Assembly (NCBI RefSeq): GCF_002128425.1
Contig: NZ_NESS01000003.1
Span: 62,001 to 126,000 of the forward strand
DNA from: Gottfriedia acidiceleris
GTDB lineage: Bacteria; Bacillota; Bacilli; Bacillales; Bacillaceae_G
Reading direction: 5' to 3'
DNA: 64,000 nt
Position numbers and translations under genes: made by a program. This document shows, in pieces, positions 1 through 64,000 of this stretch. Positions within the stretch are counted from its first letter, which is position 1; each line of letters starts with the position of its first letter. The notes beneath the pieces were generated by a model. The model worked only from the letters and a program-made list of their open reading frames with translations. It ran no database searches and was not told where the DNA came from.

Positions 1-405
1 TTTAGAGACAGCCTTTGTAGCTTCATCTTTATTTACTGATGCAGCAGCTACTGAAAAAGCTAAAGAACAATATATGGGATGAAAAAATGCTGGAATTATA
101 CGAGCTAGTAATAAAACGTTAAAACTATTTGTAAAGATTGAAACTATATTCCCCACTAAGAAAATAATAAGAACAAGCAACATAACCTTCTTGCGAGCGA
201 TCCCCGAAAATAATAACGGCATCGTTGGACCAGCTAATGCAACTGCAAGCGCAAATAGACTCACTAACAATCCAGCTTGTGAAACACTAACATCATATTG
301 TTCTGCAATGTCAGGCAATATCCCAATAACCCCCATTTCAGTGTTTAATATACCGAAAACACCAAATGATAGTATAAATATAAGTAAGTACTGATTACTT
401 CTCAC
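1..405 (-). CDS. MFS transporter, N-terminal part (runs off left edge)
   Basis: The minus strand reads open from a GTG start at 405 to the window edge. The AAGGGGG run 5' of the GTG decides the start. The first 135 residues are strongly hydrophobic and contain the usual MFS helix 1-4 pattern, with an acidic residue in helix 1 (NTEMGVIGILPDIA), as in the AraJ/YdhP sugar or drug efflux group. The gene is divergent from the LysR gene at 617, so that regulator is its likely controller. The C-terminal half is outside the window and the substrate cannot be told. Confidence 0.8.
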   Translation of the reverse strand, partial: MRSNQYLLIFILSFGVFGILNTEMGVIGILPDIAEQYDVSVSQAGLLVSLFALAVALAGPTMPLLFSGIARKKVMLLVLIIFLVGNIVSIFTNSFNVLLLARIIPAFFHPIYCSLAFSVAAASVNKDEATKAVSK

Positions 406-616
406 TCAAATCCCCCTTCAATAAAGAAACTTGTTCATAAAACTAATCACACTTGTTTAGTTAGGCGATGCCATTATTTCTTACTTTTTTTACTCTTTGT
501 AATCAATTTTAACGTACACCTTTTATATAGCAATTACTTATATCTTATAAATAGATATGCTTGATAGGCATAGTTAGTTTATATATACTTGTATCAATAT
601 TAAGGAGGAGTGAGTG

Positions 617-1531
617 ATGGAACTAAGAGTATTACGATATTTTCTTACTGTAGCAAGAGAAGGAAGTATTACGGGTGCTGCTGATTTTTTGCATATTACA
701 CAGCCTACCTTGTCAAGACAGATTAAAGATCTTGAACAAGGGTTAGGAAAAAAACTATTTATTCGTAGTAGTCACAGTATCATTCTTACAGAAGAAGGAA
801 TGATTCTACGAAAAAGAGCAGAAGAAATCGTTGACATGGTTAATAAATTAGAGGCGGAATTTAGCTCAATGGAAGAAACAATTAGTGGGGATGTTTACAT
901 CGGTGGTGGAGAAACAGAAGCCATGAAACAGATTGCGCGAGTAGTAAAAAATCTACAGTTAAGTTATCCAAGTATACGGTATCACCTTTACAGTGGTAAC
1001 GAAGACGATGTGACAGAACGGCTAGACAAAGGGTTACTTGATTTTGGGATTCTAATTCAACCCGCTGATTTATCAAAATACAATTATATAAAAATCCCTG
1101 CCAAGGATGTTTGGGGCGTTGTTATGAGAAAAGACAGCCCTCTTGCCTTAAAAGATACTATTCAAGCAGGGGATTTATTAAATGTTCCCTTAATTTGTTC
1201 AAGACAAGCAATAAAAAAAACATTTTCTAAAAATGAATTTTCGGATTGGTTTAGTGAAGATTTTGATAAACTAAACGTCGTGACTACATATAACCTAGCT
1301 TATAATGCTGCGATTATGGTTGAAGAGGGCATTGGTTGTGCTATAGTACTTGATAAAATCGTGAATACATCTAGTGATAGTAACCTTTGTTTTCGACCAC
1401 TAGAGCCAAAGCTTGAATCTGGTTTAAATATCGTTTGGAAAAAACATCAAGTTTTTTCGGCTGCTGCTGATCTTTTTTTAAGAGAAATTCAGGAGGAATT
1501 TTCCAATTTCACAGATAACCAACAAAATTGA
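617..1531 (+). CDS. LysR-family transcriptional regulator
   Basis: This 304-residue protein has the LysR layout: an N-terminal winged helix-turn-helix (residues about 3-60, with GSITGAADFLHITQPTLSRQ), then a type-2 periplasmic-binding-like effector domain. The ATG at 617 is preferred over the GTG at 614, because AAGGAGG ends eight bases before it. It is divergent from the MFS exporter across about 210 bases of AT-rich DNA, so it probably regulates that gene and itself. It is related to the other LysR proteins of the window only at family level. The effector is unknown. Confidence 0.9.
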   Translation: MELRVLRYFLTVAREGSITGAADFLHITQPTLSRQIKDLEQGLGKKLFIRSSHSIILTEEGMILRKRAEEIVDMVNKLEAEFSSMEETISGDVYIGGGETEAMKQIARVVKNLQLSYPSIRYHLYSGNEDDVTERLDKGLLDFGILIQPADLSKYNYIKIPAKDVWGVVMRKDSPLALKDTIQAGDLLNVPLICSRQAIKKTFSKNEFSDWFSEDFDKLNVVTTYNLAYNAAIMVEEGIGCAIVLDKIVNTSSDSNLCFRPLEPKLESGLNIVWKKHQVFSAAADLFLREIQEEFSNFTDNQQN

Positions 1532-1533
1532 TT

Positions 1534-1560
1534 CCCCCAATAAACATATCGGGGGCTTCT
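1534..1560 (+). terminator. hairpin after the LysR gene
   Basis: CCCCC and GGGGG pair across a 12-base loop two bases after the LysR stop codon. A pyrimidine-rich tail follows, with no long T run, so termination strength is uncertain. Confidence 0.5.
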
Positions 1561-1607
1561 GTTACTTAGTAATGAAAGTCCCTATTTTATTGCTTTTAAA
1601 CATATTT

Positions 1608-1979
1608 TTAAGTTCCTGCTTCCAAAGCAGTCTTGTAATATGAACATTTATGCTCTATGAGTTCCATGGTTTTTTTTAATTCTTCCATCTGTGCTTCTAC
1701 ACTAGCTTTTCTTTCCATAAACATGTCATATCTTTGTTGTAATGTAGAGTCCCCTTCAGAACACCATTCAATGAAATTTTTAATTTCCTTAATAGGCATC
1801 CCAGTCGATTTCAGACATTCAATTACTTTTAAAGCTTCTATATCCGATTCTTTAAACACTCGAATTCCACTGGTTGTCCGTTCTACAAAAGGCATTAGGC
1901 CTTCTTTGTCATAGTATCGTAAAGCATATACGGTAAGATTCAATTCTTTTGCTACTTCGCCGATTGAATATGTCTTCAA
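1608..1979 (-). CDS. MerR-family regulator, AdhR-like
   Basis: This 123-residue protein starts with the MerR helix-turn-helix (SIGEVAKELNLTVYALRYYD) and ends in a coiled coil (about 80-115). It carries one Cys at residue 55 in the region where AdhR/NmlR-type MerR proteins keep a reactive thiol, and another at 73. It is divergent from a zinc alcohol dehydrogenase, the same pairing as adhR-adhA in Bacillus subtilis, where AdhR answers to aldehydes. Matching operators lie in its own leader and between the dehydrogenase -35 and -10. An aldehyde-stress role is inferred from this context. Confidence 0.88.
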   Translation of the reverse strand: MKTYSIGEVAKELNLTVYALRYYDKEGLMPFVERTTSGIRVFKESDIEALKVIECLKSTGMPIKEIKNFIEWCSEGDSTLQQRYDMFMERKASVEAQMEELKKTMELIEHKCSYYKTALEAGT

Positions 1980-2006
1980 TATTTATCTTCCTTTCTTTTA
2001 GCTTTA

Positions 2007-2024
2007 GACCTCGAGTTAACTCTA
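2007..2024. promoter_or_regulatory. MerR operator in the merR leader
   Basis: GACCTCGAGTTAACTCTA shares the GACCT-N3-GTTAAC core with the operator at 2101-2120. It lies downstream of the merR promoter, between promoter and start codon, a position suited to autorepression. Confidence 0.55.
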
Positions 2025-2035
2025 TTATGAAAAGG

Positions 2036-2064
2036 ATTTTATCATGTTATTTTTTTGATGTCAC
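2036..2064 (-). promoter_or_regulatory. merR sigma-A promoter
   Basis: On the minus strand GTGACA (2064-2059) and TAAAAT (2041-2036) are separated by 17 bases, a normal vegetative promoter reading into the MerR gene. Confidence 0.5.
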
Positions 2065-2098
2065 ATTTAAAGAATGCAAAAAAATATAATTTAATCAC

Positions 2099-2129
2099 TT
2101 GACCTAGAGTTAACTAGAGGGAATATCAT
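2099..2129 (+). promoter_or_regulatory. adhA promoter with MerR-type 19-bp spacer and operator
   Basis: TTGACC (2099-2104) and TATCAT (2124-2129) are 19 bases apart, the overlong spacer typical of MerR-activated promoters. A dyad centred on GTTAAC (2101-2120) fills the spacer. The activator should untwist it so that polymerase can open the promoter. Confidence 0.75.
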
Positions 2130-2216
2130 GATGGTGCAAGAGAAAAAAATTTATTGAATTTTCAATCCTAGTGTTTAATTTGTTCTCTTGAAAAATATTT
2201 TTTGGAGGTTTTAAAA

Positions 2217-3257
2217 ATGATAACTGCAAAAGCACGAGCTGTAGATGGTCCTGACAAATCCTTTCGAGTTGCTGAAATCAAACGACGCGATCTTGACTTA
2301 AATGATGTTTTAATTGAAATTAAATATGCCGGAATATGCCATTCTGACATTCACACTGCACATGGAGAATGGGGTCATGTGCACTACCCACTTGTACCGG
2401 GACATGAGATTGCCGGAATAGTCACTGATGTAGGAGCAGAAGTCACAAAATACAAGGTTGGTGACAGAGTAGGAGTAGGATGCATGGTAGACTCATGTGG
2501 CGATTGTGAAAACTGTCTTAAAGGAGAAGAGCAATACTGTCTTAAAGGAAATACCCCTACCTATGCTGGTGTTGACAAATACGGCGAGCCAACTCAGGGT
2601 GGCTACTCATCACACATTGTTGTAACTGAAGATTTCGTAGTTAAAATACCAAATAACATTGAACTTGATGTTGCAGCACCATTACTTTGTGCAGGTATTA
2701 CTACATATTCTCCATTAAACCATTGGGGAGCAGGACCAGGTAAAAAGGTAGCTGTTATTGGTATGGGCGGACTTGGTCATATGGCGGTCAAAATTGCAAA
2801 TGCACTAGGTGCAGAGGTAACTGTTCTGTCACAAACATTGAACAAAAAAGACGATGGTTTACAATTTGGAGCTAGCCACTACTATGCTACAAACGACCAA
2901 GAAACATTTGAAAAACTTGCGGGAACTTTCGACCTCATTATTAACACAGTAAGTGCAAAGATTAATTTGGATACCTATTTAAGGTTACTTACACTGGATG
3001 GTACGCTAGTAAATGTCGGTGCTCCAGCAGAGCCGTTATCATTAAGTGTTTTTTCCCTTATAGGTCATCGTCGCTCATTTGCAGGTTCAATGATTGGAGG
3101 AATTCGTGAGACTCAAGATATGTTAGACTTCTGTGGAAAACATAACATTGTACCTAATATTGAAGTAATATCAGCCGATCAAATTGACGAAGCATATAAG
3201 CGAGTTTTAGCTTCAGATGTGAAGTATCGATTCGTCATCGACACTAGTACAATGTGA
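2217..3257 (+). CDS. adhA: zinc-dependent alcohol dehydrogenase (AdhA/CAD type)
   Basis: A 346-residue medium-chain dehydrogenase. The catalytic-zinc residues Cys41, His63-Glu64 and the Cys in PLLCAG are present. The structural-zinc cysteines 94, 97, 100 and 108 form the usual lobe. The nucleotide fold shows GMGGLG. It should oxidise alcohols or reduce aldehydes with NAD(P)H in the cytoplasm. The ATG at 2217 has GGAGG eight bases upstream; an upstream TTG at 2202 overlaps that Shine-Dalgarno and is rejected. It is divergent from the MerR gene and probably induced by reactive aldehydes, by analogy with B. subtilis adhA. Confidence 0.92.
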   Translation: MITAKARAVDGPDKSFRVAEIKRRDLDLNDVLIEIKYAGICHSDIHTAHGEWGHVHYPLVPGHEIAGIVTDVGAEVTKYKVGDRVGVGCMVDSCGDCENCLKGEEQYCLKGNTPTYAGVDKYGEPTQGGYSSHIVVTEDFVVKIPNNIELDVAAPLLCAGITTYSPLNHWGAGPGKKVAVIGMGGLGHMAVKIANALGAEVTVLSQTLNKKDDGLQFGASHYYATNDQETFEKLAGTFDLIINTVSAKINLDTYLRLLTLDGTLVNVGAPAEPLSLSVFSLIGHRRSFAGSMIGGIRETQDMLDFCGKHNIVPNIEVISADQIDEAYKRVLASDVKYRFVIDTSTM

Positions 3258-3284
3258 GGCGTACGTTTAATTATACTTTTTCTG

Positions 3285-3322
3285 AGATGTCCTAAAAGCA
3301 TTGCTTTTGTGGGCATCTTTTT
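3285..3322 (+). terminator. rho-independent terminator of adhA
   Basis: A stem pairs AGATG-CC-AAAAGCA with GCTTTT-GG-CATCT around a short loop, followed by a T run. Confidence 0.75.
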
Positions 3323-3461
3323 AATATGTTCTATCCCGTAACTATGTGGGCTTTTATAAGTAAAACTGTCTAAGCTTTCTCTTTTTTTATTTAATATCAT
3401 TACAAATGTAAACCCCAAAAAGTACAGACTGAAAGGATTCCCCAACCTGTACTTCGACATA

Positions 3462-4226
3462 TTATTTCATTCGTTTTTTATATACCTTCATCGAAATTAC
3501 ATAAAACAAAATCCCAATTCCCACTAACCATAAAACTGCTGTTACAATCGCACCATAGTCTGGCTGCCCAGCTAAAAGGGAACGCACACTTTCGGCAATT
3601 GGTGTCATTGGCTGATTTTCCGCAAAAGCTCGAAGCTTGCTACCCATATTATTTGTTGGTACAAAGGCAGAACTTACAAACATTAATCCCATAAGCAAAT
3701 ATGAGAACACGCTCGCACCTTCATACGATTTTGACATTAGCCCGCATGCTACTGCAATCCAAGTGAAAGAAAAAACGGTAAGCAGGATCATACCCACAGC
3801 TAATAACCATTCCACAAAATCAGCGTGAGGACGGAATCCCATGATAAAAGAAATGAGAATCACCGCTGCAACTGAAAATAAGTTTAATAGTAAAGTTGAG
3901 ATAACATGCCCACCCAATATAGATGATTTGGCGATTGGCATAGAATGGAATCGATCGAATATTCCTCTAGTCATGTCAGTATTCACTCGAACTGCAGTAT
4001 AAGAAATCCCCATTCCAATACACATAAGCAACACACCAGGAACAATAAAATTCACATAATCTATTTTATCCATTGTCATGGCACTACCGAAAATATAGAC
4101 AAATGCAAGCATAAGCATAATCGGCATGAGAATTGTTGTGATAATTGTATCAATACTTCGAAGTGAATGCTTCATCACCCGACTGCTCATTGTAATTGTA
4201 TCGCTGAAAAAATGGTTTCCACTCAT
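3462..4226 (-). CDS. ABC-2 type exporter permease (DrrB-like)
   Basis: A 254-residue membrane protein with six predicted membrane segments and the ABC-2 layout: a cytoplasmic start, PIMLMLAFVYIFGSAM in the first helix region, and the conserved RSRFHSMP-type loop, here RGIFDRFHSMPIAKS. It begins two bases after the ATPase stop, so the two are translationally coupled and form a complete exporter of the daunorubicin-resistance type. The operon context (PadR, DUF1048) suggests drug or peptide export. The substrate is unknown. Confidence 0.88.
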   Translation of the reverse strand: MSGNHFFSDTITMSSRVMKHSLRSIDTIITTILMPIMLMLAFVYIFGSAMTMDKIDYVNFIVPGVLLMCIGMGISYTAVRVNTDMTRGIFDRFHSMPIAKSSILGGHVISTLLLNLFSVAAVILISFIMGFRPHADFVEWLLAVGMILLTVFSFTWIAVACGLMSKSYEGASVFSYLLMGLMFVSSAFVPTNNMGSKLRAFAENQPMTPIAESVRSLLAGQPDYGAIVTAVLWLVGIGILFYVISMKVYKKRMK

Positions 4227-4228
4227 TA

Positions 4229-4987
4229 TTATTCCCCTTTCTTTCCGGTAACAGCGAGGAATATTTCCTCAAGGTTCGGCTGTTTTTCCACATATTCAAT
4301 TTTTTTAGGTGGAAGAATTGCTTTTAATTCATCCATTGTTCCTTGAACGAGAATTTTCCCTTCATGTAAAATCGCAATGCGGTCTGCTAGTTGTTCGGCT
4401 TCTTCTAAATATTGGGTAGTGAGAAAAACGGTAATACCAGCTTTCACCATATCACGAATCACTTCCCACAAAGCTAAACGTGCTTCAGGGTCAAGTCCAA
4501 CAGAAGGCTCATCAAGAAAAACAAGTTCAGGTGACCCAAGTATTGTCATCGCTAAATCTAAGCGTCGTTTCATACCACCTGAATAAGTTGCAAGAGCTCG
4601 ATCACCAGCTTCGATTAAATCAAAGCGACGTAGACTCTCTTCCACAACTTCTTTCCGATTTGGCAAGTGGCGAAGTTTAGCTACTAGGTCAAGATTTTCA
4701 CGCCCTGTCAAAATATCATCTACTGCAACGTTTTGTCCGGTTAGGCTGATTTTCTCACGTACTAGTTGTGGATTTGTCTGAAGGTTAACACTACAAACCT
4801 CAATTTCTCCCTCATCTGCTTTGAGTAATGTAGTTAAAATTTTAATAATAGTTGTTTTGCCAGCACCATTTGATCCTAGTAAAGCGAAAACACTACCTTT
4901 TAGAACTTCAAAATCTACACCTTTTAGAACTTCATAATCTTTGAAGGACTTTTTCAGCCCTTTCACTGAAATTGCTGTATTGCCCAT
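4229..4987 (-). CDS. ABC transporter ATP-binding protein (DrrA-like)
   Basis: About 252 residues with Walker A GSNGAGKTT, signature YSGGMKRRLDLA, Walker B LVFLDEPSVGLDP and a switch His region (FLTTQYLEEAEQLADR). The short DrrA-type C-terminus follows. The ATG at 4987 sits nine bases after GGGAGG; the in-frame ATG at 4993 is too close to it. It energises the adjacent permease. About 150 bases separate it from the DUF1048 genes upstream, so one PadR-controlled transcript is likely. Confidence 0.92.
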   Translation of the reverse strand: MGNTAISVKGLKKSFKDYEVLKGVDFEVLKGSVFALLGSNGAGKTTIIKILTTLLKADEGEIEVCSVNLQTNPQLVREKISLTGQNVAVDDILTGRENLDLVAKLRHLPNRKEVVEESLRRFDLIEAGDRALATYSGGMKRRLDLAMTILGSPELVFLDEPSVGLDPEARLALWEVIRDMVKAGITVFLTTQYLEEAEQLADRIAILHEGKILVQGTMDELKAILPPKKIEYVEKQPNLEEIFLAVTGKKGE

Positions 4988-5140
4988 TATCATTTCCCTC
5001 CCATATATGAAGTTGTAGGCGCGTGCTCACAGTGTAGTAGCGCCTGCAACTGGTTTTGTCTATATTGACTGACAATTCATCAGTTATACTTCTTACTTGT
5101 TCAAACTATAACTAAATAGCGGGTATTGGGGGTTCAACGT

Positions 5141-5485
5141 TTATTTTTTCTTACCCACATGATCTATAATGCTTTTGTTCAAATTATTGCGTAACTTATC
5201 ATCCCATCTTTTCGCTTGATCAGTGAGTCCATTAGCAAATGCTGTCAAGTCTTCACCTGTCACTTCCAAAACGTCTTTGCCATCTGCCGCACCAGCTTCA
5301 AACAAATCAATGAGATCATATTGGATTCTCAGCATATCCATGCCACTTCCAGAAGCGAAACTCCACATATAATTACAGATTGCTTTATAGGCTTCTGAGT
5401 AGTTTTTTGGCAAAGCTTCCACACGAGCCATCATTTCTTTGTATTCTTTTTTGTCATCAAGTATTTTTTTGATAAAATTTATCAT
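5141..5485 (-). CDS. DUF1048 family protein
   Basis: A 114-residue, mostly helical acidic/basic protein of the DUF1048 family, with the conserved start FIKKILDDKKEYKEMMARVEALP and the GEDLTAFANGL segment. The family is found beside PadR regulators and ABC exporters in Bacilli; no biochemical function is established. It is paralogous to the next gene upstream, and the pair probably arose by tandem duplication. It has a good Shine-Dalgarno (AGGGGG) before the ATG. Confidence 0.85.
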   Translation of the reverse strand: MINFIKKILDDKKEYKEMMARVEALPKNYSEAYKAICNYMWSFASGSGMDMLRIQYDLIDLFEAGAADGKDVLEVTGEDLTAFANGLTDQAKRWDDKLRNNLNKSIIDHVGKKK

Positions 5486-5503
5486 GATATTTATCCCCCT
5501 ACC

Positions 5504-5881
5504 TTATTTTTTATTCGTCCATATTTTTACTTGCTGTTCAACTCTACTCTCAATTTCTTTTTTCAAATCTACTTGCTTTCCTAATATACTTGCAGATTCT
5601 CCATCTAGTTTTGCAAGAGCCATCAATTCGTCAGCAAATGCCGCCACGTCTTCACCGGTAACATCTAGTACATGCTTGCCTTCAGCCGAACTAGCTTCAA
5701 ACAGTTCATACAAATTGATGATTTCTTCACCAAATCCATATCCAAAATTCCACATGTACTTTTGAATCTTTTTAAATACAAAAGCATAATCTTTCGGTAG
5801 GGCATTTACTTTTTTCATAAATGCTTTATATTCCTTCTTGCTTTCTAAATCGCCAATTATTAGCTCTATAAACTTTTTCAC
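5504..5881 (-). CDS. DUF1048 family protein
   Basis: A 125-residue paralogue of the following gene, sharing ESKKEYKAFMKKVNALP-like and GEDVAAFADEL segments. It starts with GTG at 5881, one base after the PadR stop, so translation is coupled to the regulator. The C-terminus is Lys/Glu-rich. It may be cytoplasmic and act with the regulator or the transporter; that is inference from conserved neighbourhood only. Confidence 0.85.
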   Translation of the reverse strand: MKKFIELIIGDLESKKEYKAFMKKVNALPKDYAFVFKKIQKYMWNFGYGFGEEIINLYELFEASSAEGKHVLDVTGEDVAAFADELMALAKLDGESASILGKQVDLKKEIESRVEQQVKIWTNKK

Positions 5882-5882
5882 A

Positions 5883-6206
5883 TTACCTCTCCCCTTTTAA
5901 GCTATTTATTTTTGATGAAACAAAATCCCATTTTTTCCAAAATTGCTGTAATTCCTCATGCCCAGCTTCGGTTAATGAATAAAACTTTCTAGGTGGACCC
6001 ATTTCAGAACGTTTTTTCTCAATATTTACTAATTCTTTCTTTTCCAGCCTAATCAAAATCGTGTAAACTGTACCTTCTACAACCTCTGTAAAACCCAAAT
6101 CATTAAGGAGACGAGTAATCTCATAGCCGTAAGTATCACCTCGACTAATGATTTCCAGTACACAACCTTCCAACGAACCTTTAAGCATTTCTGTTAAATT
6201 TTCCAT
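5883..6206 (-). CDS. PadR-family transcriptional regulator
   Basis: A 107-residue PadR winged-helix protein (LEIISRGDTYGYEITRLLND, then the wing with RKFYSLTEAGHEEL). The ATG at 6206 lies eight bases after GGAGG and is favoured over the GTG at 6215. It heads the operon with two DUF1048 genes and the ABC exporter. Proteins of this type repress their own operon and release DNA when a drug binds. The duplicated dyad boxes at 6321-6790 just upstream are its likely operators. Confidence 0.9.
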   Translation of the reverse strand: MENLTEMLKGSLEGCVLEIISRGDTYGYEITRLLNDLGFTEVVEGTVYTILIRLEKKELVNIEKKRSEMGPPRKFYSLTEAGHEELQQFWKKWDFVSSKINSLKGER

Positions 6207-6320
6207 AGCAAACACCTCCTTTATTAGGTGGTTAAATTAATTTTTTGGTCTATTAGTAAAGGTAAACTGTAACGTTCAGTAGCGGAAGACACAAATATTG
6301 AATAGATAAAACCACCTTTC

Positions 6321-6795
6321 AAGCTATTTAGTAATACAGATATTCAGTATTACTTAGTACTGGATAAAAAATTATCTAAAAAGCATATGTGATATGTTAG
6401 TTTTTACATAAACTCTTTTAAGCTATTTAGTACGACTGATATTCAGTGTTACTTAGTAATAGTATATTGTATTACTAAGTAGAGAAAGTGTGAACCATTT
6501 TATAAAAAAATTTATAATCATTTTATTGTTACAGATATTCAGTATTACTTAGTACTGAATAAAAAAAATATCTAAATAGCCTATGTGATATGTTAGTTTT
6601 TACATAAACTCTTTTCAGCTATCTAGCACGACTGATATTCAGTGTTACTTAGTAATAGTATATTGTATTACTAAGTAGAGAAAATGTGAACCTTTTTATT
6701 AAAAAAATTTTATAAACATTTTCAAATATATATTATTACAGATATTTAGTATTACTTAGTACTGGTACAGTGTATCACTTAGTAGTTATGTTGTA
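6321..6795. repeat. tandemly duplicated operator/promoter region upstream of padR
   Basis: A unit of about 195 bases beginning ACAGATATTC occurs at 6336 and again at 6531; a third, partial copy starts at 6738. Each full unit holds two boxes of the type TTCAGTRTTACTTAGTA, giving five boxes in all. Two of them continue into a longer dyad, CTTAGTAATA...TATTACTAAGTA (6450-6482 and about 6645-6677). The boxes sit directly upstream of padR on its strand. I infer PadR binding sites; the stretch holds no gene. Confidence 0.75.
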
Positions 6796-6837
6796 AAGTA
6801 GCTAAGCAAGAAATTTTTGGTTGTGAAAGACGATCAG

Positions 6838-7000
6838 CAACCACTTTTTTGCGAAATTTCTGTGCAGTAAGTTTCCATTAAATAATATTCATTTCTTAAA
6901 TGAAAAAACCCAAACCTTTGTTACACTTAGATTTGAGCGTGCAGTAATTTAAGTGAAAAAGTGAGGTAGTACAGATTCACGTATTTCTCTTCATAAGATT
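6838..7000. other. intergenic segment with minus-strand terminator
   Basis: No gene is seen from 6800 to 7021. A hairpin pairing CAAATC with GGTTTGGG, followed by T6 on the minus strand, lies at about 6902-6938 and would end the gerA relic. The flanking bases (TGTGCAGT, AATAATATTCATT, then the hairpin) resemble those between the integrase and tRNA-Val at 62500-62590. Confidence 0.5.
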
Positions 7001-7021
7001 ATTCGTGTACACCTTTTAGCC

Positions 7022-7583
7022 TTATTTTTCCCCCTTATTATCATGCGGATATTTGTGTGGACTATTAATTAGTTTACGTAAATCTCCCCTATAAAAAACA
7101 TCTTTTAATTCTTTAAAATTAAAAGGAATGAGTGGTGCTAGATATGGAACACCTACGGAGCGTAAACGAGACATATGTATGATTAATATTAATAATCCAA
7201 TAACCAAACCAGTGAATCCGAAAAAATTTCCTATAAAAAATAAAAGAATAGCGAATAGGTTGAAGGGCACTCTGTAATGTTCCAACAGTAATCATAGTGG
7301 CTGTAAGGTAAGCTATCCCAGCAACGATAAGGCTTAGTGGGTGAACTAGCTTTGCATCTACCGCTGTTGTACCTATTGTAATTGTAGAGACTAAAGAAAC
7401 AACTAGTATCATTTCCCTTGAGATTTTATATGAACCAATTCCTAATAATGCACCTATATTGTCTCCATTTGCTTCTAATTGAATCTGCCTTACAAAAAGT
7501 TCGGGTGATTCGTGTAATCCTTTTTGTATCAATTTTATATTTTTATTCAGGCCCTTAGTGAAAACTTGTAATTCGCTATTCAT
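7022..7583 (-). pseudogene. spore germination protein GerA-family relic (internal deletion plus frameshift)
   Basis: The reading starts at 7583 with an N-terminal GerA-type stretch (LNKNIKLIQKGL...ELFVRQI), then jumps after about 45 residues straight to the C-terminal membrane domain (SYKISREMILVVSLVST, TTAVDAKLVHPLSL). A one-base frameshift near 7255-7275 moves the rest (IGNFFGFTGLVIGL, LRSVGVPYLAPLIP, DVFYRGDLRKL, SPHKYPHD) into another frame that ends at 7022. An intact GerA A-subunit has about 480-500 residues, so some 250 are missing. No gerB or gerC is adjacent. It cannot make a working germinant receptor. Confidence 0.85.
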
Positions 7584-7738
7584 AAATCACCTCGAATCAT
7601 TTTTAAACCAATCTTTTATAGTATCTAAATTTACTTAATTAATATTCAATTTCTCTTATTTCTTTTTTGACTTTACTACTGATAGCTAGATTGTTTAAAA
7701 CATTACTTGTAAAGATAAACTAATAAACTTAAATCCAA

Positions 7739-7778
7739 AAAGCCCAAACTTTTTTTACAAAAGAGTTGAGCTTTTTTC
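7739..7778 (-). terminator. terminator downstream of cluster A
   Basis: On the minus strand AGCTCAACT pairs with AGTTTGGGCT around an AT-rich loop and is followed by T5. It lies about 100 bases after the SDR stop and closes cluster A. Confidence 0.65.
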
Positions 7779-7878
7779 ATTCTTGTGTTCATTAATTGAT
7801 TTGATTCGGCGAACCTTAACAAGTCTAGATTATTTACATAGCCTGATCTGTAAGGAATAATTTGATTTTCGTAGAATC

Positions 7879-8682
7879 CTACATATAAATCCCTCCATTT
7901 ACTTGTAAAACGGCTCCATTCACATAATTTGACATTGGAGAAGAAAGATAATAGATGGATTCTGCAGCTTCTTCAATTGTCCCTGATCTCTTCTGGGGAA
8001 TCATTGCTGTTAATTGTTCACGCACTTTTTTAGGGATGCCAAGTGGAATGTCGCTGATGAATTCCCCTTCTTCTTTTGATTGGGTCAACCTAGTATTCAT
8101 AACCCCAAAAGCGATTGCATTGCAATTGATGTTAAACTGTCCCCATTCTTTTGCTACTGTCTTAGTTAAGCCAAAAAGACCTGCCTTAGCTGATGCATAA
8201 TTTGCTTGTCCAACATTTCCTGTCAATCCAGCTATAGAAGATACATTAATGATTTTTCTGTAATGGACAATGCCTTGTTCCATCTCTTTTTTTGCTTCAT
8301 TTCTCATATAAGGTGCTGCTTCTCTTATAAGTCGGAAAGGTGCAACTAAAAGAACTTCCATTATTTTTCGAAATTGTTCATCCGTCATCTTGTGTACAAG
8401 CCCGTCCCATGTAAATCCTGCATTATTGACCAAAATATCTAAACGTCCAAAAGAATTCATAGTCTTTGCTACGATCTTAGAAGGGAACTCGTTTTCCGTT
8501 ATATCTCCTGAAATGCCAATGGCTTCTCCCCCTGATTCAACAATTTTAGCTCTTACCGTTTCTGCAAGACCTTCATCTAAATCAGATAAAACAACTTTTA
8601 CGCCTTTTTTTGCTAATTTTTCTGCTGTCGCTCTACCAATTCCTCTTCCTGCCCCTGTAATAATGGCTACATTTCCTTCCAA
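7879..8682 (-). CDS. SDR oxidoreductase (FabG-like 3-hydroxyacyl dehydrogenase)
   Basis: A 267-residue classical short-chain dehydrogenase: TGAGRGIG cofactor motif at residues 10-17, NNAG, catalytic Ser in NVSSIAG and YASAK (Tyr, Lys), ending in VNGGIYM. It starts with TTG, with AGGAGG upstream. Next to an enoyl-CoA hydratase and downstream of an acyl-CoA ligase, it probably performs the 3-hydroxyacyl-CoA step of beta-oxidation. An insert of about eight residues (NEAKKEMEQGIV) before the catalytic Ser is longer than in FabG and resembles the SDR partners of acyl-CoA pathways. Substrate is inferred from context. Confidence 0.88.
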   Translation of the reverse strand: MEGNVAIITGAGRGIGRATAEKLAKKGVKVVLSDLDEGLAETVRAKIVESGGEAIGISGDITENEFPSKIVAKTMNSFGRLDILVNNAGFTWDGLVHKMTDEQFRKIMEVLLVAPFRLIREAAPYMRNEAKKEMEQGIVHYRKIINVSSIAGLTGNVGQANYASAKAGLFGLTKTVAKEWGQFNINCNAIAFGVMNTRLTQSKEEGEFISDIPLGIPKKVREQLTAMIPQKRSGTIEEAAESIYYLSSPMSNYVNGAVLQVNGGIYM

Positions 8683-8757
8683 TTCGATCGTCCTCCTTCA
8701 ATTATTTGATAAATCGACCTCAATTTGTCTCTTTATTAAAGTAGTATTTTATATTTT

Positions 8758-9534
8758 TCATTCATTATTAATCATTCCATGTTTGCCTTGCCCTTGTACG
8801 AAACGCTTAGCACCTTTCATGGATTCACCACTTTGTACAACAGTCATTCCTAAGGTGAACTCTAACTGCATTGCCTTCTCAAAATCTAGGTCAAATCCTT
8901 CATAAACTGCTTTTCGGTCATTTCTCATACATAATTGAGGATATTCAGCAATTTGAGCAGCAAGTTTTTCAGCTTCTTCCTTCACAGTGCCGACTTCTAC
9001 GATTCGATTAGCAAGCCCCATAGAGAGTGATTCCTCTGCTCCAACTGGTCGACCAGTTAAAATCAGATCGAGAGCACGGCTCATACCGATTAAGCGAGGT
9101 AATCGTTGTGTTCCACCATCTATCAGTGGTACACCAAAACGACGACAAAAAACTCCGAATATTGCGTCTTTTTCAACCACTCTAAGATCGCACCAAATTG
9201 CTAACTCTAACTCTCCAGCGACGGCATGACCCGATACTGCAGCAATTACAGGTTTTGATAAGTTCATTCGACTTGGACCCATAGGACCATCTTTCGACAT
9301 ATCTATCTCCAAACTATTGCCATCTTCTAATGAGAAAGCTTTAAGATCGGCACCTGCACAAAACGTTCCTCCCTTTCCATACAATACAGCTACATGTAGA
9401 TTTTCATCATTTTCAAAAGCACGAAATGCTTCGGCAAGTTGTCGTGCTGTCTCACTGTCAACTGCATTCCTAACATTAGGTCGATTAATTTGAATCGTAC
9501 AAACTTTATCTTTTTTTTCTACTAATACCTTCAT
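8758..9534 (-). CDS. enoyl-CoA hydratase/isomerase (crotonase family)
   Basis: A 258-residue crotonase. It shows the N-terminal NRPNVRNAVDSE segment, the CoA-binding/oxyanion loop GGTFCAGADLKAF and the second oxyanion segment AAVSGHAVAGELELA. The position of the first catalytic Glu in this last segment is conserved (GELELA), but the canonical hydratase second Glu is not evident (RFGVPLIDGGTQRL). An isomerase or atypical hydratase is therefore possible. The ATG at 9534 follows GAGG by nine bases. It is likely a beta-oxidation step after fatty-acyl-CoA formation. Confidence 0.87.
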   Translation of the reverse strand: MKVLVEKKDKVCTIQINRPNVRNAVDSETARQLAEAFRAFENDENLHVAVLYGKGGTFCAGADLKAFSLEDGNSLEIDMSKDGPMGPSRMNLSKPVIAAVSGHAVAGELELAIWCDLRVVEKDAIFGVFCRRFGVPLIDGGTQRLPRLIGMSRALDLILTGRPVGAEESLSMGLANRIVEVGTVKEEAEKLAAQIAEYPQLCMRNDRKAVYEGFDLDFEKAMQLEFTLGMTVVQSGESMKGAKRFVQGQGKHGMINNE

Positions 9535-9621
9535 TAACAATTACCTCACCAATCTATATTTAAATACTTACATTTAAGTCATTTATCATCTGATCCATTC
9601 TCTCTTTAATACTCCGAATCT

Positions 9622-9654
9622 AAAAAATGATCCCCTAATTGAAGATCATTTTTT
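9622..9654 (-). terminator. terminator after DUF202 gene
   Basis: AAAATGATC pairs with GATCATTTT across an 11-base loop with T runs on both sides. It could end transcripts in either direction and separates DUF202 from the enoyl-CoA hydratase gene. Confidence 0.6.
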
Positions 9655-9685
9655 TGCAAATTCTTAATAATAAGGATTTAGAAGC

Positions 9686-10075
9686 TTAAAATAATCCCCA
9701 AACATCTAAATAATAAACACCGAAAATAAGAAAAATAAGTATTGAAGCTACTGATAAATAGACAACCAATATCCTTGAAAATTTAAACGTTTGATGATTA
9801 ATATCATTTCCCTTGATAAAATAACTGATCGTTGAAATGATTAAAGCAAAAATTCCAACTATAATCGATGATAATCCAATGATCTTCGATAATACGCCTC
9901 CTATATTTGCATTAGAAGCCAGAGTTGAAAAATGAAGATTGGTGATTAAAAAGCCAACCCCCATAATGGTTATACTTGTTCTTACCCAAGCAAGATAAGT
10001 TCTTTCATTTGCTAAATGCTGTTGTATATATTTAGAATCAATTGTTTCTTTTTGCTTTTCTAATACATTATTCAT
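9686..10075 (-). CDS. DUF202 (YidH-type) membrane protein
   Basis: A 129-residue protein whose first third carries the family signature QQHLANERTYLAWVRTSITIMGVGF, followed by two more membrane helices. Three membrane segments are predicted. The ATG at 10075 has AGAGG seven bases upstream, better than the ATG at 10081. Function of DUF202 is unknown. A paralogue sits at the equivalent place in cluster B (53423), so it is probably a working part of the uptake or oxidation system. Confidence 0.87.
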   Translation of the reverse strand: MNNVLEKQKETIDSKYIQQHLANERTYLAWVRTSITIMGVGFLITNLHFSTLASNANIGGVLSKIIGLSSIIVGIFALIISTISYFIKGNDINHQTFKFSRILVVYLSVASILIFLIFGVYYLDVWGLF

Positions 10076-10152
10076 ATTCATACCTCTGTTTCTCTATCTT
10101 TCTGCAAAATCAGCTATAAAATAATTTAATCGGAATATCTATATGAATCTCA

Positions 10153-11424
10153 TTAAAGATTCACTAGCTTATTATCCTTTCTTGTTGAAACTTGTTGATT
10201 TCGGTTTCCGAAAAGGAATACTAATAGCGCTACAATTACCAAAGCAATTGACATTCCATAAATTGCGATACTATATCCACCTGCTGCATTTGCACCAGAA
10301 TTTTGAATAAGTTTTCCAAAAATAATCGGAGTAATAATTCCCGATGAAGTCATTATTCCAAAATACGTTCCTGTCATAACTCCTCTTCGCTGTGGGAGTA
10401 TACTAACTACAATAGTTGGGCTAAGTGTGTTTATAGTAATGACAAGTGTATTTACTAAAGAAAATACGATAATAATTGAAGCAGATGCATTCATAAGTGG
10501 ATACAATGAGTACAAAATTCCTGCTAGCAAAACAATAATAGCAGAAAATAAAATGCGCGATTTCCATAAACTTTTTGTTTTTTTGTATAAACGGTCTGAA
10601 ATGATAGATAGTACCATTGCTAAAACAGCTCCTATTAATCCAGAAATAGCAATAACTGATGCTGACTGTTGTTCAGATAACCCTTTTACTTTTATTAAAT
10701 ATGAAGGATTAAACGTAAGTCCAAAGACAATGAATGTGTAAGCAATAAATGCAATTAAAGTTGTAAAGATAAAAATAGGAGATCTTAAAGCTTTCCAAAC
10801 ATCTTTTCTATTACTCTCTTTTATGTTTCTGATTGTACTAACTTCTTCTTCCAAAGTAACAGTTGGTTTCATTCTTCCTAACCAAAGCCAACAAATGAAC
10901 CAGACAAAGCTAAAAATACCAGAAATAAAAAATGCCTGTCTCCAACCATAATTTGATATTAAAGAAACGATAATAGGAGCTGTAACAGCTATCCCAACAA
11001 CATTTCCAAAATTAATAATGGATATGGCGAACCCACGTGATTCTGGCTTAAACCATTTACTTATATGACTAATTGCAGTTGCCAGAAATGCTCCTTCTCC
11101 TGCACCTAATAATATTCTACTGATAATTAGAACTGGTAAACTTGATGCAAACAAAGCCAAAGATTGTGCGATTGTCCAAACAATTGCCATAATAGCAATT
11201 GATTTACCAGTACCAATACGATCTGATAATGCACCACCTACTATACCAAATATTGAAAATAACCAATAAAAGCTACTACCTAAAATACCAAACTCTGTAG
11301 AGGTTAAATTCAAATCTTTCGTAATATGAATTCCAGCTAAACCTAATATTGATTTGTCAGCAAAATTAATAATAGCCATAATAAAAAGTGAAAATAAAAT
11401 GATCCATTTCGCCCAACTTTTCAT
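10153..11424 (-). CDS. MFS transporter, anion:cation symporter type
   Basis: A 423-residue carrier with 12 predicted helices. It has NFADKSILGLAG in helix 1, the MFS loop GALSDRIGTGKS between helices 2 and 3, and GAGEGAFLATAISHISKWF in helix 4, as in ACS-type organic-anion symporters. A clear AGGAG precedes the ATG. The neighbouring alkyl sulfatase, which lacks a signal peptide, makes import of an anionic sulfate ester the most economical role. A paralogue in cluster B has the same helix-1 motif. Confidence 0.9.
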   Translation of the reverse strand: MKSWAKWIILFSLFIMAIINFADKSILGLAGIHITKDLNLTSTEFGILGSSFYWLFSIFGIVGGALSDRIGTGKSIAIMAIVWTIAQSLALFASSLPVLIISRILLGAGEGAFLATAISHISKWFKPESRGFAISIINFGNVVGIAVTAPIIVSLISNYGWRQAFFISGIFSFVWFICWLWLGRMKPTVTLEEEVSTIRNIKESNRKDVWKALRSPIFIFTTLIAFIAYTFIVFGLTFNPSYLIKVKGLSEQQSASVIAISGLIGAVLAMVLSIISDRLYKKTKSLWKSRILFSAIIVLLAGILYSLYPLMNASASIIIVFSLVNTLVITINTLSPTIVVSILPQRRGVMTGTYFGIMTSSGIITPIIFGKLIQNSGANAAGGYSIAIYGMSIALVIVALLVFLFGNRNQQVSTRKDNKLVNL

Positions 11425-11486
11425 CCAAACTCCTGCCTCTCAACAAATCTATCCTTTTTCTATAATCCTTAATAAACATTCTTTTA

Positions 11487-11533
11487 GAAAAACACCTGCT
11501 CAATCTATTTTTTCGAATATGATTGAGCAGATG
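11487..11533 (-). terminator. terminator between sulfatase and MFS genes
   Basis: On the minus strand CATCTGCTCAATC pairs with GATTGAGCAGGTG, followed by T5. The strong 13-bp stem right after the sulfatase gene implies reduced read-through into the MFS gene or a separate promoter for it. Confidence 0.8.
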
Positions 11534-11574
11534 CTTATTGTAAAAATTGAGCCATTTATTATTTTTTTTGTTAA

Positions 11575-13479
11575 TTAAGGAGTTACGATATTTATATAGC
11601 GGTCGAACTCATCTAAAAGTGATAAAAATTCATTCAATTTTGTATGGTCACCTGAAATGATTAATTTTCCTGCTCCAACTGCTTTTTCCGGAGAAAGAAG
11701 ACCAAGTAAAGTTCCATAAAATGCAAATTGGTCACTTGTTAAAGAAACATCTGCATTGTCATCTAACTTATTAGCTTTGGAAAATAAAACAGAATTTTCT
11801 AAATATAAACTATATAGCTGGTTAGAGTCTGATAATGTTACATTTATCGTTATTTTTCTACCCTCTGCTTTTGGACCGTTTAATTTAACGGCTATAAATT
11901 TTAAGAACTCGTTGACTGGCATATTCTTAATAACACCTGAGACATCTAATGGGGCATTATCTTTGTTAATTCCATATCTTAGTTCAGATGCTCCAACAAG
12001 ATAAATATTACGCCAATTAGCTGATTCAGCTTGATACCCTAATTGTTCAAATGAATCTGCTAATAAATTTTTAGCTTCTGAATTTTCTGGGTCGGCCATT
12101 ACAACATTTTTTAATACTTGGGCAACCCAACGATATTCACCTTTTTCAAAATCAGCTTTTGCTTGTCTCAAAATATTTGCTGCTCCACCCATGTATTCTA
12201 CATATTTTCGGCCGGTTTCCACTTGTGGTAATGGATCTAGATCGGAAGGATGAGCACTATAATAACCTAAATAATAATTGTAAACACCCTTTGAATTATG
12301 TTTTAAAGTTCCATAATACCCACGATTTCCCCAGTAAGTATCCAATTCTTTTGGAAGTTTAATTATTTCAGCTATCTCATCCATCGTATAACCATGATTG
12401 GCTAAGCGCACCGTCTGATCGTGCATATATTTATATAAGTCGCGTTGCAGTTTTAAATGTTTGATTGCATTATCTTTCTCCCATACAGGCCATGCATGGA
12501 TCATTAGTAATGCATCGATCTCTTCATTTTCAAATAATTCGATTGTTTTATCGAGTGAATTAGCCCAATGTAATGCATCTCGCGTTTTTGCTCCTCTTAC
12601 TGTATAAATTTGATGCATTAATTTATTGGCATTCTCTGATACAAATAATGCTTTGTAATCTTCTATATAAAAGTGCATTTCAGCTGGTGCTTCTGTATTT
12701 GGCGTTAATAAAAACTTAAATGTTACACCATCAACTTCCATCGATTGGATTTCATTTTCTATTTCAACATTTGGTAACTGAAAACTCATAGTACCTGATC
12801 CCATTGTTGGTCCAATACCTACTGATACAGAGCCTTTTGTACCGTCCGGTAAATCTTTCCCAAACTGATACTCTGCACGACGCGCCATAATCGTACCCAA
12901 AAGTGCATTCTCACTTAACGCTTCTTCTGTAAAATATTGAGGAACTATAATCGGAATAGTAGGATTTTCAGCATATTTAAGCACAGCTTGAATACCGCCA
13001 AAATGATCAGCATGACTTTGACTGATTATTATGGCTGTTACTGGCTTTTGTGGTCGATGCTTATAATATAATTCCATAGCGGCTTTAGCTGTTTCATTAC
13101 TTCCTAAAGCATCAACTACAATAACTCCCTGTTCTCCTTCAATAAAAAAGTTAGTTACATAAGATTGTCCACGAACTTGATATACTCCTTCTACAACTTC
13201 AAACAAACCAGATATAGCCTGTAATTGTGCATTTCTCCATAAACTAGGGTTCACTGTCTCAGGAGCAGTGTCATTTAAATAGTTTAACTGTTCAATATCC
13301 CAAATGACTTGCCCAGAATCATCTTTAATAATCTTTGCTTCTAGTGGTGCAATAAATCCTCTGTTTGCATCCAAGAAGTCTTGCCTATCATCAAAATTTA
13401 AAGAATCATATACTGCCAAATTTGCCTTTTTTGTAAAAGAAGTAGCGGACATTGATTGAGTTAAAATGTTATTTGTCAT
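11575..13479 (-). CDS. alkyl sulfatase, metallo-beta-lactamase fold (SdsA/BDS1-like)
   Basis: A 634-residue type III alkyl sulfatase. An N-terminal MBL domain holds SQSHADHFGG (Gln154, His156, Asp158, His159). TEAPAEMHFY and VSENAN supply acidic metal ligands, and IHAWPVW a later His. A helical dimerisation region follows, and a C-terminal SCP2-like domain (about 510-634). The expected first zinc His is Gln. Such enzymes cleave primary alkyl sulfates such as SDS to alcohol and sulfate. No signal peptide is seen, so it is cytoplasmic. The start at 13479 is chosen because the upstream ATG at 13491 lies inside GGAGG. Length is normal for the family. Confidence 0.88.
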   Translation of the reverse strand: MTNNILTQSMSATSFTKKANLAVYDSLNFDDRQDFLDANRGFIAPLEAKIIKDDSGQVIWDIEQLNYLNDTAPETVNPSLWRNAQLQAISGLFEVVEGVYQVRGQSYVTNFFIEGEQGVIVVDALGSNETAKAAMELYYKHRPQKPVTAIIISQSHADHFGGIQAVLKYAENPTIPIIVPQYFTEEALSENALLGTIMARRAEYQFGKDLPDGTKGSVSVGIGPTMGSGTMSFQLPNVEIENEIQSMEVDGVTFKFLLTPNTEAPAEMHFYIEDYKALFVSENANKLMHQIYTVRGAKTRDALHWANSLDKTIELFENEEIDALLMIHAWPVWEKDNAIKHLKLQRDLYKYMHDQTVRLANHGYTMDEIAEIIKLPKELDTYWGNRGYYGTLKHNSKGVYNYYLGYYSAHPSDLDPLPQVETGRKYVEYMGGAANILRQAKADFEKGEYRWVAQVLKNVVMADPENSEAKNLLADSFEQLGYQAESANWRNIYLVGASELRYGINKDNAPLDVSGVIKNMPVNEFLKFIAVKLNGPKAEGRKITINVTLSDSNQLYSLYLENSVLFSKANKLDDNADVSLTSDQFAFYGTLLGLLSPEKAVGAGKLIISGDHTKLNEFLSLLDEFDRYINIVTP

Positions 13480-13535
13480 AAGAACCTCCATGAAATGATA
13501 TAAATTCGTTTTTATTAGAAAAATAATCTATTAAA

Positions 13536-15053
13536 CTAATTAACTTTTACTTGTTCTACATTTAAAGCTCTTTTTAAAATCTTACCTGTACTATTCTTAG
13601 GTAATTCTTTCTTAAATTCTATTTGTTTAGGTAGCTTGTACTTTGCAAGCTTGTCCTTGCAGAAATGTAGGATGTCGTTCTCCGTTATACTTTCATCATT
13701 CGATACAACGAAAGCCTTTACGATTTCTCCGTAATCTTTATCAGTTATTCCTAATACAGCTACTTCAACTATCGCTGGATGTTGATAAATAACTTCCTCT
13801 ACTTCTCTAGGATATACATTGTATCCGTTTACAATAATCATGTCCTTTATTCGATCAACAATGTAGATATATCCATCATTATCCATTTTTGCTAAGTCAC
13901 CAGTATAAAACCAATCATTTTTAATGGCATTAGCTGTTGCCACAGGCATTCCAAGATAGCCAATCATGACATTTGGACCTTTTACTATTAATTCACCTAT
14001 TTCACCTCTTGGAACTTCATTTCCAAATTTATCGACAACCTTATTTATTACACCTGGGATATCTACTCCGACAGACCCAATTTTTCTTATTCCTTTTATA
14101 GGATTAAATGCCGTTACAGGAGCTGTTTCTGAAAGTCCGAATCCTTCAGCAATAATCGTCTTATATTTTTCTTCAAAACGTTGAAGTAATTCAACTGGCA
14201 TCGATGCTCCACCTGAAAAACATACACGCAAAGATGTGAAATGCTCAGCTGAATAGTCTTTTAATTGTAATAAAAAGTTAAACATCGTTGGAACGCCTGC
14301 AAATAATGTCACTTTCTCATTAAAAATTGTTTCAATGACTTCAATAGGATTAAATTTTTGAACAATTACGATATTAGCTCCACTCAAAATTGGTGTATTT
14401 ATACAAACTGTCATGCTAAATACATGGAACATTGGAAGGGCAGCTAACATGCGATCGTATTCTTTGAACTCGACTAGCTTAGCAACTGACTCTGCATTTG
14501 ATGCCATATTTCTGTGACTTAACATAGCTCCTTTTGGTCTTCCTGTTGTTCCAGACGTATATAAAATAACAGCAAGATCTTCTTCCATCACTAACGGAAT
14601 TTCATTGTTTTTTGAGTTATTTACAGTCAACTGCTCCCAATTGAATTCAGCTTTTTTAGCTCCGACATAGTAAAGCAATCCTATCTGTTTTAATTCTAAT
14701 TTTATAGAATCAATGATTGGTTCCATTGTAAAATTTGCGATGACAGCTTTTGCTTGGCTATTCGATAAAATATATGAAATTTCGTCTTTCGTAAAGATTG
14801 GGTTAATCGGTACTACTACACCCCCTGCACGAAGAATTCCATAATAAGCGATGACAAATTCCGGACAATTCCCTAGTGCCAAGGCTACTTTATCACCTTT
14901 TTTGATTCCATCTTGTACTAAACTCGATGCAACACATTCAACTTGTGAATATAATTCACTATACGTTATATTTTTATGTTCAAATGTAATTGCATTACGA
15001 TTTGGATATTTTTCTGCACTTTTTCTTAAACTTTCATTTAAATTCCAATTCAT
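13536..15053 (-). CDS. long-chain acyl-CoA ligase (AMP-forming)
   Basis: A 505-residue ANL enzyme. It has the P-loop ILYTSGTTGRPKGAMLSH, the A5 motif GFGLSETAPVTAFNP, YTGDLAKMDNDGYIYIVDR, and the C-terminal KNSTGKILKR with the catalytic Lys. It makes acyl-CoA from a carboxylic acid, ATP and CoA. The ATG at 15053 follows AGGAGGAG; the ORF could be extended upstream but only through that site. It lies between the sulfatase and alcohol dehydrogenase genes, fitting activation of the fatty acid that comes from the alcohol. It is closely related to the ligase of cluster B. Confidence 0.92.
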   Translation of the reverse strand: MNWNLNESLRKSAEKYPNRNAITFEHKNITYSELYSQVECVASSLVQDGIKKGDKVALALGNCPEFVIAYYGILRAGGVVVPINPIFTKDEISYILSNSQAKAVIANFTMEPIIDSIKLELKQIGLLYYVGAKKAEFNWEQLTVNNSKNNEIPLVMEEDLAVILYTSGTTGRPKGAMLSHRNMASNAESVAKLVEFKEYDRMLAALPMFHVFSMTVCINTPILSGANIVIVQKFNPIEVIETIFNEKVTLFAGVPTMFNFLLQLKDYSAEHFTSLRVCFSGGASMPVELLQRFEEKYKTIIAEGFGLSETAPVTAFNPIKGIRKIGSVGVDIPGVINKVVDKFGNEVPRGEIGELIVKGPNVMIGYLGMPVATANAIKNDWFYTGDLAKMDNDGYIYIVDRIKDMIIVNGYNVYPREVEEVIYQHPAIVEVAVLGITDKDYGEIVKAFVVSNDESITENDILHFCKDKLAKYKLPKQIEFKKELPKNSTGKILKRALNVEQVKVN

Positions 15054-15190
15054 TAAAATTTTCTCCTCCTGATGATACATACCATTGGTAGACTACACTG
15101 TAGTGATTTACTAAATTAGTGAGATTAAATGAATTTGTAATACTAATAATTAAATTCTTCCATCTATATACACAAAATTTGAATATAATT

Positions 15191-15220
15191 GAGGCACCAT
15201 CAAAAATTTTGAAGGTGCCC
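15191..15220 (-). terminator. hairpin between Fe-ADH and ligase
   Basis: GGCACC-TCAAAA pairs with TTTTGA-GGTGCC. No T run follows on the minus strand, so it may be an RNA-stability or attenuation element rather than a full terminator. Confidence 0.45.
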
Positions 15221-15238
15221 AGTAACTATAAATAAAAA

Positions 15239-16447
15239 TTATGAAATTACTAAGCCAGAACCTGCAACTTCATTTGAAACTTTTGCTATTACTTCAGGTG
15301 GAATTTTGAAGAATATTCCGCAAGGATCACTATGAACCATCGCTACTATGTATGCCATATTATCAATATTCACCTCAAAATCAGCAAATGTACTAGGAAG
15401 ACCAACTTTTTCACGCAAATTACGGATGAATAAAACGACTTCTGCAAGGCACTCTTCTGGTTTTTCTGGCAAATCTTTTAGTCCTAGCGCCTGTGCAAAA
15501 CCATGAATTCGTTTCAAATAATATGGTGCAAGTGATTCCATTACATTTGGTAATAACACTGCATTTGCAAGTCCATGAGGAATTCCAAATTTTGCTCCAA
15601 ATACATGCGCTATATTATGAACAGGAATTGCATTAACTGAAAGACTAAAAGCAGAAATTGCCATCGAACTAGCCATTAACATATTTGATCGTGATGCAAG
15701 GTTATGGCCTTCATGAACAGCAGTAGGTAAATTGTCTACAATCATACGAATTGCTTGAAGAGCATATGCATCCGTCATTGGATTCGACTGTGGTGAGAAA
15801 TAAGCCTCAATCGCATGAGTTAATGCGTCAAATCCTGTAAATGCTGTAATTTTTGGTGGTAAACCAACTGTAAGCTCAGGGTCTAAAATCGCCATATCAG
15901 GGCTAATAAATGTATTTAGGATATTCGTTTTAATTCCTACCTTTTCATTTAATACTACAGCGATTGGAGACACTTCCGCACCAGTTCCAGCTGTTGTTGC
16001 GATTGCAACGTGTGGAATTGGAATAAACTGAGCTTCTGGCCAAAATTCCATAACATTACCTACAAGAAGTGCATCACGAATATCATGAACTTTATTATGA
16101 AGCATCCATTTAATAGCTTTAACTGTGTCTAATACACTTCCGCCTCCAACCGCAATTAATGAATCTCCATTACATTCTTTAAAGAACTTAGCTCCGCGGT
16201 TTATAATTTCACCTTTTGCATCCTGTTCAATGTCCTCAAAAACTCCTACTAGCTGTACTGCACTAGGAATATCTTCAAATAGTTCCTTAATTTTGTCTGT
16301 AATTCCCGCCTGAGTAATTCCTTTATCAACATAAAGAACTGCTCTTTTACCGCCAAGTCCTTTTATCATTTCTGGTAACATTGAACGAGCTCCAGCCCCA
16401 CTGTTTACAACAGTACGAACCGAAAACTGAAAAAATGATGTTATCAT
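15239..16447 (-). CDS. iron-containing alcohol dehydrogenase
   Basis: A 402-residue group III dehydrogenase. It shows the nucleotide-binding GGGSVLDTVKAIK, GTGAEVSPIAV, and the metal residues in GFDALTHAIEAY and HVFGAKFGIPHGLANA. It oxidises primary alcohols with NAD. AGAAGG precedes the ATG. Placed between sulfatase/ligase and aldehyde dehydrogenase genes, it should convert the long-chain alcohol released by the sulfatase to aldehyde. The real chain-length preference is not visible. Confidence 0.9.
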   Translation of the reverse strand: MITSFFQFSVRTVVNSGAGARSMLPEMIKGLGGKRAVLYVDKGITQAGITDKIKELFEDIPSAVQLVGVFEDIEQDAKGEIINRGAKFFKECNGDSLIAVGGGSVLDTVKAIKWMLHNKVHDIRDALLVGNVMEFWPEAQFIPIPHVAIATTAGTGAEVSPIAVVLNEKVGIKTNILNTFISPDMAILDPELTVGLPPKITAFTGFDALTHAIEAYFSPQSNPMTDAYALQAIRMIVDNLPTAVHEGHNLASRSNMLMASSMAISAFSLSVNAIPVHNIAHVFGAKFGIPHGLANAVLLPNVMESLAPYYLKRIHGFAQALGLKDLPEKPEECLAEVVLFIRNLREKVGLPSTFADFEVNIDNMAYIVAMVHSDPCGIFFKIPPEVIAKVSNEVAGSGLVIS

Positions 16448-16506
16448 GGGATCACCTTCTCTTTTCTATTATTTTTTTATTATCGTAATTTTTAAATCTA
16501 GTTTTT

Positions 16507-18024
16507 TTATAATAAGATACCGTACCAAGGTTTTTGGCTTAATTCCGGAGTAAGTGAACAATGAACATGCTTTACTTGCGTGTACTCATCTAAAGCATAG
16601 CGGCCCAGTTCACGCCCAAAACCACTTTGTTTATATCCACCAAATGGTGCATCACTTCTTAACATGTGCCAATCATTAATCCAAACTGTTCCTGCTTTTA
16701 ATTCACGAGAAATTTTTAGTGCTTTATTAACATCTTTTGACCAAATACCCGCTGCTAACCCGTAAATTGTGTCATTCGCAATTTCAACTGCTTCTTCAAC
16801 CGTAGAGTAGCGAATCACACAAAGTACAGGTCCGAAAATCTCTTCTTGAGCAATTTTCATTTTATTGTCTACATCTGCGAAAATAGTAGGTTCTATGAAA
16901 TAGCCATGATCATAGCCTTCACCCGTTAATCGTTTACCTCCGCAAACTAAACGAGCACCTTCTTTAATTCCAGTCTCAACATAGGATAAAACTGTATCAA
17001 GTTGTTGCAAAGAAGCCATTGGCCCCATACCGTTTGCCATATCAAGCTGGTTCCCAATTGTAATTGAAGATGCTAAATTTGCTAAGCGCTCAACAACTTC
17101 ATCATAAATCGAATCATGTACTAAAAGGCGAGTGCCAGATTCGCAAAGTTGTCCAGAATGTAGACAGAATCCAAATAAGCTACCTGGAATTGTAATATCT
17201 AAATCAGCGTCTGGTAAAACGATCGAAGGTGACTTTCCACCTAATTCAAGTGTAACTCGTTTGACTGTTCCAGAAGCTAATTGCATAATGCGTCGTCCAA
17301 CTTCCGTTGAACCAGTAAAAGCGATTTTATCAACATCTGGATGAGTAGCTAGCACTTCGCCAACAGTAGCTCCAGGTCCAGAAACCACATTGAAAACTCC
17401 AGCCGGAATTCCAGCTTCAGTAGCTAATTCAGCTAATTTCAAAGTAGAAAGAGGTGTATTTGAAGCTGGTTTAATAACGATCGAATTCCCCATTGCTAGG
17501 GCAGGTGCAATTTTCCACATTGCTAAAAGCATTGGAAGATTCCAAGGTGTAATCGCAGCTACAACACCAATCCCTTCACGCCATACTTGATTATTGCTAG
17601 GTCCTGGAAAAGGCAGTACTGACAGAGACTCAACAAATGGATACTCAACAGTAAATTTGGCTGTCTGCTGAAGTAAATCTACTAAATATAAAATATCTAA
17701 ATTTGAAATTCGTCTTACAGTTGCTCCTGAGCTAATAGCTTCTAAGAATGCAAGTTCCTCAGAATGTTCGACAATCTTATTCCCAAAATTAACTAAGATC
17801 TGAGCTCTTTCTTGAGGTGATTTTTTAGACCATATTCCTGAATCAAAGGCTTTACGAGCAGAATCAATTGCGGCTTCAGTATCTTCCTTTCCTGCTTTAG
17901 CGACAAGAGCTATTACTTCTCCGGATGCAGGATTTTTCACACTAAACGTTTCACCACTTTTTGCTGGTGTCCATCTACCATCAATATAAAGCGGAAATTC
18001 TAATACTTTTACAGTCGTTTGCAT
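16507..18024 (-). CDS. NAD(P)-dependent aldehyde dehydrogenase
   Basis: A 505-residue ALDH with ITPWNLP, FTGSTEVGRRIM, catalytic Glu in LELGGKSPSI and nucleophilic Cys in HSGQLCESG, ending with the usual GRELGRYALDEYTQVK. It should oxidise the aldehyde made by the iron ADH to the acid. It is the first gene of cluster A, 60 bases before the ADH, with AGGAGG before its ATG. A sigma-A promoter and a cre-like box lie upstream, and a LysR gene is divergent. Confidence 0.93.
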   Translation of the reverse strand: MQTTVKVLEFPLYIDGRWTPAKSGETFSVKNPASGEVIALVAKAGKEDTEAAIDSARKAFDSGIWSKKSPQERAQILVNFGNKIVEHSEELAFLEAISSGATVRRISNLDILYLVDLLQQTAKFTVEYPFVESLSVLPFPGPSNNQVWREGIGVVAAITPWNLPMLLAMWKIAPALAMGNSIVIKPASNTPLSTLKLAELATEAGIPAGVFNVVSGPGATVGEVLATHPDVDKIAFTGSTEVGRRIMQLASGTVKRVTLELGGKSPSIVLPDADLDITIPGSLFGFCLHSGQLCESGTRLLVHDSIYDEVVERLANLASSITIGNQLDMANGMGPMASLQQLDTVLSYVETGIKEGARLVCGGKRLTGEGYDHGYFIEPTIFADVDNKMKIAQEEIFGPVLCVIRYSTVEEAVEIANDTIYGLAAGIWSKDVNKALKISRELKAGTVWINDWHMLRSDAPFGGYKQSGFGRELGRYALDEYTQVKHVHCSLTPELSQKPWYGILL

Positions 18025-18110
18025 TTAAAAACCTCCTAAAAATAGTTTTATAAATATTAGATAAATAGCATATATAGTAACACCTTTTCCTTCGAATTGG
18101 CCTTACCTCT

Positions 18111-18139
18111 TATTTAGAAAAAATAGAAACTGTTTTCAA
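18111..18139 (-). promoter_or_regulatory. putative promoter of cluster A
   Basis: On the minus strand TTGAAA (18139-18134) and TAAATA (18116-18111) are 17 bases apart, about 90 bases before the aldehyde dehydrogenase start. The -10 matches the consensus in four of six positions. Confidence 0.45.
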
Positions 18140-18142
18140 TAA

Positions 18143-18156
18143 AGAAAACGCTTGCA
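18143..18156. promoter_or_regulatory. cre-like site (CcpA)
   Basis: AGAAAACGCTTGCA matches the cre consensus WGWAARCGYTWWMA at 13 of 14 positions. It lies just upstream of the putative cluster A promoter, so catabolite control of the cluster is likely. Confidence 0.55.
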
Positions 18157-18390
18157 AATACACATGAAAATTTTTAGAATATAAAATTAGATGAAAGTTT
18201 TTTTAGAATTTTAATACAGTTTAAAAATTAAGAATTATCTGAATTAATTGTATAACGTCGCAATTACTTAGTAAAATTAAGGTTTGTAATACCTGGTTCA
18301 CAATTACTTATATCTAAAATTAACAGATTCCATTAATCTCAAAACGAATTTCCAATATAGTAATTTATATAATAAGGTGGTCATCATCCT

Positions 18391-19299
18391 ATGCACATAC
18401 AAAAACTAAAGATTCTTTCTGAAGTTGCTAAAACGGGCTCTTTTTCTATAGCTGGTAAGAATCTTCATATAAGTCAATCTGGTATTAGTCAGGATATCAA
18501 AAAAATAGAAGATGAATTAGGTATAAAAATTTTCGATCGAACTCGTTATGGGGTTGTTCAATCATATGAAGGAACGATAATTGTAAAAAAAGCAAATGAA
18601 GTGTTGTTAAAATATGAAGAAATGATTGAAGAGGCTAGAAAAATTTTAGATATACATTCTGGAATTCTAAGAGTGTCTACAATACCTGCTTTTATTTCTT
18701 ATTTAATGAAACCATTAATGGAATTTAAGAATTTATATTCAAATTTAACGATCGAAATTTTAGAAAATATAACTGAACTAACAGTTGAATCAGTTCAACA
18801 AAATAGAGCTGAAATCGGGCTTATTTGTATCTATGAAGATATTTTAAAAAATATTGAGCATTTAAAATTTGAAAGTATTGCTGAGGGAACATTAAAGGTT
18901 TATGTAAGTAGTGATTCTCCTTTCGCTAAAAAGAAAAAAATAACACCAGAGGAAATCATTCAGCAGACTGTAGTCCTATATAATGGAGATTATATTAAAT
19001 GGTTTATTAATAATTTTCAAAGTACTTTTGGAAAATTGAATATTTTATTGACATCAAATCAAACGGAAGAATTATCACGTTTAATCTCAAATGGGATAGC
19101 AATTTGTTTTGCCCCAGATTTTGCTACTAAAAGTAACCCTTATGTTATGGAAGGTAAAATCGTTGAAATTGATATTATCAATTATGAACCCATTAATGTA
19201 TCGCTTGGCATTATTCAATCGAAGAATAGAACTCTTACAAAAATTGAGGAACACTTAACTCGGTTTATTAAGTCTGAATTACAATATTATATAAATTAA
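18391..19299 (+). CDS. LysR-family regulator of cluster A
   Basis: A 302-residue LysR protein: winged helix at residues 1-60 (FSIAGKNLHISQSGISQDIKKIEDELG) and a substrate-binding-like effector domain. It is divergent from the aldehyde dehydrogenase gene across 366 bases, the standard arrangement for a LysR activator of the adjacent catabolic operon. It resembles the LysR of cluster B (58861) in length and in the SYLMKPLMEFKNLY / SYLIFDKLLSFKKKF segment. Its inducer may be a fatty alcohol, acid or sulfate ester. Confidence 0.9.
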   Translation: MHIQKLKILSEVAKTGSFSIAGKNLHISQSGISQDIKKIEDELGIKIFDRTRYGVVQSYEGTIIVKKANEVLLKYEEMIEEARKILDIHSGILRVSTIPAFISYLMKPLMEFKNLYSNLTIEILENITELTVESVQQNRAEIGLICIYEDILKNIEHLKFESIAEGTLKVYVSSDSPFAKKKKITPEEIIQQTVVLYNGDYIKWFINNFQSTFGKLNILLTSNQTEELSRLISNGIAICFAPDFATKSNPYVMEGKIVEIDIINYEPINVSLGIIQSKNRTLTKIEEHLTRFIKSELQYYIN

Positions 19300-19361
19300 G
19301 ATTCGACCTAATATTCTTACTATAAATAGTTAATTCACAACCATATTGCAAATAAAATGAA

Positions 19362-19405
19362 AAGATGTCTCAAATGAAACTAATCATTTTAGACATCTTC
19401 TTTTT
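19362..19405. terminator. bidirectional terminator between lysR and protease
   Basis: AAGATGTCT-AAATGA pairs with TCATTT-AGACATCTT around a short loop. T runs lie on both strands, so it serves the LysR gene and the protease gene, which converge here. Confidence 0.8.
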
Positions 19406-19422
19406 AATTACTTTGAACTACT

Positions 19423-22400
19423 TTACTTAACTTTTATTGTTCGTTTTACAGAATGACTCTTATTTCCGGCTTGATCCATTGCGTATAGAGTAATAGTTTT
19501 TGTACCTTTACTTTGCTTTGGTAATTTCATTTCAAAAATACCTTTACTTGATACTTTTGCTTTTGCAACAGTTTTATTCCCTATTGTTACAACAATTGTT
19601 GAATATGCCTCTGCTTTACCTTTAATTTTCCCACTATATTTGGAACTTACACTCAAGCTTAAAATCACTGGTGTATTTGGAGCAGTACGGTCTAACACCT
19701 TTGTTTTAGATGCAGCGCTCTGATTTCCTGCACGATCTTTGGCATAAACTGTTAGTATTGTGCCTGCTTTTTGTTTACTTACCTTAATACGGTATGCTCC
19801 CTTTGCATCTGCTTTTCCAGATGCAATTATCTTGTTTTGATTTTTAACAATAATAGATGCGTTTGCTTCGCTCGTACCAGATATTGATGTATCGTTGTTA
19901 TCAATCTGATTAATCCTTGGAGCATTAGGTGCTGTTCGGTCTAATACCGTCACTTTTGACGTAGCACTTTTATTTCCCGCTTGATCTTTTGCAAATACGG
20001 TTAATACTGTACCAGCTTTTTGTTTACTTATTTTAATTCGATATGCCCCTTTTGAATCTGCTTTTCCTGTTGCTAGTACTTTATTTTGTACGCAAATCGT
20101 AATCGATGCGTTCGCTTCGGTACTACCTGATATTGAGGTATCATTGTCATCAACTCGATAGATCTTTGGTGCATTTGGGGCAGTACGATCTAGTACGATT
20201 ACTGATTTACTTTGTAAACCTTGGACATATATTGTTAAAACTGTTCCTGCTTTTTGTGGGCTAATCTTTATGGCAAATTTACCATCAGCATTTGTTTTTC
20301 CAGTTCCTACTACAAGCTCTTTATTTTTCACCATAATATTTGCATTGGCTAGCGTAGTTCCTGAAATACTTGTGTCATTGTCATCAATTGTATTGATTGT
20401 TGATACAGGTGGTTCTTCATAATTTTGCCTTAATACTGTCAGATAAAATTCTCTCGTCGTGCTCGCATTTCCTTTCATAATAGTTGCAGTTAACGTAACA
20501 GGACGATTACCAAGCTCAAATTTAGGTCTTGTTACTGTTCCATCATTTTTAATAATCGAAGGATTACTTGAAGACCAACTAATTGTTGTGTCATTTGTCC
20601 CTTTTGTTGGTAAATTCAAGTTAAATGTTACAGCATTTTGGTCCATGTTATTTTGCTTAATCAAATTCCAAACAACCGATGATTTCGCTGCCAAAACAGC
20701 TGGTTCATCAGAAGTATCTTTACTTCGAACAAAGAAATAATATTCTTTTGCTAGACGAGCATTACCTAATTTGAAATAAGCTACTACTCTTATATACTGA
20801 TTTAGCTCAGGTCTAGTCACTTTTCCATCATTCGCAATTATTTCTGGATTATCAGATTCCCAATTGATGCCTACTCCATTGTTTCCAAAGCTTGTAGGGA
20901 ATGACAAGTCTTTTGTGACGTCTAGGTCTGATTTGTTTTCACCAAGCAGTGACTCGATAGTAAGAGACTGATAAGCTCGTAGAACAATTGTTTTTTCTTT
21001 ATTTTCACTATCTTTTAATATTGTTAAATTAAACGTTTTATAGAGTGTTTTACTATTTCTAGTGATTTTTGCTACCAACTCTACATGGGCATCCGCTTCA
21101 TCAAAAAGTGGTGTATAGACTCTACCTTGATTGGTAAGATGCTTTTGATCGTCAGAAGTCCAAGTTATTAGTGACCCATTTGTTCCTCTTGTTGGTAAAG
21201 ATAAAGTTTGTGTTACATCACTTTGAGTAGTATTTCCTGACCTAATTGCATTCCAAGTTATAGATGATGAATCTTCAGCAACGGCTAATGAGTCATCTGG
21301 ATTTTTAGCTTTTACTGTTACTGTAAACGTCTTAACAGCAGTAGCACCGCCTACAGTTGCTGTAGCTGTAAGTGTGATATTAGTATTTTTATCTGCTCGA
21401 TATACCTTCCCATCGTTTGTGATGATGTTTGGATCACTGCTTTCCCAGCTAATTTCTGCTTGATTAGTTTTATCAAAGAAAGGTAGCACTAAATTAGACA
21501 ACACATTCGTTTGCTCTACGTTATTACCTTTTATCTTGTCCCAATTCAACTGTTCCGCTGCTTTTGTTGCTAGAGGTTGATCAGCGGCTTCTGCAGCACC
21601 AAGGCGATAGACTACCACATTGAAAACTAATGGATGGTTCCCTGCAAATGGGTGACTAGGGTTCTTACCAATTGTACTTCCACCATCTATTTCAAAAAAA
21701 TTTGCTCCTAGTTTTAACTCACCCGTTGGCATACTAAATGATTTTACACCAGGCTCATTGTTATATCCTTCTGGAATATTTCCTCCAGTTTCTTCGTTAA
21801 AGCCATCGTCATATGGAACACTTCTCCATTTTGAGGTTGGGTCGAATAAATTTTTATAGAAGTTATCTTCTCCCGCTACTCTTCGATTCCAATCAACCCA
21901 TTCAGCGTAAAAATTCATTCCAACCGCAGTTATCGATCCTTTTACGTCATAAGTTGAATCATAAGTAAAGAATGTTGCAGTACCTGTTGAATCAATAATC
22001 GCGTTATCAAATTTCACTTTTGGTATATACGAGTTTTTAATGATAGGTACTTTGATTGTCGTCTCGTGACCTAAATAATCAATCATCGTTACCGGGAACG
22101 TACTTTCACCTTCTGGTATACTACCTGGATCATCATATCCAACAGGATTATTGAAGGCATATACATCACCTAATGGCAAATCCCACTCTGGTATAGCATT
22201 AGGGTAATAAGATGTTGCTGCTTTTCTTTGTTGATTTCCTACTAATAAAATTGGCGCTAAATCTGGATCCGCTGACCATGTTTTATTGTTACCATAAGGT
22301 GTTACAAGATAACCTTCGACCCATGGATCGTAACTTTCTACATGGTAAGTCTTATTGTATTGAAGTTTTATTTCTGAATTTCTACTTGCATCTTTGTATG

Positions 22401-25400
22401 GTACTACATTAATTGGTAGCTCAGTGTTTGTACCATCGTTATTAATGATTACTTTATCTGCTGTAACACTTACATTAAATGTAGTTTTACTTGCATTTCC
22501 CATATAATCGGTAGTGGTCAATTCGATGGAGTGATCACCTTTTGCTAACACAACTGGATATCGGAACGTTTGTTCAGATCTATCTAAAGTTGTTATACTT
22601 CCCATTGATTTTTTAATTCCACCATCAACGTCAACTTCTACTTTATAGCCTCTTGAATTTGCTATTTCATCTTTCACTGTCGTATTTAACATTAGAGAAA
22701 CAGGATCTCCGCTCTTTTCTACAAAAGCTTTCATTTTATCCGCATTCACTGAAATAGTTGGTGCCACAGTATCTACGTATGTCTCAATGCCAATTGCTGG
22801 AATTTCTGCATCATTCCATTTTTCTCCCTCAGCTAAACATACATACTTCACAACATACTCTCCTGCAGGTAAATCTTTTGGAACGGTATATTGTCCTCTA
22901 ATCGAATACTCACTGTATTCTCCATATGCTGGTTTTTCCGTCATCACTTGATTTAGATCAAGATCGATAGGCTCTCCAACAATCGTATTATTATCGTAAT
23001 AATCTTTTAAAAGGACCGCCTGGATTTTTTTCACAGCACCTGTACGTCCAACTGCTTTAAAATTCAAACTAAAATTGTCACTAGGCTTTACGTTAGCAGT
23101 CCAGTACATACTTGGAACGTTATCCCCTAAAGTAGCTGAATACATATCAATCCAAACATGATTACTCGTTTTATTAACGATAACGGTATGATATTCACCA
23201 AAATTTCCAACCTTATCAATAGGCGCAATAGTGATAATATTTAGTCCTTCATTTAATCCAGGTACTTTTAATTCATATGTGCCATCTGCATTATATTTAA
23301 CATCTGATTTATAAGTAGTAAATGGCTCGCTTCCATTAACGGCTAAATATACACTACCATCAACATCACCAGCATCTCCATCATCCATCGTCCAGCGCAC
23401 AGTATAACTATCTGTATTCGTCACTTCCGGATGTGTTTTTTCATCATAATCAGCTGATCTTAATAAATTTAATTTCGGTGCTGAAGTATCCTTATACATA
23501 GGAATATAAACTGTCGGTTGCGGTTTTGCATTAGGTGCATCCGCTGTTGCTGTAACCGCAAAATAATACTGTCCATCAGGAACAGGTAGTCCTTGATTAT
23601 ATGCATACCAAACCCAGTTTTGTGAAATCTGAGAAGGTAAACCTCCTGAATATGGATCATTTTTGACATTCCAATCTTCATCTGCCAAATGAGTCACAAG
23701 ATTATGCTCTTTATCGACAACATCAATTTTCAAGTTACGTGCACTTCGGAGTAAAGCAAGCGCTGGTACTGGGAAGAATTCAGGACCAAAAGCATAAAAC
23801 TTGTCACCTAGAGCGATTTGAGCTGGTGTAGTTGGTTTACCGAATAACTGTTCATATCCAAAATAGAAAGGACCTGTTTGAACTGCTAATTGTGTACCAA
23901 ATCCTGACTGTGTCCATACATCTGTTGTATCTGATGTATCGATGACTTTTGGTTCATCCCATTTCCCATAAAAACCATTATATGGAACGTTTAATGTCGG
24001 GTTATTTGAATCTGTCGGCGTTAAATAAATATAGCCCTCAACAAATGTGTTTTTTACTGTAGCATCTGTTAAAGATAAATTAACATTTACTCGCTTAGTT
24101 GAATTTGCTGGAATTGTTATTTCCTTTATATCAAATGATAAGTTTGCATCTTCTAAATATCGGCTACGAATGTTATCCGAATTTGTCTTAAGTTTGTCTT
24201 TTAAAACATCCGTCATGACATTTCCATTTAATTTGTAAGTTACAGGTTTATTTGAAAGATTTGAAGCAGTTAGTGTAAATGTTGTATCTTTACCTATTTC
24301 TTTCAAACTAATACTGCCTGTACCAGTTGGACCCGTAACAACCACAGGAGTTTTCACAGCAAGATCTGGGCGAATCATTCCTGCACCTTGTCTTCTAGGT
24401 TGATATTCAGTCATATAGTCACTACGGTCAATTGGATTATTACCATTGACATAATCTCTTTTTGCTGGAATCGATGTATTCATAATTACATTCTTCGTTA
24501 ATCCCGCAAAAGCTCTTGTACCCGGTTTAAATCCTTTATCAATTAAAGCTTGCATGACATCAGCAACTGCACCTGCTACATATGGAGCCGCCATAGAAGT
24601 TCCATCTTCGCTTTCATAAGCATTGTGTTTATTCGTATCAGCAGTTCTAACTGATGATACAATTGCATGACCGGGAGCCATTACTTCTGGTTTTAATAAT
24701 AAATCACTAGCTGTCCCCCAAGATGTGAAATCCGTTGGTTGTCCAGGGTTCGATTCAGCGAATGCAGAGCTTACTTTCTCATCATTTATTTTAAACTTGA
24801 TTGACTTCTGAGTTGTTGCATCTAGTGGTCCGATAACTGGTCCACCTCCACATGTGCTAAGTGGACCAATAACAGGTCCATCACCGCCACCACATGAAAG
24901 TATATCGTCTAATGCCTTTCCATCTTCATAACTAATAAATGAAAATGGAATTGATCCAAATCCTTGAGGATCTGGAGCTGGTTGATTAGAACTTCCGTTA
25001 TAAACGATTACTCCAACAGCACCTTTTTGTTTCGCATTTGCTACCTTCTCTGCAAAACTCAGTGTTCCACGCTTAATCAATACGACCTTACCAGTCACAT
25101 CTAAACCATCGTAATCTGAAGGTAAACCAACACGTTCATTTCCACTACTGTCTTTTCCTAGCGAAACTAAAGAATACTCTTTGTTTTTGTCTGCTGGCCA
25201 ATTCCAGTCATCAAGACCTTCCCCAGAAATATCATGATCAACTTCGTCAGTATGAAATTTATACGTATGTTTCGATACAATATTATTTGCAGCTGCAACT
25301 GTAAATGAATCTGGATAAACACCTGGATTTCCAATTTTATTTAAATCAGGAGTTTGTCCTACTTTTATTGTTTCACCTAGACCACCAGATCGATCTGAAT

Positions 25401-26640
25401 ATGCATTAGATGCATTTCCAGCTGCAACAACGACAACATGTCCCTCATCTGTTGCATTTCGAATCGCAATTCCTAATGGATCGTTAGGGTCTCTTGTATC
25501 GAAAGAAGAAGATGAGCCTAAACTCATATTAATTACATCTGCTCCTAATGCAGAAGCATGGTCGATCCCTTTTATAATATCTTCTGTTAATGCACCAGCT
25601 TGATGGTCAGAGAACACTTTTTCAGCAATAATTTGTGCTTCTGGCGCAACACCTTGAATAACAGGGCCAGATCCAGCTGCAATTCCTGCCACGTGTACAC
25701 CATGTGAGCTTGTTGCATTATTTGGATTTTCCACTCGTGGGATGATATCATCATTTTGATCAGCCCAATTGTAGCCGTCTACTACTTTTAGAGAAGTTGT
25801 ACCATCTGGACGTTTATATTTCCCCTTTTTAATTCTTGCTTTACTCATATCTTTCGGATTTGGGAATGCTTCATGCGTATAGTCAACACCTGTATCCACT
25901 ACTGCGATGATCATCCCTTCTCCTTTATAACCAATCGGTTTTCCTAAAGAAGAACCATTCCAAAGATTTTTAATTCCTGTCAAATCATGCTGTTGATTTA
26001 CAGCTGGTGTAAATGTTTGTTGTAATGTAACAGATTTTACATCTGGTAATGATTTAATGTAATCAATATCTTCAAATTTTATATTATCAATACTAAAACC
26101 TTTAAATATATTTTCAAATTCGTGCTTAAACTCTAGTTTATTACTACTCTTCATTTTACTATTAGATAATTCGCTCATGATTTTGTTTTTTGTCGTTTTA
26201 ATGTCTTCTTGAACACTAATTGCAGCATTGCTCACAGACATTTTATTAACTCCAACATTCTCTGCTGCTGTCAACTCCGAAACGGTTTGACCTTTAAGCT
26301 GGACAATGACCGAAACCTTCTCATCTGGCTTATGAGCTTCCATATTCGACAATTTCGCCATATCTGCTAGTTTCTTTTTCTTATCCCTTTCAATAGCAGC
26401 CTCAATGCTTTTTTTCCCCTTCTCATTCAAGGCATCTAGATCTTTTTGAGACAAATTAGCTGAATTTAAGCTCCCTTTACCATTCGTCACAAATATTCCT
26501 GATTTCGGTTCAGATTCTTTTGCTGTGAATGGATTTTTATGGCTGTTTTCTTCAGCAAATACAAAATTCATGTTTGACATGACAAGCCCAAAGACCGCCA
26601 TATACGACATTTTTTTCAACAACTTTTTTCTATACTTCAT
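19423..26640 (-). CDS. giant secreted S8 serine protease with PA, Fn3-like and Ig-like repeats
   Basis: A 2405-residue Vpr/lactocepin-like subtilase. It has a signal peptide (1-29) and an I9-type propeptide (about 105-210). The catalytic triad is Asp249 (VVDTGVD), His313 (SSHGVHVAG) and Ser682 (DGTSMAAP), with oxyanion Asn409. A protease-associated domain (about 500-620) is inserted between His and Ser. Fn3-like and Ig-type domains follow to about 1690, then four atrophied Ig repeats (LPTKGTNDTTISWSSSNPSII type, 1695-2065) and four Ig repeats of about 85 residues (DNDTSISGxxxANASI, KAGTxLTVFAKDQAGN, 2075-2405). It has no LPXTG or SLH anchor. It probably digests extracellular protein. A Cys-Gly duplication lies at 583-606. 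Confidence 0.93.
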   Translation of the reverse strand: MKYRKKLLKKMSYMAVFGLVMSNMNFVFAEENSHKNPFTAKESEPKSGIFVTNGKGSLNSANLSQKDLDALNEKGKKSIEAAIERDKKKKLADMAKLSNMEAHKPDEKVSVIVQLKGQTVSELTAAENVGVNKMSVSNAAISVQEDIKTTKNKIMSELSNSKMKSSNKLEFKHEFENIFKGFSIDNIKFEDIDYIKSLPDVKSVTLQQTFTPAVNQQHDLTGIKNLWNGSSLGKPIGYKGEGMIIAVVDTGVDYTHEAFPNPKDMSKARIKKGKYKRPDGTTSLKVVDGYNWADQNDDIIPRVENPNNATSSHGVHVAGIAAGSGPVIQGVAPEAQIIAEKVFSDHQAGALTEDIIKGIDHASALGADVINMSLGSSSSFDTRDPNDPLGIAIRNATDEGHVVVVAAGNASNAYSDRSGGLGETIKVGQTPDLNKIGNPGVYPDSFTVAAANNIVSKHTYKFHTDEVDHDISGEGLDDWNWPADKNKEYSLVSLGKDSSGNERVGLPSDYDGLDVTGKVVLIKRGTLSFAEKVANAKQKGAVGVIVYNGSSNQPAPDPQGFGSIPFSFISYEDGKALDDILSCGGGDGPVIGPLSTCGGGPVIGPLDATTQKSIKFKINDEKVSSAFAESNPGQPTDFTSWGTASDLLLKPEVMAPGHAIVSSVRTADTNKHNAYESEDGTSMAAPYVAGAVADVMQALIDKGFKPGTRAFAGLTKNVIMNTSIPAKRDYVNGNNPIDRSDYMTEYQPRRQGAGMIRPDLAVKTPVVVTGPTGTGSISLKEIGKDTTFTLTASNLSNKPVTYKLNGNVMTDVLKDKLKTNSDNIRSRYLEDANLSFDIKEITIPANSTKRVNVNLSLTDATVKNTFVEGYIYLTPTDSNNPTLNVPYNGFYGKWDEPKVIDTSDTTDVWTQSGFGTQLAVQTGPFYFGYEQLFGKPTTPAQIALGDKFYAFGPEFFPVPALALLRSARNLKIDVVDKEHNLVTHLADEDWNVKNDPYSGGLPSQISQNWVWYAYNQGLPVPDGQYYFAVTATADAPNAKPQPTVYIPMYKDTSAPKLNLLRSADYDEKTHPEVTNTDSYTVRWTMDDGDAGDVDGSVYLAVNGSEPFTTYKSDVKYNADGTYELKVPGLNEGLNIITIAPIDKVGNFGEYHTVIVNKTSNHVWIDMYSATLGDNVPSMYWTANVKPSDNFSLNFKAVGRTGAVKKIQAVLLKDYYDNNTIVGEPIDLDLNQVMTEKPAYGEYSEYSIRGQYTVPKDLPAGEYVVKYVCLAEGEKWNDAEIPAIGIETYVDTVAPTISVNADKMKAFVEKSGDPVSLMLNTTVKDEIANSRGYKVEVDVDGGIKKSMGSITTLDRSEQTFRYPVVLAKGDHSIELTTTDYMGNASKTTFNVSVTADKVIINNDGTNTELPINVVPYKDASRNSEIKLQYNKTYHVESYDPWVEGYLVTPYGNNKTWSADPDLAPILLVGNQQRKAATSYYPNAIPEWDLPLGDVYAFNNPVGYDDPGSIPEGESTFPVTMIDYLGHETTIKVPIIKNSYIPKVKFDNAIIDSTGTATFFTYDSTYDVKGSITAVGMNFYAEWVDWNRRVAGEDNFYKNLFDPTSKWRSVPYDDGFNEETGGNIPEGYNNEPGVKSFSMPTGELKLGANFFEIDGGSTIGKNPSHPFAGNHPLVFNVVVYRLGAAEAADQPLATKAAEQLNWDKIKGNNVEQTNVLSNLVLPFFDKTNQAEISWESSDPNIITNDGKVYRADKNTNITLTATATVGGATAVKTFTVTVKAKNPDDSLAVAEDSSSITWNAIRSGNTTQSDVTQTLSLPTRGTNGSLITWTSDDQKHLTNQGRVYTPLFDEADAHVELVAKITRNSKTLYKTFNLTILKDSENKEKTIVLRAYQSLTIESLLGENKSDLDVTKDLSFPTSFGNNGVGINWESDNPEIIANDGKVTRPELNQYIRVVAYFKLGNARLAKEYYFFVRSKDTSDEPAVLAAKSSVVWNLIKQNNMDQNAVTFNLNLPTKGTNDTTISWSSSNPSIIKNDGTVTRPKFELGNRPVTLTATIMKGNASTTREFYLTVLRQNYEEPPVSTINTIDDNDTSISGTTLANANIMVKNKELVVGTGKTNADGKFAIKISPQKAGTVLTIYVQGLQSKSVIVLDRTAPNAPKIYRVDDNDTSISGSTEANASITICVQNKVLATGKADSKGAYRIKISKQKAGTVLTVFAKDQAGNKSATSKVTVLDRTAPNAPRINQIDNNDTSISGTSEANASIIVKNQNKIIASGKADAKGAYRIKVSKQKAGTILTVYAKDRAGNQSAASKTKVLDRTAPNTPVILSLSVSSKYSGKIKGKAEAYSTIVVTIGNKTVAKAKVSSKGIFEMKLPKQSKGTKTITLYAMDQAGNKSHSVKRTIKVK

Positions 26641-26985
26641 ATTTCCTCCCCCGTTGAATGAACAATCTATTAGTGAAGTTCACTTGCTCATTCGAAAACA
26701 AAGTCACAAGTCTTATTATTAAGAATTTTCAAATAATTTAACTTGTCGTTTTCATTGTACTTAGGCCAATATTTACTGTAAATTGGGGTTAATTTTTGAT
26801 TGATTAAGTAGATTATTATAAGAGGAGTCCCACAAACATACTTTTCCTCATTCAGATTTTGTAGTAAATTGTGGAAAATCAAAAGAAAATGCAGAATCAT
26901 CGAAGTAAATAGAACATGAATTAAAAAATTTCTATTTTAAACTTGGGGGAATTCGCTAAATAAGATAGTCCAAAATCATATGTCA
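26641..26985. other. intergenic region upstream of the protease
   Basis: The protease has a clear Shine-Dalgarno (GGGGGAGG on the minus strand). Beyond it I see only AT-rich DNA. The short open frames here have no Shine-Dalgarno or recognisable motif. Confidence 0.5.
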
Positions 26986-26989
26986 ATTT

Positions 26990-27216
26990 ACGATCATAAT
27001 AAACTATTTTAGAATAGATTCGAATTTTGGAGTTTATATAGATCAGATATGTAAAAATGGCAGTATAACCTGTCCCAAATAAATCTCCAGCGATAATAAA
27101 TACAAAATAATTGTGAAACTGTAATTGTTTCATTTAAGAAATGTGCGGAGAACACAAGACCAAAAAACGGAACAATGTTATTAAATATAGCTATTTGTAT
27201 CGCTTCTACCGAATCT
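26990..27216 (-). pseudogene. EamA/DMT transporter C-terminal relic
   Basis: Minus-strand translation gives VEAIQIAIFNNIVPFFGLV then SAHFLNETITVSQLF, the typical C-terminal helix 9-10 region of EamA drug/metabolite transporters (compare NLVPVFG-LLA-LFLGE). A one-base shift then leads into VFIIAGDLFGTGYT. The start and most of the protein are missing. It is a decayed fragment and cannot function. Confidence 0.55.
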
Positions 27217-27270
27217 GAAATTTATGGGAATAATAAACTCTATCATCAATTGAAAAAAGAACTTAGAATT

Positions 27271-27307
27271 AAAAAAAACATAGGAAGATTTTAGTCTTCC
27301 TATGTTT
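27271..27307 (-). terminator. terminator of small basic protein gene
   Basis: AAACATAGGAAGA pairs perfectly with TCTTCCTATGTTT across a 6-base loop, followed by T8 on the minus strand. Confidence 0.85.
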
Positions 27308-27316
27308 TCGTTCATA

Positions 27317-27466
27317 TTATTTATCTGTTTTTTTTTGCTTCTGTTTCAAATACTCCGCACGCATTTTTTCAAGTTGCTGCTTTTTATCAAATTTGGCAGG
27401 CGTTTGTTTTTCATGAAACTTTGTCACAGCTTTCTGACCTTTCGTATCCAATTGATATTTTCCCAC
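27317..27466 (-). CDS. small basic hypothetical protein, 49 aa
   Basis: A Lys/Gln-rich 49-residue peptide beginning MGKYQLDTKGQKAVTKFHEK and ending KQKQKKTDK. The GTG at 27466 is preferred because AGGTG sits six bases upstream; the GTG at 27475 has a weaker site. A strong terminator lies 10 bases after the stop, which supports a real gene. The charged helix (QLEKMRAEYLKQKQ) suggests a nucleic-acid- or membrane-surface-binding peptide. I do not recognise a named family. Confidence 0.6.
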   Translation of the reverse strand: MGKYQLDTKGQKAVTKFHEKQTPAKFDKKQQLEKMRAEYLKQKQKKTDK

Positions 27467-27808
27467 TTTGTTCACCTACTTTTCTGTCCTTAAAAAGAAT
27501 CTATTCAATAAATATAATATACCTTATTTACTGAAGTAAACCTTATTACTTTATATGTGTACTGCTAACTTTGCATATATCCAGTTTAAACAGAAAAGCT
27601 AGTTGCAGACTAGATTGCTGAAAAATTAAACTTGATGCTGTATATGCTGAACTTTTACCTCACCAGTAAAGTTCCATTTGATCATATCATAGAAGACATA
27701 AAGATTTTGCAAAAGTAACAATCCAAAAACTTTGAATAACGATGTGTTCAAAGGGCATTCTAACTATTGTTGCAATTTCAAATCACAATAATTAGGAGGA
27801 TTTTACTT
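27467..27808. other. AT-rich intergenic region
   Basis: I see no gene, clear promoter or repeat in this stretch apart from the Shine-Dalgarno of the next gene (AGGAGG at 27793-27798). Confidence 0.5.
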
Positions 27809-27967
27809 ATGACACAACATCAACATTCCCATAGATCTGGTGAAACAGTAATGGAAACAGGTCACTATATTGACGCAGACGGAGAACATATTGAATTAAC
27901 AGCTGGGCAAAAGTTTCCTAACTGCCCTTCTTCAGGTCAACCCACTAATTGGAAGCACGAGCAGTAA
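27809..27967 (+). CDS. YjzC-like small protein
   Basis: A 52-residue protein with a His-rich start (MTQHQHSHRSGE) and the YjzC-family pattern GHYIDADGEHIELTAGQKFP followed by NCPSSGQPTNW. The true start is the ATG at 27809, behind TTAGGAGGA; the longer frame from 27767 has no site. The family is widespread in Bacillaceae and uncharacterised. The Cys-Pro with conserved Phe-Pro and Trp suggests a small metal- or ligand-binding fold. It is monocistronic with its own terminator. Confidence 0.82.
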   Translation: MTQHQHSHRSGETVMETGHYIDADGEHIELTAGQKFPNCPSSGQPTNWKHEQ

Positions 27968-27983
27968 TAAATGTATAAATGAA

Positions 27984-28015
27984 AGGCGGCTTACAATGAT
28001 GTAAAGCTGTCTTTA
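27984..28015 (+). terminator. terminator after yjzC-like gene
   Basis: GGCGGCTTACA pairs with TGTAAAGCTGTC around ATGA, with a short T run after it. Confidence 0.6.
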
Positions 28016-28136
28016 AAGATAGACAGAAATACTTCGAAATATAAATAGGCAATAATAAAGCCCAAATAGATATGTTTTCATACAAAACACTCTACTAAAA
28101 AGTAAATATGATAATCTCTCATGTATTACTAAACAT

Positions 28137-28323
28137 TCAATTCAAATATTTAACTAGGTATTCTGCATCTTTGCCTACACCGTAAAGAAGTCCTGACCCT
28201 CTAGTATACTGCCATGGTAATCCTAAAAAGAATAACCCTTTAACTGGGGTAACCCCTCTTTCATGAATAGGAATACATTTTTCATTCATGACATCATCTA
28301 TTTCGAGCCAACTATAATTAGTT
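28137..28323 (-). pseudogene. FAD-dependent monooxygenase (CzcO-like) C-terminal relic
   Basis: About 60 codons on the minus strand read SWLEIDDVMNEKCIPIHERG, VTPVKGLFFLGLPWQYTRGS, GLLYGVGKDAEYL and a stop. This matches the C-terminal GVT-x-PGLYFLGLPW...RGS-LL-GVG-DAEYLA segment of CzcO/YpdA-type flavoprotein monooxygenases. Nothing upstream continues the frame, so only the tail remains. A multicopper-oxidase relic follows at once on the same strand. Confidence 0.65.
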
Positions 28324-28377
28324 TACATTTATTGGAGTTGAGTCGAATAATGGGAGTACATGACAATGATAAATTTG

Positions 28378-28816
28378 TTAGCCATATTGTTTTGCTTCAA
28401 ATTCATTAGTAAATGATTGTCCAGGCATAACTGGTATTAGACCATCCATACTAGGCGGATGCATACAATGAAAATGAATAGAATGTGGATGACTTCCCTT
28501 ATTTGTAAAGTGGAAACGTAACAGATCACCTTGGTCCAGGAATCGTCCCATTGAACGTCCAACCTGGAAATTTAATTCCTTTTGCAATTTCAATTTCTTT
28601 ATCAATTGCAACAACAGTATCACTATTCATTAAGCCCTTTTACATTGTAATAACAAAAGATAGCGCAAAAAGTATTGGTAATAAAACACTTATCTTTTTT
28701 AGAAAACTTAAAAGCAAAAACACAAGGAATATTAGAGACATTCCCATCAACATAATAACTTCATCGGTTACATCTGTAATTTGTTTATATTCATAGTTTG
28801 GTGGCGTTCATCGAAA
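28378..28816 (-). pseudogene. multicopper oxidase N-terminal relic
   Basis: A Shine-Dalgarno and ATG near 28800 open a frame that breaks after six codons. Another frame gives a membrane anchor (EVIMLMGMSLIFLVFLLLSF). Next comes VVAIDKEIEIAKGIKFPGWT then FNGTIPGP, a break with about six residues lost, then GDLLRFHFTNKGSHPHSIHF and HCMHPPSMDGLIP. These are the type 1/3 copper-site segments (HSIHFH) of two-domain multicopper oxidases. The C-terminal half is gone. At least two frameshifts make it non-functional. Confidence 0.7.
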
Positions 28817-29160
28817 AATCTCCTTTCCTTAGTGTCATAATACAGGCAGTAATGTTGTCCACATACTTGAGATTTTCCAAATACAAAATGGAATTCCGAA
28901 AAATAATATTATCAAATCTTCGAAAGAACTGATCATACAAGAAGATATATACATGTTCCAAAAACAAGGGAAGGAATAAAAAATCAGTGATATGAATTAG
29001 GAAAATGTCTGTGATTAGCTTATATTAATCAACTATGGAGACGACCAATACATTTTGGAACTAATTTGAAGGGAAAACAGTTTTATTTTGTTATGACCAA
29101 AAGAACTTGCATAGGAAGTATGTGCAATCCACTTAGTAATAGGTGATTTTTTGTATTTAA
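28817..29160. other. intergenic, no gene seen
   Basis: About 340 AT-rich bases with no convincing reading frame, promoter or repeat on either strand. Confidence 0.5.
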
Positions 29161-29205
29161 AAGGGCTTCCCAAAAGTCAGTTCTCCTAACTTAAGGGAAA
29201 GCCCA
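29161..29205 (-). terminator. terminator of APC permease
   Basis: GGGCTTTCCC pairs with GGGAAGCCC around an internal loop, followed by T4 on the minus strand, right after the permease stop. Confidence 0.75.
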
Positions 29206-29209
29206 ATTT

Positions 29210-30622
29210 TTATTTATGCAGCTTTATTTGTGGTGCTTCTATACTGTCACACTGATTTAATTTACTGTTTTTATAACCGTAAGTAGCGTAAATTACTAAA
29301 CCTATTACTAACCAAACTACGAATCCCTTCCAAGTAAATGCTGAAAGTTGGAACATTAAATATCCACAGAATAAAATTGCTAATACTGGAACAACAGGAA
29401 CCCAAGGAGTTTTAAATCCACGTTTTAAGTTTGGATGAGTTTTTCTTAAGACTAAAATACCAAGTGATACAGCTGAGAAGGCAAATAATGTACCAATATT
29501 TGTTAATTCGGCTAGTTTATTCAATGGAATTAAACCAGCAAATGCAGCAACTAATCCACCAGTTACCCATGTACTTACAACCGGTACTTGAGTTTTACCA
29601 TTAACTTTTGATAATTTTTTCGGAAGTAAACCATCTCTACTGATTGAGTAGAATAAACGTGTTTGTCCAAACATCATTACGATTAAAACTGTAGTAATAC
29701 CAATTATTGCACCTAGTGAAATGAAACCAGCTGCCCAATCTTGGTGGATAAATGATAAAGCAAAAGCAACAGGATCTTTAACACCAAGTTGATCGAACGG
29801 CACGATACCCGTAAGAATTAAGGAAACAACGATATATAAGATTGTGCAAATTGTTAATGCAGAAATAATACCGATTGGTAAGTTACGTTGAGGATTTTTT
29901 ACTTCCTCAGCAGCAGTAGATACTGCATCAAAACCAAAGTAAGCAAAAACAACCACTGCAGCTCCAGCTGTTACACCAGAGAATCCCATTGGCATAAACG
30001 GTGTCCAGTTTCCTGGCTCAACATACCAAACACCTATAGCGATGAAAAGAATTACTACTGCTAATTTAACAATTACCATTACAGTGTTTAGTTTTGCAGA
30101 TTCTTTTACACCTCTAGTAAGAACGAATGTAACTAATAATACGATAAGAACTGCTGGTAAATCTATAAAAGTTCCTTTAGAAGGATCAAATGCACTTGTT
30201 AATGCTGTTGGGAAATGAATTCCAAAACCTGATAATAAACTTTGGAAGTAACCAGACCATCCACTAGCTACAGCTGATGAAGCCAGTCCATATTCAAGTA
30301 CCATATCCCAACCTAATATCCATGCCACAATTTCACCGAATGCGACATAACTATACGTATATGCGCTACCTGCCTCAGGAATCATTGATGCAAATTCAGA
30401 GTAACATAATGCAGCAAATGTACAGGCTAAACCTGCAATTATAAATGAAAGTATAAGTGCTGGACCAGCATAATCTGCTGCTGCTACACCAGTTAGAACG
30501 AAAATCCCAGTACCAATAATTGCACCTATTCCTAGCATTGTTAAGTCAAATGCACCTAAAACTTTATTAAGTGAACTGTTAGATAATCCACTCGTTACTG
30601 ATTTTTTTCGAAATAAATTCAT
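29210..30622 (-). CDS. APC-family amino acid permease (YfnA/CAT-like)
   Basis: A 470-residue permease with 12 predicted helices and the APC helix-1 motif GIGAIIGTGIFVLTGVAA. The helix-6 region has VVVFAYFGFDAVSTAAEEVKNP, typical of the cationic amino-acid transporter subgroup (YfnA, GkApcT). It likely imports an amino acid by proton symport. AGGAGG precedes the ATG. It is monocistronic, with a strong terminator. The 335 bases upstream (30623-30957) hold no gene. Substrate is unknown. Confidence 0.9.
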   Translation of the reverse strand: MNLFRKKSVTSGLSNSSLNKVLGAFDLTMLGIGAIIGTGIFVLTGVAAADYAGPALILSFIIAGLACTFAALCYSEFASMIPEAGSAYTYSYVAFGEIVAWILGWDMVLEYGLASSAVASGWSGYFQSLLSGFGIHFPTALTSAFDPSKGTFIDLPAVLIVLLVTFVLTRGVKESAKLNTVMVIVKLAVVILFIAIGVWYVEPGNWTPFMPMGFSGVTAGAAVVVFAYFGFDAVSTAAEEVKNPQRNLPIGIISALTICTILYIVVSLILTGIVPFDQLGVKDPVAFALSFIHQDWAAGFISLGAIIGITTVLIVMMFGQTRLFYSISRDGLLPKKLSKVNGKTQVPVVSTWVTGGLVAAFAGLIPLNKLAELTNIGTLFAFSAVSLGILVLRKTHPNLKRGFKTPWVPVVPVLAILFCGYLMFQLSAFTWKGFVVWLVIGLVIYATYGYKNSKLNQCDSIEAPQIKLHK

Positions 30623-30957
30623 AAAAACCTCCTCTAAATTCTTGAGCTACTTTTCCAATTTTAATTATTTAGTACTTTCATAGTTGTTTGTAAAAAATAG
30701 AAAATTCGGACAACTAAAACCATAAAAATTTAATTGTTTGAATTAAACGCGATTTTTATCTTATCATACGATTTGTAACTATACAAAGCATATTTCAACA
30801 AAATAAAATATTCAGAAAATGTGTAGAAAGACTATATTCAGATCCTTTTCTAAAATTAAATAAACAAAGACAGCATTGGCTTATTATCCGTACCCTTGTT
30901 ACAACTTGACTACAACACTTTTACTCTCCATGCAATTTGAAGAAACAAATTTATTGG

Positions 30958-31875
30958 CTAATCCACCAACTGCTTTGATTCTAAATAGAGCGATTGAATG
31001 AATTTTTTCATATTGATACGGCTTTGATTAGTGCTTTTTTCACTTTTACCTTCAAGCTCTAACATTTTCTTTCGGACTTCCGAGAAATCGAAAAATGTGG
31101 ATGAATACGCTTCGAATTTTGGATTCGTGTAATCTGTTAATCCTAATGAGGCAATATGGATGAGCACATGGTAAATAGCTCTGCGAACCCGTTGTTCGGA
31201 GGCTTTCGATTCTTTTTGTATTTCCGCCTCGGTAGCCTGTTCCCCAAGCGTTTTTTTTGCATACCCATAAAATATGTCTTTTAGAGACGGAAAGATGTAG
31301 AAGGATCCAAACTTTTGTTTTTGGTCCTGCAGGAATTCTAAAATATTCATCAAGTCTTCACTACCGCTTTCTCCGATAATCCCTAAATCAGAAATCAATG
31401 AACGGCCGGCTTCGATTATGTTTTTTGTATGAGAAGAGCCGAATGGTGGCGACTGATGACCTTTTAATAAAGTTAACGATTCTTGTATGCCTCGAATTGA
31501 TTTTTCCAGAATCACCCGTTCGTTAACCTTTTTTAACACTACTGAGATTTCAATGCGGTTTAACGGCTTAGTGATGTAGTATTCTGCTCCTAAACTATAT
31601 ACTTCCCCTATGAGCTCCTTTGCCTCTACTTGCGAAATCATCACGAATTTCCCCTTGAATTCAGAAGAAAGAACACGAATTGTTTCAATTCCATCCCTCT
31701 TTGGCATCAGTAAATCAATAAGTACTACGTCTACTTTTTTGAGCGCAAGCAAGTCATTGTCTACCAATGATCCGTCTTCTGCTTCACCCATCACTTTGCC
31801 TAAATCCTCATCCTCAATCAAGTCTATCAGCATCGCTCTAATAGCTGGATCATCGTCTATTATAAAATAATTCAT
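30958..31875 (-). CDS. response regulator with YcbB domain (GlnL-like)
   Basis: A 305-residue regulator. The receiver domain (1-120) has the acidic pair in IDDDP, phosphoacceptor Asp54 (VLIDLLMPKRDG) and Lys in YITKPL. The C-terminal YcbB-type domain (about 150-300) holds YGYAKKTLGEQATEAEIQ and VRRAIYHVLIHIASLGL. B. subtilis GlnL/YcbB has the same layout and controls glutamine use. It starts five bases after the sensor-kinase stop, so both are co-translated. The divergent symporter gene at 33316 is the probable target. Confidence 0.9.
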   Translation of the reverse strand: MNYFIIDDDPAIRAMLIDLIEDEDLGKVMGEAEDGSLVDNDLLALKKVDVVLIDLLMPKRDGIETIRVLSSEFKGKFVMISQVEAKELIGEVYSLGAEYYITKPLNRIEISVVLKKVNERVILEKSIRGIQESLTLLKGHQSPPFGSSHTKNIIEAGRSLISDLGIIGESGSEDLMNILEFLQDQKQKFGSFYIFPSLKDIFYGYAKKTLGEQATEAEIQKESKASEQRVRRAIYHVLIHIASLGLTDYTNPKFEAYSSTFFDFSEVRKKMLELEGKSEKSTNQSRINMKKFIQSLYLESKQLVD

Positions 31876-31880
31876 TTGAT

Positions 31881-33161
31881 TTATCCTTTCTGTATCATCG
31901 CATTAATTGGAAGCTCGATAACAAATACTGTTTCTTTATGACTTTCTTTTAGCTTAATATGTCCGCCAAGCTTGTCCACGGTTAGTTTCACATATGAAAG
32001 TCCAATTCCTGTAGAAGGATTGCCGGAAGCATCATACTTAGATGTAAACCCCTCTTTAAAAATGACTTCTTTCAACTTCGGTGCAATGCCTGGTCCATTA
32101 TCACAGACATGAAATTCTACAATCCAGTCTCTTCGAATGACATACAACGATACATGTCCCTCTTGCTCAATGGCTTCCACCGCATTTGCGATCAAGTTAT
32201 TTATCAAAGATAATACCCTATATACATGATATGGCGGATGTTCCCCTTCGACGTGCATAGAAAACGAAATGTGTTTATTCAATAACTCGGCATACCGTCT
32301 ATTGGAAACAAGGATAATGTTACACAGTAACTCAATGCCCATGTAGTCCTCTAGCTTTTCTGTAGAAATCAACTGTGATAGTCCAGCATAAATTCGCTGA
32401 TTATCTTTTTTTACTTCATGCACGAGACTTGCAATTTGCAGTGCGGTTTGGGAAAAATGCACATGAGAAACTTCCGATTTCAACCTACGATAAAAATCAT
32501 AACTTATGCGGGTGATTTCTTCCGCATTTTGCATTGTTTTCTTAAGCTGTACCGATTCCTCATACAAATTCGAGATGAACAACAGCATTTGCTCGTTTTG
32601 TCTACGCTGCTCTTCCACTGCCAATTTTGATTCTCTCAGTTTAAAAATGTTAAAAAAGCCAAGTACGAAAAAACTTCGAATAAACGCGATAAAGATAATC
32701 TGTTCGATTGAGTGAAATGCAATCATTTTATCCGCTATAGAGTATCGAATCACCATTTCAACTAAACTTGCACCAATTTCTATGACCATTCCTAGTAATC
32801 CTATCATAAATGGCTTGTTATGCTGCTCATTCATCTTAGTAAAATGAAAGATGAAAGCGAACACCACGTAATAAAAGAGTACCGGAAAATGACTGTAAAA
32901 TGCCTCATCAACCGGTATGTTACTGATTAGGGCCGCCAAAAAAAACCGAAATACAAACACACTTGTCCCAGTCAAAATTCCTGCAATATTCGGGTGAATG
33001 CCCCTTCCCAATAACAAAAATAAGAAAAATGCCGGTGTCCCCAGGCTAACACGGAAAGCATCATTGAACGGATAGAATTTAAACTCTCCAGCGAGCGGAA
33101 CGGTTATCATCAAAAATACAACTGCTAAAATTCGTTCCTTCAGTTCGACACCTCCAAACAT
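31881..33161 (-). CDS. sensor histidine kinase (GlnK/YcbA-like)
   Basis: A 426-residue membrane kinase: about six N-terminal helices (to about 175), a coiled coil (180-220), a phosphoacceptor His248 in SLVHEVKKDNQRI, N-box NLIANAVEAIE, and G-boxes DNGPGIAP and GIGLSY. It pairs with the YcbB-type regulator. The ATG at 33161 overlaps GGAGG. A CTG at 33143, seven bases after GGAGG, could be the real start. The membrane sensor probably detects glutamine, glutamate or a dicarboxylate. Confidence 0.88.
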   Translation of the reverse strand: MFGGVELKERILAVVFLMITVPLAGEFKFYPFNDAFRVSLGTPAFFLFLLLGRGIHPNIAGILTGTSVFVFRFFLAALISNIPVDEAFYSHFPVLFYYVVFAFIFHFTKMNEQHNKPFMIGLLGMVIEIGASLVEMVIRYSIADKMIAFHSIEQIIFIAFIRSFFVLGFFNIFKLRESKLAVEEQRRQNEQMLLFISNLYEESVQLKKTMQNAEEITRISYDFYRRLKSEVSHVHFSQTALQIASLVHEVKKDNQRIYAGLSQLISTEKLEDYMGIELLCNIILVSNRRYAELLNKHISFSMHVEGEHPPYHVYRVLSLINNLIANAVEAIEQEGHVSLYVIRRDWIVEFHVCDNGPGIAPKLKEVIFKEGFTSKYDASGNPSTGIGLSYVKLTVDKLGGHIKLKESHKETVFVIELPINAMIQKG

Positions 33162-33315
33162 TAAACATTTTACTCAAACCTTTGGAAAATTGAAATAGTT
33201 GTGAGAAAATTATTTATTTTTTATTTTTTATTTGTAGGTTTTTGTATGATTCGGTATGATTTCGAGTGGAATCGCTTACATTCATATTCTTAATAACCTT
33301 GAAGGGGTGTATGGG

Positions 33316-34602
33316 ATGAAAAAACTAAAACTCGGGTTAGCTTGGCAGATTGTAATTGGTCTCATTTTAGGTATCGCAGTTGGAGCTGCCTTTTATGGAA
33401 ATCCAAGTATTGAAGGATTCCTAAAGCCGATTGGAGATATTTTTATTCGTTTAATCAAAATGATTGTTATTCCTATTGTTGTCTCAAGCTTAATTGTCGG
33501 TGTTGCCGGTGTTGGGAATATGAAAAAGCTTGGTAAACTCGGTGGTAAAACAATTTTATATTTTGAAATCATTACAACTATTGCCATTCTTGTTGGATTG
33601 CTAGCGGCAAATATCTTTCAACCCGGTAGCGGCGTTGATATGTCATCATTACAGAAAACAGATATCGGAAGCTATATACAAACAACCGAAACGACGAAAA
33701 GCCACGGTTTTGCTGAAACTTTCGTCAATATCGTTCCGCCAAATATCATTTCAGCAATGACAGAAGGAAACATGTTAGCCATTATTTTCTTTTCTGTTTT
33801 ATTCGGACTAGGTGTGGCAGCGATTGGTGAAAAAGGAAAACCAGTCTTAAAGTTTTTCGAGGGTACAGCTGAAGCAATGTTCTATGTGACAAATCTAATT
33901 ATGAAGTTTGCTCCATTTGGTGTATTTGCATTAATTGGTGTAACTGTATCAAAATTCGGTGTCCAATCACTGATCCCATTAAGTAAGTTAACGATTCTTG
34001 TTTATTCAACGATGATTTTCTTTGTGTTAGTTGTTTTAGGACTTGTTGCAAGATGGGCAGGCATTAACATTATTCATTTTATTAAGTTATTAAAAGATGA
34101 ACTGATCCTTGCTTATTCAACGGCTAGTTCTGAGACTGTTTTACCTCGTATTATGAATAAAATGGAGAAATTTGGATGCCCTAAAGGAATCACATCGTTC
34201 GTTATCCCAACAGGATATTCTTTCAACTTAGATGGCTCTACGTTATATCAAGCATTAGCGGCCATTTTTATTGCACAAATGTATGGTATTGATTTATCGA
34301 TTAGCGACCAAATCTCATTAGTACTTGTATTGATAGTAACATCTAAAGGAATTGCAGGGGTTCCGGGAGTTTCGTTTGTTGTATTGTTGGCAACGCTCGG
34401 TACAGTTGGAATTCCGGTAGAAGGATTAGCGTTTATCGCAGGTATTGACCGTCTTTTAGATATGGCGAGAACAGCAGTTAACGTCGTAGGTAACTCGCTT
34501 GCGGCAGTTGTTATTTCTAAATCAGAAGGTCAATTCGATAAACAAAAAGCGCAAGCTTATATTAAATCACTTGATTCCGGTAAGCAAACAAATGTAGCAT
34601 AA
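33316..34602 (+). CDS. dicarboxylate/amino acid:cation symporter (GltP/DctP family)
   Basis: A 428-residue DAACS carrier. It shows the helical hairpin HP1 serine region LAYSTASSETVLPRIM, the helix-7 motif NLDGSTLYQALAAIFIAQ, HP2 GIAGVPGVSFVVLLATL and the helix-8 motif DRLLDMARTAVNVVGNSLAA. It takes up glutamate, aspartate or C4-dicarboxylates with Na+ or H+. The ATG at 33316 follows AAGGGG by eight bases. It is divergent from the GlnKL-like system, which probably induces it. The helix-8 Arg of glutamate carriers is present as MARTAVN. Confidence 0.93.
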   Translation: MKKLKLGLAWQIVIGLILGIAVGAAFYGNPSIEGFLKPIGDIFIRLIKMIVIPIVVSSLIVGVAGVGNMKKLGKLGGKTILYFEIITTIAILVGLLAANIFQPGSGVDMSSLQKTDIGSYIQTTETTKSHGFAETFVNIVPPNIISAMTEGNMLAIIFFSVLFGLGVAAIGEKGKPVLKFFEGTAEAMFYVTNLIMKFAPFGVFALIGVTVSKFGVQSLIPLSKLTILVYSTMIFFVLVVLGLVARWAGINIIHFIKLLKDELILAYSTASSETVLPRIMNKMEKFGCPKGITSFVIPTGYSFNLDGSTLYQALAAIFIAQMYGIDLSISDQISLVLVLIVTSKGIAGVPGVSFVVLLATLGTVGIPVEGLAFIAGIDRLLDMARTAVNVVGNSLAAVVISKSEGQFDKQKAQAYIKSLDSGKQTNVA

Positions 34603-34654
34603 TCTTTCTTAACATGATAATTGAGTAGACCTAGATTCACTGACTACTAAATTG

Positions 34655-34691
34655 CAGGCATTGACTTCATTTCTTATGCCTTCGCTTTTTT
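34655..34691 (+). terminator. terminator of the symporter
   Basis: AGGCAT pairs with ATGCCT across a 14-base loop, followed by TCGCTTTTTT. Confidence 0.6.
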
Positions 34692-34758
34692 AAAATGAGA
34701 TCAAGCTCTACTTCTTGTAATCAACTAATATATATAACAATTAATCGTTGAAATTAAA

Positions 34759-34805
34759 AGCCTGTATCTTCAAATACCCAGTAATTTTCGATACAGGCTC
34801 TTTCT
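34759..34805. terminator. second hairpin between symporter and EamA gene
   Basis: AGCCTGTATC pairs perfectly with GATACAGGCT across a 21-base loop, with CTTTCT after it. A further stem, GGGAAACTC/GAGTTTCTC with T6 on the minus strand (34838-34877), probably ends the EamA gene. The region 34603-35027 holds no gene. Confidence 0.6.
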
Positions 34806-35027
34806 ATCTATTAACATTGTTATGTTTAGACTGACAAAAAAGAGAAACTCGCAGGATAAAGAGTTTCCCTAAAAAATAGGTGATATTGGTAAAAAAGAAA
34901 AATGTAACTGTACTTTATTATATAATAATTATTATGTATTGTATTAGTTATTCGCCTTTCTTGTTGGAAGTATTTTCCACCGTTATATAACTAAAGCAAT
35001 ACATTAGTTACACAAGAAAAGCCTTAG

Positions 35028-35927
35028 TTAACCCTGAATAGGCAATTTCATATTCTGATTTCTCGTTCCAAAACCTAATGCAATCGCGGCGCCAATACAG
35101 CAAAAAAAGCAACCAGCAATCAAATACACTGATGGATCAGACTCACCGATTAAAACAGAGGCCACTCCACCAATTGCGGGGAAAAGGGCGACCATATAGC
35201 CACTTTGAGCTCCTCCAATTTTTTCTACTAGCTTCAAATAGAATAACCATGCAGCAAAAGAAGCAACCAGCGTTAAATATAGCAACGCAGATAAGTACGT
35301 AAAAGAAGTTGAAATAATAATTTCTTTCCCTTGAAACCATATTATTGCTCCCATAAATAAACTGCCCACTGTAAATCCAATTGCATTTGCATAAATGGGA
35401 TCAACCTTGCGATTTGCATTTCTTGCAGAGCAGGCGTCACCAACCGCTGTTAGGAGAGTACCTAGGAAAGCGAAAATAATTCCTTTTATGTCATGGAACC
35501 CTTGAAAATTTTCCAGTGAAGGATAAATTAGAATACACACTCCCAATACACCAAGAATACCTCCAATTAGAACTCGCGAATGTAATTTTTCTTTTAAAAA
35601 AATCCGGAGAGCAATCGGAGTTAAAATCACTTTTAAAGAAAATACCAGTGTTACGATTGCTGCAGAACTCAAAATTGTAGCGTAATAAAGACACAGATAG
35701 CTTAATGCAAAGTTACATATTCCAAATGCCATTACAAACGGGATATCTTTTCTTGTTGGTCTCCCCTTTGGGCGAATGAACAAAACAAGAACTAAAAATA
35801 AAAAGGCTGTCATAACTAGTCGAAAAGTTAAGGATAATTCCAAGCTTACTGGAGTTCCTTGAATTTTTACAGCAATAAAATTTAGTCCCCATACAATCAA
35901 GCAAAACATATACATAAATTTTATCAT
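35028..35927 (-). CDS. EamA/DMT-superfamily transporter
   Basis: A 299-residue protein with ten predicted helices in two EamA repeats (first LIVWGLNFIAVKIQGTP; second IIFAFLGTLLTAVGDACSAR), as in RhaT/YdcZ-type metabolite exporters. AGAGGT precedes the ATG at 35927. Monocistronic. The substrate is unknown; amino acids or drugs are usual. It is unlike the EamA relic at 27.1 kb in its preserved C-terminus. Confidence 0.88.
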   Translation of the reverse strand: MIKFMYMFCLIVWGLNFIAVKIQGTPVSLELSLTFRLVMTAFLFLVLVLFIRPKGRPTRKDIPFVMAFGICNFALSYLCLYYATILSSAAIVTLVFSLKVILTPIALRIFLKEKLHSRVLIGGILGVLGVCILIYPSLENFQGFHDIKGIIFAFLGTLLTAVGDACSARNANRKVDPIYANAIGFTVGSLFMGAIIWFQGKEIIISTSFTYLSALLYLTLVASFAAWLFYLKLVEKIGGAQSGYMVALFPAIGGVASVLIGESDPSVYLIAGCFFCCIGAAIALGFGTRNQNMKLPIQG

Positions 35928-36350
35928 TAATATTACCTCTTCCTACTGTTCCTCCAGTAATTGTAACAAATCAAACTAAAGTAGTTCAAAAGATTCTCGA
36001 TTCAATTCTTTCAATAATTTGCTTTTTAGTTCAATTAAAAAGCGACCTTCTATTGAAGAATCGCATTGTTTTAGTTGAACAAGTACTCACATTTCCGTTA
36101 ATTTATTTGCCTTCGTGCCAAGCTTTTAAGACATAATACAAAAAAATCTCCTATTATAGAGTTGTCATTCACAGACTTAGAAAATCTAATTTTTAAATTC
36201 TAGGTTGGTAGTCTTAATTTAAGTCTGTCTAAAAAATGAAAAATCCCTAAATTAAAACCTTTTTGGTTTGGTGGTTTGACAGTTTCGTTCATATCAGTTG
36301 CATAGAACGTTTAAGCATTGACTAATAACTGTCCCCATCCTTACAGGAAA
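35928..36350. repeat. intergenic region with hairpin-repeat copy
   Basis: No gene is seen. At about 36033-36090, AAAAAGCGA...TTGAAGAATCGC forms a hairpin and is followed by TTTTAGTTGAAC, the tail of a dispersed repeat also found at 37.15, 41.0, 43.27, 44.9 and 45.65 kb. Confidence 0.5.
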
Positions 36351-37031
36351 TTAAAAAGACCGTGCAAGACGGAATCCAAGGTCGTCTATGCAAAATGACG
36401 GATGGCTACGACGACGACATGAAGCGCCACAACCTCTTGCTACCTCTGCCCAGCTACCACCTCGAAAAATTCGGTAGGACCCATAGACCTGTTCATCATA
36501 TAAATCCCAACACCACTCCCAAACATTTCCTAACATATCATATAGACCCCATGCATTCGCTTCCTTTCTTCCAACTTCATGTATTTTATCTCCAGAATTT
36601 TCATTATACCAGGCAATTTTATCAAGTTCACCGTATCTATAACCCGTCGTCCCTGCTTTACACGCATATTGCCACTCTGCTTCTGTAGGAAGTCTATAAC
36701 CATCTGATTCCCAATCACAAAATATGTTTTCACCATCATTACTTATTGAATAACACTCTTTCAGTCCTGCTTTCTGTGAAAGTAGATTACAAAAAGAAAT
36801 TGCATCATTCCAAGAAATATTCACAACTGGTTTTAGATCTATGACAAAAGTATTAAGTGATGTATTTGTTATAGTATTGTATATACCCATAGTTACAGGA
36901 TACTGGGCAAAAAGGAATGGTTTTATTTCAGTTTTCCATTTACTTTTTATTCTATCGTCTCTTAATTCTATATTTCCCCCTGGAATTTTTACCATTTGAT
37001 AGTCAATGTAACTCTTAATTTCATTTGACAC
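36351..37031 (-). CDS. SUMF1/FGE-fold protein without the catalytic Cys pair
   Basis: A 226-residue protein of the formylglycine-generating-enzyme-like fold: VKIPGGNIELRDD, VNISWNDAISFCNLLS, YRLPTEAEWQYACKAG, LGNVWEWCWD, RGGSW and DLGFRLAR. In true FGE the segment after RGGSY carries Cys-x4-Cys. Here RGGSWAEVARGC keeps only the second position, so sulfatase maturation is unlikely. GTG start at 37031 behind AGGAGG. Related proteins act as C-type-lectin-like or ergothioneine-type domains. The partner is unknown, and no sulfatase is adjacent. Confidence 0.85.
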   Translation of the reverse strand: MSNEIKSYIDYQMVKIPGGNIELRDDRIKSKWKTEIKPFLFAQYPVTMGIYNTITNTSLNTFVIDLKPVVNISWNDAISFCNLLSQKAGLKECYSISNDGENIFCDWESDGYRLPTEAEWQYACKAGTTGYRYGELDKIAWYNENSGDKIHEVGRKEANAWGLYDMLGNVWEWCWDLYDEQVYGSYRIFRGGSWAEVARGCGASCRRRSHPSFCIDDLGFRLARSF

Positions 37032-37146
37032 TCTGTCTTCCTCCTAATGCTCATGATTTAATAAAAATCACCTCGTTAAGAACTATAAGATCAATTCAAA
37101 AAAATACGTTGGTATTTTGTAGATAAAAATCCATTAGTAAAATAAA

Positions 37147-37212
37147 AACGTCTGCAAATCAGCATATTCGTTATACAATAAACGCATGCGTTAGTTCAAT
37201 AAGATATTTATT
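37147..37212. repeat. dispersed hairpin repeat copy
   Basis: AAAAACG-TCTGCAAATCAGCA forms an imperfect hairpin and is followed by ACGCATGCGTTAGTTCAATAAG, the tail shared with the other copies of the family. Confidence 0.55.
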
Positions 37213-37267
37213 ATCTATGTGTTATAAAGTTAATAATGCTTACCAAGTTGGGGGCTCTAATCGTTTA

Positions 37268-37573
37268 TTACGTCATGCACCAACATAATGGATCAGTTCC
37301 ACCACAATGAGGGCAACACCCTCCTGTATAAGTAATTCTAATTTGATCTGAATGAAGTACATAATAATCAGTAATAGGTTCAACGCCAGGGATCACTATC
37401 CCACCTGGAATCTCCGGTAACTTGACCTCCCGCACTGTCATGTCAGACCACTTGCCGATCCAGGAACAAATACTGCACTTTAATATCTCTTCCGAACAAA
37501 TCGGAGCAATTTGGATGACAATAATACATTCTCTACTATTTGTATTACCATTAGGACAATCGTGTACTTTCAC
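37268..37573 (-). CDS. hypothetical Cys-rich protein
   Basis: About 101 residues from a GTG at 37573, preceded by AGAGGTGGAG; a longer frame to 37609 lacks a site. It contains Cys pairs in LKCSICSW and GGCCPHCGGTDPLCWC, which suggest two small zinc-ribbon-like knuckles, and a Pro/Gly-rich middle (LPEIPGGIVIPGVEP). No named family is recognised. It stands alone between the SUMF1 gene and the mmu operon. Confidence 0.55.
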   Translation of the reverse strand: MKVHDCPNGNTNSRECIIVIQIAPICSEEILKCSICSWIGKWSDMTVREVKLPEIPGGIVIPGVEPITDYYVLHSDQIRITYTGGCCPHCGGTDPLCWCMT

Positions 37574-37704
37574 GAATCTCCACCTCTCATCAAATTTAAA
37601 ACTTTTCAAGTACCTTCTTTTTATTATTCTTTTTAACAGTCAATTAGTCCTTTTTAATAAAATAGAGGATAATCAAATGATTACCCTCTAAATGTTGTAA
37701 AACC

Positions 37705-37786
37705 AACGCATGCGTTAGCCATCCATGAATCCTCAGATTCACAACAGTGAATGGAAGCTTATTTCGTACTCCCATGGTAGTTGAAT
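37705..37786. repeat. inverted-repeat copy A (partner at 43201-43278)
   Basis: The reverse complement of this segment is about 85% identical by eye to 43201-43278. Both contain TTCAACTACCATGGGAG, ATTCACTGTTGTGAAT and end near the GCGTTAG tail of the hairpin-repeat family. The open frame across it is probably accidental. Confidence 0.65.
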
Positions 37787-37881
37787 AACTTTCAGCAATA
37801 TGAACTATTTTTTGAATAACTAAATTAACCTCTTCGTTAACTTTAATTACGAATAAATAGTCCGTTTCACCTTCAATTGGT

Positions 37882-38835
37882 TCAATACTCGGAAGAACGC
37901 CACTTGTTCGATATCTCCTCAATGTGATAAGGTGTCGTTCTGCAGCATCCACCTATTAAACGTGCACCTGCTTGGTACCATTCTTCAGATTGAATATCCA
38001 ACACGTTACATTGTTCATGACCATGCCATGTTTTTGTTTCTGGATTATAAGTTTCACCAGAGTTTGGATAAACAATAATCGGTTTTTTAGTGTTTGCCCT
38101 CAACTCTTGTATTGCACCAGTCACAACGGTTACTGGCGCACAATTGATGCCTATCGCTACAATTTGTTCACTTTTCTCAAAAACTCGTGCACACTCTACG
38201 AGTTTCATACCTTCACTTATCTCTTTCTCATTTTTTAACGAAAAAGAAAGCCACGCATATGTTTCTGGATACTCACGTAATAATGTATCTAATACTCTTG
38301 CTTCTTGCAAGGAAGGGATCGTTTCAAATGCCAATAGATCTGCACCTGCTTCAATTAACGCTGACATTCTCGAACGGTGAAAGTCTGCTAATGTTTTATC
38401 TGTCACACCATAGTTGCCTACATACTCTGAACCATCTGCAAGGTAAGCCCCGTACGGCCCAACCGATGCAACAACCAATGGTTTAGGCCTATTCGTTTGC
38501 TTATTTTCCTTCCAAAAATCATCTCTTGCCCTTCTTGCAAGTAACACCGTTTTCTTAATTAATTCCAAAGCTTCCTGTTCTTGTATTCCACGCGCGGAAA
38601 AACCACTAATAGTAGCTTGATAGCTTGCTGTTATGGCACAGTCCGCACCAGCACGAAAATAGTCCGAATGAACCTGATAAATAAGTTCCGGATTTTCTAG
38701 TAACACACGTGCCGACCAAAGGGGATCGTCCAAATTACATCCATGCGCCTCCAATTCTGTAGCTAATGCTCCGTCAAGAAGCATAATGGAATGTTGGGAT
38801 AAAATAGCATCAATTGGATTGACTTTGTTCGACAT
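37882..38835 (-). CDS. mmuM: homocysteine S-methyltransferase
   Basis: A 317-residue protein with [14 protein letters not shown] at the N-terminus, a Cys-containing IGINCAPV and the zinc-site pair IGGCCRTTP at the C-terminus, all diagnostic for MmuM-type enzymes. It transfers a methyl from S-methylmethionine to homocysteine, giving two methionines. Its start overlaps the mmuP end by 26 bases, behind AGAGGGG, so the two are coupled. Transcription is under the SAM riboswitch ahead of mmuP. Confidence 0.93.
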
Positions 38836-40219
38836 AATCTACGCCCCTCTTTTTTAAATTTTTTGTTAGATAATAACTTCCATAGCAAAACAAAATAAAC
38901 GGTATGCCGCAATATAAGGCAATTCTCTGTGTTGGATCGAATGCAATTCCAATACACGATGCCAGACAAAGGATAAAAGAAGCAATTGGTACTAATGGAT
39001 ATAGTGGTGTGCGATAAATCAAGTCCTTTTCAGAATTTCCTTCTTTCAAAAATTGTCTGCGAAATAGGAACTGGGAAGCACTAATACTCATCCAAACTAC
39101 AACTACTGCTAGACCGGAAATGGAAACAAGTACGATATAGATAGTATCTGGTGCCACAATACTTGAGAGCAAAGCCAAAGCTCCACCCACCATGCTGAAA
39201 ATGACGGCGTTGATTGGAACACCTTGCTTCGTCATTTTTCCAAAAATCGGAGATATCGTATTCTTATTAGCAAGCGACCAAAGCATTCTAGAAGAGGCAT
39301 AAAGGCCTGAGTTTGCCGCAGATAAAATAGCTGTTAAGATAACGAAATTCATTATGTCAGCTGAATATGGCACCCCAATTCGTTCTAGAACTGCAACAAA
39401 AGGGCTCTCTAATACACCAGCATCGGAAATAGGCAATAACGCAGATAAAACAAAAATCGTTCCTACAAAAAAGATGATCAATCTCCACAGAGTAGTTCGA
39501 ATGGCCTTCGGTATCATTTTTTCCGGGTTCGCGGTTTCTCCAGCTGCAATGCCTATTAATTCTGTTCCCGAAAAAGCAAAATTAACCGCAAGCATGGTCA
39601 TTATAATGCCCGTAGCACCATGAGGAAATAAACCTCCACTTGTAAAATTAGAAAATAATGGTGCTGCTTTTGAATGACTCATCGGAAGCAACCCTAGCAT
39701 TGCCGCTGCTCCTAAAACAATAAAAATCACAATAGCTATAACCTTTATCGATGAAAACCAAAATTCGGATTCGGCGAAAAATTTAACAGTCATGACATTT
39801 AATACAAAGATCAAAATGGCAAAAATAGCACTCCATATCCAAACATTAATCGATGGAAACCAACGCTTCATAAGTAATCCTGCGGCTGTAAATTCAGAAC
39901 CTAAAGCAACAGTCCAAGTTAACCAATACAACCAGGCTACTGTATACCCTGTACCCGGTCCAATGTATTTAACTGCATAACTGTGAAATGAGCCCGTTTC
40001 AGGCATATGTACGGAAAGCTCTCCTAAACATAGCATGACTAGATAAACCACTAGCGCACCAATCAGATAGGATAGTATTGTTCCAAACGGGCCAGCTTGT
40101 TGAATAGTGTAGCCCGAGCTTAAGAATAAGCCAGTTCCAATCACCCCACCAAGTGATAGCATGACTAAATGACGTGCTTGCATGTTCCTTTGAAATTCTT
40201 GCCCATTTTTGTTCCCCAT
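38810..40219 (-). CDS. mmuP: amino acid permease, S-methylmethionine type
   Basis: A 469-residue AAT-type APC permease with 12 helices and the family start [21 protein letters not shown] plus the helix-3 element [16 protein letters not shown]. Its coupling to mmuM and the S-box leader point to S-methylmethionine (or another methionine-pool compound) as substrate. An AGGAG precedes the ATG. It matches the mmuP-mmuM arrangement known in Bacilli and E. coli. Confidence 0.9.
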
Positions 40220-40252
40220 TTCTACTCTCCTTTAGTTACTATCCAGAAAAAA

Positions 40253-40410
40253 CAAAAAACGCACTCTAAAAAAGAGTGCGCTACTGACAAATAAAAACGG
40301 AAGCTCTCATCTATCAGGTTATCACCCGCTGGAATTAGCACAGTGTCTACATAAGCAGACCTGTTGCTGAGGCTTCAAAGGGCCAGTCCCTCCACCTCTC
40401 TGGATAAGAA
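40253..40410 (-). promoter_or_regulatory. SAM-I (S-box) riboswitch with terminator
   Basis: On the minus strand the leader begins CTTATCCAGAGAGGTGGAGG and continues GACTGGCCCTTTGAAGCC, TCAGCAAC and GATAGATGAGAG, the conserved S-box elements. An intrinsic terminator (GCGCACTCT/AGAGTGCGT, then T6) ends 34 bases before mmuP. SAM binding should terminate transcription; low SAM permits expression of mmuP-mmuM. Confidence 0.95.
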
Positions 40411-40550
40411 ATATTTTTTTATAACCATATCAATCCATTCGATAATTGTCAAGATAATTTGATTTTTTTTAAAAATTATCAATTATTGATTTACTATTTT
40501 ATCATTTCTTATGCAACTAAACTGCCAAATACCTAAATAATAAAGTAGGG

Positions 40551-40891
40551 AAATCTCTCACCACACGGGGGCATCGCATTTTCCTTCAAGACATACCCTG
40601 CACCATCACGTTATAAGCCACATTTCCTCGTTCTGACTTCTAAAGAAAATGCCATTTTAGTGGGCTTCCTCACTCTTCGAAAAGTCGCCAACTTACTCCG
40701 CCGCCGTGCTTCACACTTCTTGCATTAGGGTCTATCTTTTCGTCTACGGGTCTCTCGATTTACCGCATCTCCTTCAGACAATACCTCGCGATAATGCCCT
40801 AGATTAGACTTCTCGAGCTAGGTCAGTCTCCTCGAGTATGGATTTTCACCATCTGGAATTCATAATTTTATCCTTCATCCAGTCGTTACAC
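40551..40891 (-). mobile_element. group II intron 5' fragment (no reverse transcriptase, no domain V)
   Basis: This GC-richer block reads on the minus strand from GTGTAACG (intron-like GUGYG start at 40891) through GGTGAAAATCC, GGCGGAGTAAGTTGG, TTTCGAAGAGTG, GATGGTGCAGGGT and TGAAGGAAAATGCGATGCC to GTGTGGTGAGAGATTTC. These are the single-stranded and helix elements of domain I to early domain IV in Bacillus group II introns as I know them. The multidomain ORF and the catalytic domain V are absent, so it cannot splice. Another structured RNA is the main alternative. Confidence 0.55.
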
Positions 40892-40920
40892 CGAAGTGTC
40901 GTCTCTGTCTAAATAAAATA

Positions 40921-41028
40921 ATTGAAGGGCGCTGACTAATCAGCACCCTATGCGACTGCCCATCGCACAAAAAGCAGCCAATGGCTGCTCTTGATCTTCA
41001 ACTATCGCATTACGTTAGTTGATTAAGA
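40921..41028. repeat. hairpins and dispersed-repeat copy
   Basis: GGGCGCTGA/TCAGCACCC (40927-40949) and AAGCAGCC/GGCTGCT (40972-40989) are hairpins. The latter is followed by GATCTTCAAC...TTAGTTGATTAAG, the tail of the dispersed family. Confidence 0.6.
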
Positions 41029-41069
41029 ACTACAAAAACAGACTGGCCATTGAATTAAAGATATAAATA

Positions 41070-41632
41070 TTTATCCAGAGCATGGATTAAATAAAGACCA
41101 ATTCTATGAATATACAAGACAAGCAATCTTTTCAATCGCTGAGTCACTCAACATTGTTTGAGTGCTTTTATTTGTAGGTAAAAGTTAAAATGATTCTATT
41201 AAGTCAGAATTAGAGAACGATAAATATTTAACAACTCATAAAGAGGTGAAAGACTTTAAAAGACTCGAAATAGCTTACGCTAATTCTTCTTTAAATGTCG
41301 ATTAATATTAATTCTTTATAGATAAATTATCTCTAGCTCGGAAAGATCAAAAAGTTACAACGTTTAATGAAGAGCTAATCAAAAAAACTTATAGAAGTAA
41401 GAAAGAAAATGAAAAAAAAGGTCAATTCGATTCAAAATAAATATTATAGTGATGAGCAAAAAAAATCGCAGTAGATAAAGAAGATAATGAAAATACGATT
41501 ATTACTTACATTGTTAATGCAGTTAAAGATTTTAATCGCCAGCAAAGAGCAGTCGAACGTACGATACTGTAAAGGTTTTAGACGCTTTTGCAGGTGATAT
41601 AACTGTTGAATAGGTGTATGTTAAGTCGGGAA
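41070..41632 (+). pseudogene. decayed gene(s), unknown function
   Basis: Several coding-like stretches on the plus strand are broken by stops and frame changes: EHGLNKDQFYEYTRQAIFSI; ENDKYLTTHKEVKDFKRLEI; LSLARKDQKVTTFNEELIKK; NAVKDFNRQQRAVERT joined by a shift to TVKVLDAFAGDITVE and a stop. A hairpin (AACGTTG/CAACGTC, 41632-41656, then T-rich) follows. Amino-acid composition looks like a cytoplasmic helical protein. I do not recognise the family. Confidence 0.4.
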
Positions 41633-41939
41633 AACGTTGTTATATCAACGTCTTTATTAAAACCGGAAATTACTCGAAATGGATTTTACAACCGATTTTA
41701 AAAACGTACTAATTTCGGAATGAACACTGATTTTACAACTGAATAGTAAGTAAATCTTGATAATAGCATTAAAACTTTTTAATTTATGTAAACTTCACAT
41801 GAATAGAATATGCATAATTTTTATTCTTTTTTGGAAATGTAAAATTGTACCGTTTATTAAGAAGAAATGTGGAAAAATGAGAAGTAATGAGCCTTCAGAA
41901 AGTAGTAATCCTGAATTGTGAATAAGGAAGTGACCTGCG

Positions 41940-43043
41940 ATGATTACTAGCCCCAAAGACCGTATTACAACAATTCAAGTAGTTGTTATCATTATCAATT
42001 ATATACTTGGAACGGGAATTCTAACCTTGCCACGAGCAGCTACAGAGAAAGTGAAAACACCAGATACCTGGTTAACTGTAATTTTAGGCGGGCTGATTGC
42101 GATGGTGGCAGGAGTTATTATGGTCAAATTAGGACAACGGTTTCCCGGAAAAACCTTTTATCAATACAGTCAAGAAATTGTAGGGAAATGGATGGGTAAG
42201 TTACTAAGTCTAATCCTTGTATGTTATTTTGTAATGATGGGTGGATTTCATATCTGTGCATTAGTAGAAGTAACAAGTTTATTTTTGTTGGAAGGTACCC
42301 CAACTTGGGCCATCGCGATGCCATTTATGTGGATAGGTCTCTATTTAATTATGGGCGGCATAAATCCGATTGCCCGTCTGTTTGAAATTATTCTCCCTAT
42401 TACGGTCGGCATTTTTTTGGTGGTTTCTTTTATGAGTTTTAAAATATTTGAAGTGGATAATCTGCGCCCGGTACTGGGGTTGGGGATCATGCCCGTACTA
42501 AAAGGAATCAAAACAACGGCTCTCTCATATATAGGTTTTGAAAGCCTGTTGATTATAATGGCGTTTATGAAACAGCCAAACCAAGCAGTAAAAGCTGTTT
42601 TAGTTGGAATTTTCATCCCACTGATCTTTTACTTGATAACTATCGTAATGGTCATCGGTGGACTATCCGTCGATGGTGTGGTAACCAAAACTTGGCCAAC
42701 GATTGATCTCATGCGAAGTTTTGAAATGCCTGGTTTGCTATTTGAACGGTTTGAGTCCTTGTTACTTGTAATATGGATTATGCAAATGTTTACTTGCTTT
42801 AACGTTAGTCATTATGCTGCTTCTTTGGGGCTTGCCCAACTCTTTAAAAAAAACATTCATCCATTTATGTTTGGCTTGCTTCCGGTTATTTATATCATTT
42901 CCATGACCCCGAAAAATACGAATGACCTATTTAAACTTGGGGATACGATGGGCAATGTTGCGTTTTTTTTATTTGGTATACAACTGCCACTACTTCTGCT
43001 TGTCTTAAAATTGAAAAAGAGGAAGTATAAAGCAAAATCATAA
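41940..43043 (+). CDS. spore germination protein, GerB family (endospore permease)
   Basis: A 367-residue membrane protein with ten predicted helices and the GerAB/GerKB start (ITTIQVVVIIINYILGTGILTLPR). It has the usual LARLFEIILPI-type segment, here PIARLFEIILPITVG. GerB subunits sit in the spore inner membrane as the germinant-binding part of Ger receptors, with A and C partners. Here no gerA is adjacent and only a gerC stub follows, so its role is doubtful unless it works with distant subunits. A GAAGTGACC leader gives a weak Shine-Dalgarno. Confidence 0.88.
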   Translation: MITSPKDRITTIQVVVIIINYILGTGILTLPRAATEKVKTPDTWLTVILGGLIAMVAGVIMVKLGQRFPGKTFYQYSQEIVGKWMGKLLSLILVCYFVMMGGFHICALVEVTSLFLLEGTPTWAIAMPFMWIGLYLIMGGINPIARLFEIILPITVGIFLVVSFMSFKIFEVDNLRPVLGLGIMPVLKGIKTTALSYIGFESLLIIMAFMKQPNQAVKAVLVGIFIPLIFYLITIVMVIGGLSVDGVVTKTWPTIDLMRSFEMPGLLFERFESLLLVIWIMQMFTCFNVSHYAASLGLAQLFKKNIHPFMFGLLPVIYIISMTPKNTNDLFKLGDTMGNVAFFLFGIQLPLLLLVLKLKKRKYKAKS

Positions 43044-43093
43044 CAAAGTATGGTTTCTTTTAGTCTTACTGTTAGTTCTTTTGCTTCTGTCTC
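43022..43093 (+). pseudogene. gerC N-terminal stub
   Basis: Overlapping the gerB end, GAGGAAGT precedes ATAAAG where an ATG would be expected. The frame then reads KQNHNKVWFLLVLLLVLLLL and SLIRC before a stop. This is a lipoprotein signal with lipobox-like LIRC, as in Ger(x)C proteins, which normally follow gerB. Loss of the start codon and an immediate stop make it a remnant. Confidence 0.4.
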
Positions 43094-43200
43094 TTATTAG
43101 GTGTTAGAACAACAACGAAATTGTTGTATTAAACTTAAGGCGAAAAGTTTTAAAGTACAATGGAATGAATTTACAGAAGATGCCTGGTACGTTTGATCGC

Positions 43201-43278
43201 TATTCAACTACCATGGGAGAGCGATATAATCTTCCATTCACTGTTGTGAATCACTGATTCATGGGTGGCTAACGCAAT
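43201..43278. repeat. inverted-repeat copy B (partner at 37705-37786)
   Basis: The segment is the reverse-complement partner of 37705-37786. It is followed by GCTTTAGTTGAATAAC and a near-perfect palindromic hairpin (AGGAACTGAT/ATCAGTTCCT, 43300-43321). Confidence 0.65.
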
Positions 43279-43393
43279 GCTTTAGTTGAATAACAGATTA
43301 GGAACTGATTGATCAGTTCCTATTTTCTTATTTAATAGGATAATTAAAGGAACAATCTAATATATTTTATAAATCTATTATTAGGAGAAAGTA

Positions 43394-43690
43394 ATGCCAA
43401 TTATTAAACATGACCAATTTATAAAAGCACCTATTGATATATGTTTCAATCTTGCAAGAATTGTTAGTGTTCACACGCAAACTACTTATAGAACAAAAGA
43501 AAAAGCTGTTGGTGGTGTGACAGAGGGATTATTAGAACAAGGGGATTTTGTTACCTGGGAGGCAATTCATTTTGGTATAAAACAAAAATTAACCGCTAAA
43601 GTGATTTTAATGGAAAAACCCAAGAAGTTTGAAAATGTTATGATCAAAGTTTCCCTCCAAGTGGAATTTTTAATAGATTCTACTTTAGAG
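43394..43690 (+). pseudogene. SRPBCC/START-like protein, truncated
   Basis: The reading starts well (GGAG Shine-Dalgarno, IIKHDQFIKAPIDICFNLAR, VHTQTTYRTKEKAVGGVTEG, GDFVTWEAIHFGIKQKLTAK, KFENVMIK), which is the N-terminal half of SRPBCC-type coenzyme Q-binding-like proteins in Bacilli. After about residue 90 the homologous C-terminal half is missing and the frame runs into antisense sequence of the small gene at 43722. It is probably inactive. Confidence 0.65.
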
Positions 43691-43721
43691 GGAAAATTTT
43701 ATTCATCCATTTTCTACCAAA

Positions 43722-43862
43722 CTATTCTTCTTCAAATTCATCAACGTCTATATCTTCAAATTCAATTTGTTCATAGAAATGCTCATTTTTTTCACCATTA
43801 AAAACTACAATTATAGTTTTTGTATCAAATAGATTGATTCCAGTACTTAGATTATGTTTCAT
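43722..43862 (-). CDS. small acidic hypothetical protein, 46 aa
   Basis: MKHNLSTGINLFDTKTIIVV, then FNGEKNEHFYEQIEFEDIDV and an acidic DEFEEE end. Its ATG overlaps the TGA of the preceding small gene (ATGA), so translation is coupled. The acidic C-terminus is typical of small regulatory or antitoxin-like proteins, but no family is recognised. Confidence 0.5.
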   Translation of the reverse strand: MKHNLSTGINLFDTKTIIVVFNGEKNEHFYEQIEFEDIDVDEFEEE

Positions 43863-44014
43863 TGTTCTAATCCACTTAATTTTAGATATAGAACTTGTAA
43901 AAAAGTTTTATATTGTTTAATAGTGGATTCTGAAATTTGATATTTTTCACCGTTTGTTATTAAAAATTCCAATAGCTGCTCAATCGTAATAGGAAGTTCA
44001 AATTTGTTTTTCAA
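43859..44014 (-). CDS. small hypothetical protein, 51 aa
   Basis: The TTG start at 44014 lies six bases after AGAGGTG. The peptide (MKNKFELPITIEQLLEFLIT, NGEKYQISESTIKQYKTFLQ) looks like one or two helices. It is coupled by ATGA to the acidic 46-residue gene, so the two make a mini-operon of tiny, oppositely charged proteins next to an IS remnant. A toxin-antitoxin or plasmid-type function is possible; nothing in the sequence proves it. Confidence 0.5.
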   Translation of the reverse strand: MKNKFELPITIEQLLEFLITNGEKYQISESTIKQYKTFLQVLYLKLSGLEQ

Positions 44015-44109
44015 TAAAATCACCTCTAGAATGTATTTTTCGAAATTTATTCCGCGCAATACAATCGCATTTATTTTTTAAAATTCCTTCTTAGAAAATA
44101 AATTTTTTT

Positions 44110-44802
44110 ATGGGTAATAAAATTGAAATAATCGATTTTAGTGTAAGTAATCAATTATCCTTCGTAGAAACACTGGTTAAACTCACTAACTATGAAATAG
44201 ACGTAAGAGAGAAAAACATGTTTCATTCGATGGTTAAAGTGGGAGCATTTCCCCACTTAAAAGAAGTGAGTGATTTTAGTTTTGAATTCCAACCAACAGT
44301 TAATAAACAACAAATCCTTGATTTTTTGACCTTACGTTTTATCGAAGAAAAAGAAAATATTGTATTTTTAGGTCCTAGTGGAGTTGGAAAAACACATTTA
44401 GCTACCGCAATCGGAATCGCAGCAGCTAAAAAGAGAACAAGTACGTACTTTATAAAATGTCAGGAATTACTTCAGCAATTAAAAAGAGCTAGGATTGAAA
44501 ATCGATTAGAATCACGGTTAAAGCATTATACAAAATATAAACTACTTAATATTCATGAAATAGGCTATTTGCCGATTGACGCGGAAGATGCGAAGTTATT
44601 CTTTCAATTGATAGACCTACGATATGAAAAGCGAAGTACGATCCTAACAACGAATATTAATTTCAAATCGTGGGATGAAATCTTTCAAGATACCAAACTA
44701 GCCAACGCCATTTTAGATCGGGTACTACATCACGCAACAGTAGTAACAATTGTTGGTGAATCATACCGAATTAAGCAACATATTTCGAAAGAGAATGAGT
44801 GA
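44110..44802 (+). CDS. IstB-like ATPase (IS21-family helper), orphan
   Basis: A 230-residue AAA+ protein with Walker A GPSGVGKTHLATAIG and the IstB helices KAKRTSTYFIKCQELLQQLKRA-like. The Walker B region reads LLNIHEIGYLPID where IstB normally has LLIIDEIGYLPLD, so the magnesium-binding Asp is His. Its N-terminus differs from standard IstB and no istA lies upstream. The end at 44811 continues into TGTACATG/GTTGACATTTATAG, typical of an IS21 right end. It is probably a non-mobile remnant. Confidence 0.8.
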   Translation: MGNKIEIIDFSVSNQLSFVETLVKLTNYEIDVREKNMFHSMVKVGAFPHLKEVSDFSFEFQPTVNKQQILDFLTLRFIEEKENIVFLGPSGVGKTHLATAIGIAAAKKRTSTYFIKCQELLQQLKRARIENRLESRLKHYTKYKLLNIHEIGYLPIDAEDAKLFFQLIDLRYEKRSTILTTNINFKSWDEIFQDTKLANAILDRVLHHATVVTIVGESYRIKQHISKENE

Positions 44803-44906
44803 TTTTGTGCATACTTAAATAATCAAAAATGTACATGTTTAGGTTGACATTTATAGGGCATTATTACCTTTAAAAATTTGTACATTTATTGCAATTCACA
44901 TCAAAA

Positions 44907-44962
44907 AACTGCATTTAAGCAGCTTTAATCTTCAACTAAAGCGCCAGTTAATTCAATAAGAA
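44907..44962. repeat. dispersed hairpin repeat copy
   Basis: ACTGCATTTAAGCAGCTTT forms a hairpin and is followed by AATCTTCAACTAAAGCGCC and AGTTAATTCAATAAG, the best-preserved copy of the family. Confidence 0.65.
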
Positions 44963-44985
44963 ATTTTAAATTAAGTGGTTTAACC

Positions 44986-45435
44986 CTAATTTTCAATCTT
45001 AAATTCGGTACTCTGAACACCGCCATAACCTGATGCGGAACTAATTTTAATTTCATAATTTCCTTTTGGAATTTTACTTATCATTAATCGATAATCAACT
45101 TTCTGATTAGGTTCTAACACCAATAGTCTACCGTCTTTGTTATTTTCGTTTAAATCTAAGTGTTCCATTATTATTTTTCCAGAAGGTATTTCCTTGTTAC
45201 CTAAATTATTAATGCCCACATTGTATTCTAACCAATTTCCAAATTCCAATGTAGCTTTCTCCTTACCCACATTAGTAATACTAAAAAGAAACTTCCTTTT
45301 CCCATCAACTTTACCTTTATCCTCTAATTGAGAAAGTATTTTTGGTTCCTCTTGATTCTTGCTACCATTTAAGTAAAAAAATAATAATCCGATAATAATA
45401 AGCAATCCAAATAATACTAATAAAAGCTTCTTCAA
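44986..45435 (-). CDS. membrane-anchored BsuPI-like protein
   Basis: A 149-residue protein with one N-terminal membrane helix (LLLVLFGLLIIIGLLFFYL) and an extracellular domain resembling BsuPI/intracellular proteinase inhibitor: FLFSITNVGKEKATLEFGNW, then LEPNQKVDYRLMIS, then the closing strand. GGGGGAAA precedes the ATG. Proteins of this fold bind proteases or act as anchor domains. No lipobox Cys is present. The function is inferred from the fold only. Confidence 0.7.
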   Translation of the reverse strand: MKKLLLVLFGLLIIIGLLFFYLNGSKNQEEPKILSQLEDKGKVDGKRKFLFSITNVGKEKATLEFGNWLEYNVGINNLGNKEIPSGKIIMEHLDLNENNKDGRLLVLEPNQKVDYRLMISKIPKGNYEIKISSASGYGGVQSTEFKIEN

Positions 45436-45893
45436 ATTTTTCCCCCGATCAATAAGCTATTTGATATTATAATGCACTGCTCAATTCTTAATTCATATTC
45501 ATTTTTTAAGAAAGTAGTTCTTGATTTTGTTTCCATACCACAACCAGCTAATAAAAATAATAGAATAGACAGGAATACTTATGTCTACATTTTCAATAAA
45601 TTTTCTCTATTTTGATTCAACTATCCTTCTATTTAATCAAATAAAAAAAGCTGCATTTACGACTCGTGATCTTATGCAACTAAAGCGCCAGTTAGTTGTA
45701 TTAAATAGTTTTGTACTTGTTTTTAAACGAATTTAAAAGTAAAGTTATTCGAATGGATTTTTGCTTTGATGATTGTTGTACTTAACAACCTTCAGAACAT
45801 AACAAGTCAAATGTCCTTGGTAAACTTTGATATGATTATATAAAGATGAACGAAAAGTGATTGAACAGTGTACATCTGATCAACCACTTTTTT
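45436..45893. repeat. intergenic region with repeat copy and terminator
   Basis: A copy of the hairpin repeat lies at 45648-45705 (AAGCTGCATTTACG, CAACTAAAGCGCCAGTTAGTTG). At 45855-45893 AAAGTGGTTGA pairs with TTCAATCACTTT on the minus strand, directly after the DUF1254 stop, and would end cluster B. No gene is seen. Confidence 0.55.
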
Positions 45894-47230
45894 CTATTTG
45901 GTAGTTCTTTGAATAAGTGGGAGCTTATAATTCCCATCCAGCATTTTTTCCAGCATTTCCGGTTTAGCGCTATACAACCGCAAAATCAATATAAAGCCAT
46001 CTGCGGGTGCTGGAAGCCAGTTTGATTCCCTGTCAAGCGGCCTTGCATGTTGAATGTACAGTTCCAGTGATCCGTCTTCATTATATTTCAGACCCTCCGT
46101 CCGGTCCGAGATCGAATAACGATTAATTTCGTTCTCGACAAGGTAGGAATCCGTACCATACATCGTAAGGGACCAAAAGCCATTCACTGCCGGTGTCTGG
46201 CCTCTCTCGAAATGGATAACATAGTCATTCGAACCGTGCAACGGTTTGCTTTCGTTGTCCAAAAAGGCAATTGGAAACAAAGACTCTTCCGAGAAATTTG
46301 ACGCTAATCCAATAAGAGCGACGATGGAACGCATAAGGTAATTTCTTCCATATGCACCCAAATCATAATTTATGTTCCATCCATTAACACCCGTTCCTGT
46401 TGCTTGTACAGAGGAACTTAAGAGTATTTCTTGTGCATCTTTAACGGCGCGATTCAACCCAGCAATTATTTCTGCTTTCAATTGATCCTGTTGGAATCCT
46501 TTCTCCATATCGATTCCGATATGCTTAAATTGCTCGACCAATCCAAGTTCTTCGGTAGCCGGAGGATTCAATTTCATCGCTTGTGTCATAATGTCAAAGT
46601 ATAACAGCGGATCTTTCAAGTGGGTGTCGGTGATTACTGGCAAAGAAGCATCCACTAGCGCTTGGTTCGATTCCAATGACGTGAGCTTATATTCACTTTG
46701 CAGAGCAATGACATTAGATATGTCACGCTCTCCGTGCAAAAGCGTTCGGCCAATAATCCAAACGGTGTTCGTGCGGGAATGGATCGTTATATCGACGTCA
46801 GGCACATCCGCCTTCCAATCTGGTCCAACAATCGCACATTCACCCTTTTCTGTCCCTATCGTTCTGGTGTCTATATTGGCGAACGTGTCCGCACAATTGT
46901 CCAATATCTGGAACTTGTAATATCTTCCTTGCATTTCAGGCACGCTCAGTACGATGGGTCCCACAAATCAAGCCATGCATTCGAATACAGCGTATCGTTA
47001 TTTGGGAAAGGTACATCTTTGAAACCAGGCCCGATCAGCTTCTGAAAATGGAAAAATTGATTGATAGGAGCGCTGATCGAATAATTCAGATTCGTATGTA
47101 GTTGTTTAAGTTTTTCCATAACAACAAGTGGGTAACCGTAAATATAACCTTGTACTCCAATACTATAAGCAAGGTTCTCAAGGTATTGGTTTGCTTTTAA
47201 AACTACTTCCTCTGTTTGAGTATTCTCCAT
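45894..47230 (-). pseudogene. DUF1254/DUF1214 protein, frameshifted
   Basis: The N-terminal part (ENLAYSIGVQGYIYGYPLVV, PNNDTLYSNAWLDL) and the remainder (GPIVLSVPEMQGRYYKFQIL to SNWLPAPADGFILILRLY) match the intact paralogue at 56727 in order. They lie in two frames separated by a net one-base loss near 46950. The ATG at 47230 follows GGAGGG. The protein lacks the signal peptide of its paralogue. Its base composition is visibly richer in G and C than the neighbouring genes, suggesting recent acquisition. A sequencing slip is possible; otherwise the gene is inactive. Confidence 0.8.
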
Positions 47231-47303
47231 AAAGATGATTCCCTCCATAGCTTTTAGTGTGTTACTAAATTGAATTTACTTTAAATTTAAGTGTATTCCT
47301 TTT

Positions 47304-48707
47304 TTATTTGAATAGTTTTCGAATAATTGTTAGTGCGCCTTTTGAAGTATGGTACCTTACACTTAAATCGAATTTTGTTGTTTGAGTTAGGACACTTTTT
47401 TCATGAGTAAAACATTTAAATGAATGAATTCCATGGTATGATCCGTGTCCGCTTTGTCCAACTCCTCCAAAAGGTAAATGAGGCGTTGTAATGTGAAATA
47501 TCGTATCATTTACACAACCTCCACCATAGGGAACATCTCCTATAATTCGTTCTTTAATAGATTTATCTTCGGTGAAAAGATAAAGAGCCAATGGTTTTGG
47601 ATTTTTGTTAATTTCATTTATTACAAAATCGATCGATTTAAAAGGTAATACTGGTAAAATTGGTCCAAAAACTTCTTCTTGCATTACTGCGTGATTTAAT
47701 GACACATTAGTAAGAATAGTTGGTTCAATAGCTAACGTATTTTCGTCTGTTTTTCCACCATGAAATACTTTTGGGCCTTCTAACATTTTTTTTAACCTTA
47801 CGAAATTACGATTATTAACAATATGTGTATAGTCACTATAAGTTAGTGGATTTTTTGTATATAATCGCTCAATCTCTTCTTTTATAGCTCCAAGAAACTT
47901 TTCTTCAATTGATTCGTGTACATAAACATAATCTGGAGCAATACATGTTTGACCAGCATTAAAAAATTTTCCCCAAGCGATCCTACGAGCAGCAAGTTTT
48001 AAATTTGCACTTGAATCAACAATTGTTGGACTCTTCCCACCAAGTTCTAGGGTAACAGGGGTTAAATGTTCACTTGCAGATTGCATAACAATTTTTCCAA
48101 CTTGAACACTTCCTGTGAAGAAGATGTGGTCAAATTTTTCATTTAATAGCGCAACACTCTCTTCAACTCCACCTTCAACACAAGCAATAAACTCGCGTGG
48201 AAAGGTTTCTTTAATAATTCTTGAAATAAGAGCAGAAGAATTTGAAGTAAGCTCTGACGGCTTTATTATTGCTGTGTTACCTCCTGAAATCGCACCAATA
48301 AGGGGTATAAATGTTAATTGAAATGGATAATTCCAAGGTGAAATAATTAAGTTTACTCCAAATGGTTCACGATAAGTTTTACAACTACTTCCAAAGTGAG
48401 TTATTGGAGTCCGTACATTTGAAGGTTTCATCCATTTTCTTAAGTGTTTTTTCACATATGAGATTTCATTTAGAATTAAAGCTATATCTCCAAAAAAACC
48501 TTCAAATACACTCTTATTCAAGTCCTTATGAACTGCTTCTAAAATAAGCTTTTCATTTTCTGAGATTACTTTATACAATTTATCTAACTGTTTCATTCTA
48601 AATTCATATGATCGTGTTTTTCCAGATCGAAAAAAGGCTTGCTGATAAGAAATTAATGAAGCGTATTGTGACGATTTGGTTAATGGATTATCTACTAATT
48701 GATGCAT
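47304..48707 (-). CDS. aldehyde dehydrogenase, class 3 (fatty aldehyde type)
   Basis: A 467-residue ALDH of the short class-3 type (like YwdH): ISPWNYPFQLT, FTGSVQVGKIV, catalytic Glu in LELGGKSPTI and Cys in FNAGQTCIAPDY, then LPFGGVGQSGHGSYHG and a hydrophobic/basic tail (LTIIRKLFK) as in membrane-associated fatty aldehyde dehydrogenases. It should oxidise long-chain aldehydes to acids. AAGGAG precedes the ATG. It is not the closest relative of the ALDH in cluster A, so the two clusters recruited different enzymes for the same step. Confidence 0.92.
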   Translation of the reverse strand: MHQLVDNPLTKSSQYASLISYQQAFFRSGKTRSYEFRMKQLDKLYKVISENEKLILEAVHKDLNKSVFEGFFGDIALILNEISYVKKHLRKWMKPSNVRTPITHFGSSCKTYREPFGVNLIISPWNYPFQLTFIPLIGAISGGNTAIIKPSELTSNSSALISRIIKETFPREFIACVEGGVEESVALLNEKFDHIFFTGSVQVGKIVMQSASEHLTPVTLELGGKSPTIVDSSANLKLAARRIAWGKFFNAGQTCIAPDYVYVHESIEEKFLGAIKEEIERLYTKNPLTYSDYTHIVNNRNFVRLKKMLEGPKVFHGGKTDENTLAIEPTILTNVSLNHAVMQEEVFGPILPVLPFKSIDFVINEINKNPKPLALYLFTEDKSIKERIIGDVPYGGGCVNDTIFHITTPHLPFGGVGQSGHGSYHGIHSFKCFTHEKSVLTQTTKFDLSVRYHTSKGALTIIRKLFK

Positions 48708-48872
48708 ATTAATCTCCTTTTTATGGTTTTAATTACCTTTGTTATTTTTGTAATATTCTGACTTATGTAGACATAACAATTAATTGGCTAAAATATATAA
48801 TAGATTATAGAGACATGTTAAATAATAGATTTGTTCTTCCTTTGTCAGAATATACTTTAAATTATTCACACT

Positions 48873-50141
48873 TTAAATTTCTTTTGTTTTCGTATAATTG
48901 ATGCGATTAGTTTGATTTTTAAATGGTAAATCAGGTTTTGCAAAGATAGCAAATAATGTCCCACCTACAAATAAGATCGCAGCTGTGCATAGTATTGTAT
49001 AGTTAAATCCTTTCAAAGTGGTATTTCCCCCTAGTTCAATAATGTAACCGCAGACTAACGGCCCAAAGATACCAGCCAAATTTTGAAAAGAAGTCCCAAT
49101 GCTAACCATTAGTCCACGTCTCTCAGGTAATAAACTCATAATGATAATAGGACCAACACTCAATATATTGGTAGATAACCCTACTGATACACCTAATAAT
49201 CCAATCACAAGCCCTGGTGATTGTACAAATGTTGTAGTAAATAGTAATCCTGCACTGATTATCTGTAAAAACGATGAAAATAATACTCGAGATGAACGTA
49301 AATTCTTCGATTTCTTAAACAGCTTATCAGACCATATAGAAGCAAAGATTGATACGACCAAGTTAATAAGCCCAATTGTTAATACTGTAAATCCCATCTT
49401 CGTTTCGGATAAGTGAATAGCTTTTACTAAATAAACAGGTAGCCATACTGAAACCCATACCACTAGCCAATAACATGCGAATAGATTGATTAGAGTAAAG
49501 ATTAAAGTAGGAGAGAATAAAACTTTTCTAAACTCTGACCATTTAAGTTTCTTCTTTACATAACTTATTTCCGAATTTTCATTTGTTTTCTTCGAATTAT
49601 CTTTTACAAATCTCCATACAAGAACCCAAATTAGACTCAATATCCCTAAAGATACGAAAGAAATACGCCAGCCATAAATTTTATTTACATGTACTAAAAT
49701 GGGGGTCAATATCATTGCACCTATCATTCCACCTGCATTACCAATCGAAATAGCCGTCCCTCGCGACTCTTCTGGGAATACTTTACTAATATGACTAATC
49801 GCGACCGGTCCAAATGGCCCCTCAAATATTCCAAGAAGTACTCTGTAAATAAGTATAAAAGCGAAACTCTTTATAAAAAAGGTGCTAAATTGTAATAACG
49901 ACCAGGCAATTAAGAGAATACCTAATAATTTTTTTGTACCAATTTTATCAGACAAAGCACCCCCGATTACACCAAATACGCTAAAGAACCAGAAAAAAAC
50001 GCTGCCAAGTAAACCGTATTGAACATAGGATAGGTTAAAATCTTTAATGATATATACAGATGCGACACTTGTGGAAGTTTTATCTGCAAAGTTTATTAGG
50101 GTTGCGAGTAATAACATAATGATAATTACCAAGCGATTCAA
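48873..50141 (-). CDS. MFS transporter, cluster B
   Basis: A 12-helix carrier with NFADKTSTSVASVY in helix 1, GALSDKIGTKKLLG between helices 2 and 3 and ISHISKVFPEESRG, paralogous to the MFS protein of cluster A. A TTG start at 50141, behind GGGAGAG, gives the same N-terminal length as that paralogue. The frame also continues to an ATG at 50225 without a Shine-Dalgarno. It lies just downstream of the sulfatase gene and is the likely importer of its anionic substrate. Confidence 0.88.
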   Translation of the reverse strand: MNRLVIIIMLLLATLINFADKTSTSVASVYIIKDFNLSYVQYGLLGSVFFWFFSVFGVIGGALSDKIGTKKLLGILLIAWSLLQFSTFFIKSFAFILIYRVLLGIFEGPFGPVAISHISKVFPEESRGTAISIGNAGGMIGAMILTPILVHVNKIYGWRISFVSLGILSLIWVLVWRFVKDNSKKTNENSEISYVKKKLKWSEFRKVLFSPTLIFTLINLFACYWLVVWVSVWLPVYLVKAIHLSETKMGFTVLTIGLINLVVSIFASIWSDKLFKKSKNLRSSRVLFSSFLQIISAGLLFTTTFVQSPGLVIGLLGVSVGLSTNILSVGPIIIMSLLPERRGLMVSIGTSFQNLAGIFGPLVCGYIIELGGNTTLKGFNYTILCTAAILFVGGTLFAIFAKPDLPFKNQTNRINYTKTKEI

Positions 50142-50237
50142 GTAATAGTCTCTCCCTTCCAATTTTGTATTATTTCCTTGCAATTTCCTGTTCTTCTCAA
50201 TAAATAATGAATTTTTGACTAGCATTACTTTTTTGAT

Positions 50238-52358
50238 CTAATCATTTTGCAAAATAAACTCGACCTTTTGAATATTTCCGGTAAACGCAAAGTCTCCGAA
50301 TTCAGCATAGCTCTTACTCACAGGTAAATATGCGTCTCGTCCAATATCAATCCCCTCGATTGAGATTAAAAGCGGTAAGGTTTTTAACAAATCAACTTCT
50401 CCAACTTGGCGGTCATCTATGAATAACAACCCTTTCCCTTGTAACAAACCCGTTTTTGAAAATTCATATCGTATATTTGATTTTCCTACTGGGACCACTA
50501 ATTTAGATTCAATTTTATAGACATTTCCTACATAATTATACTCATAGTATAATTTGTTATTTTGAATATAGATTGTATATCCGCTATATTGATTTCCGTG
50601 AGCAACTAATACTCCTTCACTCCTCATACTTGGACGGTCAATTGGTATAGTAATCGTGTATGATCGATTAAAAATAGGTGGTGAAGAAAGATTATGGCTC
50701 ATTTTTGGATAGTAAGTAAATTCTGTACGAGATCTTATCTTATCATCCGGTGAGACATAAACAAATAATTCAATCGTTTTATCGATCATCGGAAACGCAT
50801 TATATTTCTTGGCTTCTTTCAACCAGACATCTTGTAATTCTTTGAGTTTTTCAGGGAATGCTGTTGCCAAATCATGATTTTGAGAAAAATCCCCATTAAT
50901 TTTATATATGCTCCATTTATCTTCTTCATATGGAGTTCCTTTTGTATGGAAGGAGATTGCTTTCCAGCCGTCATGCCAAATTGCACGTTGTGCTCCCATT
51001 AGGAAGTATTGAGTTTCCCGACTTGTATGAGCATTGGGATTTTCAAATGTATACTGCATACTTTCACCGTGTAGCTCCATTTGCTTAACACCTTTGATTT
51101 CTGTAGGTGCACTTATACCAAGCAAGTCTAGAACAGTTGGAGTTATATCAATAACATGGTGGAACTGGTTACGAACTGATCCAATATCTTTGATTCGATT
51201 TGGAAAATGATAAATTAAAGGAACATGAATTCCTCCATCAAAAGTTGTTTGTTTATAGTACTTAAAAGGTGTATTGCTTGCTTGTGCCCACCCACGAGGA
51301 TAGTTTGGATGTGTATCCGGACCACCAATTTCATCTATTCGATCTAGAAAACTTTCTGTATTCGTCGGAATTCCATTAAAATATGAACCTTGTTCTAGAA
51401 TCCCATCAAATTCCCCCTCTTGACTTGCTCCATTATCAGATAGAAACACAATCAAAGTATTATCCAATTGTCCGATAGTTTCTAGAAAGTCAACGAATCT
51501 ACCAATTTGTTCATCTGTGTGAGTAAGGAATCCAGCGTATGTTTCCTGGAATCTTTCGAATAATCGCTTTTCATCTGGTGTAAGAGTGCTCCATTCCTTC
51601 ACACCAGAGTTCCGTTCGGCAAGCTCAGTGTTATGAGGGACAATCCCTAATGATTTTTGACGTTCAAGTCTTTCTTCCCTAATTCGATCCCAACCTTTGT
51701 TATATGTTCCTTTATACATATCGATATACTTCTGGGAGACTTGGTGTGGTGAATGCTGTGCACCAAACGCAAGATACATAAAGAACGGTTTCTCTGGGAA
51801 AATGGAAGCATGATCAGAAATAAACTTTATCCCATGATCGACAAGATCCTCAGAAAGATGGTAATCAGGTGTTTTTGGAGGCTCGACACTATGATTATCG
51901 TAAACTAAACTAGGATTGTATTGATCAGTCATCCCCTCTAAAAATCCGTAATAACGATCGAAACCTTTTCCTAATGGCCAATTTTGATATGGACCTGCTG
52001 GTGTTTCTTCATAAGTTGGTGTTAAATGCCACTTCCCTACTGCAAAAGTACTATAATCCTTTTCCTTTAAAATTTCTGCTATTGTTCCAGCTGAAGGACT
52101 AATTTTACCTCGTGTACTAGGCACATCAGGACCCAAATCAAAATTTGAAAGGAGTCCCATCCCCACAGAATGGTGATTTCTTCCAGTCAATAAACTTGCT
52201 CTAGTTGGGGAACAAAGAGGTGTAACATGAAAGTTATTATAACTCAAACCATTTTGTGCTAAACGATCGATATTAGGCGTTTTAATTTCTGAACCGTAGC
52301 AACCTAAATCGGAAAAACCCATGTCATCAAGTACAATGTATACAATATTGTTTTTCAT
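50238..52358 (-). CDS. type I sulfatase (formylglycine-dependent, arylsulfatase-like)
   Basis: A 706-residue sulfatase. The N-terminal metal motif is VYIVLDDMGFSDLGCYG, and the signature PLCSPTRASLLTG holds Cys49, the residue turned into formylglycine. VGKWHLTP and FLSDNGAS complete the metal site. About 170 C-terminal residues form a jelly-roll-like extension (GLLQGKGLLFIDDRQVGEVD), as in Mycobacterium-type AtsA. No signal peptide is seen, so it should be cytoplasmic. Start at ATG 52358 with AGGAG nine bases before. The maturase gene follows 48 bases upstream. It hydrolyses sulfate esters; alkyl chains are suggested by the neighbours. Confidence 0.93.
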   Translation of the reverse strand: MKNNIVYIVLDDMGFSDLGCYGSEIKTPNIDRLAQNGLSYNNFHVTPLCSPTRASLLTGRNHHSVGMGLLSNFDLGPDVPSTRGKISPSAGTIAEILKEKDYSTFAVGKWHLTPTYEETPAGPYQNWPLGKGFDRYYGFLEGMTDQYNPSLVYDNHSVEPPKTPDYHLSEDLVDHGIKFISDHASIFPEKPFFMYLAFGAQHSPHQVSQKYIDMYKGTYNKGWDRIREERLERQKSLGIVPHNTELAERNSGVKEWSTLTPDEKRLFERFQETYAGFLTHTDEQIGRFVDFLETIGQLDNTLIVFLSDNGASQEGEFDGILEQGSYFNGIPTNTESFLDRIDEIGGPDTHPNYPRGWAQASNTPFKYYKQTTFDGGIHVPLIYHFPNRIKDIGSVRNQFHHVIDITPTVLDLLGISAPTEIKGVKQMELHGESMQYTFENPNAHTSRETQYFLMGAQRAIWHDGWKAISFHTKGTPYEEDKWSIYKINGDFSQNHDLATAFPEKLKELQDVWLKEAKKYNAFPMIDKTIELFVYVSPDDKIRSRTEFTYYPKMSHNLSSPPIFNRSYTITIPIDRPSMRSEGVLVAHGNQYSGYTIYIQNNKLYYEYNYVGNVYKIESKLVVPVGKSNIRYEFSKTGLLQGKGLLFIDDRQVGEVDLLKTLPLLISIEGIDIGRDAYLPVSKSYAEFGDFAFTGNIQKVEFILQND

Positions 52359-52406
52359 TTTCAATGTCTCCTTTAATTATGCATAGATTCAATTTTCTAC
52401 TTATGT

Positions 52407-53369
52407 TTACTTAACATCTTTAGCACACCGAAATCCCATATTTCCAGTAGAACTATCAGGTGTATTAGAACTACGAGCAGCTACTCGATAACGATTACAG
52501 TAAGATTCATTACATAGATAGGATCCTCCTCGAATTACTTTTGAAGTACCGTATGGTATACCTTTAGGATTATCTCTAGTGTCATTAATATGATAAGTTG
52601 CACTGAACCAATCAGAACACCATTCCCATACATTCCCTGAAACATTATATAAACCATAATTATTAGGAGGAAACGATTTAGCTGGAGCTGTACCTTTATA
52701 GCCGTCTAATACTTGATTATTATTTGGGAATTCACCTTGCCATATATTTGCAAAATGATGATTATTAGGAAGTAATTCATCTCCCCAAGCATATTTCTTT
52801 TGTTCTAAACCTCCCCGAGCAGCATACTCCCACTCTGCTTCAGTCGGTAGCCTTTTTCCTGCCCAGTTGCAATATGCTGAGGCATCGTTCCATGATACAT
52901 GAACTACAGGATGATCATATCTATTATCAATTGTTGAATCCGGTCCTTCAGGGTGTTTCCAGTTCGCCCCATCCACAACCAACCACCACGGAGTCTGTTG
53001 GACAAGTTGTTTAACTTTTAATCTTGTTTCACTAGACAAAAGCAAATGAAACACAAAGGACCATCCATAAATTTCTGCCTCAGTTTTGTAACCTGTATCA
53101 GATATAAATTCTTCAAACTGAGAATTAGTTATGGCACATGCATCTATGTAGAACGGATTCACCTTTATTTTACGTATTGGTCCTTCACCATCAGCTTTGT
53201 AACCTTCCGGATCATCAGTCCCCATTAAAAATTCTCCGCCTGGAATGTAGATACTATTTTCATCAGAAATTTTATGATCGCTTTTAACAACGCTTTGTCT
53301 AGAATATTGAGAAAAGCTTGATTTTTGATTACTTGGAGAACAGCATCCAAATTTTTTTTGTAGTTCCAT
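52407..53369 (-). CDS. formylglycine-generating enzyme (sulfatase maturase)
   Basis: A 320-residue FGE with the full fold: YIPGGEFLMGTDDPEGY, CAITNSQFEEFI, VHVSWNDASAYCNWAGKRLP, LYNVSGNVWEWCSDW and RGGSYLCNESYCNRYRVAAR. The copper-binding Cys286 and Cys291 keep the x4 spacing of proven FGEs (human 336/341), and NTPDSSTGNMGFRCA follows. With O2 it converts the sulfatase Cys to formylglycine. The adjacent Cys-type sulfatase is the obvious client. No signal peptide, so the reaction is cytoplasmic. Confidence 0.95.
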   Translation of the reverse strand: MELQKKFGCCSPSNQKSSFSQYSRQSVVKSDHKISDENSIYIPGGEFLMGTDDPEGYKADGEGPIRKIKVNPFYIDACAITNSQFEEFISDTGYKTEAEIYGWSFVFHLLLSSETRLKVKQLVQQTPWWLVVDGANWKHPEGPDSTIDNRYDHPVVHVSWNDASAYCNWAGKRLPTEAEWEYAARGGLEQKKYAWGDELLPNNHHFANIWQGEFPNNNQVLDGYKGTAPAKSFPPNNYGLYNVSGNVWEWCSDWFSATYHINDTRDNPKGIPYGTSKVIRGGSYLCNESYCNRYRVAARSSNTPDSSTGNMGFRCAKDVK

Positions 53370-53422
53370 TCAAATCACTCTCTTTAAGAAGTATTTAGTT
53401 GCAAGTAGGTTTCCTACGTCGT

Positions 53423-53815
53423 CTATTTCGCGAATAATAAAAAAGAAAGATACATAAGAATCATGAAGATTAATAGAGAAAATAGAATAGAAACAAAAAC
53501 TATCGATTTATTTGAAGGTATATAAATACCTTTCTCAATTTCTTTTCTCTTCTTTGAATATTGAATCGTTGATAAAATCCCTGTTATAAAACCAACTACA
53601 CATGCGTAAATGCCAAGAAATATTACTAATAAATTAATATACTTATTTGAACTAATCGTAATCGTAAAATGCAATGATGTTGTTAGGAACCCCACGCCAG
53701 TGATAGATATCGCAGTCCTTATCCAGGCTAAAAATGTTCTTTCGTTAGCTAGATGTTGTTGCGCATACTTCACATTTTGTCCATTTAATCCTTGCATCTT
53801 TGTTAGAGCTTCCAT
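53423..53815 (-). CDS. DUF202 membrane protein, cluster B
   Basis: A 130-residue paralogue of the DUF202 protein in cluster A, with the signature QQHLANERTFLAWIRTAIS, GVGFLTTSLHF and two further helices. AGGAG precedes the ATG. It stands between the maturase and the acyl-CoA ligase. Its recurrence beside sulfatase genes is the main hint to function; the biochemical role is unknown. Confidence 0.88.
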   Translation of the reverse strand: MEALTKMQGLNGQNVKYAQQHLANERTFLAWIRTAISITGVGFLTTSLHFTITISSNKYINLLVIFLGIYACVVGFITGILSTIQYSKKRKEIEKGIYIPSNKSIVFVSILFSLLIFMILMYLSFLLFAK

Positions 53816-54029
53816 AGTATTCTCCTACTCATAACGATTTAGTTGATAATCATATTCTCTTTTCTCTAACTATCCAGGCTATCATGTCGAACTACAATGG
53901 CTAGCCAGTTCAAAAATCAAACTACTTTTGTTAGTAACCAAATCCGTTAAAACTCAGTTTAGTATTTGTTGGATATTTATATTTGCCAAGAAAAGCGTGA
54001 AGATTCAACAAATAAAGTTTACAAAACCC

Positions 54030-55544
54030 TTATGTGCTTCCTACAAATGTACGTAAAGCTCTTCTTAAAATTTTCCCAGTGCTATTCTTAGGGAGTTCCG
54101 TCAAAATCTCAATTTCTCTAGGATGCTTATACTTCGCTAATCTTTCTTTTGCAAACTCATTAATCTCTTCAACTGATACATTTACATCGTTACAAACGAT
54201 AAACGCCTTGATACTTTCTCCATATTGATCATCTGGAATTCCAATTACAGCTGCTTCAACTACTCTAGGATGCTGATACAGTACCTCTTCAACCTCTCTA
54301 GGATAAACATTATAGCCACCAACTATAATCAAATCTTTTATTCTATCAAGGATATAAAAATAGCCATCTTCGTCCATTTTTGCTAAGTCCCCAGTGTAAA
54401 ACCAACCATCTTTTAAAGAAGTAGATGTCGCCTCTGGCATTTCTAAATAGCCAAGCATTACATTCGGTCCTTGAACAACTAATTCTCCAATTTCACCGTT
54501 AGGAACTTCTTTACCATTCGCATCAACCACTTTATTAATTACATTAGGTATATTTAAGCCTATGGAACCTGGTTTTCTAATACCATTTAAAGGATTAAAC
54601 GCAGTTATAGGAGAAGTTTCTGATAGACCATATCCTTCTAATATTTCGACTTCATATTTCTCTTGGAAGCGATTAAGTAATTCAATAGGCAATGAAGCAC
54701 CACCTGAAATGCATGCCCGAATTGATGAAAAATCTTTTGCTGTAGCATCCTGTAATTGAGACATAAAACTGTACATTGTAGGAACACCTGCAAACAAAGT
54801 AGCTTTTGCTTTTACTATCGTATCTACTACTTCAGTAGGATTAAATTTAGGAACAATTATAATGTGTGCTCCACTTTTAATTGGAGTATTGATACAAACT
54901 GTCATACAAAACACATGAAACATTGGTAATGTCGCGATAATACGATCATATTCAGTGAACTTCACAAGTTCAGCAAATGATTCAGCATTTGAAACCAAAT
55001 TATGATGAGAAAGCATTGCCCCTTTTGGTTGCCCTGTTGTACCTGAAGTATACAGAATAACAGCTAGATCATTTTCATATATAGGCGGTGCAACAAATAC
55101 GTTATTAGAATTTTGTATAAGCTTTTCCCAGCTATTGTCAGATTCAAGTTCTTGCGTGTAAAAAATCATTTCCAAACTATCTAATTGATTAACTACAGAC
55201 GATAAGGTAGATTTTATGGCACTACTAGCGATTACTGCCTTAGCTTTACTGTTTGAAATAATGTATGAAATTTCATTAGTAGTAAAGATTGGATTAATTG
55301 GTACTACTGAGGCACCAGTACGAAGAATCCCATAATACGCAGTGATAAATTCAGGACTGTTCCCAAGTAGCAATGCAATTCGATCACCTTTTCGGATACC
55401 TTTTGTATATAATCCTGATGCAACTTTATCAACCATTGAATCTAGTTCTTTATACGTTACACTCTGATTTAAAAATGTATATGCATATCGATAAGGATAC
55501 TTTTCGGCACTATTTATCAAATTATTATTTAAATTACAACTCAT
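54030..55544 (-). CDS. long-chain acyl-CoA ligase, cluster B
   Basis: A 504-residue AMP-forming ligase with ILYTSGTTGQPKGAMLSHHN, GYGLSETSPITAFNPLNG, YTGDLAKMDEDGYFYILDR and KNSTGKILRR. It is closely similar over its whole length to the cluster A ligase, including the unusual MFHVFCMTVCINTPI segment. ATG at 55544 is chosen, nine bases after AAGGAG. It should activate the fatty acid made by the aldehyde dehydrogenase. Its start is 39 bases after the SCP2 gene. Confidence 0.92.
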   Translation of the reverse strand: MSCNLNNNLINSAEKYPYRYAYTFLNQSVTYKELDSMVDKVASGLYTKGIRKGDRIALLLGNSPEFITAYYGILRTGASVVPINPIFTTNEISYIISNSKAKAVIASSAIKSTLSSVVNQLDSLEMIFYTQELESDNSWEKLIQNSNNVFVAPPIYENDLAVILYTSGTTGQPKGAMLSHHNLVSNAESFAELVKFTEYDRIIATLPMFHVFCMTVCINTPIKSGAHIIIVPKFNPTEVVDTIVKAKATLFAGVPTMYSFMSQLQDATAKDFSSIRACISGGASLPIELLNRFQEKYEVEILEGYGLSETSPITAFNPLNGIRKPGSIGLNIPNVINKVVDANGKEVPNGEIGELVVQGPNVMLGYLEMPEATSTSLKDGWFYTGDLAKMDEDGYFYILDRIKDLIIVGGYNVYPREVEEVLYQHPRVVEAAVIGIPDDQYGESIKAFIVCNDVNVSVEEINEFAKERLAKYKHPREIEILTELPKNSTGKILRRALRTFVGST

Positions 55545-55582
55545 AACCATCGTCTCCTTCTTAGAACTAACTATCAATAGTT

Positions 55583-56008
55583 TTAAACTCCATCAGGAAA
55601 TTCCGATTCAACAAAAGTCGCAGCTTCTACCATGTATTTTGATGCATTCGTATACTTTGCAAGCTTCATAATATTCCCTCGTTCTAATTTTGTTTTACGA
55701 GTCATTAGTGCAGTAGTGGAATCCAATTTTTTGTCTAAAATTTTCTTCCAAACTTGTACATCTCCACTAACGATGTAAGGTACTGACTCAATATCTGCTG
55801 GTTCTGCAACACGTGCTTCACGACATTCACCATGCCATAAGTCTACATAAACTAATCGATCTTCATTTAGTCCAACCGAAGGATCGGCGTTCATTTTCAT
55901 GATTAATGGCCACTCCCATTTTGCACCATATTTCCTGAACATTTCACTTTTATTAAGCTCATCTTTCCACTGCTCTGCCCAATCTTGAGTAAATACTTGT
56001 AATCCCAT
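55583..56008 (-). CDS. SCP2 sterol-binding domain protein
   Basis: A 141-residue stand-alone SCP2-type domain (LIMKMNADPSVGLNEDRLVY, GDVQVWKKILDKKLDSTTAL, LERGNIMKLAKYT). This fold makes a hydrophobic tunnel for lipids or acyl-CoA. In cluster A a related fold is the C-terminal domain of the MBL sulfatase, where it is thought to hold the alkyl chain. A separate chain in cluster B could deliver lipid substrates to the sulfatase or ligase. AGGAGG precedes the ATG. Confidence 0.75.
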   Translation of the reverse strand: MGLQVFTQDWAEQWKDELNKSEMFRKYGAKWEWPLIMKMNADPSVGLNEDRLVYVDLWHGECREARVAEPADIESVPYIVSGDVQVWKKILDKKLDSTTALMTRKTKLERGNIMKLAKYTNASKYMVEAATFVESEFPDGV

Positions 56009-56045
56009 TTTCTACTCCTCCTAATTAAAAGATTCTATTGCTAAC

Positions 56046-56068
56046 CCTCCCTTTAATTAAGGAGGGCT
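56046..56068 (-). terminator. hairpin between cupin and SCP2 genes
   Basis: CCCTCCTTAATT pairs with AATTAAAGGGAGGG. A weak T tail on the minus strand suggests partial termination or a processing site. Confidence 0.4.
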
Positions 56069-56091
56069 TTATTATTTTTCTTATGAATAAA

Positions 56092-56547
56092 TTAATATTT
56101 CGATAGATCCTTAAATTCTAATCCATGTACATCACAATGTTCTTTATACATTTCTAAAGCGGATACCCAGTTTAATTGAAAAAGTGGGTTACCATCAGTA
56201 TCTTGGAATTCTAGTAAGCCATCTAGAATATTAAGTGCGATAACATCTTCCTTACTATGCATTACAGGTTGATGAAGTGATCCTGCTGGTTCAAAAATGA
56301 CATCTCCAGCTTTGGCAATCCATTCTTCCCCTTCATAATTCCATGCGCCTTGAATTGTATAAACAATGACTGTCCCATGGTGATAATGTGGAGGTAGTAC
56401 TGCGCCTTCTGAAGCTTTTATTAAAGCGAAAAATTGACCACTTATTGGATTTACTTTTAATATTTTGATTTCAGCATTTTCAACCCATGGAATCCATGGT
56501 AATTCTTCAGGATTCATGTAAACTGTTTCTAATAATGGATATGACAT
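56092..56547 (-). CDS. cupin protein, 2,4'-dihydroxyacetophenone dioxygenase-like
   Basis: A 151-residue single-cupin protein: GAVLPPHYHHGTVIVYTIQG (metal His residues), WNYEGEEWIAKAGDVIFEP and SLHQPVM. The sequence pattern matches the family named after 2,4'-dihydroxyacetophenone dioxygenase, a non-haem iron enzyme that cleaves C-C bonds. Many family members have unknown substrates. ATG at 56547 follows AGAGGG. In cluster B it might oxidise a sulfatase product; that is inference. Confidence 0.75.
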   Translation of the reverse strand: MSYPLLETVYMNPEELPWIPWVENAEIKILKVNPISGQFFALIKASEGAVLPPHYHHGTVIVYTIQGAWNYEGEEWIAKAGDVIFEPAGSLHQPVMHSKEDVIALNILDGLLEFQDTDGNPLFQLNWVSALEMYKEHCDVHGLEFKDLSKY

Positions 56548-56726
56548 AAAAAATCCCTCTTTCATTTGTTAGTTTTATATTATTTTAACTTTATTTTTGT
56601 AATTTTCTGATAATAAGAAATACGATATAACCTTACTTTTATTGACGAAACGCATTCTATTAATTTTAGAGACCTATAATTAATTAGTTACACCTCCCTA
56701 TTATTCATTGCCTTATAACAAATCGA

Positions 56727-58130
56727 CTATTTTATATTTTGAACACTCGGCATCGTATATAATCCATCTAATAGAATTTGTTTAGGTTCATACAATCTCA
56801 TTACAAGGACAAAGTTGCCTGTAGGTGCAGGAAGCCAATTTGATTCATGCCCTTCCGGTATTGAGTTCTGGATATATAAATCTAGTGAACCATCATTATT
56901 GTATTTAAGTCCTTCTGTACGATCACCAATTGAATAACGATTAATTGGATTGTCTACAAAGAGTTGATCTGGTCCATATAAAGATAACGACCAAAAGCCA
57001 TTTACTGGTAGCATTTGTTTTTTATCGATATGAATAACATATTGGTGATCTCCACTTAGTGGTTTTCCATCACTATCAAATGTAGTACGTGAATATATCG
57101 CTTCGATTGGAAGATGAGAACCTAATCCAAATGCTGCAATTGACGCTCTATTGAGGTAGTTCGTACCGTACGTACCAATATTTTTATTAAAGACGGTCCA
57201 ATGATTGCTCTCTGTACCTACATTTGATAGAGATTTCAGCATAATTTCTCTTGCATCTTTCAGTGCACGTGTTAAACCGGCCATAGTTGCAGAATCGTTA
57301 CTTCCTTGAAATCCTTTATTAGGATCGATTCCAATCAGTTTAAATTGAGATAACATAGACTCATCTCTTGATGGACCTGGAAATAATTTCATCGATCGAG
57401 TCATGATATCAAAGTAGCGTGCTGGATCATTGAAGTCACTTTCTGAAATAGTCGTTTTTAAATCGATTAATGGTTTTGCTTGTTTTTTATTTAAAGGTGC
57501 CAATGTATATTTGTTTTGAATAGCATATACATTTGCTAAATCCTTTTCTTCCTTGACTAATGTACGTCCAAGCAGCCAAACCATATTAGTAGGAGATTGA
57601 ATAACTTTCGTACCCTTTGCAAATTTCCCTTTCCAATTCGGTCCTACAATAACATATTTAGCTGCATTTGTATCTTTCAAACGTGTACCAATGTAACGAA
57701 ATGTGTTTGTATAAGCGTCCAAAAACTGGAATGAAAAATATCTACCTGGCTCTGCTTTTGGAATACTAAAAACTACTGGTCCTTTCGATAAATCCAACCA
57801 AGCTTGTGAATACAATGTATCGTTATTCGGAGCAACAATGTCTCTATCACTTGGATCTGCTAATCTTCTCATATGAGAAAATGTGTTCAAAGGAGTTTTT
57901 TGCATAGCTATTTGCATTGTTTTAACCATGTCTACGAGAGGAAATCCATATAGATATGCCTGGATTCCAATGCTATACGCTAAATTCTCACGATACTGAT
58001 CTTGAGGTGCCACGACAGGATCAATAGTTTGTGTTGCTGTTGAAGGTGTGCCGGCAAATACGCTCCCTGTAAAAATAGACAAGGTGGCTAGCACTCCTAC
58101 TACATTAATTAATAGTTTTTTTCTTTTCAT
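56727..58130 (-). CDS. secreted DUF1254/DUF1214 protein
   Basis: A 467-residue protein with a signal peptide (MKRKKLLINVVGVLATLSIF, cleavage near AGT). An N-terminal DUF1254 domain follows (about 60-190: AYLYGFPLVDMV, APNNDTLYSQAWLDL). The C-terminal DUF1214 domain (about 340-450) holds NGFWSLSLYGPDQLFVDNP, NRYSIGDRTEGLKYNNDGSL and SNWLPAPTGNFVLVMRLY. The function is unknown. It is likely extracytoplasmic and the first gene of cluster B. GGAAAGGGG precedes the ATG. A frameshifted paralogue ends the same cluster. Confidence 0.9.
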   Translation of the reverse strand: MKRKKLLINVVGVLATLSIFTGSVFAGTPSTATQTIDPVVAPQDQYRENLAYSIGIQAYLYGFPLVDMVKTMQIAMQKTPLNTFSHMRRLADPSDRDIVAPNNDTLYSQAWLDLSKGPVVFSIPKAEPGRYFSFQFLDAYTNTFRYIGTRLKDTNAAKYVIVGPNWKGKFAKGTKVIQSPTNMVWLLGRTLVKEEKDLANVYAIQNKYTLAPLNKKQAKPLIDLKTTISESDFNDPARYFDIMTRSMKLFPGPSRDESMLSQFKLIGIDPNKGFQGSNDSATMAGLTRALKDAREIMLKSLSNVGTESNHWTVFNKNIGTYGTNYLNRASIAAFGLGSHLPIEAIYSRTTFDSDGKPLSGDHQYVIHIDKKQMLPVNGFWSLSLYGPDQLFVDNPINRYSIGDRTEGLKYNNDGSLDLYIQNSIPEGHESNWLPAPTGNFVLVMRLYEPKQILLDGLYTMPSVQNIK

Positions 58131-58445
58131 GAAATATAACCCCTTTCCTTAAACGTTCTTATTTTTCCATAAGATGGATAGGATCTACGTAACCATTTTC
58201 TCTCTCAATATCTAATAAAAACAATCACCCCCCTTTATGTTTGAATAATCAGATTATTCGAGTTAATGTTACTACAGCTTTAGTTAATTTAATATATAAT
58301 TATAGTATCGTTAAAGACTATCTAAGTATGGTTAGAAAATATTAAACAATCAAAAAAATAGTTTGCATTTTTCAAAGTATAAACCTCAAAACAAATTCTA
58401 TTACCGTAAAAAAAACAAAAAGCTCAATCATAAGACTGAGCTTCA
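58131..58445. other. intergenic region upstream of cluster B
   Basis: No gene is seen. It should hold the cluster B promoter, but I cannot pick a convincing -35/-10 pair. A terminator (AAGCTCA/TGAGCTT with a T-rich tail on the minus strand) lies at 58420-58441. Confidence 0.45.
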
Positions 58446-58601
58446 CTAATTTGAATTCATTGGCTTAATTGGACTTTTAGAATTCATACAGGGAAGAAAA
58501 AAAGAAGTATTTTGAGCATCAATATGAGGAGAATCAAGTGGAACTAGTCCATATTGAGGAGGTCCATAAGCGAAGTTTGATTCAGTTGAAATAGAAAGAG
58601 T
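58446..58601 (-). pseudogene. short C-terminal coding relic
   Basis: An open stretch of 51 codons without start codon reads STESNFAYGPPQYGLVPLDS, PHIDAQNTSFFLPCMN and a stop, followed at once by a terminator hairpin. Composition is like spore-coat or surface proteins. A family is not recognised. Confidence 0.35.
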
Positions 58602-58747
58602 TTACTTTAAAGTGCAGGAATAATACCAAAAAAACGTTATCCTGATATATTTTTCCTCATAAAAAACTTTATCGGTATAATCCACCTGATTAATAGATTT
58701 AATTCTCTTGCATTCCTAGTTTTAGTTTTTAGGATCTCACATGGAGT

Positions 58748-58792
58748 CAAAAAGTGAGCCTTGCTGCGAATCGAGCAAGGCACTTCTGTTTT
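58748..58792 (-). terminator. terminator of cluster B LysR gene
   Basis: On the minus strand AGTGCCTTGCTC pairs with GCAAGGCTCACT, followed by T5. Confidence 0.75.
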
Positions 58793-58860
58793 TATAAATT
58801 CAACTCAAAAATTTAGACTAATACAAAATTTCGGATTAATCCTAATCCTTTTTTAAACTA

Positions 58861-59742
58861 TTAAAATTCTTCTTGTAAATGCCTTAAAAATTTTTCGGAA
58901 GTAATGGAATATGGGGTATTACGAGAATAAATATACCAAAAAGGATTTGGATAGTATTTTTCGATTTTCAGTGGAATAGCAATTATGTCTCCTTTCAAAA
59001 CAAATGGACTATATTTGGCAAGATCGGATGATAACGTTATAGCTAGTCCTTCTTTAACTGTCCTAGAAATAATATCAATATTTTTAGATAAAAAAGAGAC
59101 ATTTGCATGTTTAAAAAATAAATCAAAAGGGGTTTTTATATGATCAGATTCGTAAAGAATAAAATTTTCATTCTTTAGTAATTCTGGCGTTAGTACACTA
59201 TAATTTGCAAGTGGAGAATCTTGACTAACAAGAACACAAAGACTTCCATCATATAATTTCTCATATACTAAGTCCTGTTCATTTTTTAATTTCTCATCAG
59301 AAATAGTTAGAAAGCCTATATCATATTTACCAGATTTAATATCAACTAAAACATCATCGGGATTATTTTCATGAATGTTAATACTGATATTTGGAAACTT
59401 TTTTTTGAAACTTAACAATTTGTCAAAAATTAAATAAGAAATACTTGGAACACAAGATATATATAATTTCGCATTGAGTTTACTTGTACGATCACTTACA
59501 ATGGTTTTTAACTCTTTATATTTTACGACTATTTCTGAGGCTTTTATGAATACCTCTTTGCCTTCCTCCGTTAAAATCGTCCCCGTCTTGTGGCGTTTAA
59601 ATAATTTTATTCCCCATTCTTTTTCTAATTGTGTAATTGTTTGACTAATTACAGAAGTAGAAATATGAAGATTTTTTGCAGCCTTTGTAATTGATTTTTC
59701 TTTTACAACTTCTACAAGATAGTTTAGTTTTTCAATATACAT
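58861..59742 (-). CDS. LysR-family regulator, cluster B
   Basis: A 293-residue LysR protein with winged helix at 1-60 (SITKAAKNLHISTSVISQ) and a PBP2-type effector domain. It is in the same direction as cluster B, 730 bases upstream of the first gene, and resembles the cluster A LysR. It probably regulates cluster B, though its distance and separate terminator make it an independent unit. AAAGGA precedes the ATG. Confidence 0.88.
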   Translation of the reverse strand: MYIEKLNYLVEVVKEKSITKAAKNLHISTSVISQTITQLEKEWGIKLFKRHKTGTILTEEGKEVFIKASEIVVKYKELKTIVSDRTSKLNAKLYISCVPSISYLIFDKLLSFKKKFPNISINIHENNPDDVLVDIKSGKYDIGFLTISDEKLKNEQDLVYEKLYDGSLCVLVSQDSPLANYSVLTPELLKNENFILYESDHIKTPFDLFFKHANVSFLSKNIDIISRTVKEGLAITLSSDLAKYSPFVLKGDIIAIPLKIEKYYPNPFWYIYSRNTPYSITSEKFLRHLQEEF

Positions 59743-59889
59743 TTTTATTTTCCTTTAAAATTATGACATATTGTATTTATAATCCATTATACTAAATTCT
59801 GTCTTTGTTTGAGCTTTTTGTTTTAACTATTAATTTCGCCTTAAAAATCAAGATAATGTATATTTGAGTAGTATATACTTGGAAGAAAT

Positions 59890-60015
59890 GTGATTAAAGT
59901 TAAGCTATGTCCAAAAGAAAAAAGCCCTGCCTTATTAGTGAAACAATATATTCAGCGACAAAGCCAATATGATAAAAATATTCTATTAACATTCGAAAAG
60001 GATCTCAAAATATAG
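59890..60015 (+). CDS. possible 41-residue peptide
   Basis: A GTG at 59890 with GGAAG near it opens MIKVKLCPKEKSPALLVKQY then IQRQSQYDKNILLTFEKDLK and a stop. The composition is coding-like. It reaches into the GGATCTC/GAGATCC terminator. It may equally be a relic of a longer protein; no family is recognised. Confidence 0.3.
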   Translation: MIKVKLCPKEKSPALLVKQYIQRQSQYDKNILLTFEKDLKI

Positions 60016-60025
60016 AGATCCTTTT
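59996..60025 (-). terminator. terminator of the gerA relic
   Basis: AAAAGGATCTC pairs perfectly with GAGATCCTTTT across an 8-base loop. Confidence 0.75.
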
Positions 60026-60037
60026 AATATTTAACAC

Positions 60038-60768
60038 TTATTCATCATCATGAGGATACTTGTGTGGACTATTAGTCAATTTCTTTAAATCTCCACGATA
60101 AAATACATCTTTGAATTCTTGTGGTCGAAACGGTATGATAGGAGCTAAAAAAGGAACACCGACAGATCGTAAGCTGGCCATGTATATAAATAACAAGACG
60201 AGTCCGATTCCCATCGCAGTTAATCCTAAGAAACTACCGATGATTAAAAATAGAAATCTTAATGTGAATATAGAGTTAAATATTCCTCCAGTGGTAAATA
60301 GTAAACTCAATAGAAATGTAGCCCCTACAATAATCAAACTAAGAGAATGGATTAGGTCTGCATCTACGGCTGTCGTGCTTATAACCATTGTTCCAATCAA
60401 CGAAGCTAAAATAATTAAATCGCTTTGAATTCGAAATGATGCTATACCTAATATGTATAAAACAAGTATTAGTAGGAAAACTTCGAAAAAAAATGGAAGA
60501 ATTGTACTTGATTGAGTAAAATACTTTTTGGTAAATTCTGCTGAAAACCAATTCTCATGAAAATTAGAGATAGCAACATATATTCCCGGTAAACAGATAG
60601 TTAGAAAGTAACAAAAGAATAAGATCAATCTGTTAGTGAGACTACCGTTTTTTGTGTAATATTCATTCGGAAGAGCCATATACTGAACAAATAATGCAGG
60701 CACAACTACTGCTTGTGGAGTTCCATTCACCAGAACTGCAATTCGTCCTTCATATTGGTCATCGAATT
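60038..60768 (-). pseudogene. GerA-family spore germination protein, C-terminal half
   Basis: The frame opens at a junction (DDQYEGRIAVLVNGTPQAVV) that aligns to the middle of GerA A-subunits (EGRVAILVDGTP), then continues intact through five helices to LRSVGVPFLAPIIPF, KDVFYRGDLKKL and SPHKYPHDDE. About 250 N-terminal residues are missing. Upstream sequence is a DUF4304 gene instead. It is a deletion product. Together with the relic at 7 kb it marks two lost germination operons. Confidence 0.8.
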
Positions 60769-61089
60769 TAGCTTATACCATTCATGAGAGCGATTAGCTA
60801 AATTTGAAATGTTCAACTGATAAATCGAATCATTTAAAACGGGAAATTTAGGTACTCTCTTCATAAAATAAATACCAAATAAACTTTCTAAAAAGATACC
60901 TGATCTTAAAGTAAAAGACACATCATCAGCCTCTTTCCAGTTATCATAAATTTTAACAACATACGAAAAGTCCGTATTTCTTTTAGCAAATGTGTCTCCT
61001 CTCTTTTTAAACCCATTCGAAATGAATTGCGGTCCTATTATTTCATTAATAATTTTTCTATAAGTCTTCTCCAATTGTTTCACCCCCAC
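60727..61089 (-). pseudogene. DUF4304 protein, C-terminally truncated
   Basis: The reading LEKTYRKIINEIIGPQFISN, GFKKRGDTFAKRNTDFSYVV and DDVSFTLRSGIFLESLFGIY is the N-terminal two thirds of a DUF4304 protein. At about residue 108 (HEWYKLNS) the frame enters the gerA relic and ends with 12 unrelated residues. GTG at 61089, or the TTG at 61074 behind GGGGGTG, would start it. DUF4304 proteins are often immunity-like partners in toxin loci, but no toxin is nearby. Confidence 0.65.
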
Positions 61090-61359
61090 ATCATCTTGTT
61101 TTATTTCATTACACCAAATTAGTCAGCATCCTTTTTTAAATAAATAAAAAATAATCATGTAACTAATTTAGTTAGTGACCAGCTAAGATTCCAAGTAAAA
61201 CCGAAATGTTTTAATCTTAATTTAGTAAGCAATGGACAAGCACAAATTTTTATTATTCTTTGTCGATTATGATGAGTTACAGATATTTGAATATGTAAAT
61301 TGAAAAAAGTGAATCTTAATAATTACACCCTACCTCCAAAAATTATTGGAGGTGCAATT

Positions 61360-62474
61360 ATGTCACTAAAAAAGTAGGTAATTCTTGGGCTTTCCGAATC
61401 GATGCTGGTACTGATCAAAAAACTGGTAAACGTAAACAAGTTTATCGTAGTGGTTTTAACACGCGTCGTGAAGCACAAGAAGAAATGATCAAGCTTAAAA
61501 ATGAAATTGCAGAAGGAAATTTCATTGAACCTACGAAAGAACTATTTAAAGACTTCATTACAAACTGGGTCAATTCGACCTACAAAAGTGAGGTTCAAAT
61601 AACCAGTTTTGAAAAGGCTCAAACAATACTTCGTGTCCATATAGTTCCTTATTTTCAATCAACACCTTTAGCAAAAATCACTACTTATGACATTGATCAG
61701 TTTTATGCTGCAAAATTAAATGAAGCTTTATCAAATGCCTATGTAAAAATTATGCACAATATTTTATCTAAAGCGTTTCAGAAGGCATTGCAGTGGGAAT
61801 TGATAAAAACAAATCCGGTAAAAGAATCTACACCTCCAAGAATTTCTAAGACAAAAAAACAAACTTGGACTGTTGATGAAGCAAAACTTTTTTTAGAAGT
61901 TTGCGCACGTGATAATTATTTAATCCCATTTCAATTAGCCATTTTTACTGGAATGCGTCGTGGTGAAATTTTAGCTCTTAGATGGCGTAACGTTGATCTA
62001 GTAAAAGGTGTTATTTACGTTGAAGAAAACTTAGTACGATCTAAAAATAAAGGTCTTCTTGTAAAAGAGCTAAAAACAGACCATTCACTTCGAGAAATCT
62101 TTATATCCGATAGCGTCATTAAATCATTACAAGAGCATAAAACCTCCCAGAATCAAATGAAGTCAAAAGTAAAAACCTTTAAAGATCTTGATTTAGTTGT
62201 TTGTGCAAAGAATGGAAATTACCTAGAGCCTAGAAATTTAATTCGTAAATTTAAACAACTCACTCGAGAAGCGAATATTCCTGTTATTCCTTTTCATAAT
62301 TTGCGCCACACTCACGCCACAATTTTAATGAGAATGGGCGAGAATCCTAAAATTGTTAGCGAAAGATTAGGTCATTCAAGAGTTGAAACAACACTTGGTA
62401 TTTACTCACATTCCAATGAAGAAATGCAGAAGAATACAGCTGATCGATTTGATAAGAAATTTGGTTTAAATTAA
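61360..62474 (+). pseudogene. tyrosine integrase with N-terminal frameshift
   Basis: A GGAGG site and ATG at 61360 open MSLKK, then a stop. Losing or gaining one base in the A6 run (61368-61373) restores VGNSWAFRIDAGTDQKTGKR and the arm-binding AP2-like domain. The rest is intact: SAM-like core-binding domain (about 55-150 of the 61485 frame), GMRRGEIL (Arg), HNLRHTHAT (His-x2-Arg) and LGIYSHS (Tyr). From an internal ATG at 61485 a 329-residue protein without the first domain could still be made. It sits 129 bases from tRNA-Val, the usual integrase/target layout. Confidence 0.8.
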
Positions 62475-62556
62475 TGTGCTCGTGAAGTTTATGTGCAGTC
62501 TTTGTGCAATGAATAATATTCATTACAATAAATGGAATTAAATGAATATATAGAAA

Positions 62557-62592
62557 AAGCCCAAACCCTTGTTATACTTAGGTTTGAGCTTC
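62557..62592 (-). terminator. terminator of tRNA-Val / integrase
   Basis: GCTCAAACC pairs with GGTTTGGGC across a 14-base loop with T5 on the minus strand. It ends the tRNA transcript and may stop the integrase transcript as well. Confidence 0.75.
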
Positions 62593-62602
62593 CTTAATTG
62601 TA

Positions 62603-62675
62603 TGATCCCAACTGGACTTGAACCAGCGACCCCTACCCTGTCAAGGTAGTGCTCTCCCAGCTGAGCTATGGAATC
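62603..62675 (-). tRNA. tRNA-Val (anticodon GAC)
   Basis: 73 bases fold into a complete cloverleaf: acceptor GATTCCA/TGGGATC, D-arm GCTC-GAGC, anticodon arm CTACC-TTGACAG-GGTAG with anticodon GAC, and T-arm GCTGG-TTCAAGT-CCAGT, plus discriminator A. No CCA is encoded. The 3' end faces the integrase gene. Confidence 0.95.
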
Positions 62676-62808
62676 GTATTATATTTGAGAGACAATTCTC
62701 TCTAATTAATTCTATTATACTGTTTTGTCTAACACTCTTCAACCAATATTTAACAAAAAATTTTGAATATAAGTCCACTAGAATGTAGTTTTCAATCTTG
62801 AAAAATGC

Positions 62809-63003
62809 TCATCTATTCGACTTTGCTTCTATTTCGTTAATTGTATGCATTAAATCTTTCCATCTTAAATCTTTGTCTCTTGGTATATTACTTAAAAGAA
62901 TACTACCAACCACAATTGTTAAGAACAAAAGTAAAACACCCACACCAAACACAAATGTCTGAACTTTATAGTTTTTAACGATTTTAATCATTTTACTTTT
63001 CAT
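62809..63003 (-). CDS. small single-pass membrane protein
   Basis: A 64-residue protein with a basic start (MKSKMIKIVKNYK), one membrane helix (FVFGVGVLLLFLTIVVGSIL) and a charged tail (DLRWKDLMHTINEIEAK). GGGGAG precedes the ATG. No family is recognised. It stands alone between tRNA-Val and the repeat-protein gene. Confidence 0.6.
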   Translation of the reverse strand: MKSKMIKIVKNYKVQTFVFGVGVLLLFLTIVVGSILLSNIPRDKDLRWKDLMHTINEIEAKSNR

Positions 63004-63299
63004 AGGCAGATCTCCCCTATAGTTAAATATTAATATTCCTTAACCAATCATAGTGAAGGAAACACTCTCTTTACTATTAATATTTTCCTGTTTGCCTATT
63101 ATGTAATCAAAAATTAGAAAAATTGTTTACTATTGAGCATTTTAATGACTTTGTAAATGTGCAAGCACTAATGATTTATCTCTACTTATTCTTTTCTATT
63201 AAAATATTCCACAAGATTATTTTAAAGAACCATAAAGGACATGCTTTTTTCTCCACTCTATGTATCTAGAACTAACATCCACACTATATCTTATTTTTG
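63004..63299. other. intergenic, no gene seen
   Basis: About 300 AT-rich bases without a convincing gene or repeat. The region lies upstream of the small membrane protein gene. Confidence 0.45.
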
Positions 63300-64000
63300 T
63301 TAGCTCTTTTTCTTTATCTCTGTATATTCTGAGCTTTTGTTTTTCTTTTGATTTGATTCGATCTCCGCCGATTTCCGTTTATTTCTTCTTTTTGAGTTTT
63401 TGTTCTCTTTTAGTGGTTTATTCCCTTTCTCCTTTTGTTCATCATTCGTACTAAATAATTCTTTTTGTTCAGAGTATAAAGATATGATTGAACCGCCAGC
63501 TTGAATCCAACTTCCACTATATTTTAGAAGTAATGCTAATTCTTCGTATTCCTTAATTAATGGGTTTGTTTCAGTTTCTTCTGCAAATTGTTGAAGTACA
63601 TCAAAAATGACTCCGTCTGATAGATCACTAGGCCCGCCTTGCTCGCTAGAAATTGATTCCTCCTGTTGACTTGGAATCGTTTCATCTGGTTCTTCAATTG
63701 GTTCGTAATCTGGTAATCTACCAAAAAGCTTCTCTATTTCATTCAATATTTCTTCATTTGATACTACCGCTTCTTTGTAATCAACTCCATTAGATATTAA
63801 TTCTTCACTATCATGATTTTCTGGCAATCTACCTGTATATTCTTGTACTTCATCAAATATGATTCCGTCTGAAAGTTCACTAGCCTCGGCCTCTGGAACA
63901 CTGCCAGGATATTCTTGAAGTACATCAAATATGATTCCATCCGATAAATCACTTGGTTGTTCTACTTGCTCAGTTTCTTTTAAATAGTCTTTTAAATCCT
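63300..64000 (-). CDS. acidic repeat protein, 5' end beyond right edge
   Basis: The minus-strand frame is open from the window edge to 63300 (233 codons visible). It contains three related repeats: SDLSDGIIFDVLQEYPGSVP, SELSDGIIFDEVQEYTGRLP and SDLSDGVIFDVLQQFAEE, plus GRLPDYEPIEEPDE. The C-terminal 45 residues are Lys-rich (KRRNKRKSAEIESNQKKNK). A TTG near 63827 is an internal codon rather than the start. No known family is recognised. Length, repeats and charge asymmetry suggest a scaffold, sporulation or phage-type structural protein. Confidence 0.65.
   Translation of the reverse strand, partial: DLKDYLKETEQVEQPSDLSDGIIFDVLQEYPGSVPEAEASELSDGIIFDEVQEYTGRLPENHDSEELISNGVDYKEAVVSNEEILNEIEKLFGRLPDYEPIEEPDETIPSQQEESISSEQGGPSDLSDGVIFDVLQQFAEETETNPLIKEYEELALLLKYSGSWIQAGGSIISLYSEQKELFSTNDEQKEKGNKPLKENKNSKRRNKRKSAEIESNQKKNKSSEYTEIKKKS

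Follow-up and report, generated by a model that had tools for sequence, protein, structure and literature searches.

What do two gene clusters with unrelated sulfatases do in one bacterial genome, and how far are they versions of one another? The question is raised by a 64,000-nucleotide stretch of Gottfriedia acidiceleris DNA (the window), which holds cluster A, built around a metallo-beta-lactamase (MBL) type alkyl sulfatase, and cluster B, built around a formylglycine (FGly) sulfatase. Our best explanation, to which as a whole we give a probability of about 0.6, is that A and B form a parallel pair of operons, each scavenging carbon from sulfate esters, and that they were built from common gene families, not as whole copies with one part exchanged.

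Two clusters and a proposed route

The initial annotation placed A at 7879-19299 and B at 45894-59742, and both placements agree with family matches for the genes. All nine genes of A were matched, eight on the minus strand and the LysR gene on the plus strand. The genes of B, LysR included, all lie on the minus strand.

Cluster A:
7879..8682, minus: short-chain dehydrogenase (SDR; Pfam adh_short_C2)
8758..9540, minus: enoyl-CoA hydratase (Pfam ECH_1)
9686..10081, minus: DUF202 membrane protein (Pfam DUF202)
10153..11424, minus: MFS carrier (Pfam MFS_1, trees)
11575..13491, minus: MBL alkyl sulfatase, QSHADH variant, without a signal-like N-terminus (homology, motif alignment)
13536..15080, minus: long-chain acyl-CoA ligase (homology, tree)
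15239..16447, minus: iron-containing alcohol dehydrogenase (Pfam Fe-ADH)
16507..18024, minus: aldehyde dehydrogenase, BADH/StyD-like (profile matches)
18391..19299, plus: LysR regulator, divergent (homology, tree)

Cluster B:
45894..46964, minus: DUF1254/DUF1214 protein, C-terminal part of a frameshifted gene (homology)
46946..47248, minus: N-terminal DUF1254 fragment belonging to the frameshifted gene above (homology)
47304..48707, minus: aldehyde dehydrogenase, MdlD-like (profile matches)
48873..50225, minus: MFS carrier (homology, trees)
50238..52364, minus: formylglycine (type I) sulfatase, CSPTR motif, extra C-terminal beta-sandwich (homology, alignment, model)
52407..53369, minus: formylglycine-generating enzyme (FGE; homology)
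53423..53815, minus: DUF202 membrane protein (homology)
54030..55577, minus: long-chain acyl-CoA ligase (homology, tree)
55583..56008, minus: free-standing SCP2-fold protein (homology)
56092..56565, minus: cupin protein (homology)
56727..58130, minus: DUF1254/DUF1214 protein, signal-like N-terminus judged by eye (homology)
58861..59742, minus: LysR regulator (homology, tree)

The Fe-ADH, hydratase and SDR genes of A, and the SCP2, cupin and two DUF1254/1214 genes of B, were absent from the earlier gene list; a frameshift near 46,950 splits one of the latter two. A literature search found no paper joining DUF1254 with sulfatase. Gene content, homology, active-site residues and co-occurrence are demonstrated here. 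No alcohol dehydrogenase was found among the genes of B (45894-59742).

In the proposed route, the MFS carrier would import the intact sulfate ester, a cytosolic sulfatase would release the alcohol and sulfate, dehydrogenases would oxidise the alcohol to the acid, and the acyl-CoA ligase would activate the acid, with beta-oxidation to follow. The DUF202 protein may assist anion disposal. In B, the FGly sulfatase with its own maturase would serve a different ester, possibly bulkier or branched, and the alcohol would be oxidised by an unlinked enzyme. We infer the substrates, the direction of transport, the location of the enzymes, the role of DUF202 and the regulation. If the route is right, two mechanistic classes of sulfatase serve parallel import-and-oxidise pathways in one genome.

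The closest known system is the SLF module (slfR-slfCHSL) of the Psychrobacter plasmid pP62BP1, for which the available text reports demonstrated decomposition of SDS (PMC10779009). The strain bearing it, however, could not live on alkyl sulfates as its only source of carbon (PMC10779009), a point against the proposed route. As far as that text describes the module, it and A both combine an alkyl sulfatase, an alcohol dehydrogenase, aldehyde oxidation and an acyl-CoA ligase with one regulator, which is LysR in A and AraC/XylS in the module. B, without an alcohol dehydrogenase, does not have this set of four. A differs from the module in having a variant sulfatase without a signal-like N-terminus, an MFS carrier, DUF202, the hydratase and the SDR; also, SDS is said there to be hydrolysed outside the cell, whereas import is proposed for A (PMC10779009). 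Because its make-up matches that of the module, A probably acts on primary alkyl sulfates of medium or long chain.

The cluster B sulfatase and its possible ester

The hydrolase of B was originally taken for a formylglycine sulfatase accompanied by its maturase, and homology, the active-site set and the FGE match all uphold this. The S1 motif C/S-x-P-x-R appears as CSPTR at residues 51-55. Ten residues (D13, D14, C51, R55, K111, H113, H204, D310, N311 and K371), which make up the type I active-site set with roles as in PAS, are invariant in nine sequences, the B sulfatase and eight relatives; in a wider set of 23 sequences C51 is nearly invariant and the other active-site positions are invariant. 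The structure model (pLDDT 89.6) matches 1hdh with a Foldseek TM of 0.87 by target, and has an extra C-terminal beta-sandwich at about residues 548-705. The maturase has the FGE fold, scores 407.7 bits against the FGE chain 8aru, and its SYLCNESYC aligns with SYMCHRSYC; the paired cysteines of this stretch are presumably catalytic. The B sulfatase is like the PAS/AtsA-like S1 enzymes (S1_4) in the CxPxR motif, active-site set, fold and linked FGE, and unlike them in the extra beta-sandwich and the catabolic neighbours.

Does B handle alkyl sulfates at all? Two solved structures come closest to its sulfatase: PAS, which the SulfAtlas paper classes as S1_4, and an arylsulfatase described in work on gut mucin glycans. 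They suggest that B could instead serve a sulfate ester of aryl, glycan or steroid-like type, with the ligase activating the acid product, and the lack of a linked alcohol dehydrogenase is in keeping with this, as is the best NCBIfam model for the aldehyde dehydrogenase, a benzaldehyde dehydrogenase matched below cut-off. Yet the ligase of B is sister to that of A, and a long-chain ligase together with an SCP2 protein points to a hydrophobic chain. We regard a non-alkyl ester for B as possible but doubtful. The free SCP2 protein matches TT1886 and an SCP2 chain. An SCP2 domain common to A and B was considered and rejected, there being no useful alignment between this protein and the fused domain of A.

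Probably common families, not copies

The preferred reading, two parallel operons drawing on common families, differs from the initial annotation, in which A and B were paralogous clusters with the hydrolase alone replaced. Duplication of one cluster is best supported by the acyl-CoA ligases, which are 62% identical and sisters in the tree (95/92), and more weakly by the MFS carriers, which are 36% identical, that of B being the nearest in the genome when that of A is the query. The DUF202 proteins, 49% identical, can also be called paralogous in this weaker sense, but that of B shares 73% identity with a third copy and 76% with one on a Priestia megaterium plasmid, and is nearer to such copies without a sulfatase than to that of A. 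The rest of the supposed kit does not bear out paralogy. The aldehyde dehydrogenases are 33% identical over part of their length only and match different families: in A the best NCBIfam model is BADH, in B it is MdlD, and each match falls below cut-off. The LysR proteins (34%) are not mutual nearest: that of A has three closer matches elsewhere in the genome, and that of B groups in the tree neither with it nor with the LysR proteins of other B loci (L015-L018). Gene order differs, many genes are unshared, and a broader MFS tree separates A from B by unrelated clusters. Exchange of the sulfatase alone after duplication is, on this balance, quite improbable. That only the hydrolase was replaced is too strong a statement, as the aldehyde dehydrogenase, regulator and DUF202 also differ and B has no linked alcohol dehydrogenase.

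Contig C5 carries a third ligase paralogue (63%) together with a LysR gene, two related MFS genes and two TauD-family genes. The last were considered as a third sulfatase class (type II, AtsK-like) and rejected, since in phmmer neither TauD protein matches AtsK, their only matches being FrbJ and 7n7v (E up to 0.001).

The broader claim, of a modular sulfate-ester pathway, is supported. One MFS subfamily accompanies 12 of 13 loci with the variant MBL of type A (the exception is L143) and three of five close FGly-sulfatase loci of the genus, versus none of 27 canonical-MBL loci. The other two close FGly loci (L017 and L018) have neither the kit MFS nor the kit ligase, and no such MFS was found at the four more distant FGly loci of the family (L019-L022, with 48-57% sulfatases). 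N-terminal hydrophobicity is low in the variant MBL and FGly enzymes and high in the MBL2 type (57%). The A-type LysR, ALDH, Fe-ADH and ligase genes of genome G009 are accompanied by a canonical, signal-bearing MBL; importer and DUF202 were not found in the 20 kb fetched. A natural swap between variant and canonical signal-bearing enzymes is matched in this way by an importer that is present or absent. The rule has exceptions: sixteen remote canonical MBLs (L120 and L148-L162, 35-41%) are without a signal-like N-terminus, yet also without such an importer. Nor is the MFS clade exclusive to sulfatase loci, as it first appeared (17 of 17 rows), because two plasmid members have no sulfatase nearby, one lying in a beta-oxidation cluster and one beside ggt.

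The variant metal site of cluster A and two further gene families

The hydrolase of A was described from the outset as an MBL-type alkyl sulfatase, and by homology it is of the YjcS/SdsA1 type. It is similar over its full length to six solved S3 chains of SdsA1, YjcS, Pisa1 and SdsAP (507-596 bits; SdsA1 chain 2cfu, 507 bits by phmmer), is about 44-45% identical to YjcS copies in plasmid records, and has the dimerisation and C-terminal hydrophobic (SCP2-like) domains (Alkyl_sulf_dimr and Alkyl_sulf_C). Family S3 has been delimited by at least 30% identity to SdsA1 across about 600 residues (PMC5066984), and the SulfAtlas paper used the zinc motif HxHxDH in defining it. In this motif the enzyme of A departs from the family: QxHxDH replaces HxHxDH in it (as QSHADH) and in its orthologues (13 of 13 in all), and in the same 13 the sulfate loop has Gln at the position of an otherwise nearly invariant Asn. 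All 28 other MBL homologues have the canonical residues at both sites.

Since its Gln removes an S3-defining residue, the enzyme of A might work slowly, bind a single zinc or have a changed substrate; it may still function like an S3 enzyme despite the departure from HxHxDH. That the Gln changes have turned it into a binding protein or some other hydrolase seems very improbable: both substitutions do set the 13 orthologues apart from the 28 other homologues, but the same His-to-Gln change occurs in B3-Q metallo-beta-lactamases, which are active, the other motif residues are retained, as is much of the sulfate loop, A resembles the SLF module, and the A-type cluster of G009 holds a canonical enzyme. 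The variant site offers a ready test of the role of the first histidine in alkyl sulfatases.

For DUF202, export of sulfate is a weak idea suggested by gene neighbourhoods. DUF202 has sulfatase or sulfur-oxyanion genes as neighbours in A, in B, on plasmid CP053689.1, at E. coli yidGH-yidJ, on plasmids of Cytobacillus spongiae and Niallia Man26, and in genome G098 (locus L228); none lie near the copies on C5 and the Priestia plasmid. Among 17 Bacillota DUF202 regions (18 of 19 other places), BLAST against reference proteins gave a clear sulfur-gene set at L228 only. At L234 a weak rhodanese match lies about 6 kb from DUF202, a Geobacillus plasmid (an unannotated record) carries a DsrE-like gene at a distance of about 6.5 kb, and at L237 and L238 DUF202 was not re-found in the fetched regions. 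In one of two papers matched by a literature search for DUF202 with sulfatase, the term turned out to be DUF2023 or DUF2027.

Beside both clusters lie remains of germinant-receptor genes, each copy in the 64-kb window being broken:
7022..7583, minus: broken gerA-type gene beside A, two overlapping open frames (Pfam GerA, HMM)
60038..60730, minus: gerA-type gene, C-terminal piece, sulfatase-linked clade (Pfam GerA, clade assignment)

A distinct clade of such lone gerA-type genes adjoins each of three sulfatase locus types of the genus, in part of the genomes. Like GerXAO, the orphan receptor known from C. botulinum Group II (PMC5935672), these are single gerA-type genes outside a ger cluster; unlike it, they form a separate clade that partly adjoins sulfatase genes. 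A narrow combined-term search on orphan GerA found no paper, nor did a search find one joining alkyl sulfatase with spore germination. Spores of the genus might carry a dedicated clade of lone GerA-type receptors responsive to sulfate esters, or to the alcohols released from them, so coupling germination to food opened by the neighbouring sulfatase; we think this rather unlikely. If functional, the link would make gene neighbourhoods useful in predicting germinants. A sigma-G promoter was proposed for every gerA gene of the clade and rejected, good matches being seen in six of seven A-type copies and in none of 11 other copies tested. At one of the sulfatase locus types, the gerA gene lies 81-84 bp upstream of the sulfatase gene on the same strand.

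Two sulfate-ester clusters in one genome

Clusters A and B are a real pair of sulfate-ester clusters, carried by a genome of 4.77 Mb in 45 contigs, of which the window is C23:62001-126000. GerA and GerB genes are numerous in this genome, as would suit a Bacillaceae-like spore former. The gene content of both regions confirms the positions and strand assigned by the initial annotation, including its sole exception of one regulator, which is the LysR gene of A.

7.9-19.3 kb, minus strand except LysR: cluster A; in order of transcription ALDH, Fe-ADH, ligase, MBL sulfatase, MFS, DUF202, hydratase, SDR
45.9-59.7 kb, minus strand: cluster B; in order of transcription DUF1254/1214, cupin, SCP2, ligase, DUF202, FGE, sulfatase, MFS, ALDH, DUF1254/1214 again (this second copy split by a frameshift near 46,950)

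The two hydrolases are also of the kinds first described. That of A is an MBL-type alkyl sulfatase homologue, with full-length matches to YjcS, PSdsA, Pisa1 and SdsA1. That of B is a formylglycine (FGly) sulfatase with its maturase: it has CSPTR at residues 51-55 and the full type I residue set, invariant in nine sequences, and the linked FGE is a true FGE. The structure model of the B sulfatase (pLDDT 89.6, built on a 23-sequence alignment) has 7all and PAS as nearest structures by Foldseek and contains an extra beta-sandwich at about 548-705. According to one report, the SLF module of Psychrobacter shares its four catalytic functions with cluster A and decomposes SDS, also after transfer to E. 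coli, while the Psychrobacter strain is unable to live on alkyl sulfates alone (PMC10779009). No published counterpart of B was found in the literature searched, most of it without full texts.

The two clusters had been considered paralogous, a modular kit of carrier, DUF202 protein, acyl-CoA ligase, ALDH and LysR around an exchanged hydrolase. The comparison of A with B bears this out for the ligase and the MFS carrier, and only weakly for LysR, DUF202 and ALDH. Direct identity is 62% for the ligase, 49% for DUF202, 36.5% for MFS, 34% for LysR, and 33%, over part of the length only, for ALDH. Within the genome, the ligase of A is nearest to that of B and to a copy on contig C5 (63%), the next best being at 51%; the MFS of A is nearest to that of B (36%), followed by two on C5. 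In trees, the A and B ligases are sister clades (95/92) with the C5 ligase next, and one clade (97/97) unites the A-type and B-type carriers, joined by none of six other MFS sampled from the same genome. With three plasmid MFS added, this clade gains two members without a sulfatase nearby. The LysR of A is closest to C23:388964 (56%; C23 is the contig of the window), C5:73007 and C23:298884, that of B ranking after these; in the LysR tree the latter groups neither with A's nor with those of other B loci (L015-L018). The genome has three DUF202 genes, and that of B is 76% identical to a Priestia megaterium plasmid copy and 73% to the one on C5. The two ALDHs have different best NCBIfam models, each match being under the model cut-off. 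Taken together, the identities, within-genome searches and trees indicate that ligase and carrier are truly related, while the remaining genes seem to have been recruited in parallel out of the same families. The kit is thus modular as to these two genes, and the case for the others is weak.

A third cluster is present on C5 (L013, 73-92 kb), with a paralogous ligase (63%), LysR, two related MFS, an esterase and two FrbJ-like TauD dioxygenases. Three further genes lie in the window:

36351-37031: protein with an FGE fold that lacks the cysteine pair of FGE, located between A and B
44110-44802: IstB-like ATPase
61485-62675: phage-type integrase next to tRNA-Val

Given the last two, this part of the genome could be a variable island.

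A variant sulfatase and its carrier

A variant sulfatase subfamily is a new point of this analysis. In the A sulfatase the zinc motif is QSHADH instead of HxHxDH, and the sulfate-binding loop has Gln in place of the usual Asn (98% in the SulfAtlas paper; PMC5066984). Both changes occur in 13 of the 41 homologues of the fetched loci (window, L105-L113, L141-L143; a split copy in genome G012 lies outside the set), and neither in the other 28. In SdsAP, two neighbouring histidines are reported as ligands of one zinc (PMC5426288); we equate them with the first and second histidines of the motif. GOB enzymes are active despite the same His-to-Gln change, according to a review of B3 metallo-beta-lactamases (PMC10318434), and the A sulfatase is therefore expected to be active but altered.

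Ten of 13 genus genomes (own included) have cluster A with the variant MBL, and G245, G345 and G025 have altered versions of it; an MBL match at E <=1e-100 is found in 34 of 397 genomes of the order. B-type sulfatases (E <=1e-60) match in 7 of 19 family genomes, at nine places, five with at least 77% identity (own included throughout). A named record, that of Cytobacillus oceanisediminis, also has the B kit (FGE, sulfatase 77%, MFS, SCP2, cupin, ligase 53%). The kit is rare, since BLAST against the window proteins found MFS beside 4, ligase beside 9, DUF202 beside 2 and FGE beside 17 of 80 named relatives of the B sulfatase.

The carrier clade is at 12 of 13 variant-MBL loci and at 3 of 5 genus FGly loci with a sulfatase of at least 77%, versus none of 27 canonical-only loci, one of which (L147) covers just 3.2 kb. 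It is also at FGly loci L024 and L061, which were chosen after carrier matches there were known (seven FGly loci scored in total), and is absent from L019-L022, FGly loci with 48-57% sulfatases examined apart from the seven. DUF202 is found at 9/13 variant, 2/7 FGly and 0/27 canonical loci, and a ligase of at least 60% at 10/13, 3/7 and 1/27, respectively.

One possibility is that the carrier tracks intracellular versus extracellular hydrolysis of the ester. By a crude N-terminal hydrophobicity score with mechanically chosen start codons, variant MBLs (-0.1 to 1.1) and FGly sulfatases (0.6-1.1) have no export signal, and the second, canonical MBL type (MBL2, 55-58%) has one (1.7-2.7). The near-constant carrier at the signal-less variant loci fits this, as does L114 of G009, the only canonical locus to have the ligase. 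There LysR (75% identity), ALDH (91%), Fe-ADH (83%) and ligase (72%) are as in A, the MBL is canonical and signal-bearing, and neither carrier nor DUF202 lies within the 20 kb fetched. However, 16 remote canonical loci (L120, L148-L162) have no signal, yet no such carrier.

Two named MAGs, of an actinobacterium (L054) and a Clostridiales bacterium (L088), each have, within about 6 kb, an FGly sulfatase plus a homologue of the MBL sulfatase (40% and 34%).

Lone gerA genes beside sulfatase loci

The association of gerA-type genes with sulfatases is also new here. Both clusters of the window have a broken copy:

7022-7583: broken gerA-type gene beside A
60038-60730: broken gerA-type gene beside B

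Intact gerA (480-489 aa in relatives) flank cluster A in L105, L106, L107, L111 and L112 and B in L016, and stand directly upstream of MBL2 in L104, L116, L117 and L118, the L115 copy being broken. Where measured (L104, L116, L118), 81-84 bp separate the gerA stop from the MBL2 ATG. We call these genes lone because neither a one-seed search nor BLAST, both confined to GerB-like genes, found one beside them.

A tree built from 37 GerA proteins places these lone genes in a single clade (14 members, 100/100, stem 1.27). Two of the 14 are without a neighbouring sulfatase: L137 (contig C41) and L169 (a control region). Outside the clade, though within fetched sulfatase regions, are GerA of L016:4868, L020, L023, L116:1, L117:19118, L118:183 and L119. 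Scores are 797 bits or more for full-length members, 371 and 396 for two partial members, and 356 or below for every other row. In the window's genome two members are full-length, one on C16 linked to MBL2 and one on C41. Matches at E <=1e-125 occur in 23 of 397 genomes of the order, a sample without G012. All 19 matches of at least 660 bits are in the window's genus; nine adjoin a sulfatase cluster and ten do not, two of the latter occupying an MBL2 locus that lacks the sulfatase gene. In G015 (L185) and G014 (L186), the MBL2 locus retains gerA and an amino-acid permease, with no sulfatase gene between.

When any GerA match counts, within the clade or outside it, sulfatase regions have one in 15 of 21 cases versus 2 of 14 shifted in-genus controls (Fisher p 0.0016), the regions being non-independent by shared descent and one being the 64-kb window. 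By type, the counts are 7/11 for A, 6/6 for MBL2 and 2/4 for B (window counted once, under A); at the MBL2 locus L119 the sole gerA is a non-clade one some 7 kb away. Outside the genus, one of four control regions has a match, and L141-L143, the three clusters there that are most similar to A, show no gerA. Part of the association may reflect regional clustering, since several loci lie within the same few hundred kb.

Six of seven A-type gerA have TGAATA-N17/18-GATACTA 41-43 bp upstream, which we take to be near the sigma-G consensus. Single-base shuffles reach the motif score in 1.7-4.7% each, uncorrected, and two of the six genes (L183, L184) are not beside a sulfatase. The other 11 copies tested, all six MBL2-locus copies included, had promoter scores no better than shuffles. 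A germinant-receptor role of the clade proteins is possible; in one Clostridium, germination is reported to require an orphan GerA protein (PMC5935672).

On C16, a molybdenum hydroxylase large subunit gene (Pfam; L104:1944-5606), with two smaller genes behind it, is a few kb from the canonical MBL2 gene and its adjoining gerA. Two other genes of the window deserve mention:

41940-43043: GerB-type spore permease, top-scoring among the genome's 16 matches; a search confined to gerA gave nothing within 15 kb
19423-26640: 2405-aa subtilase immediately next to the LysR of A; its domains include PA, Fn3-like and bacterial Ig

Relatives of this subtilase also flank lone gerA (L183, L188). In L105, cluster A lies between the large subtilase-type gene and gerA. 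L183 (G010, contig C33, 98-112 kb) has the A-type gerA right next to the large subtilase; cluster A is missing from between them and lies about 40 kb away in G010.
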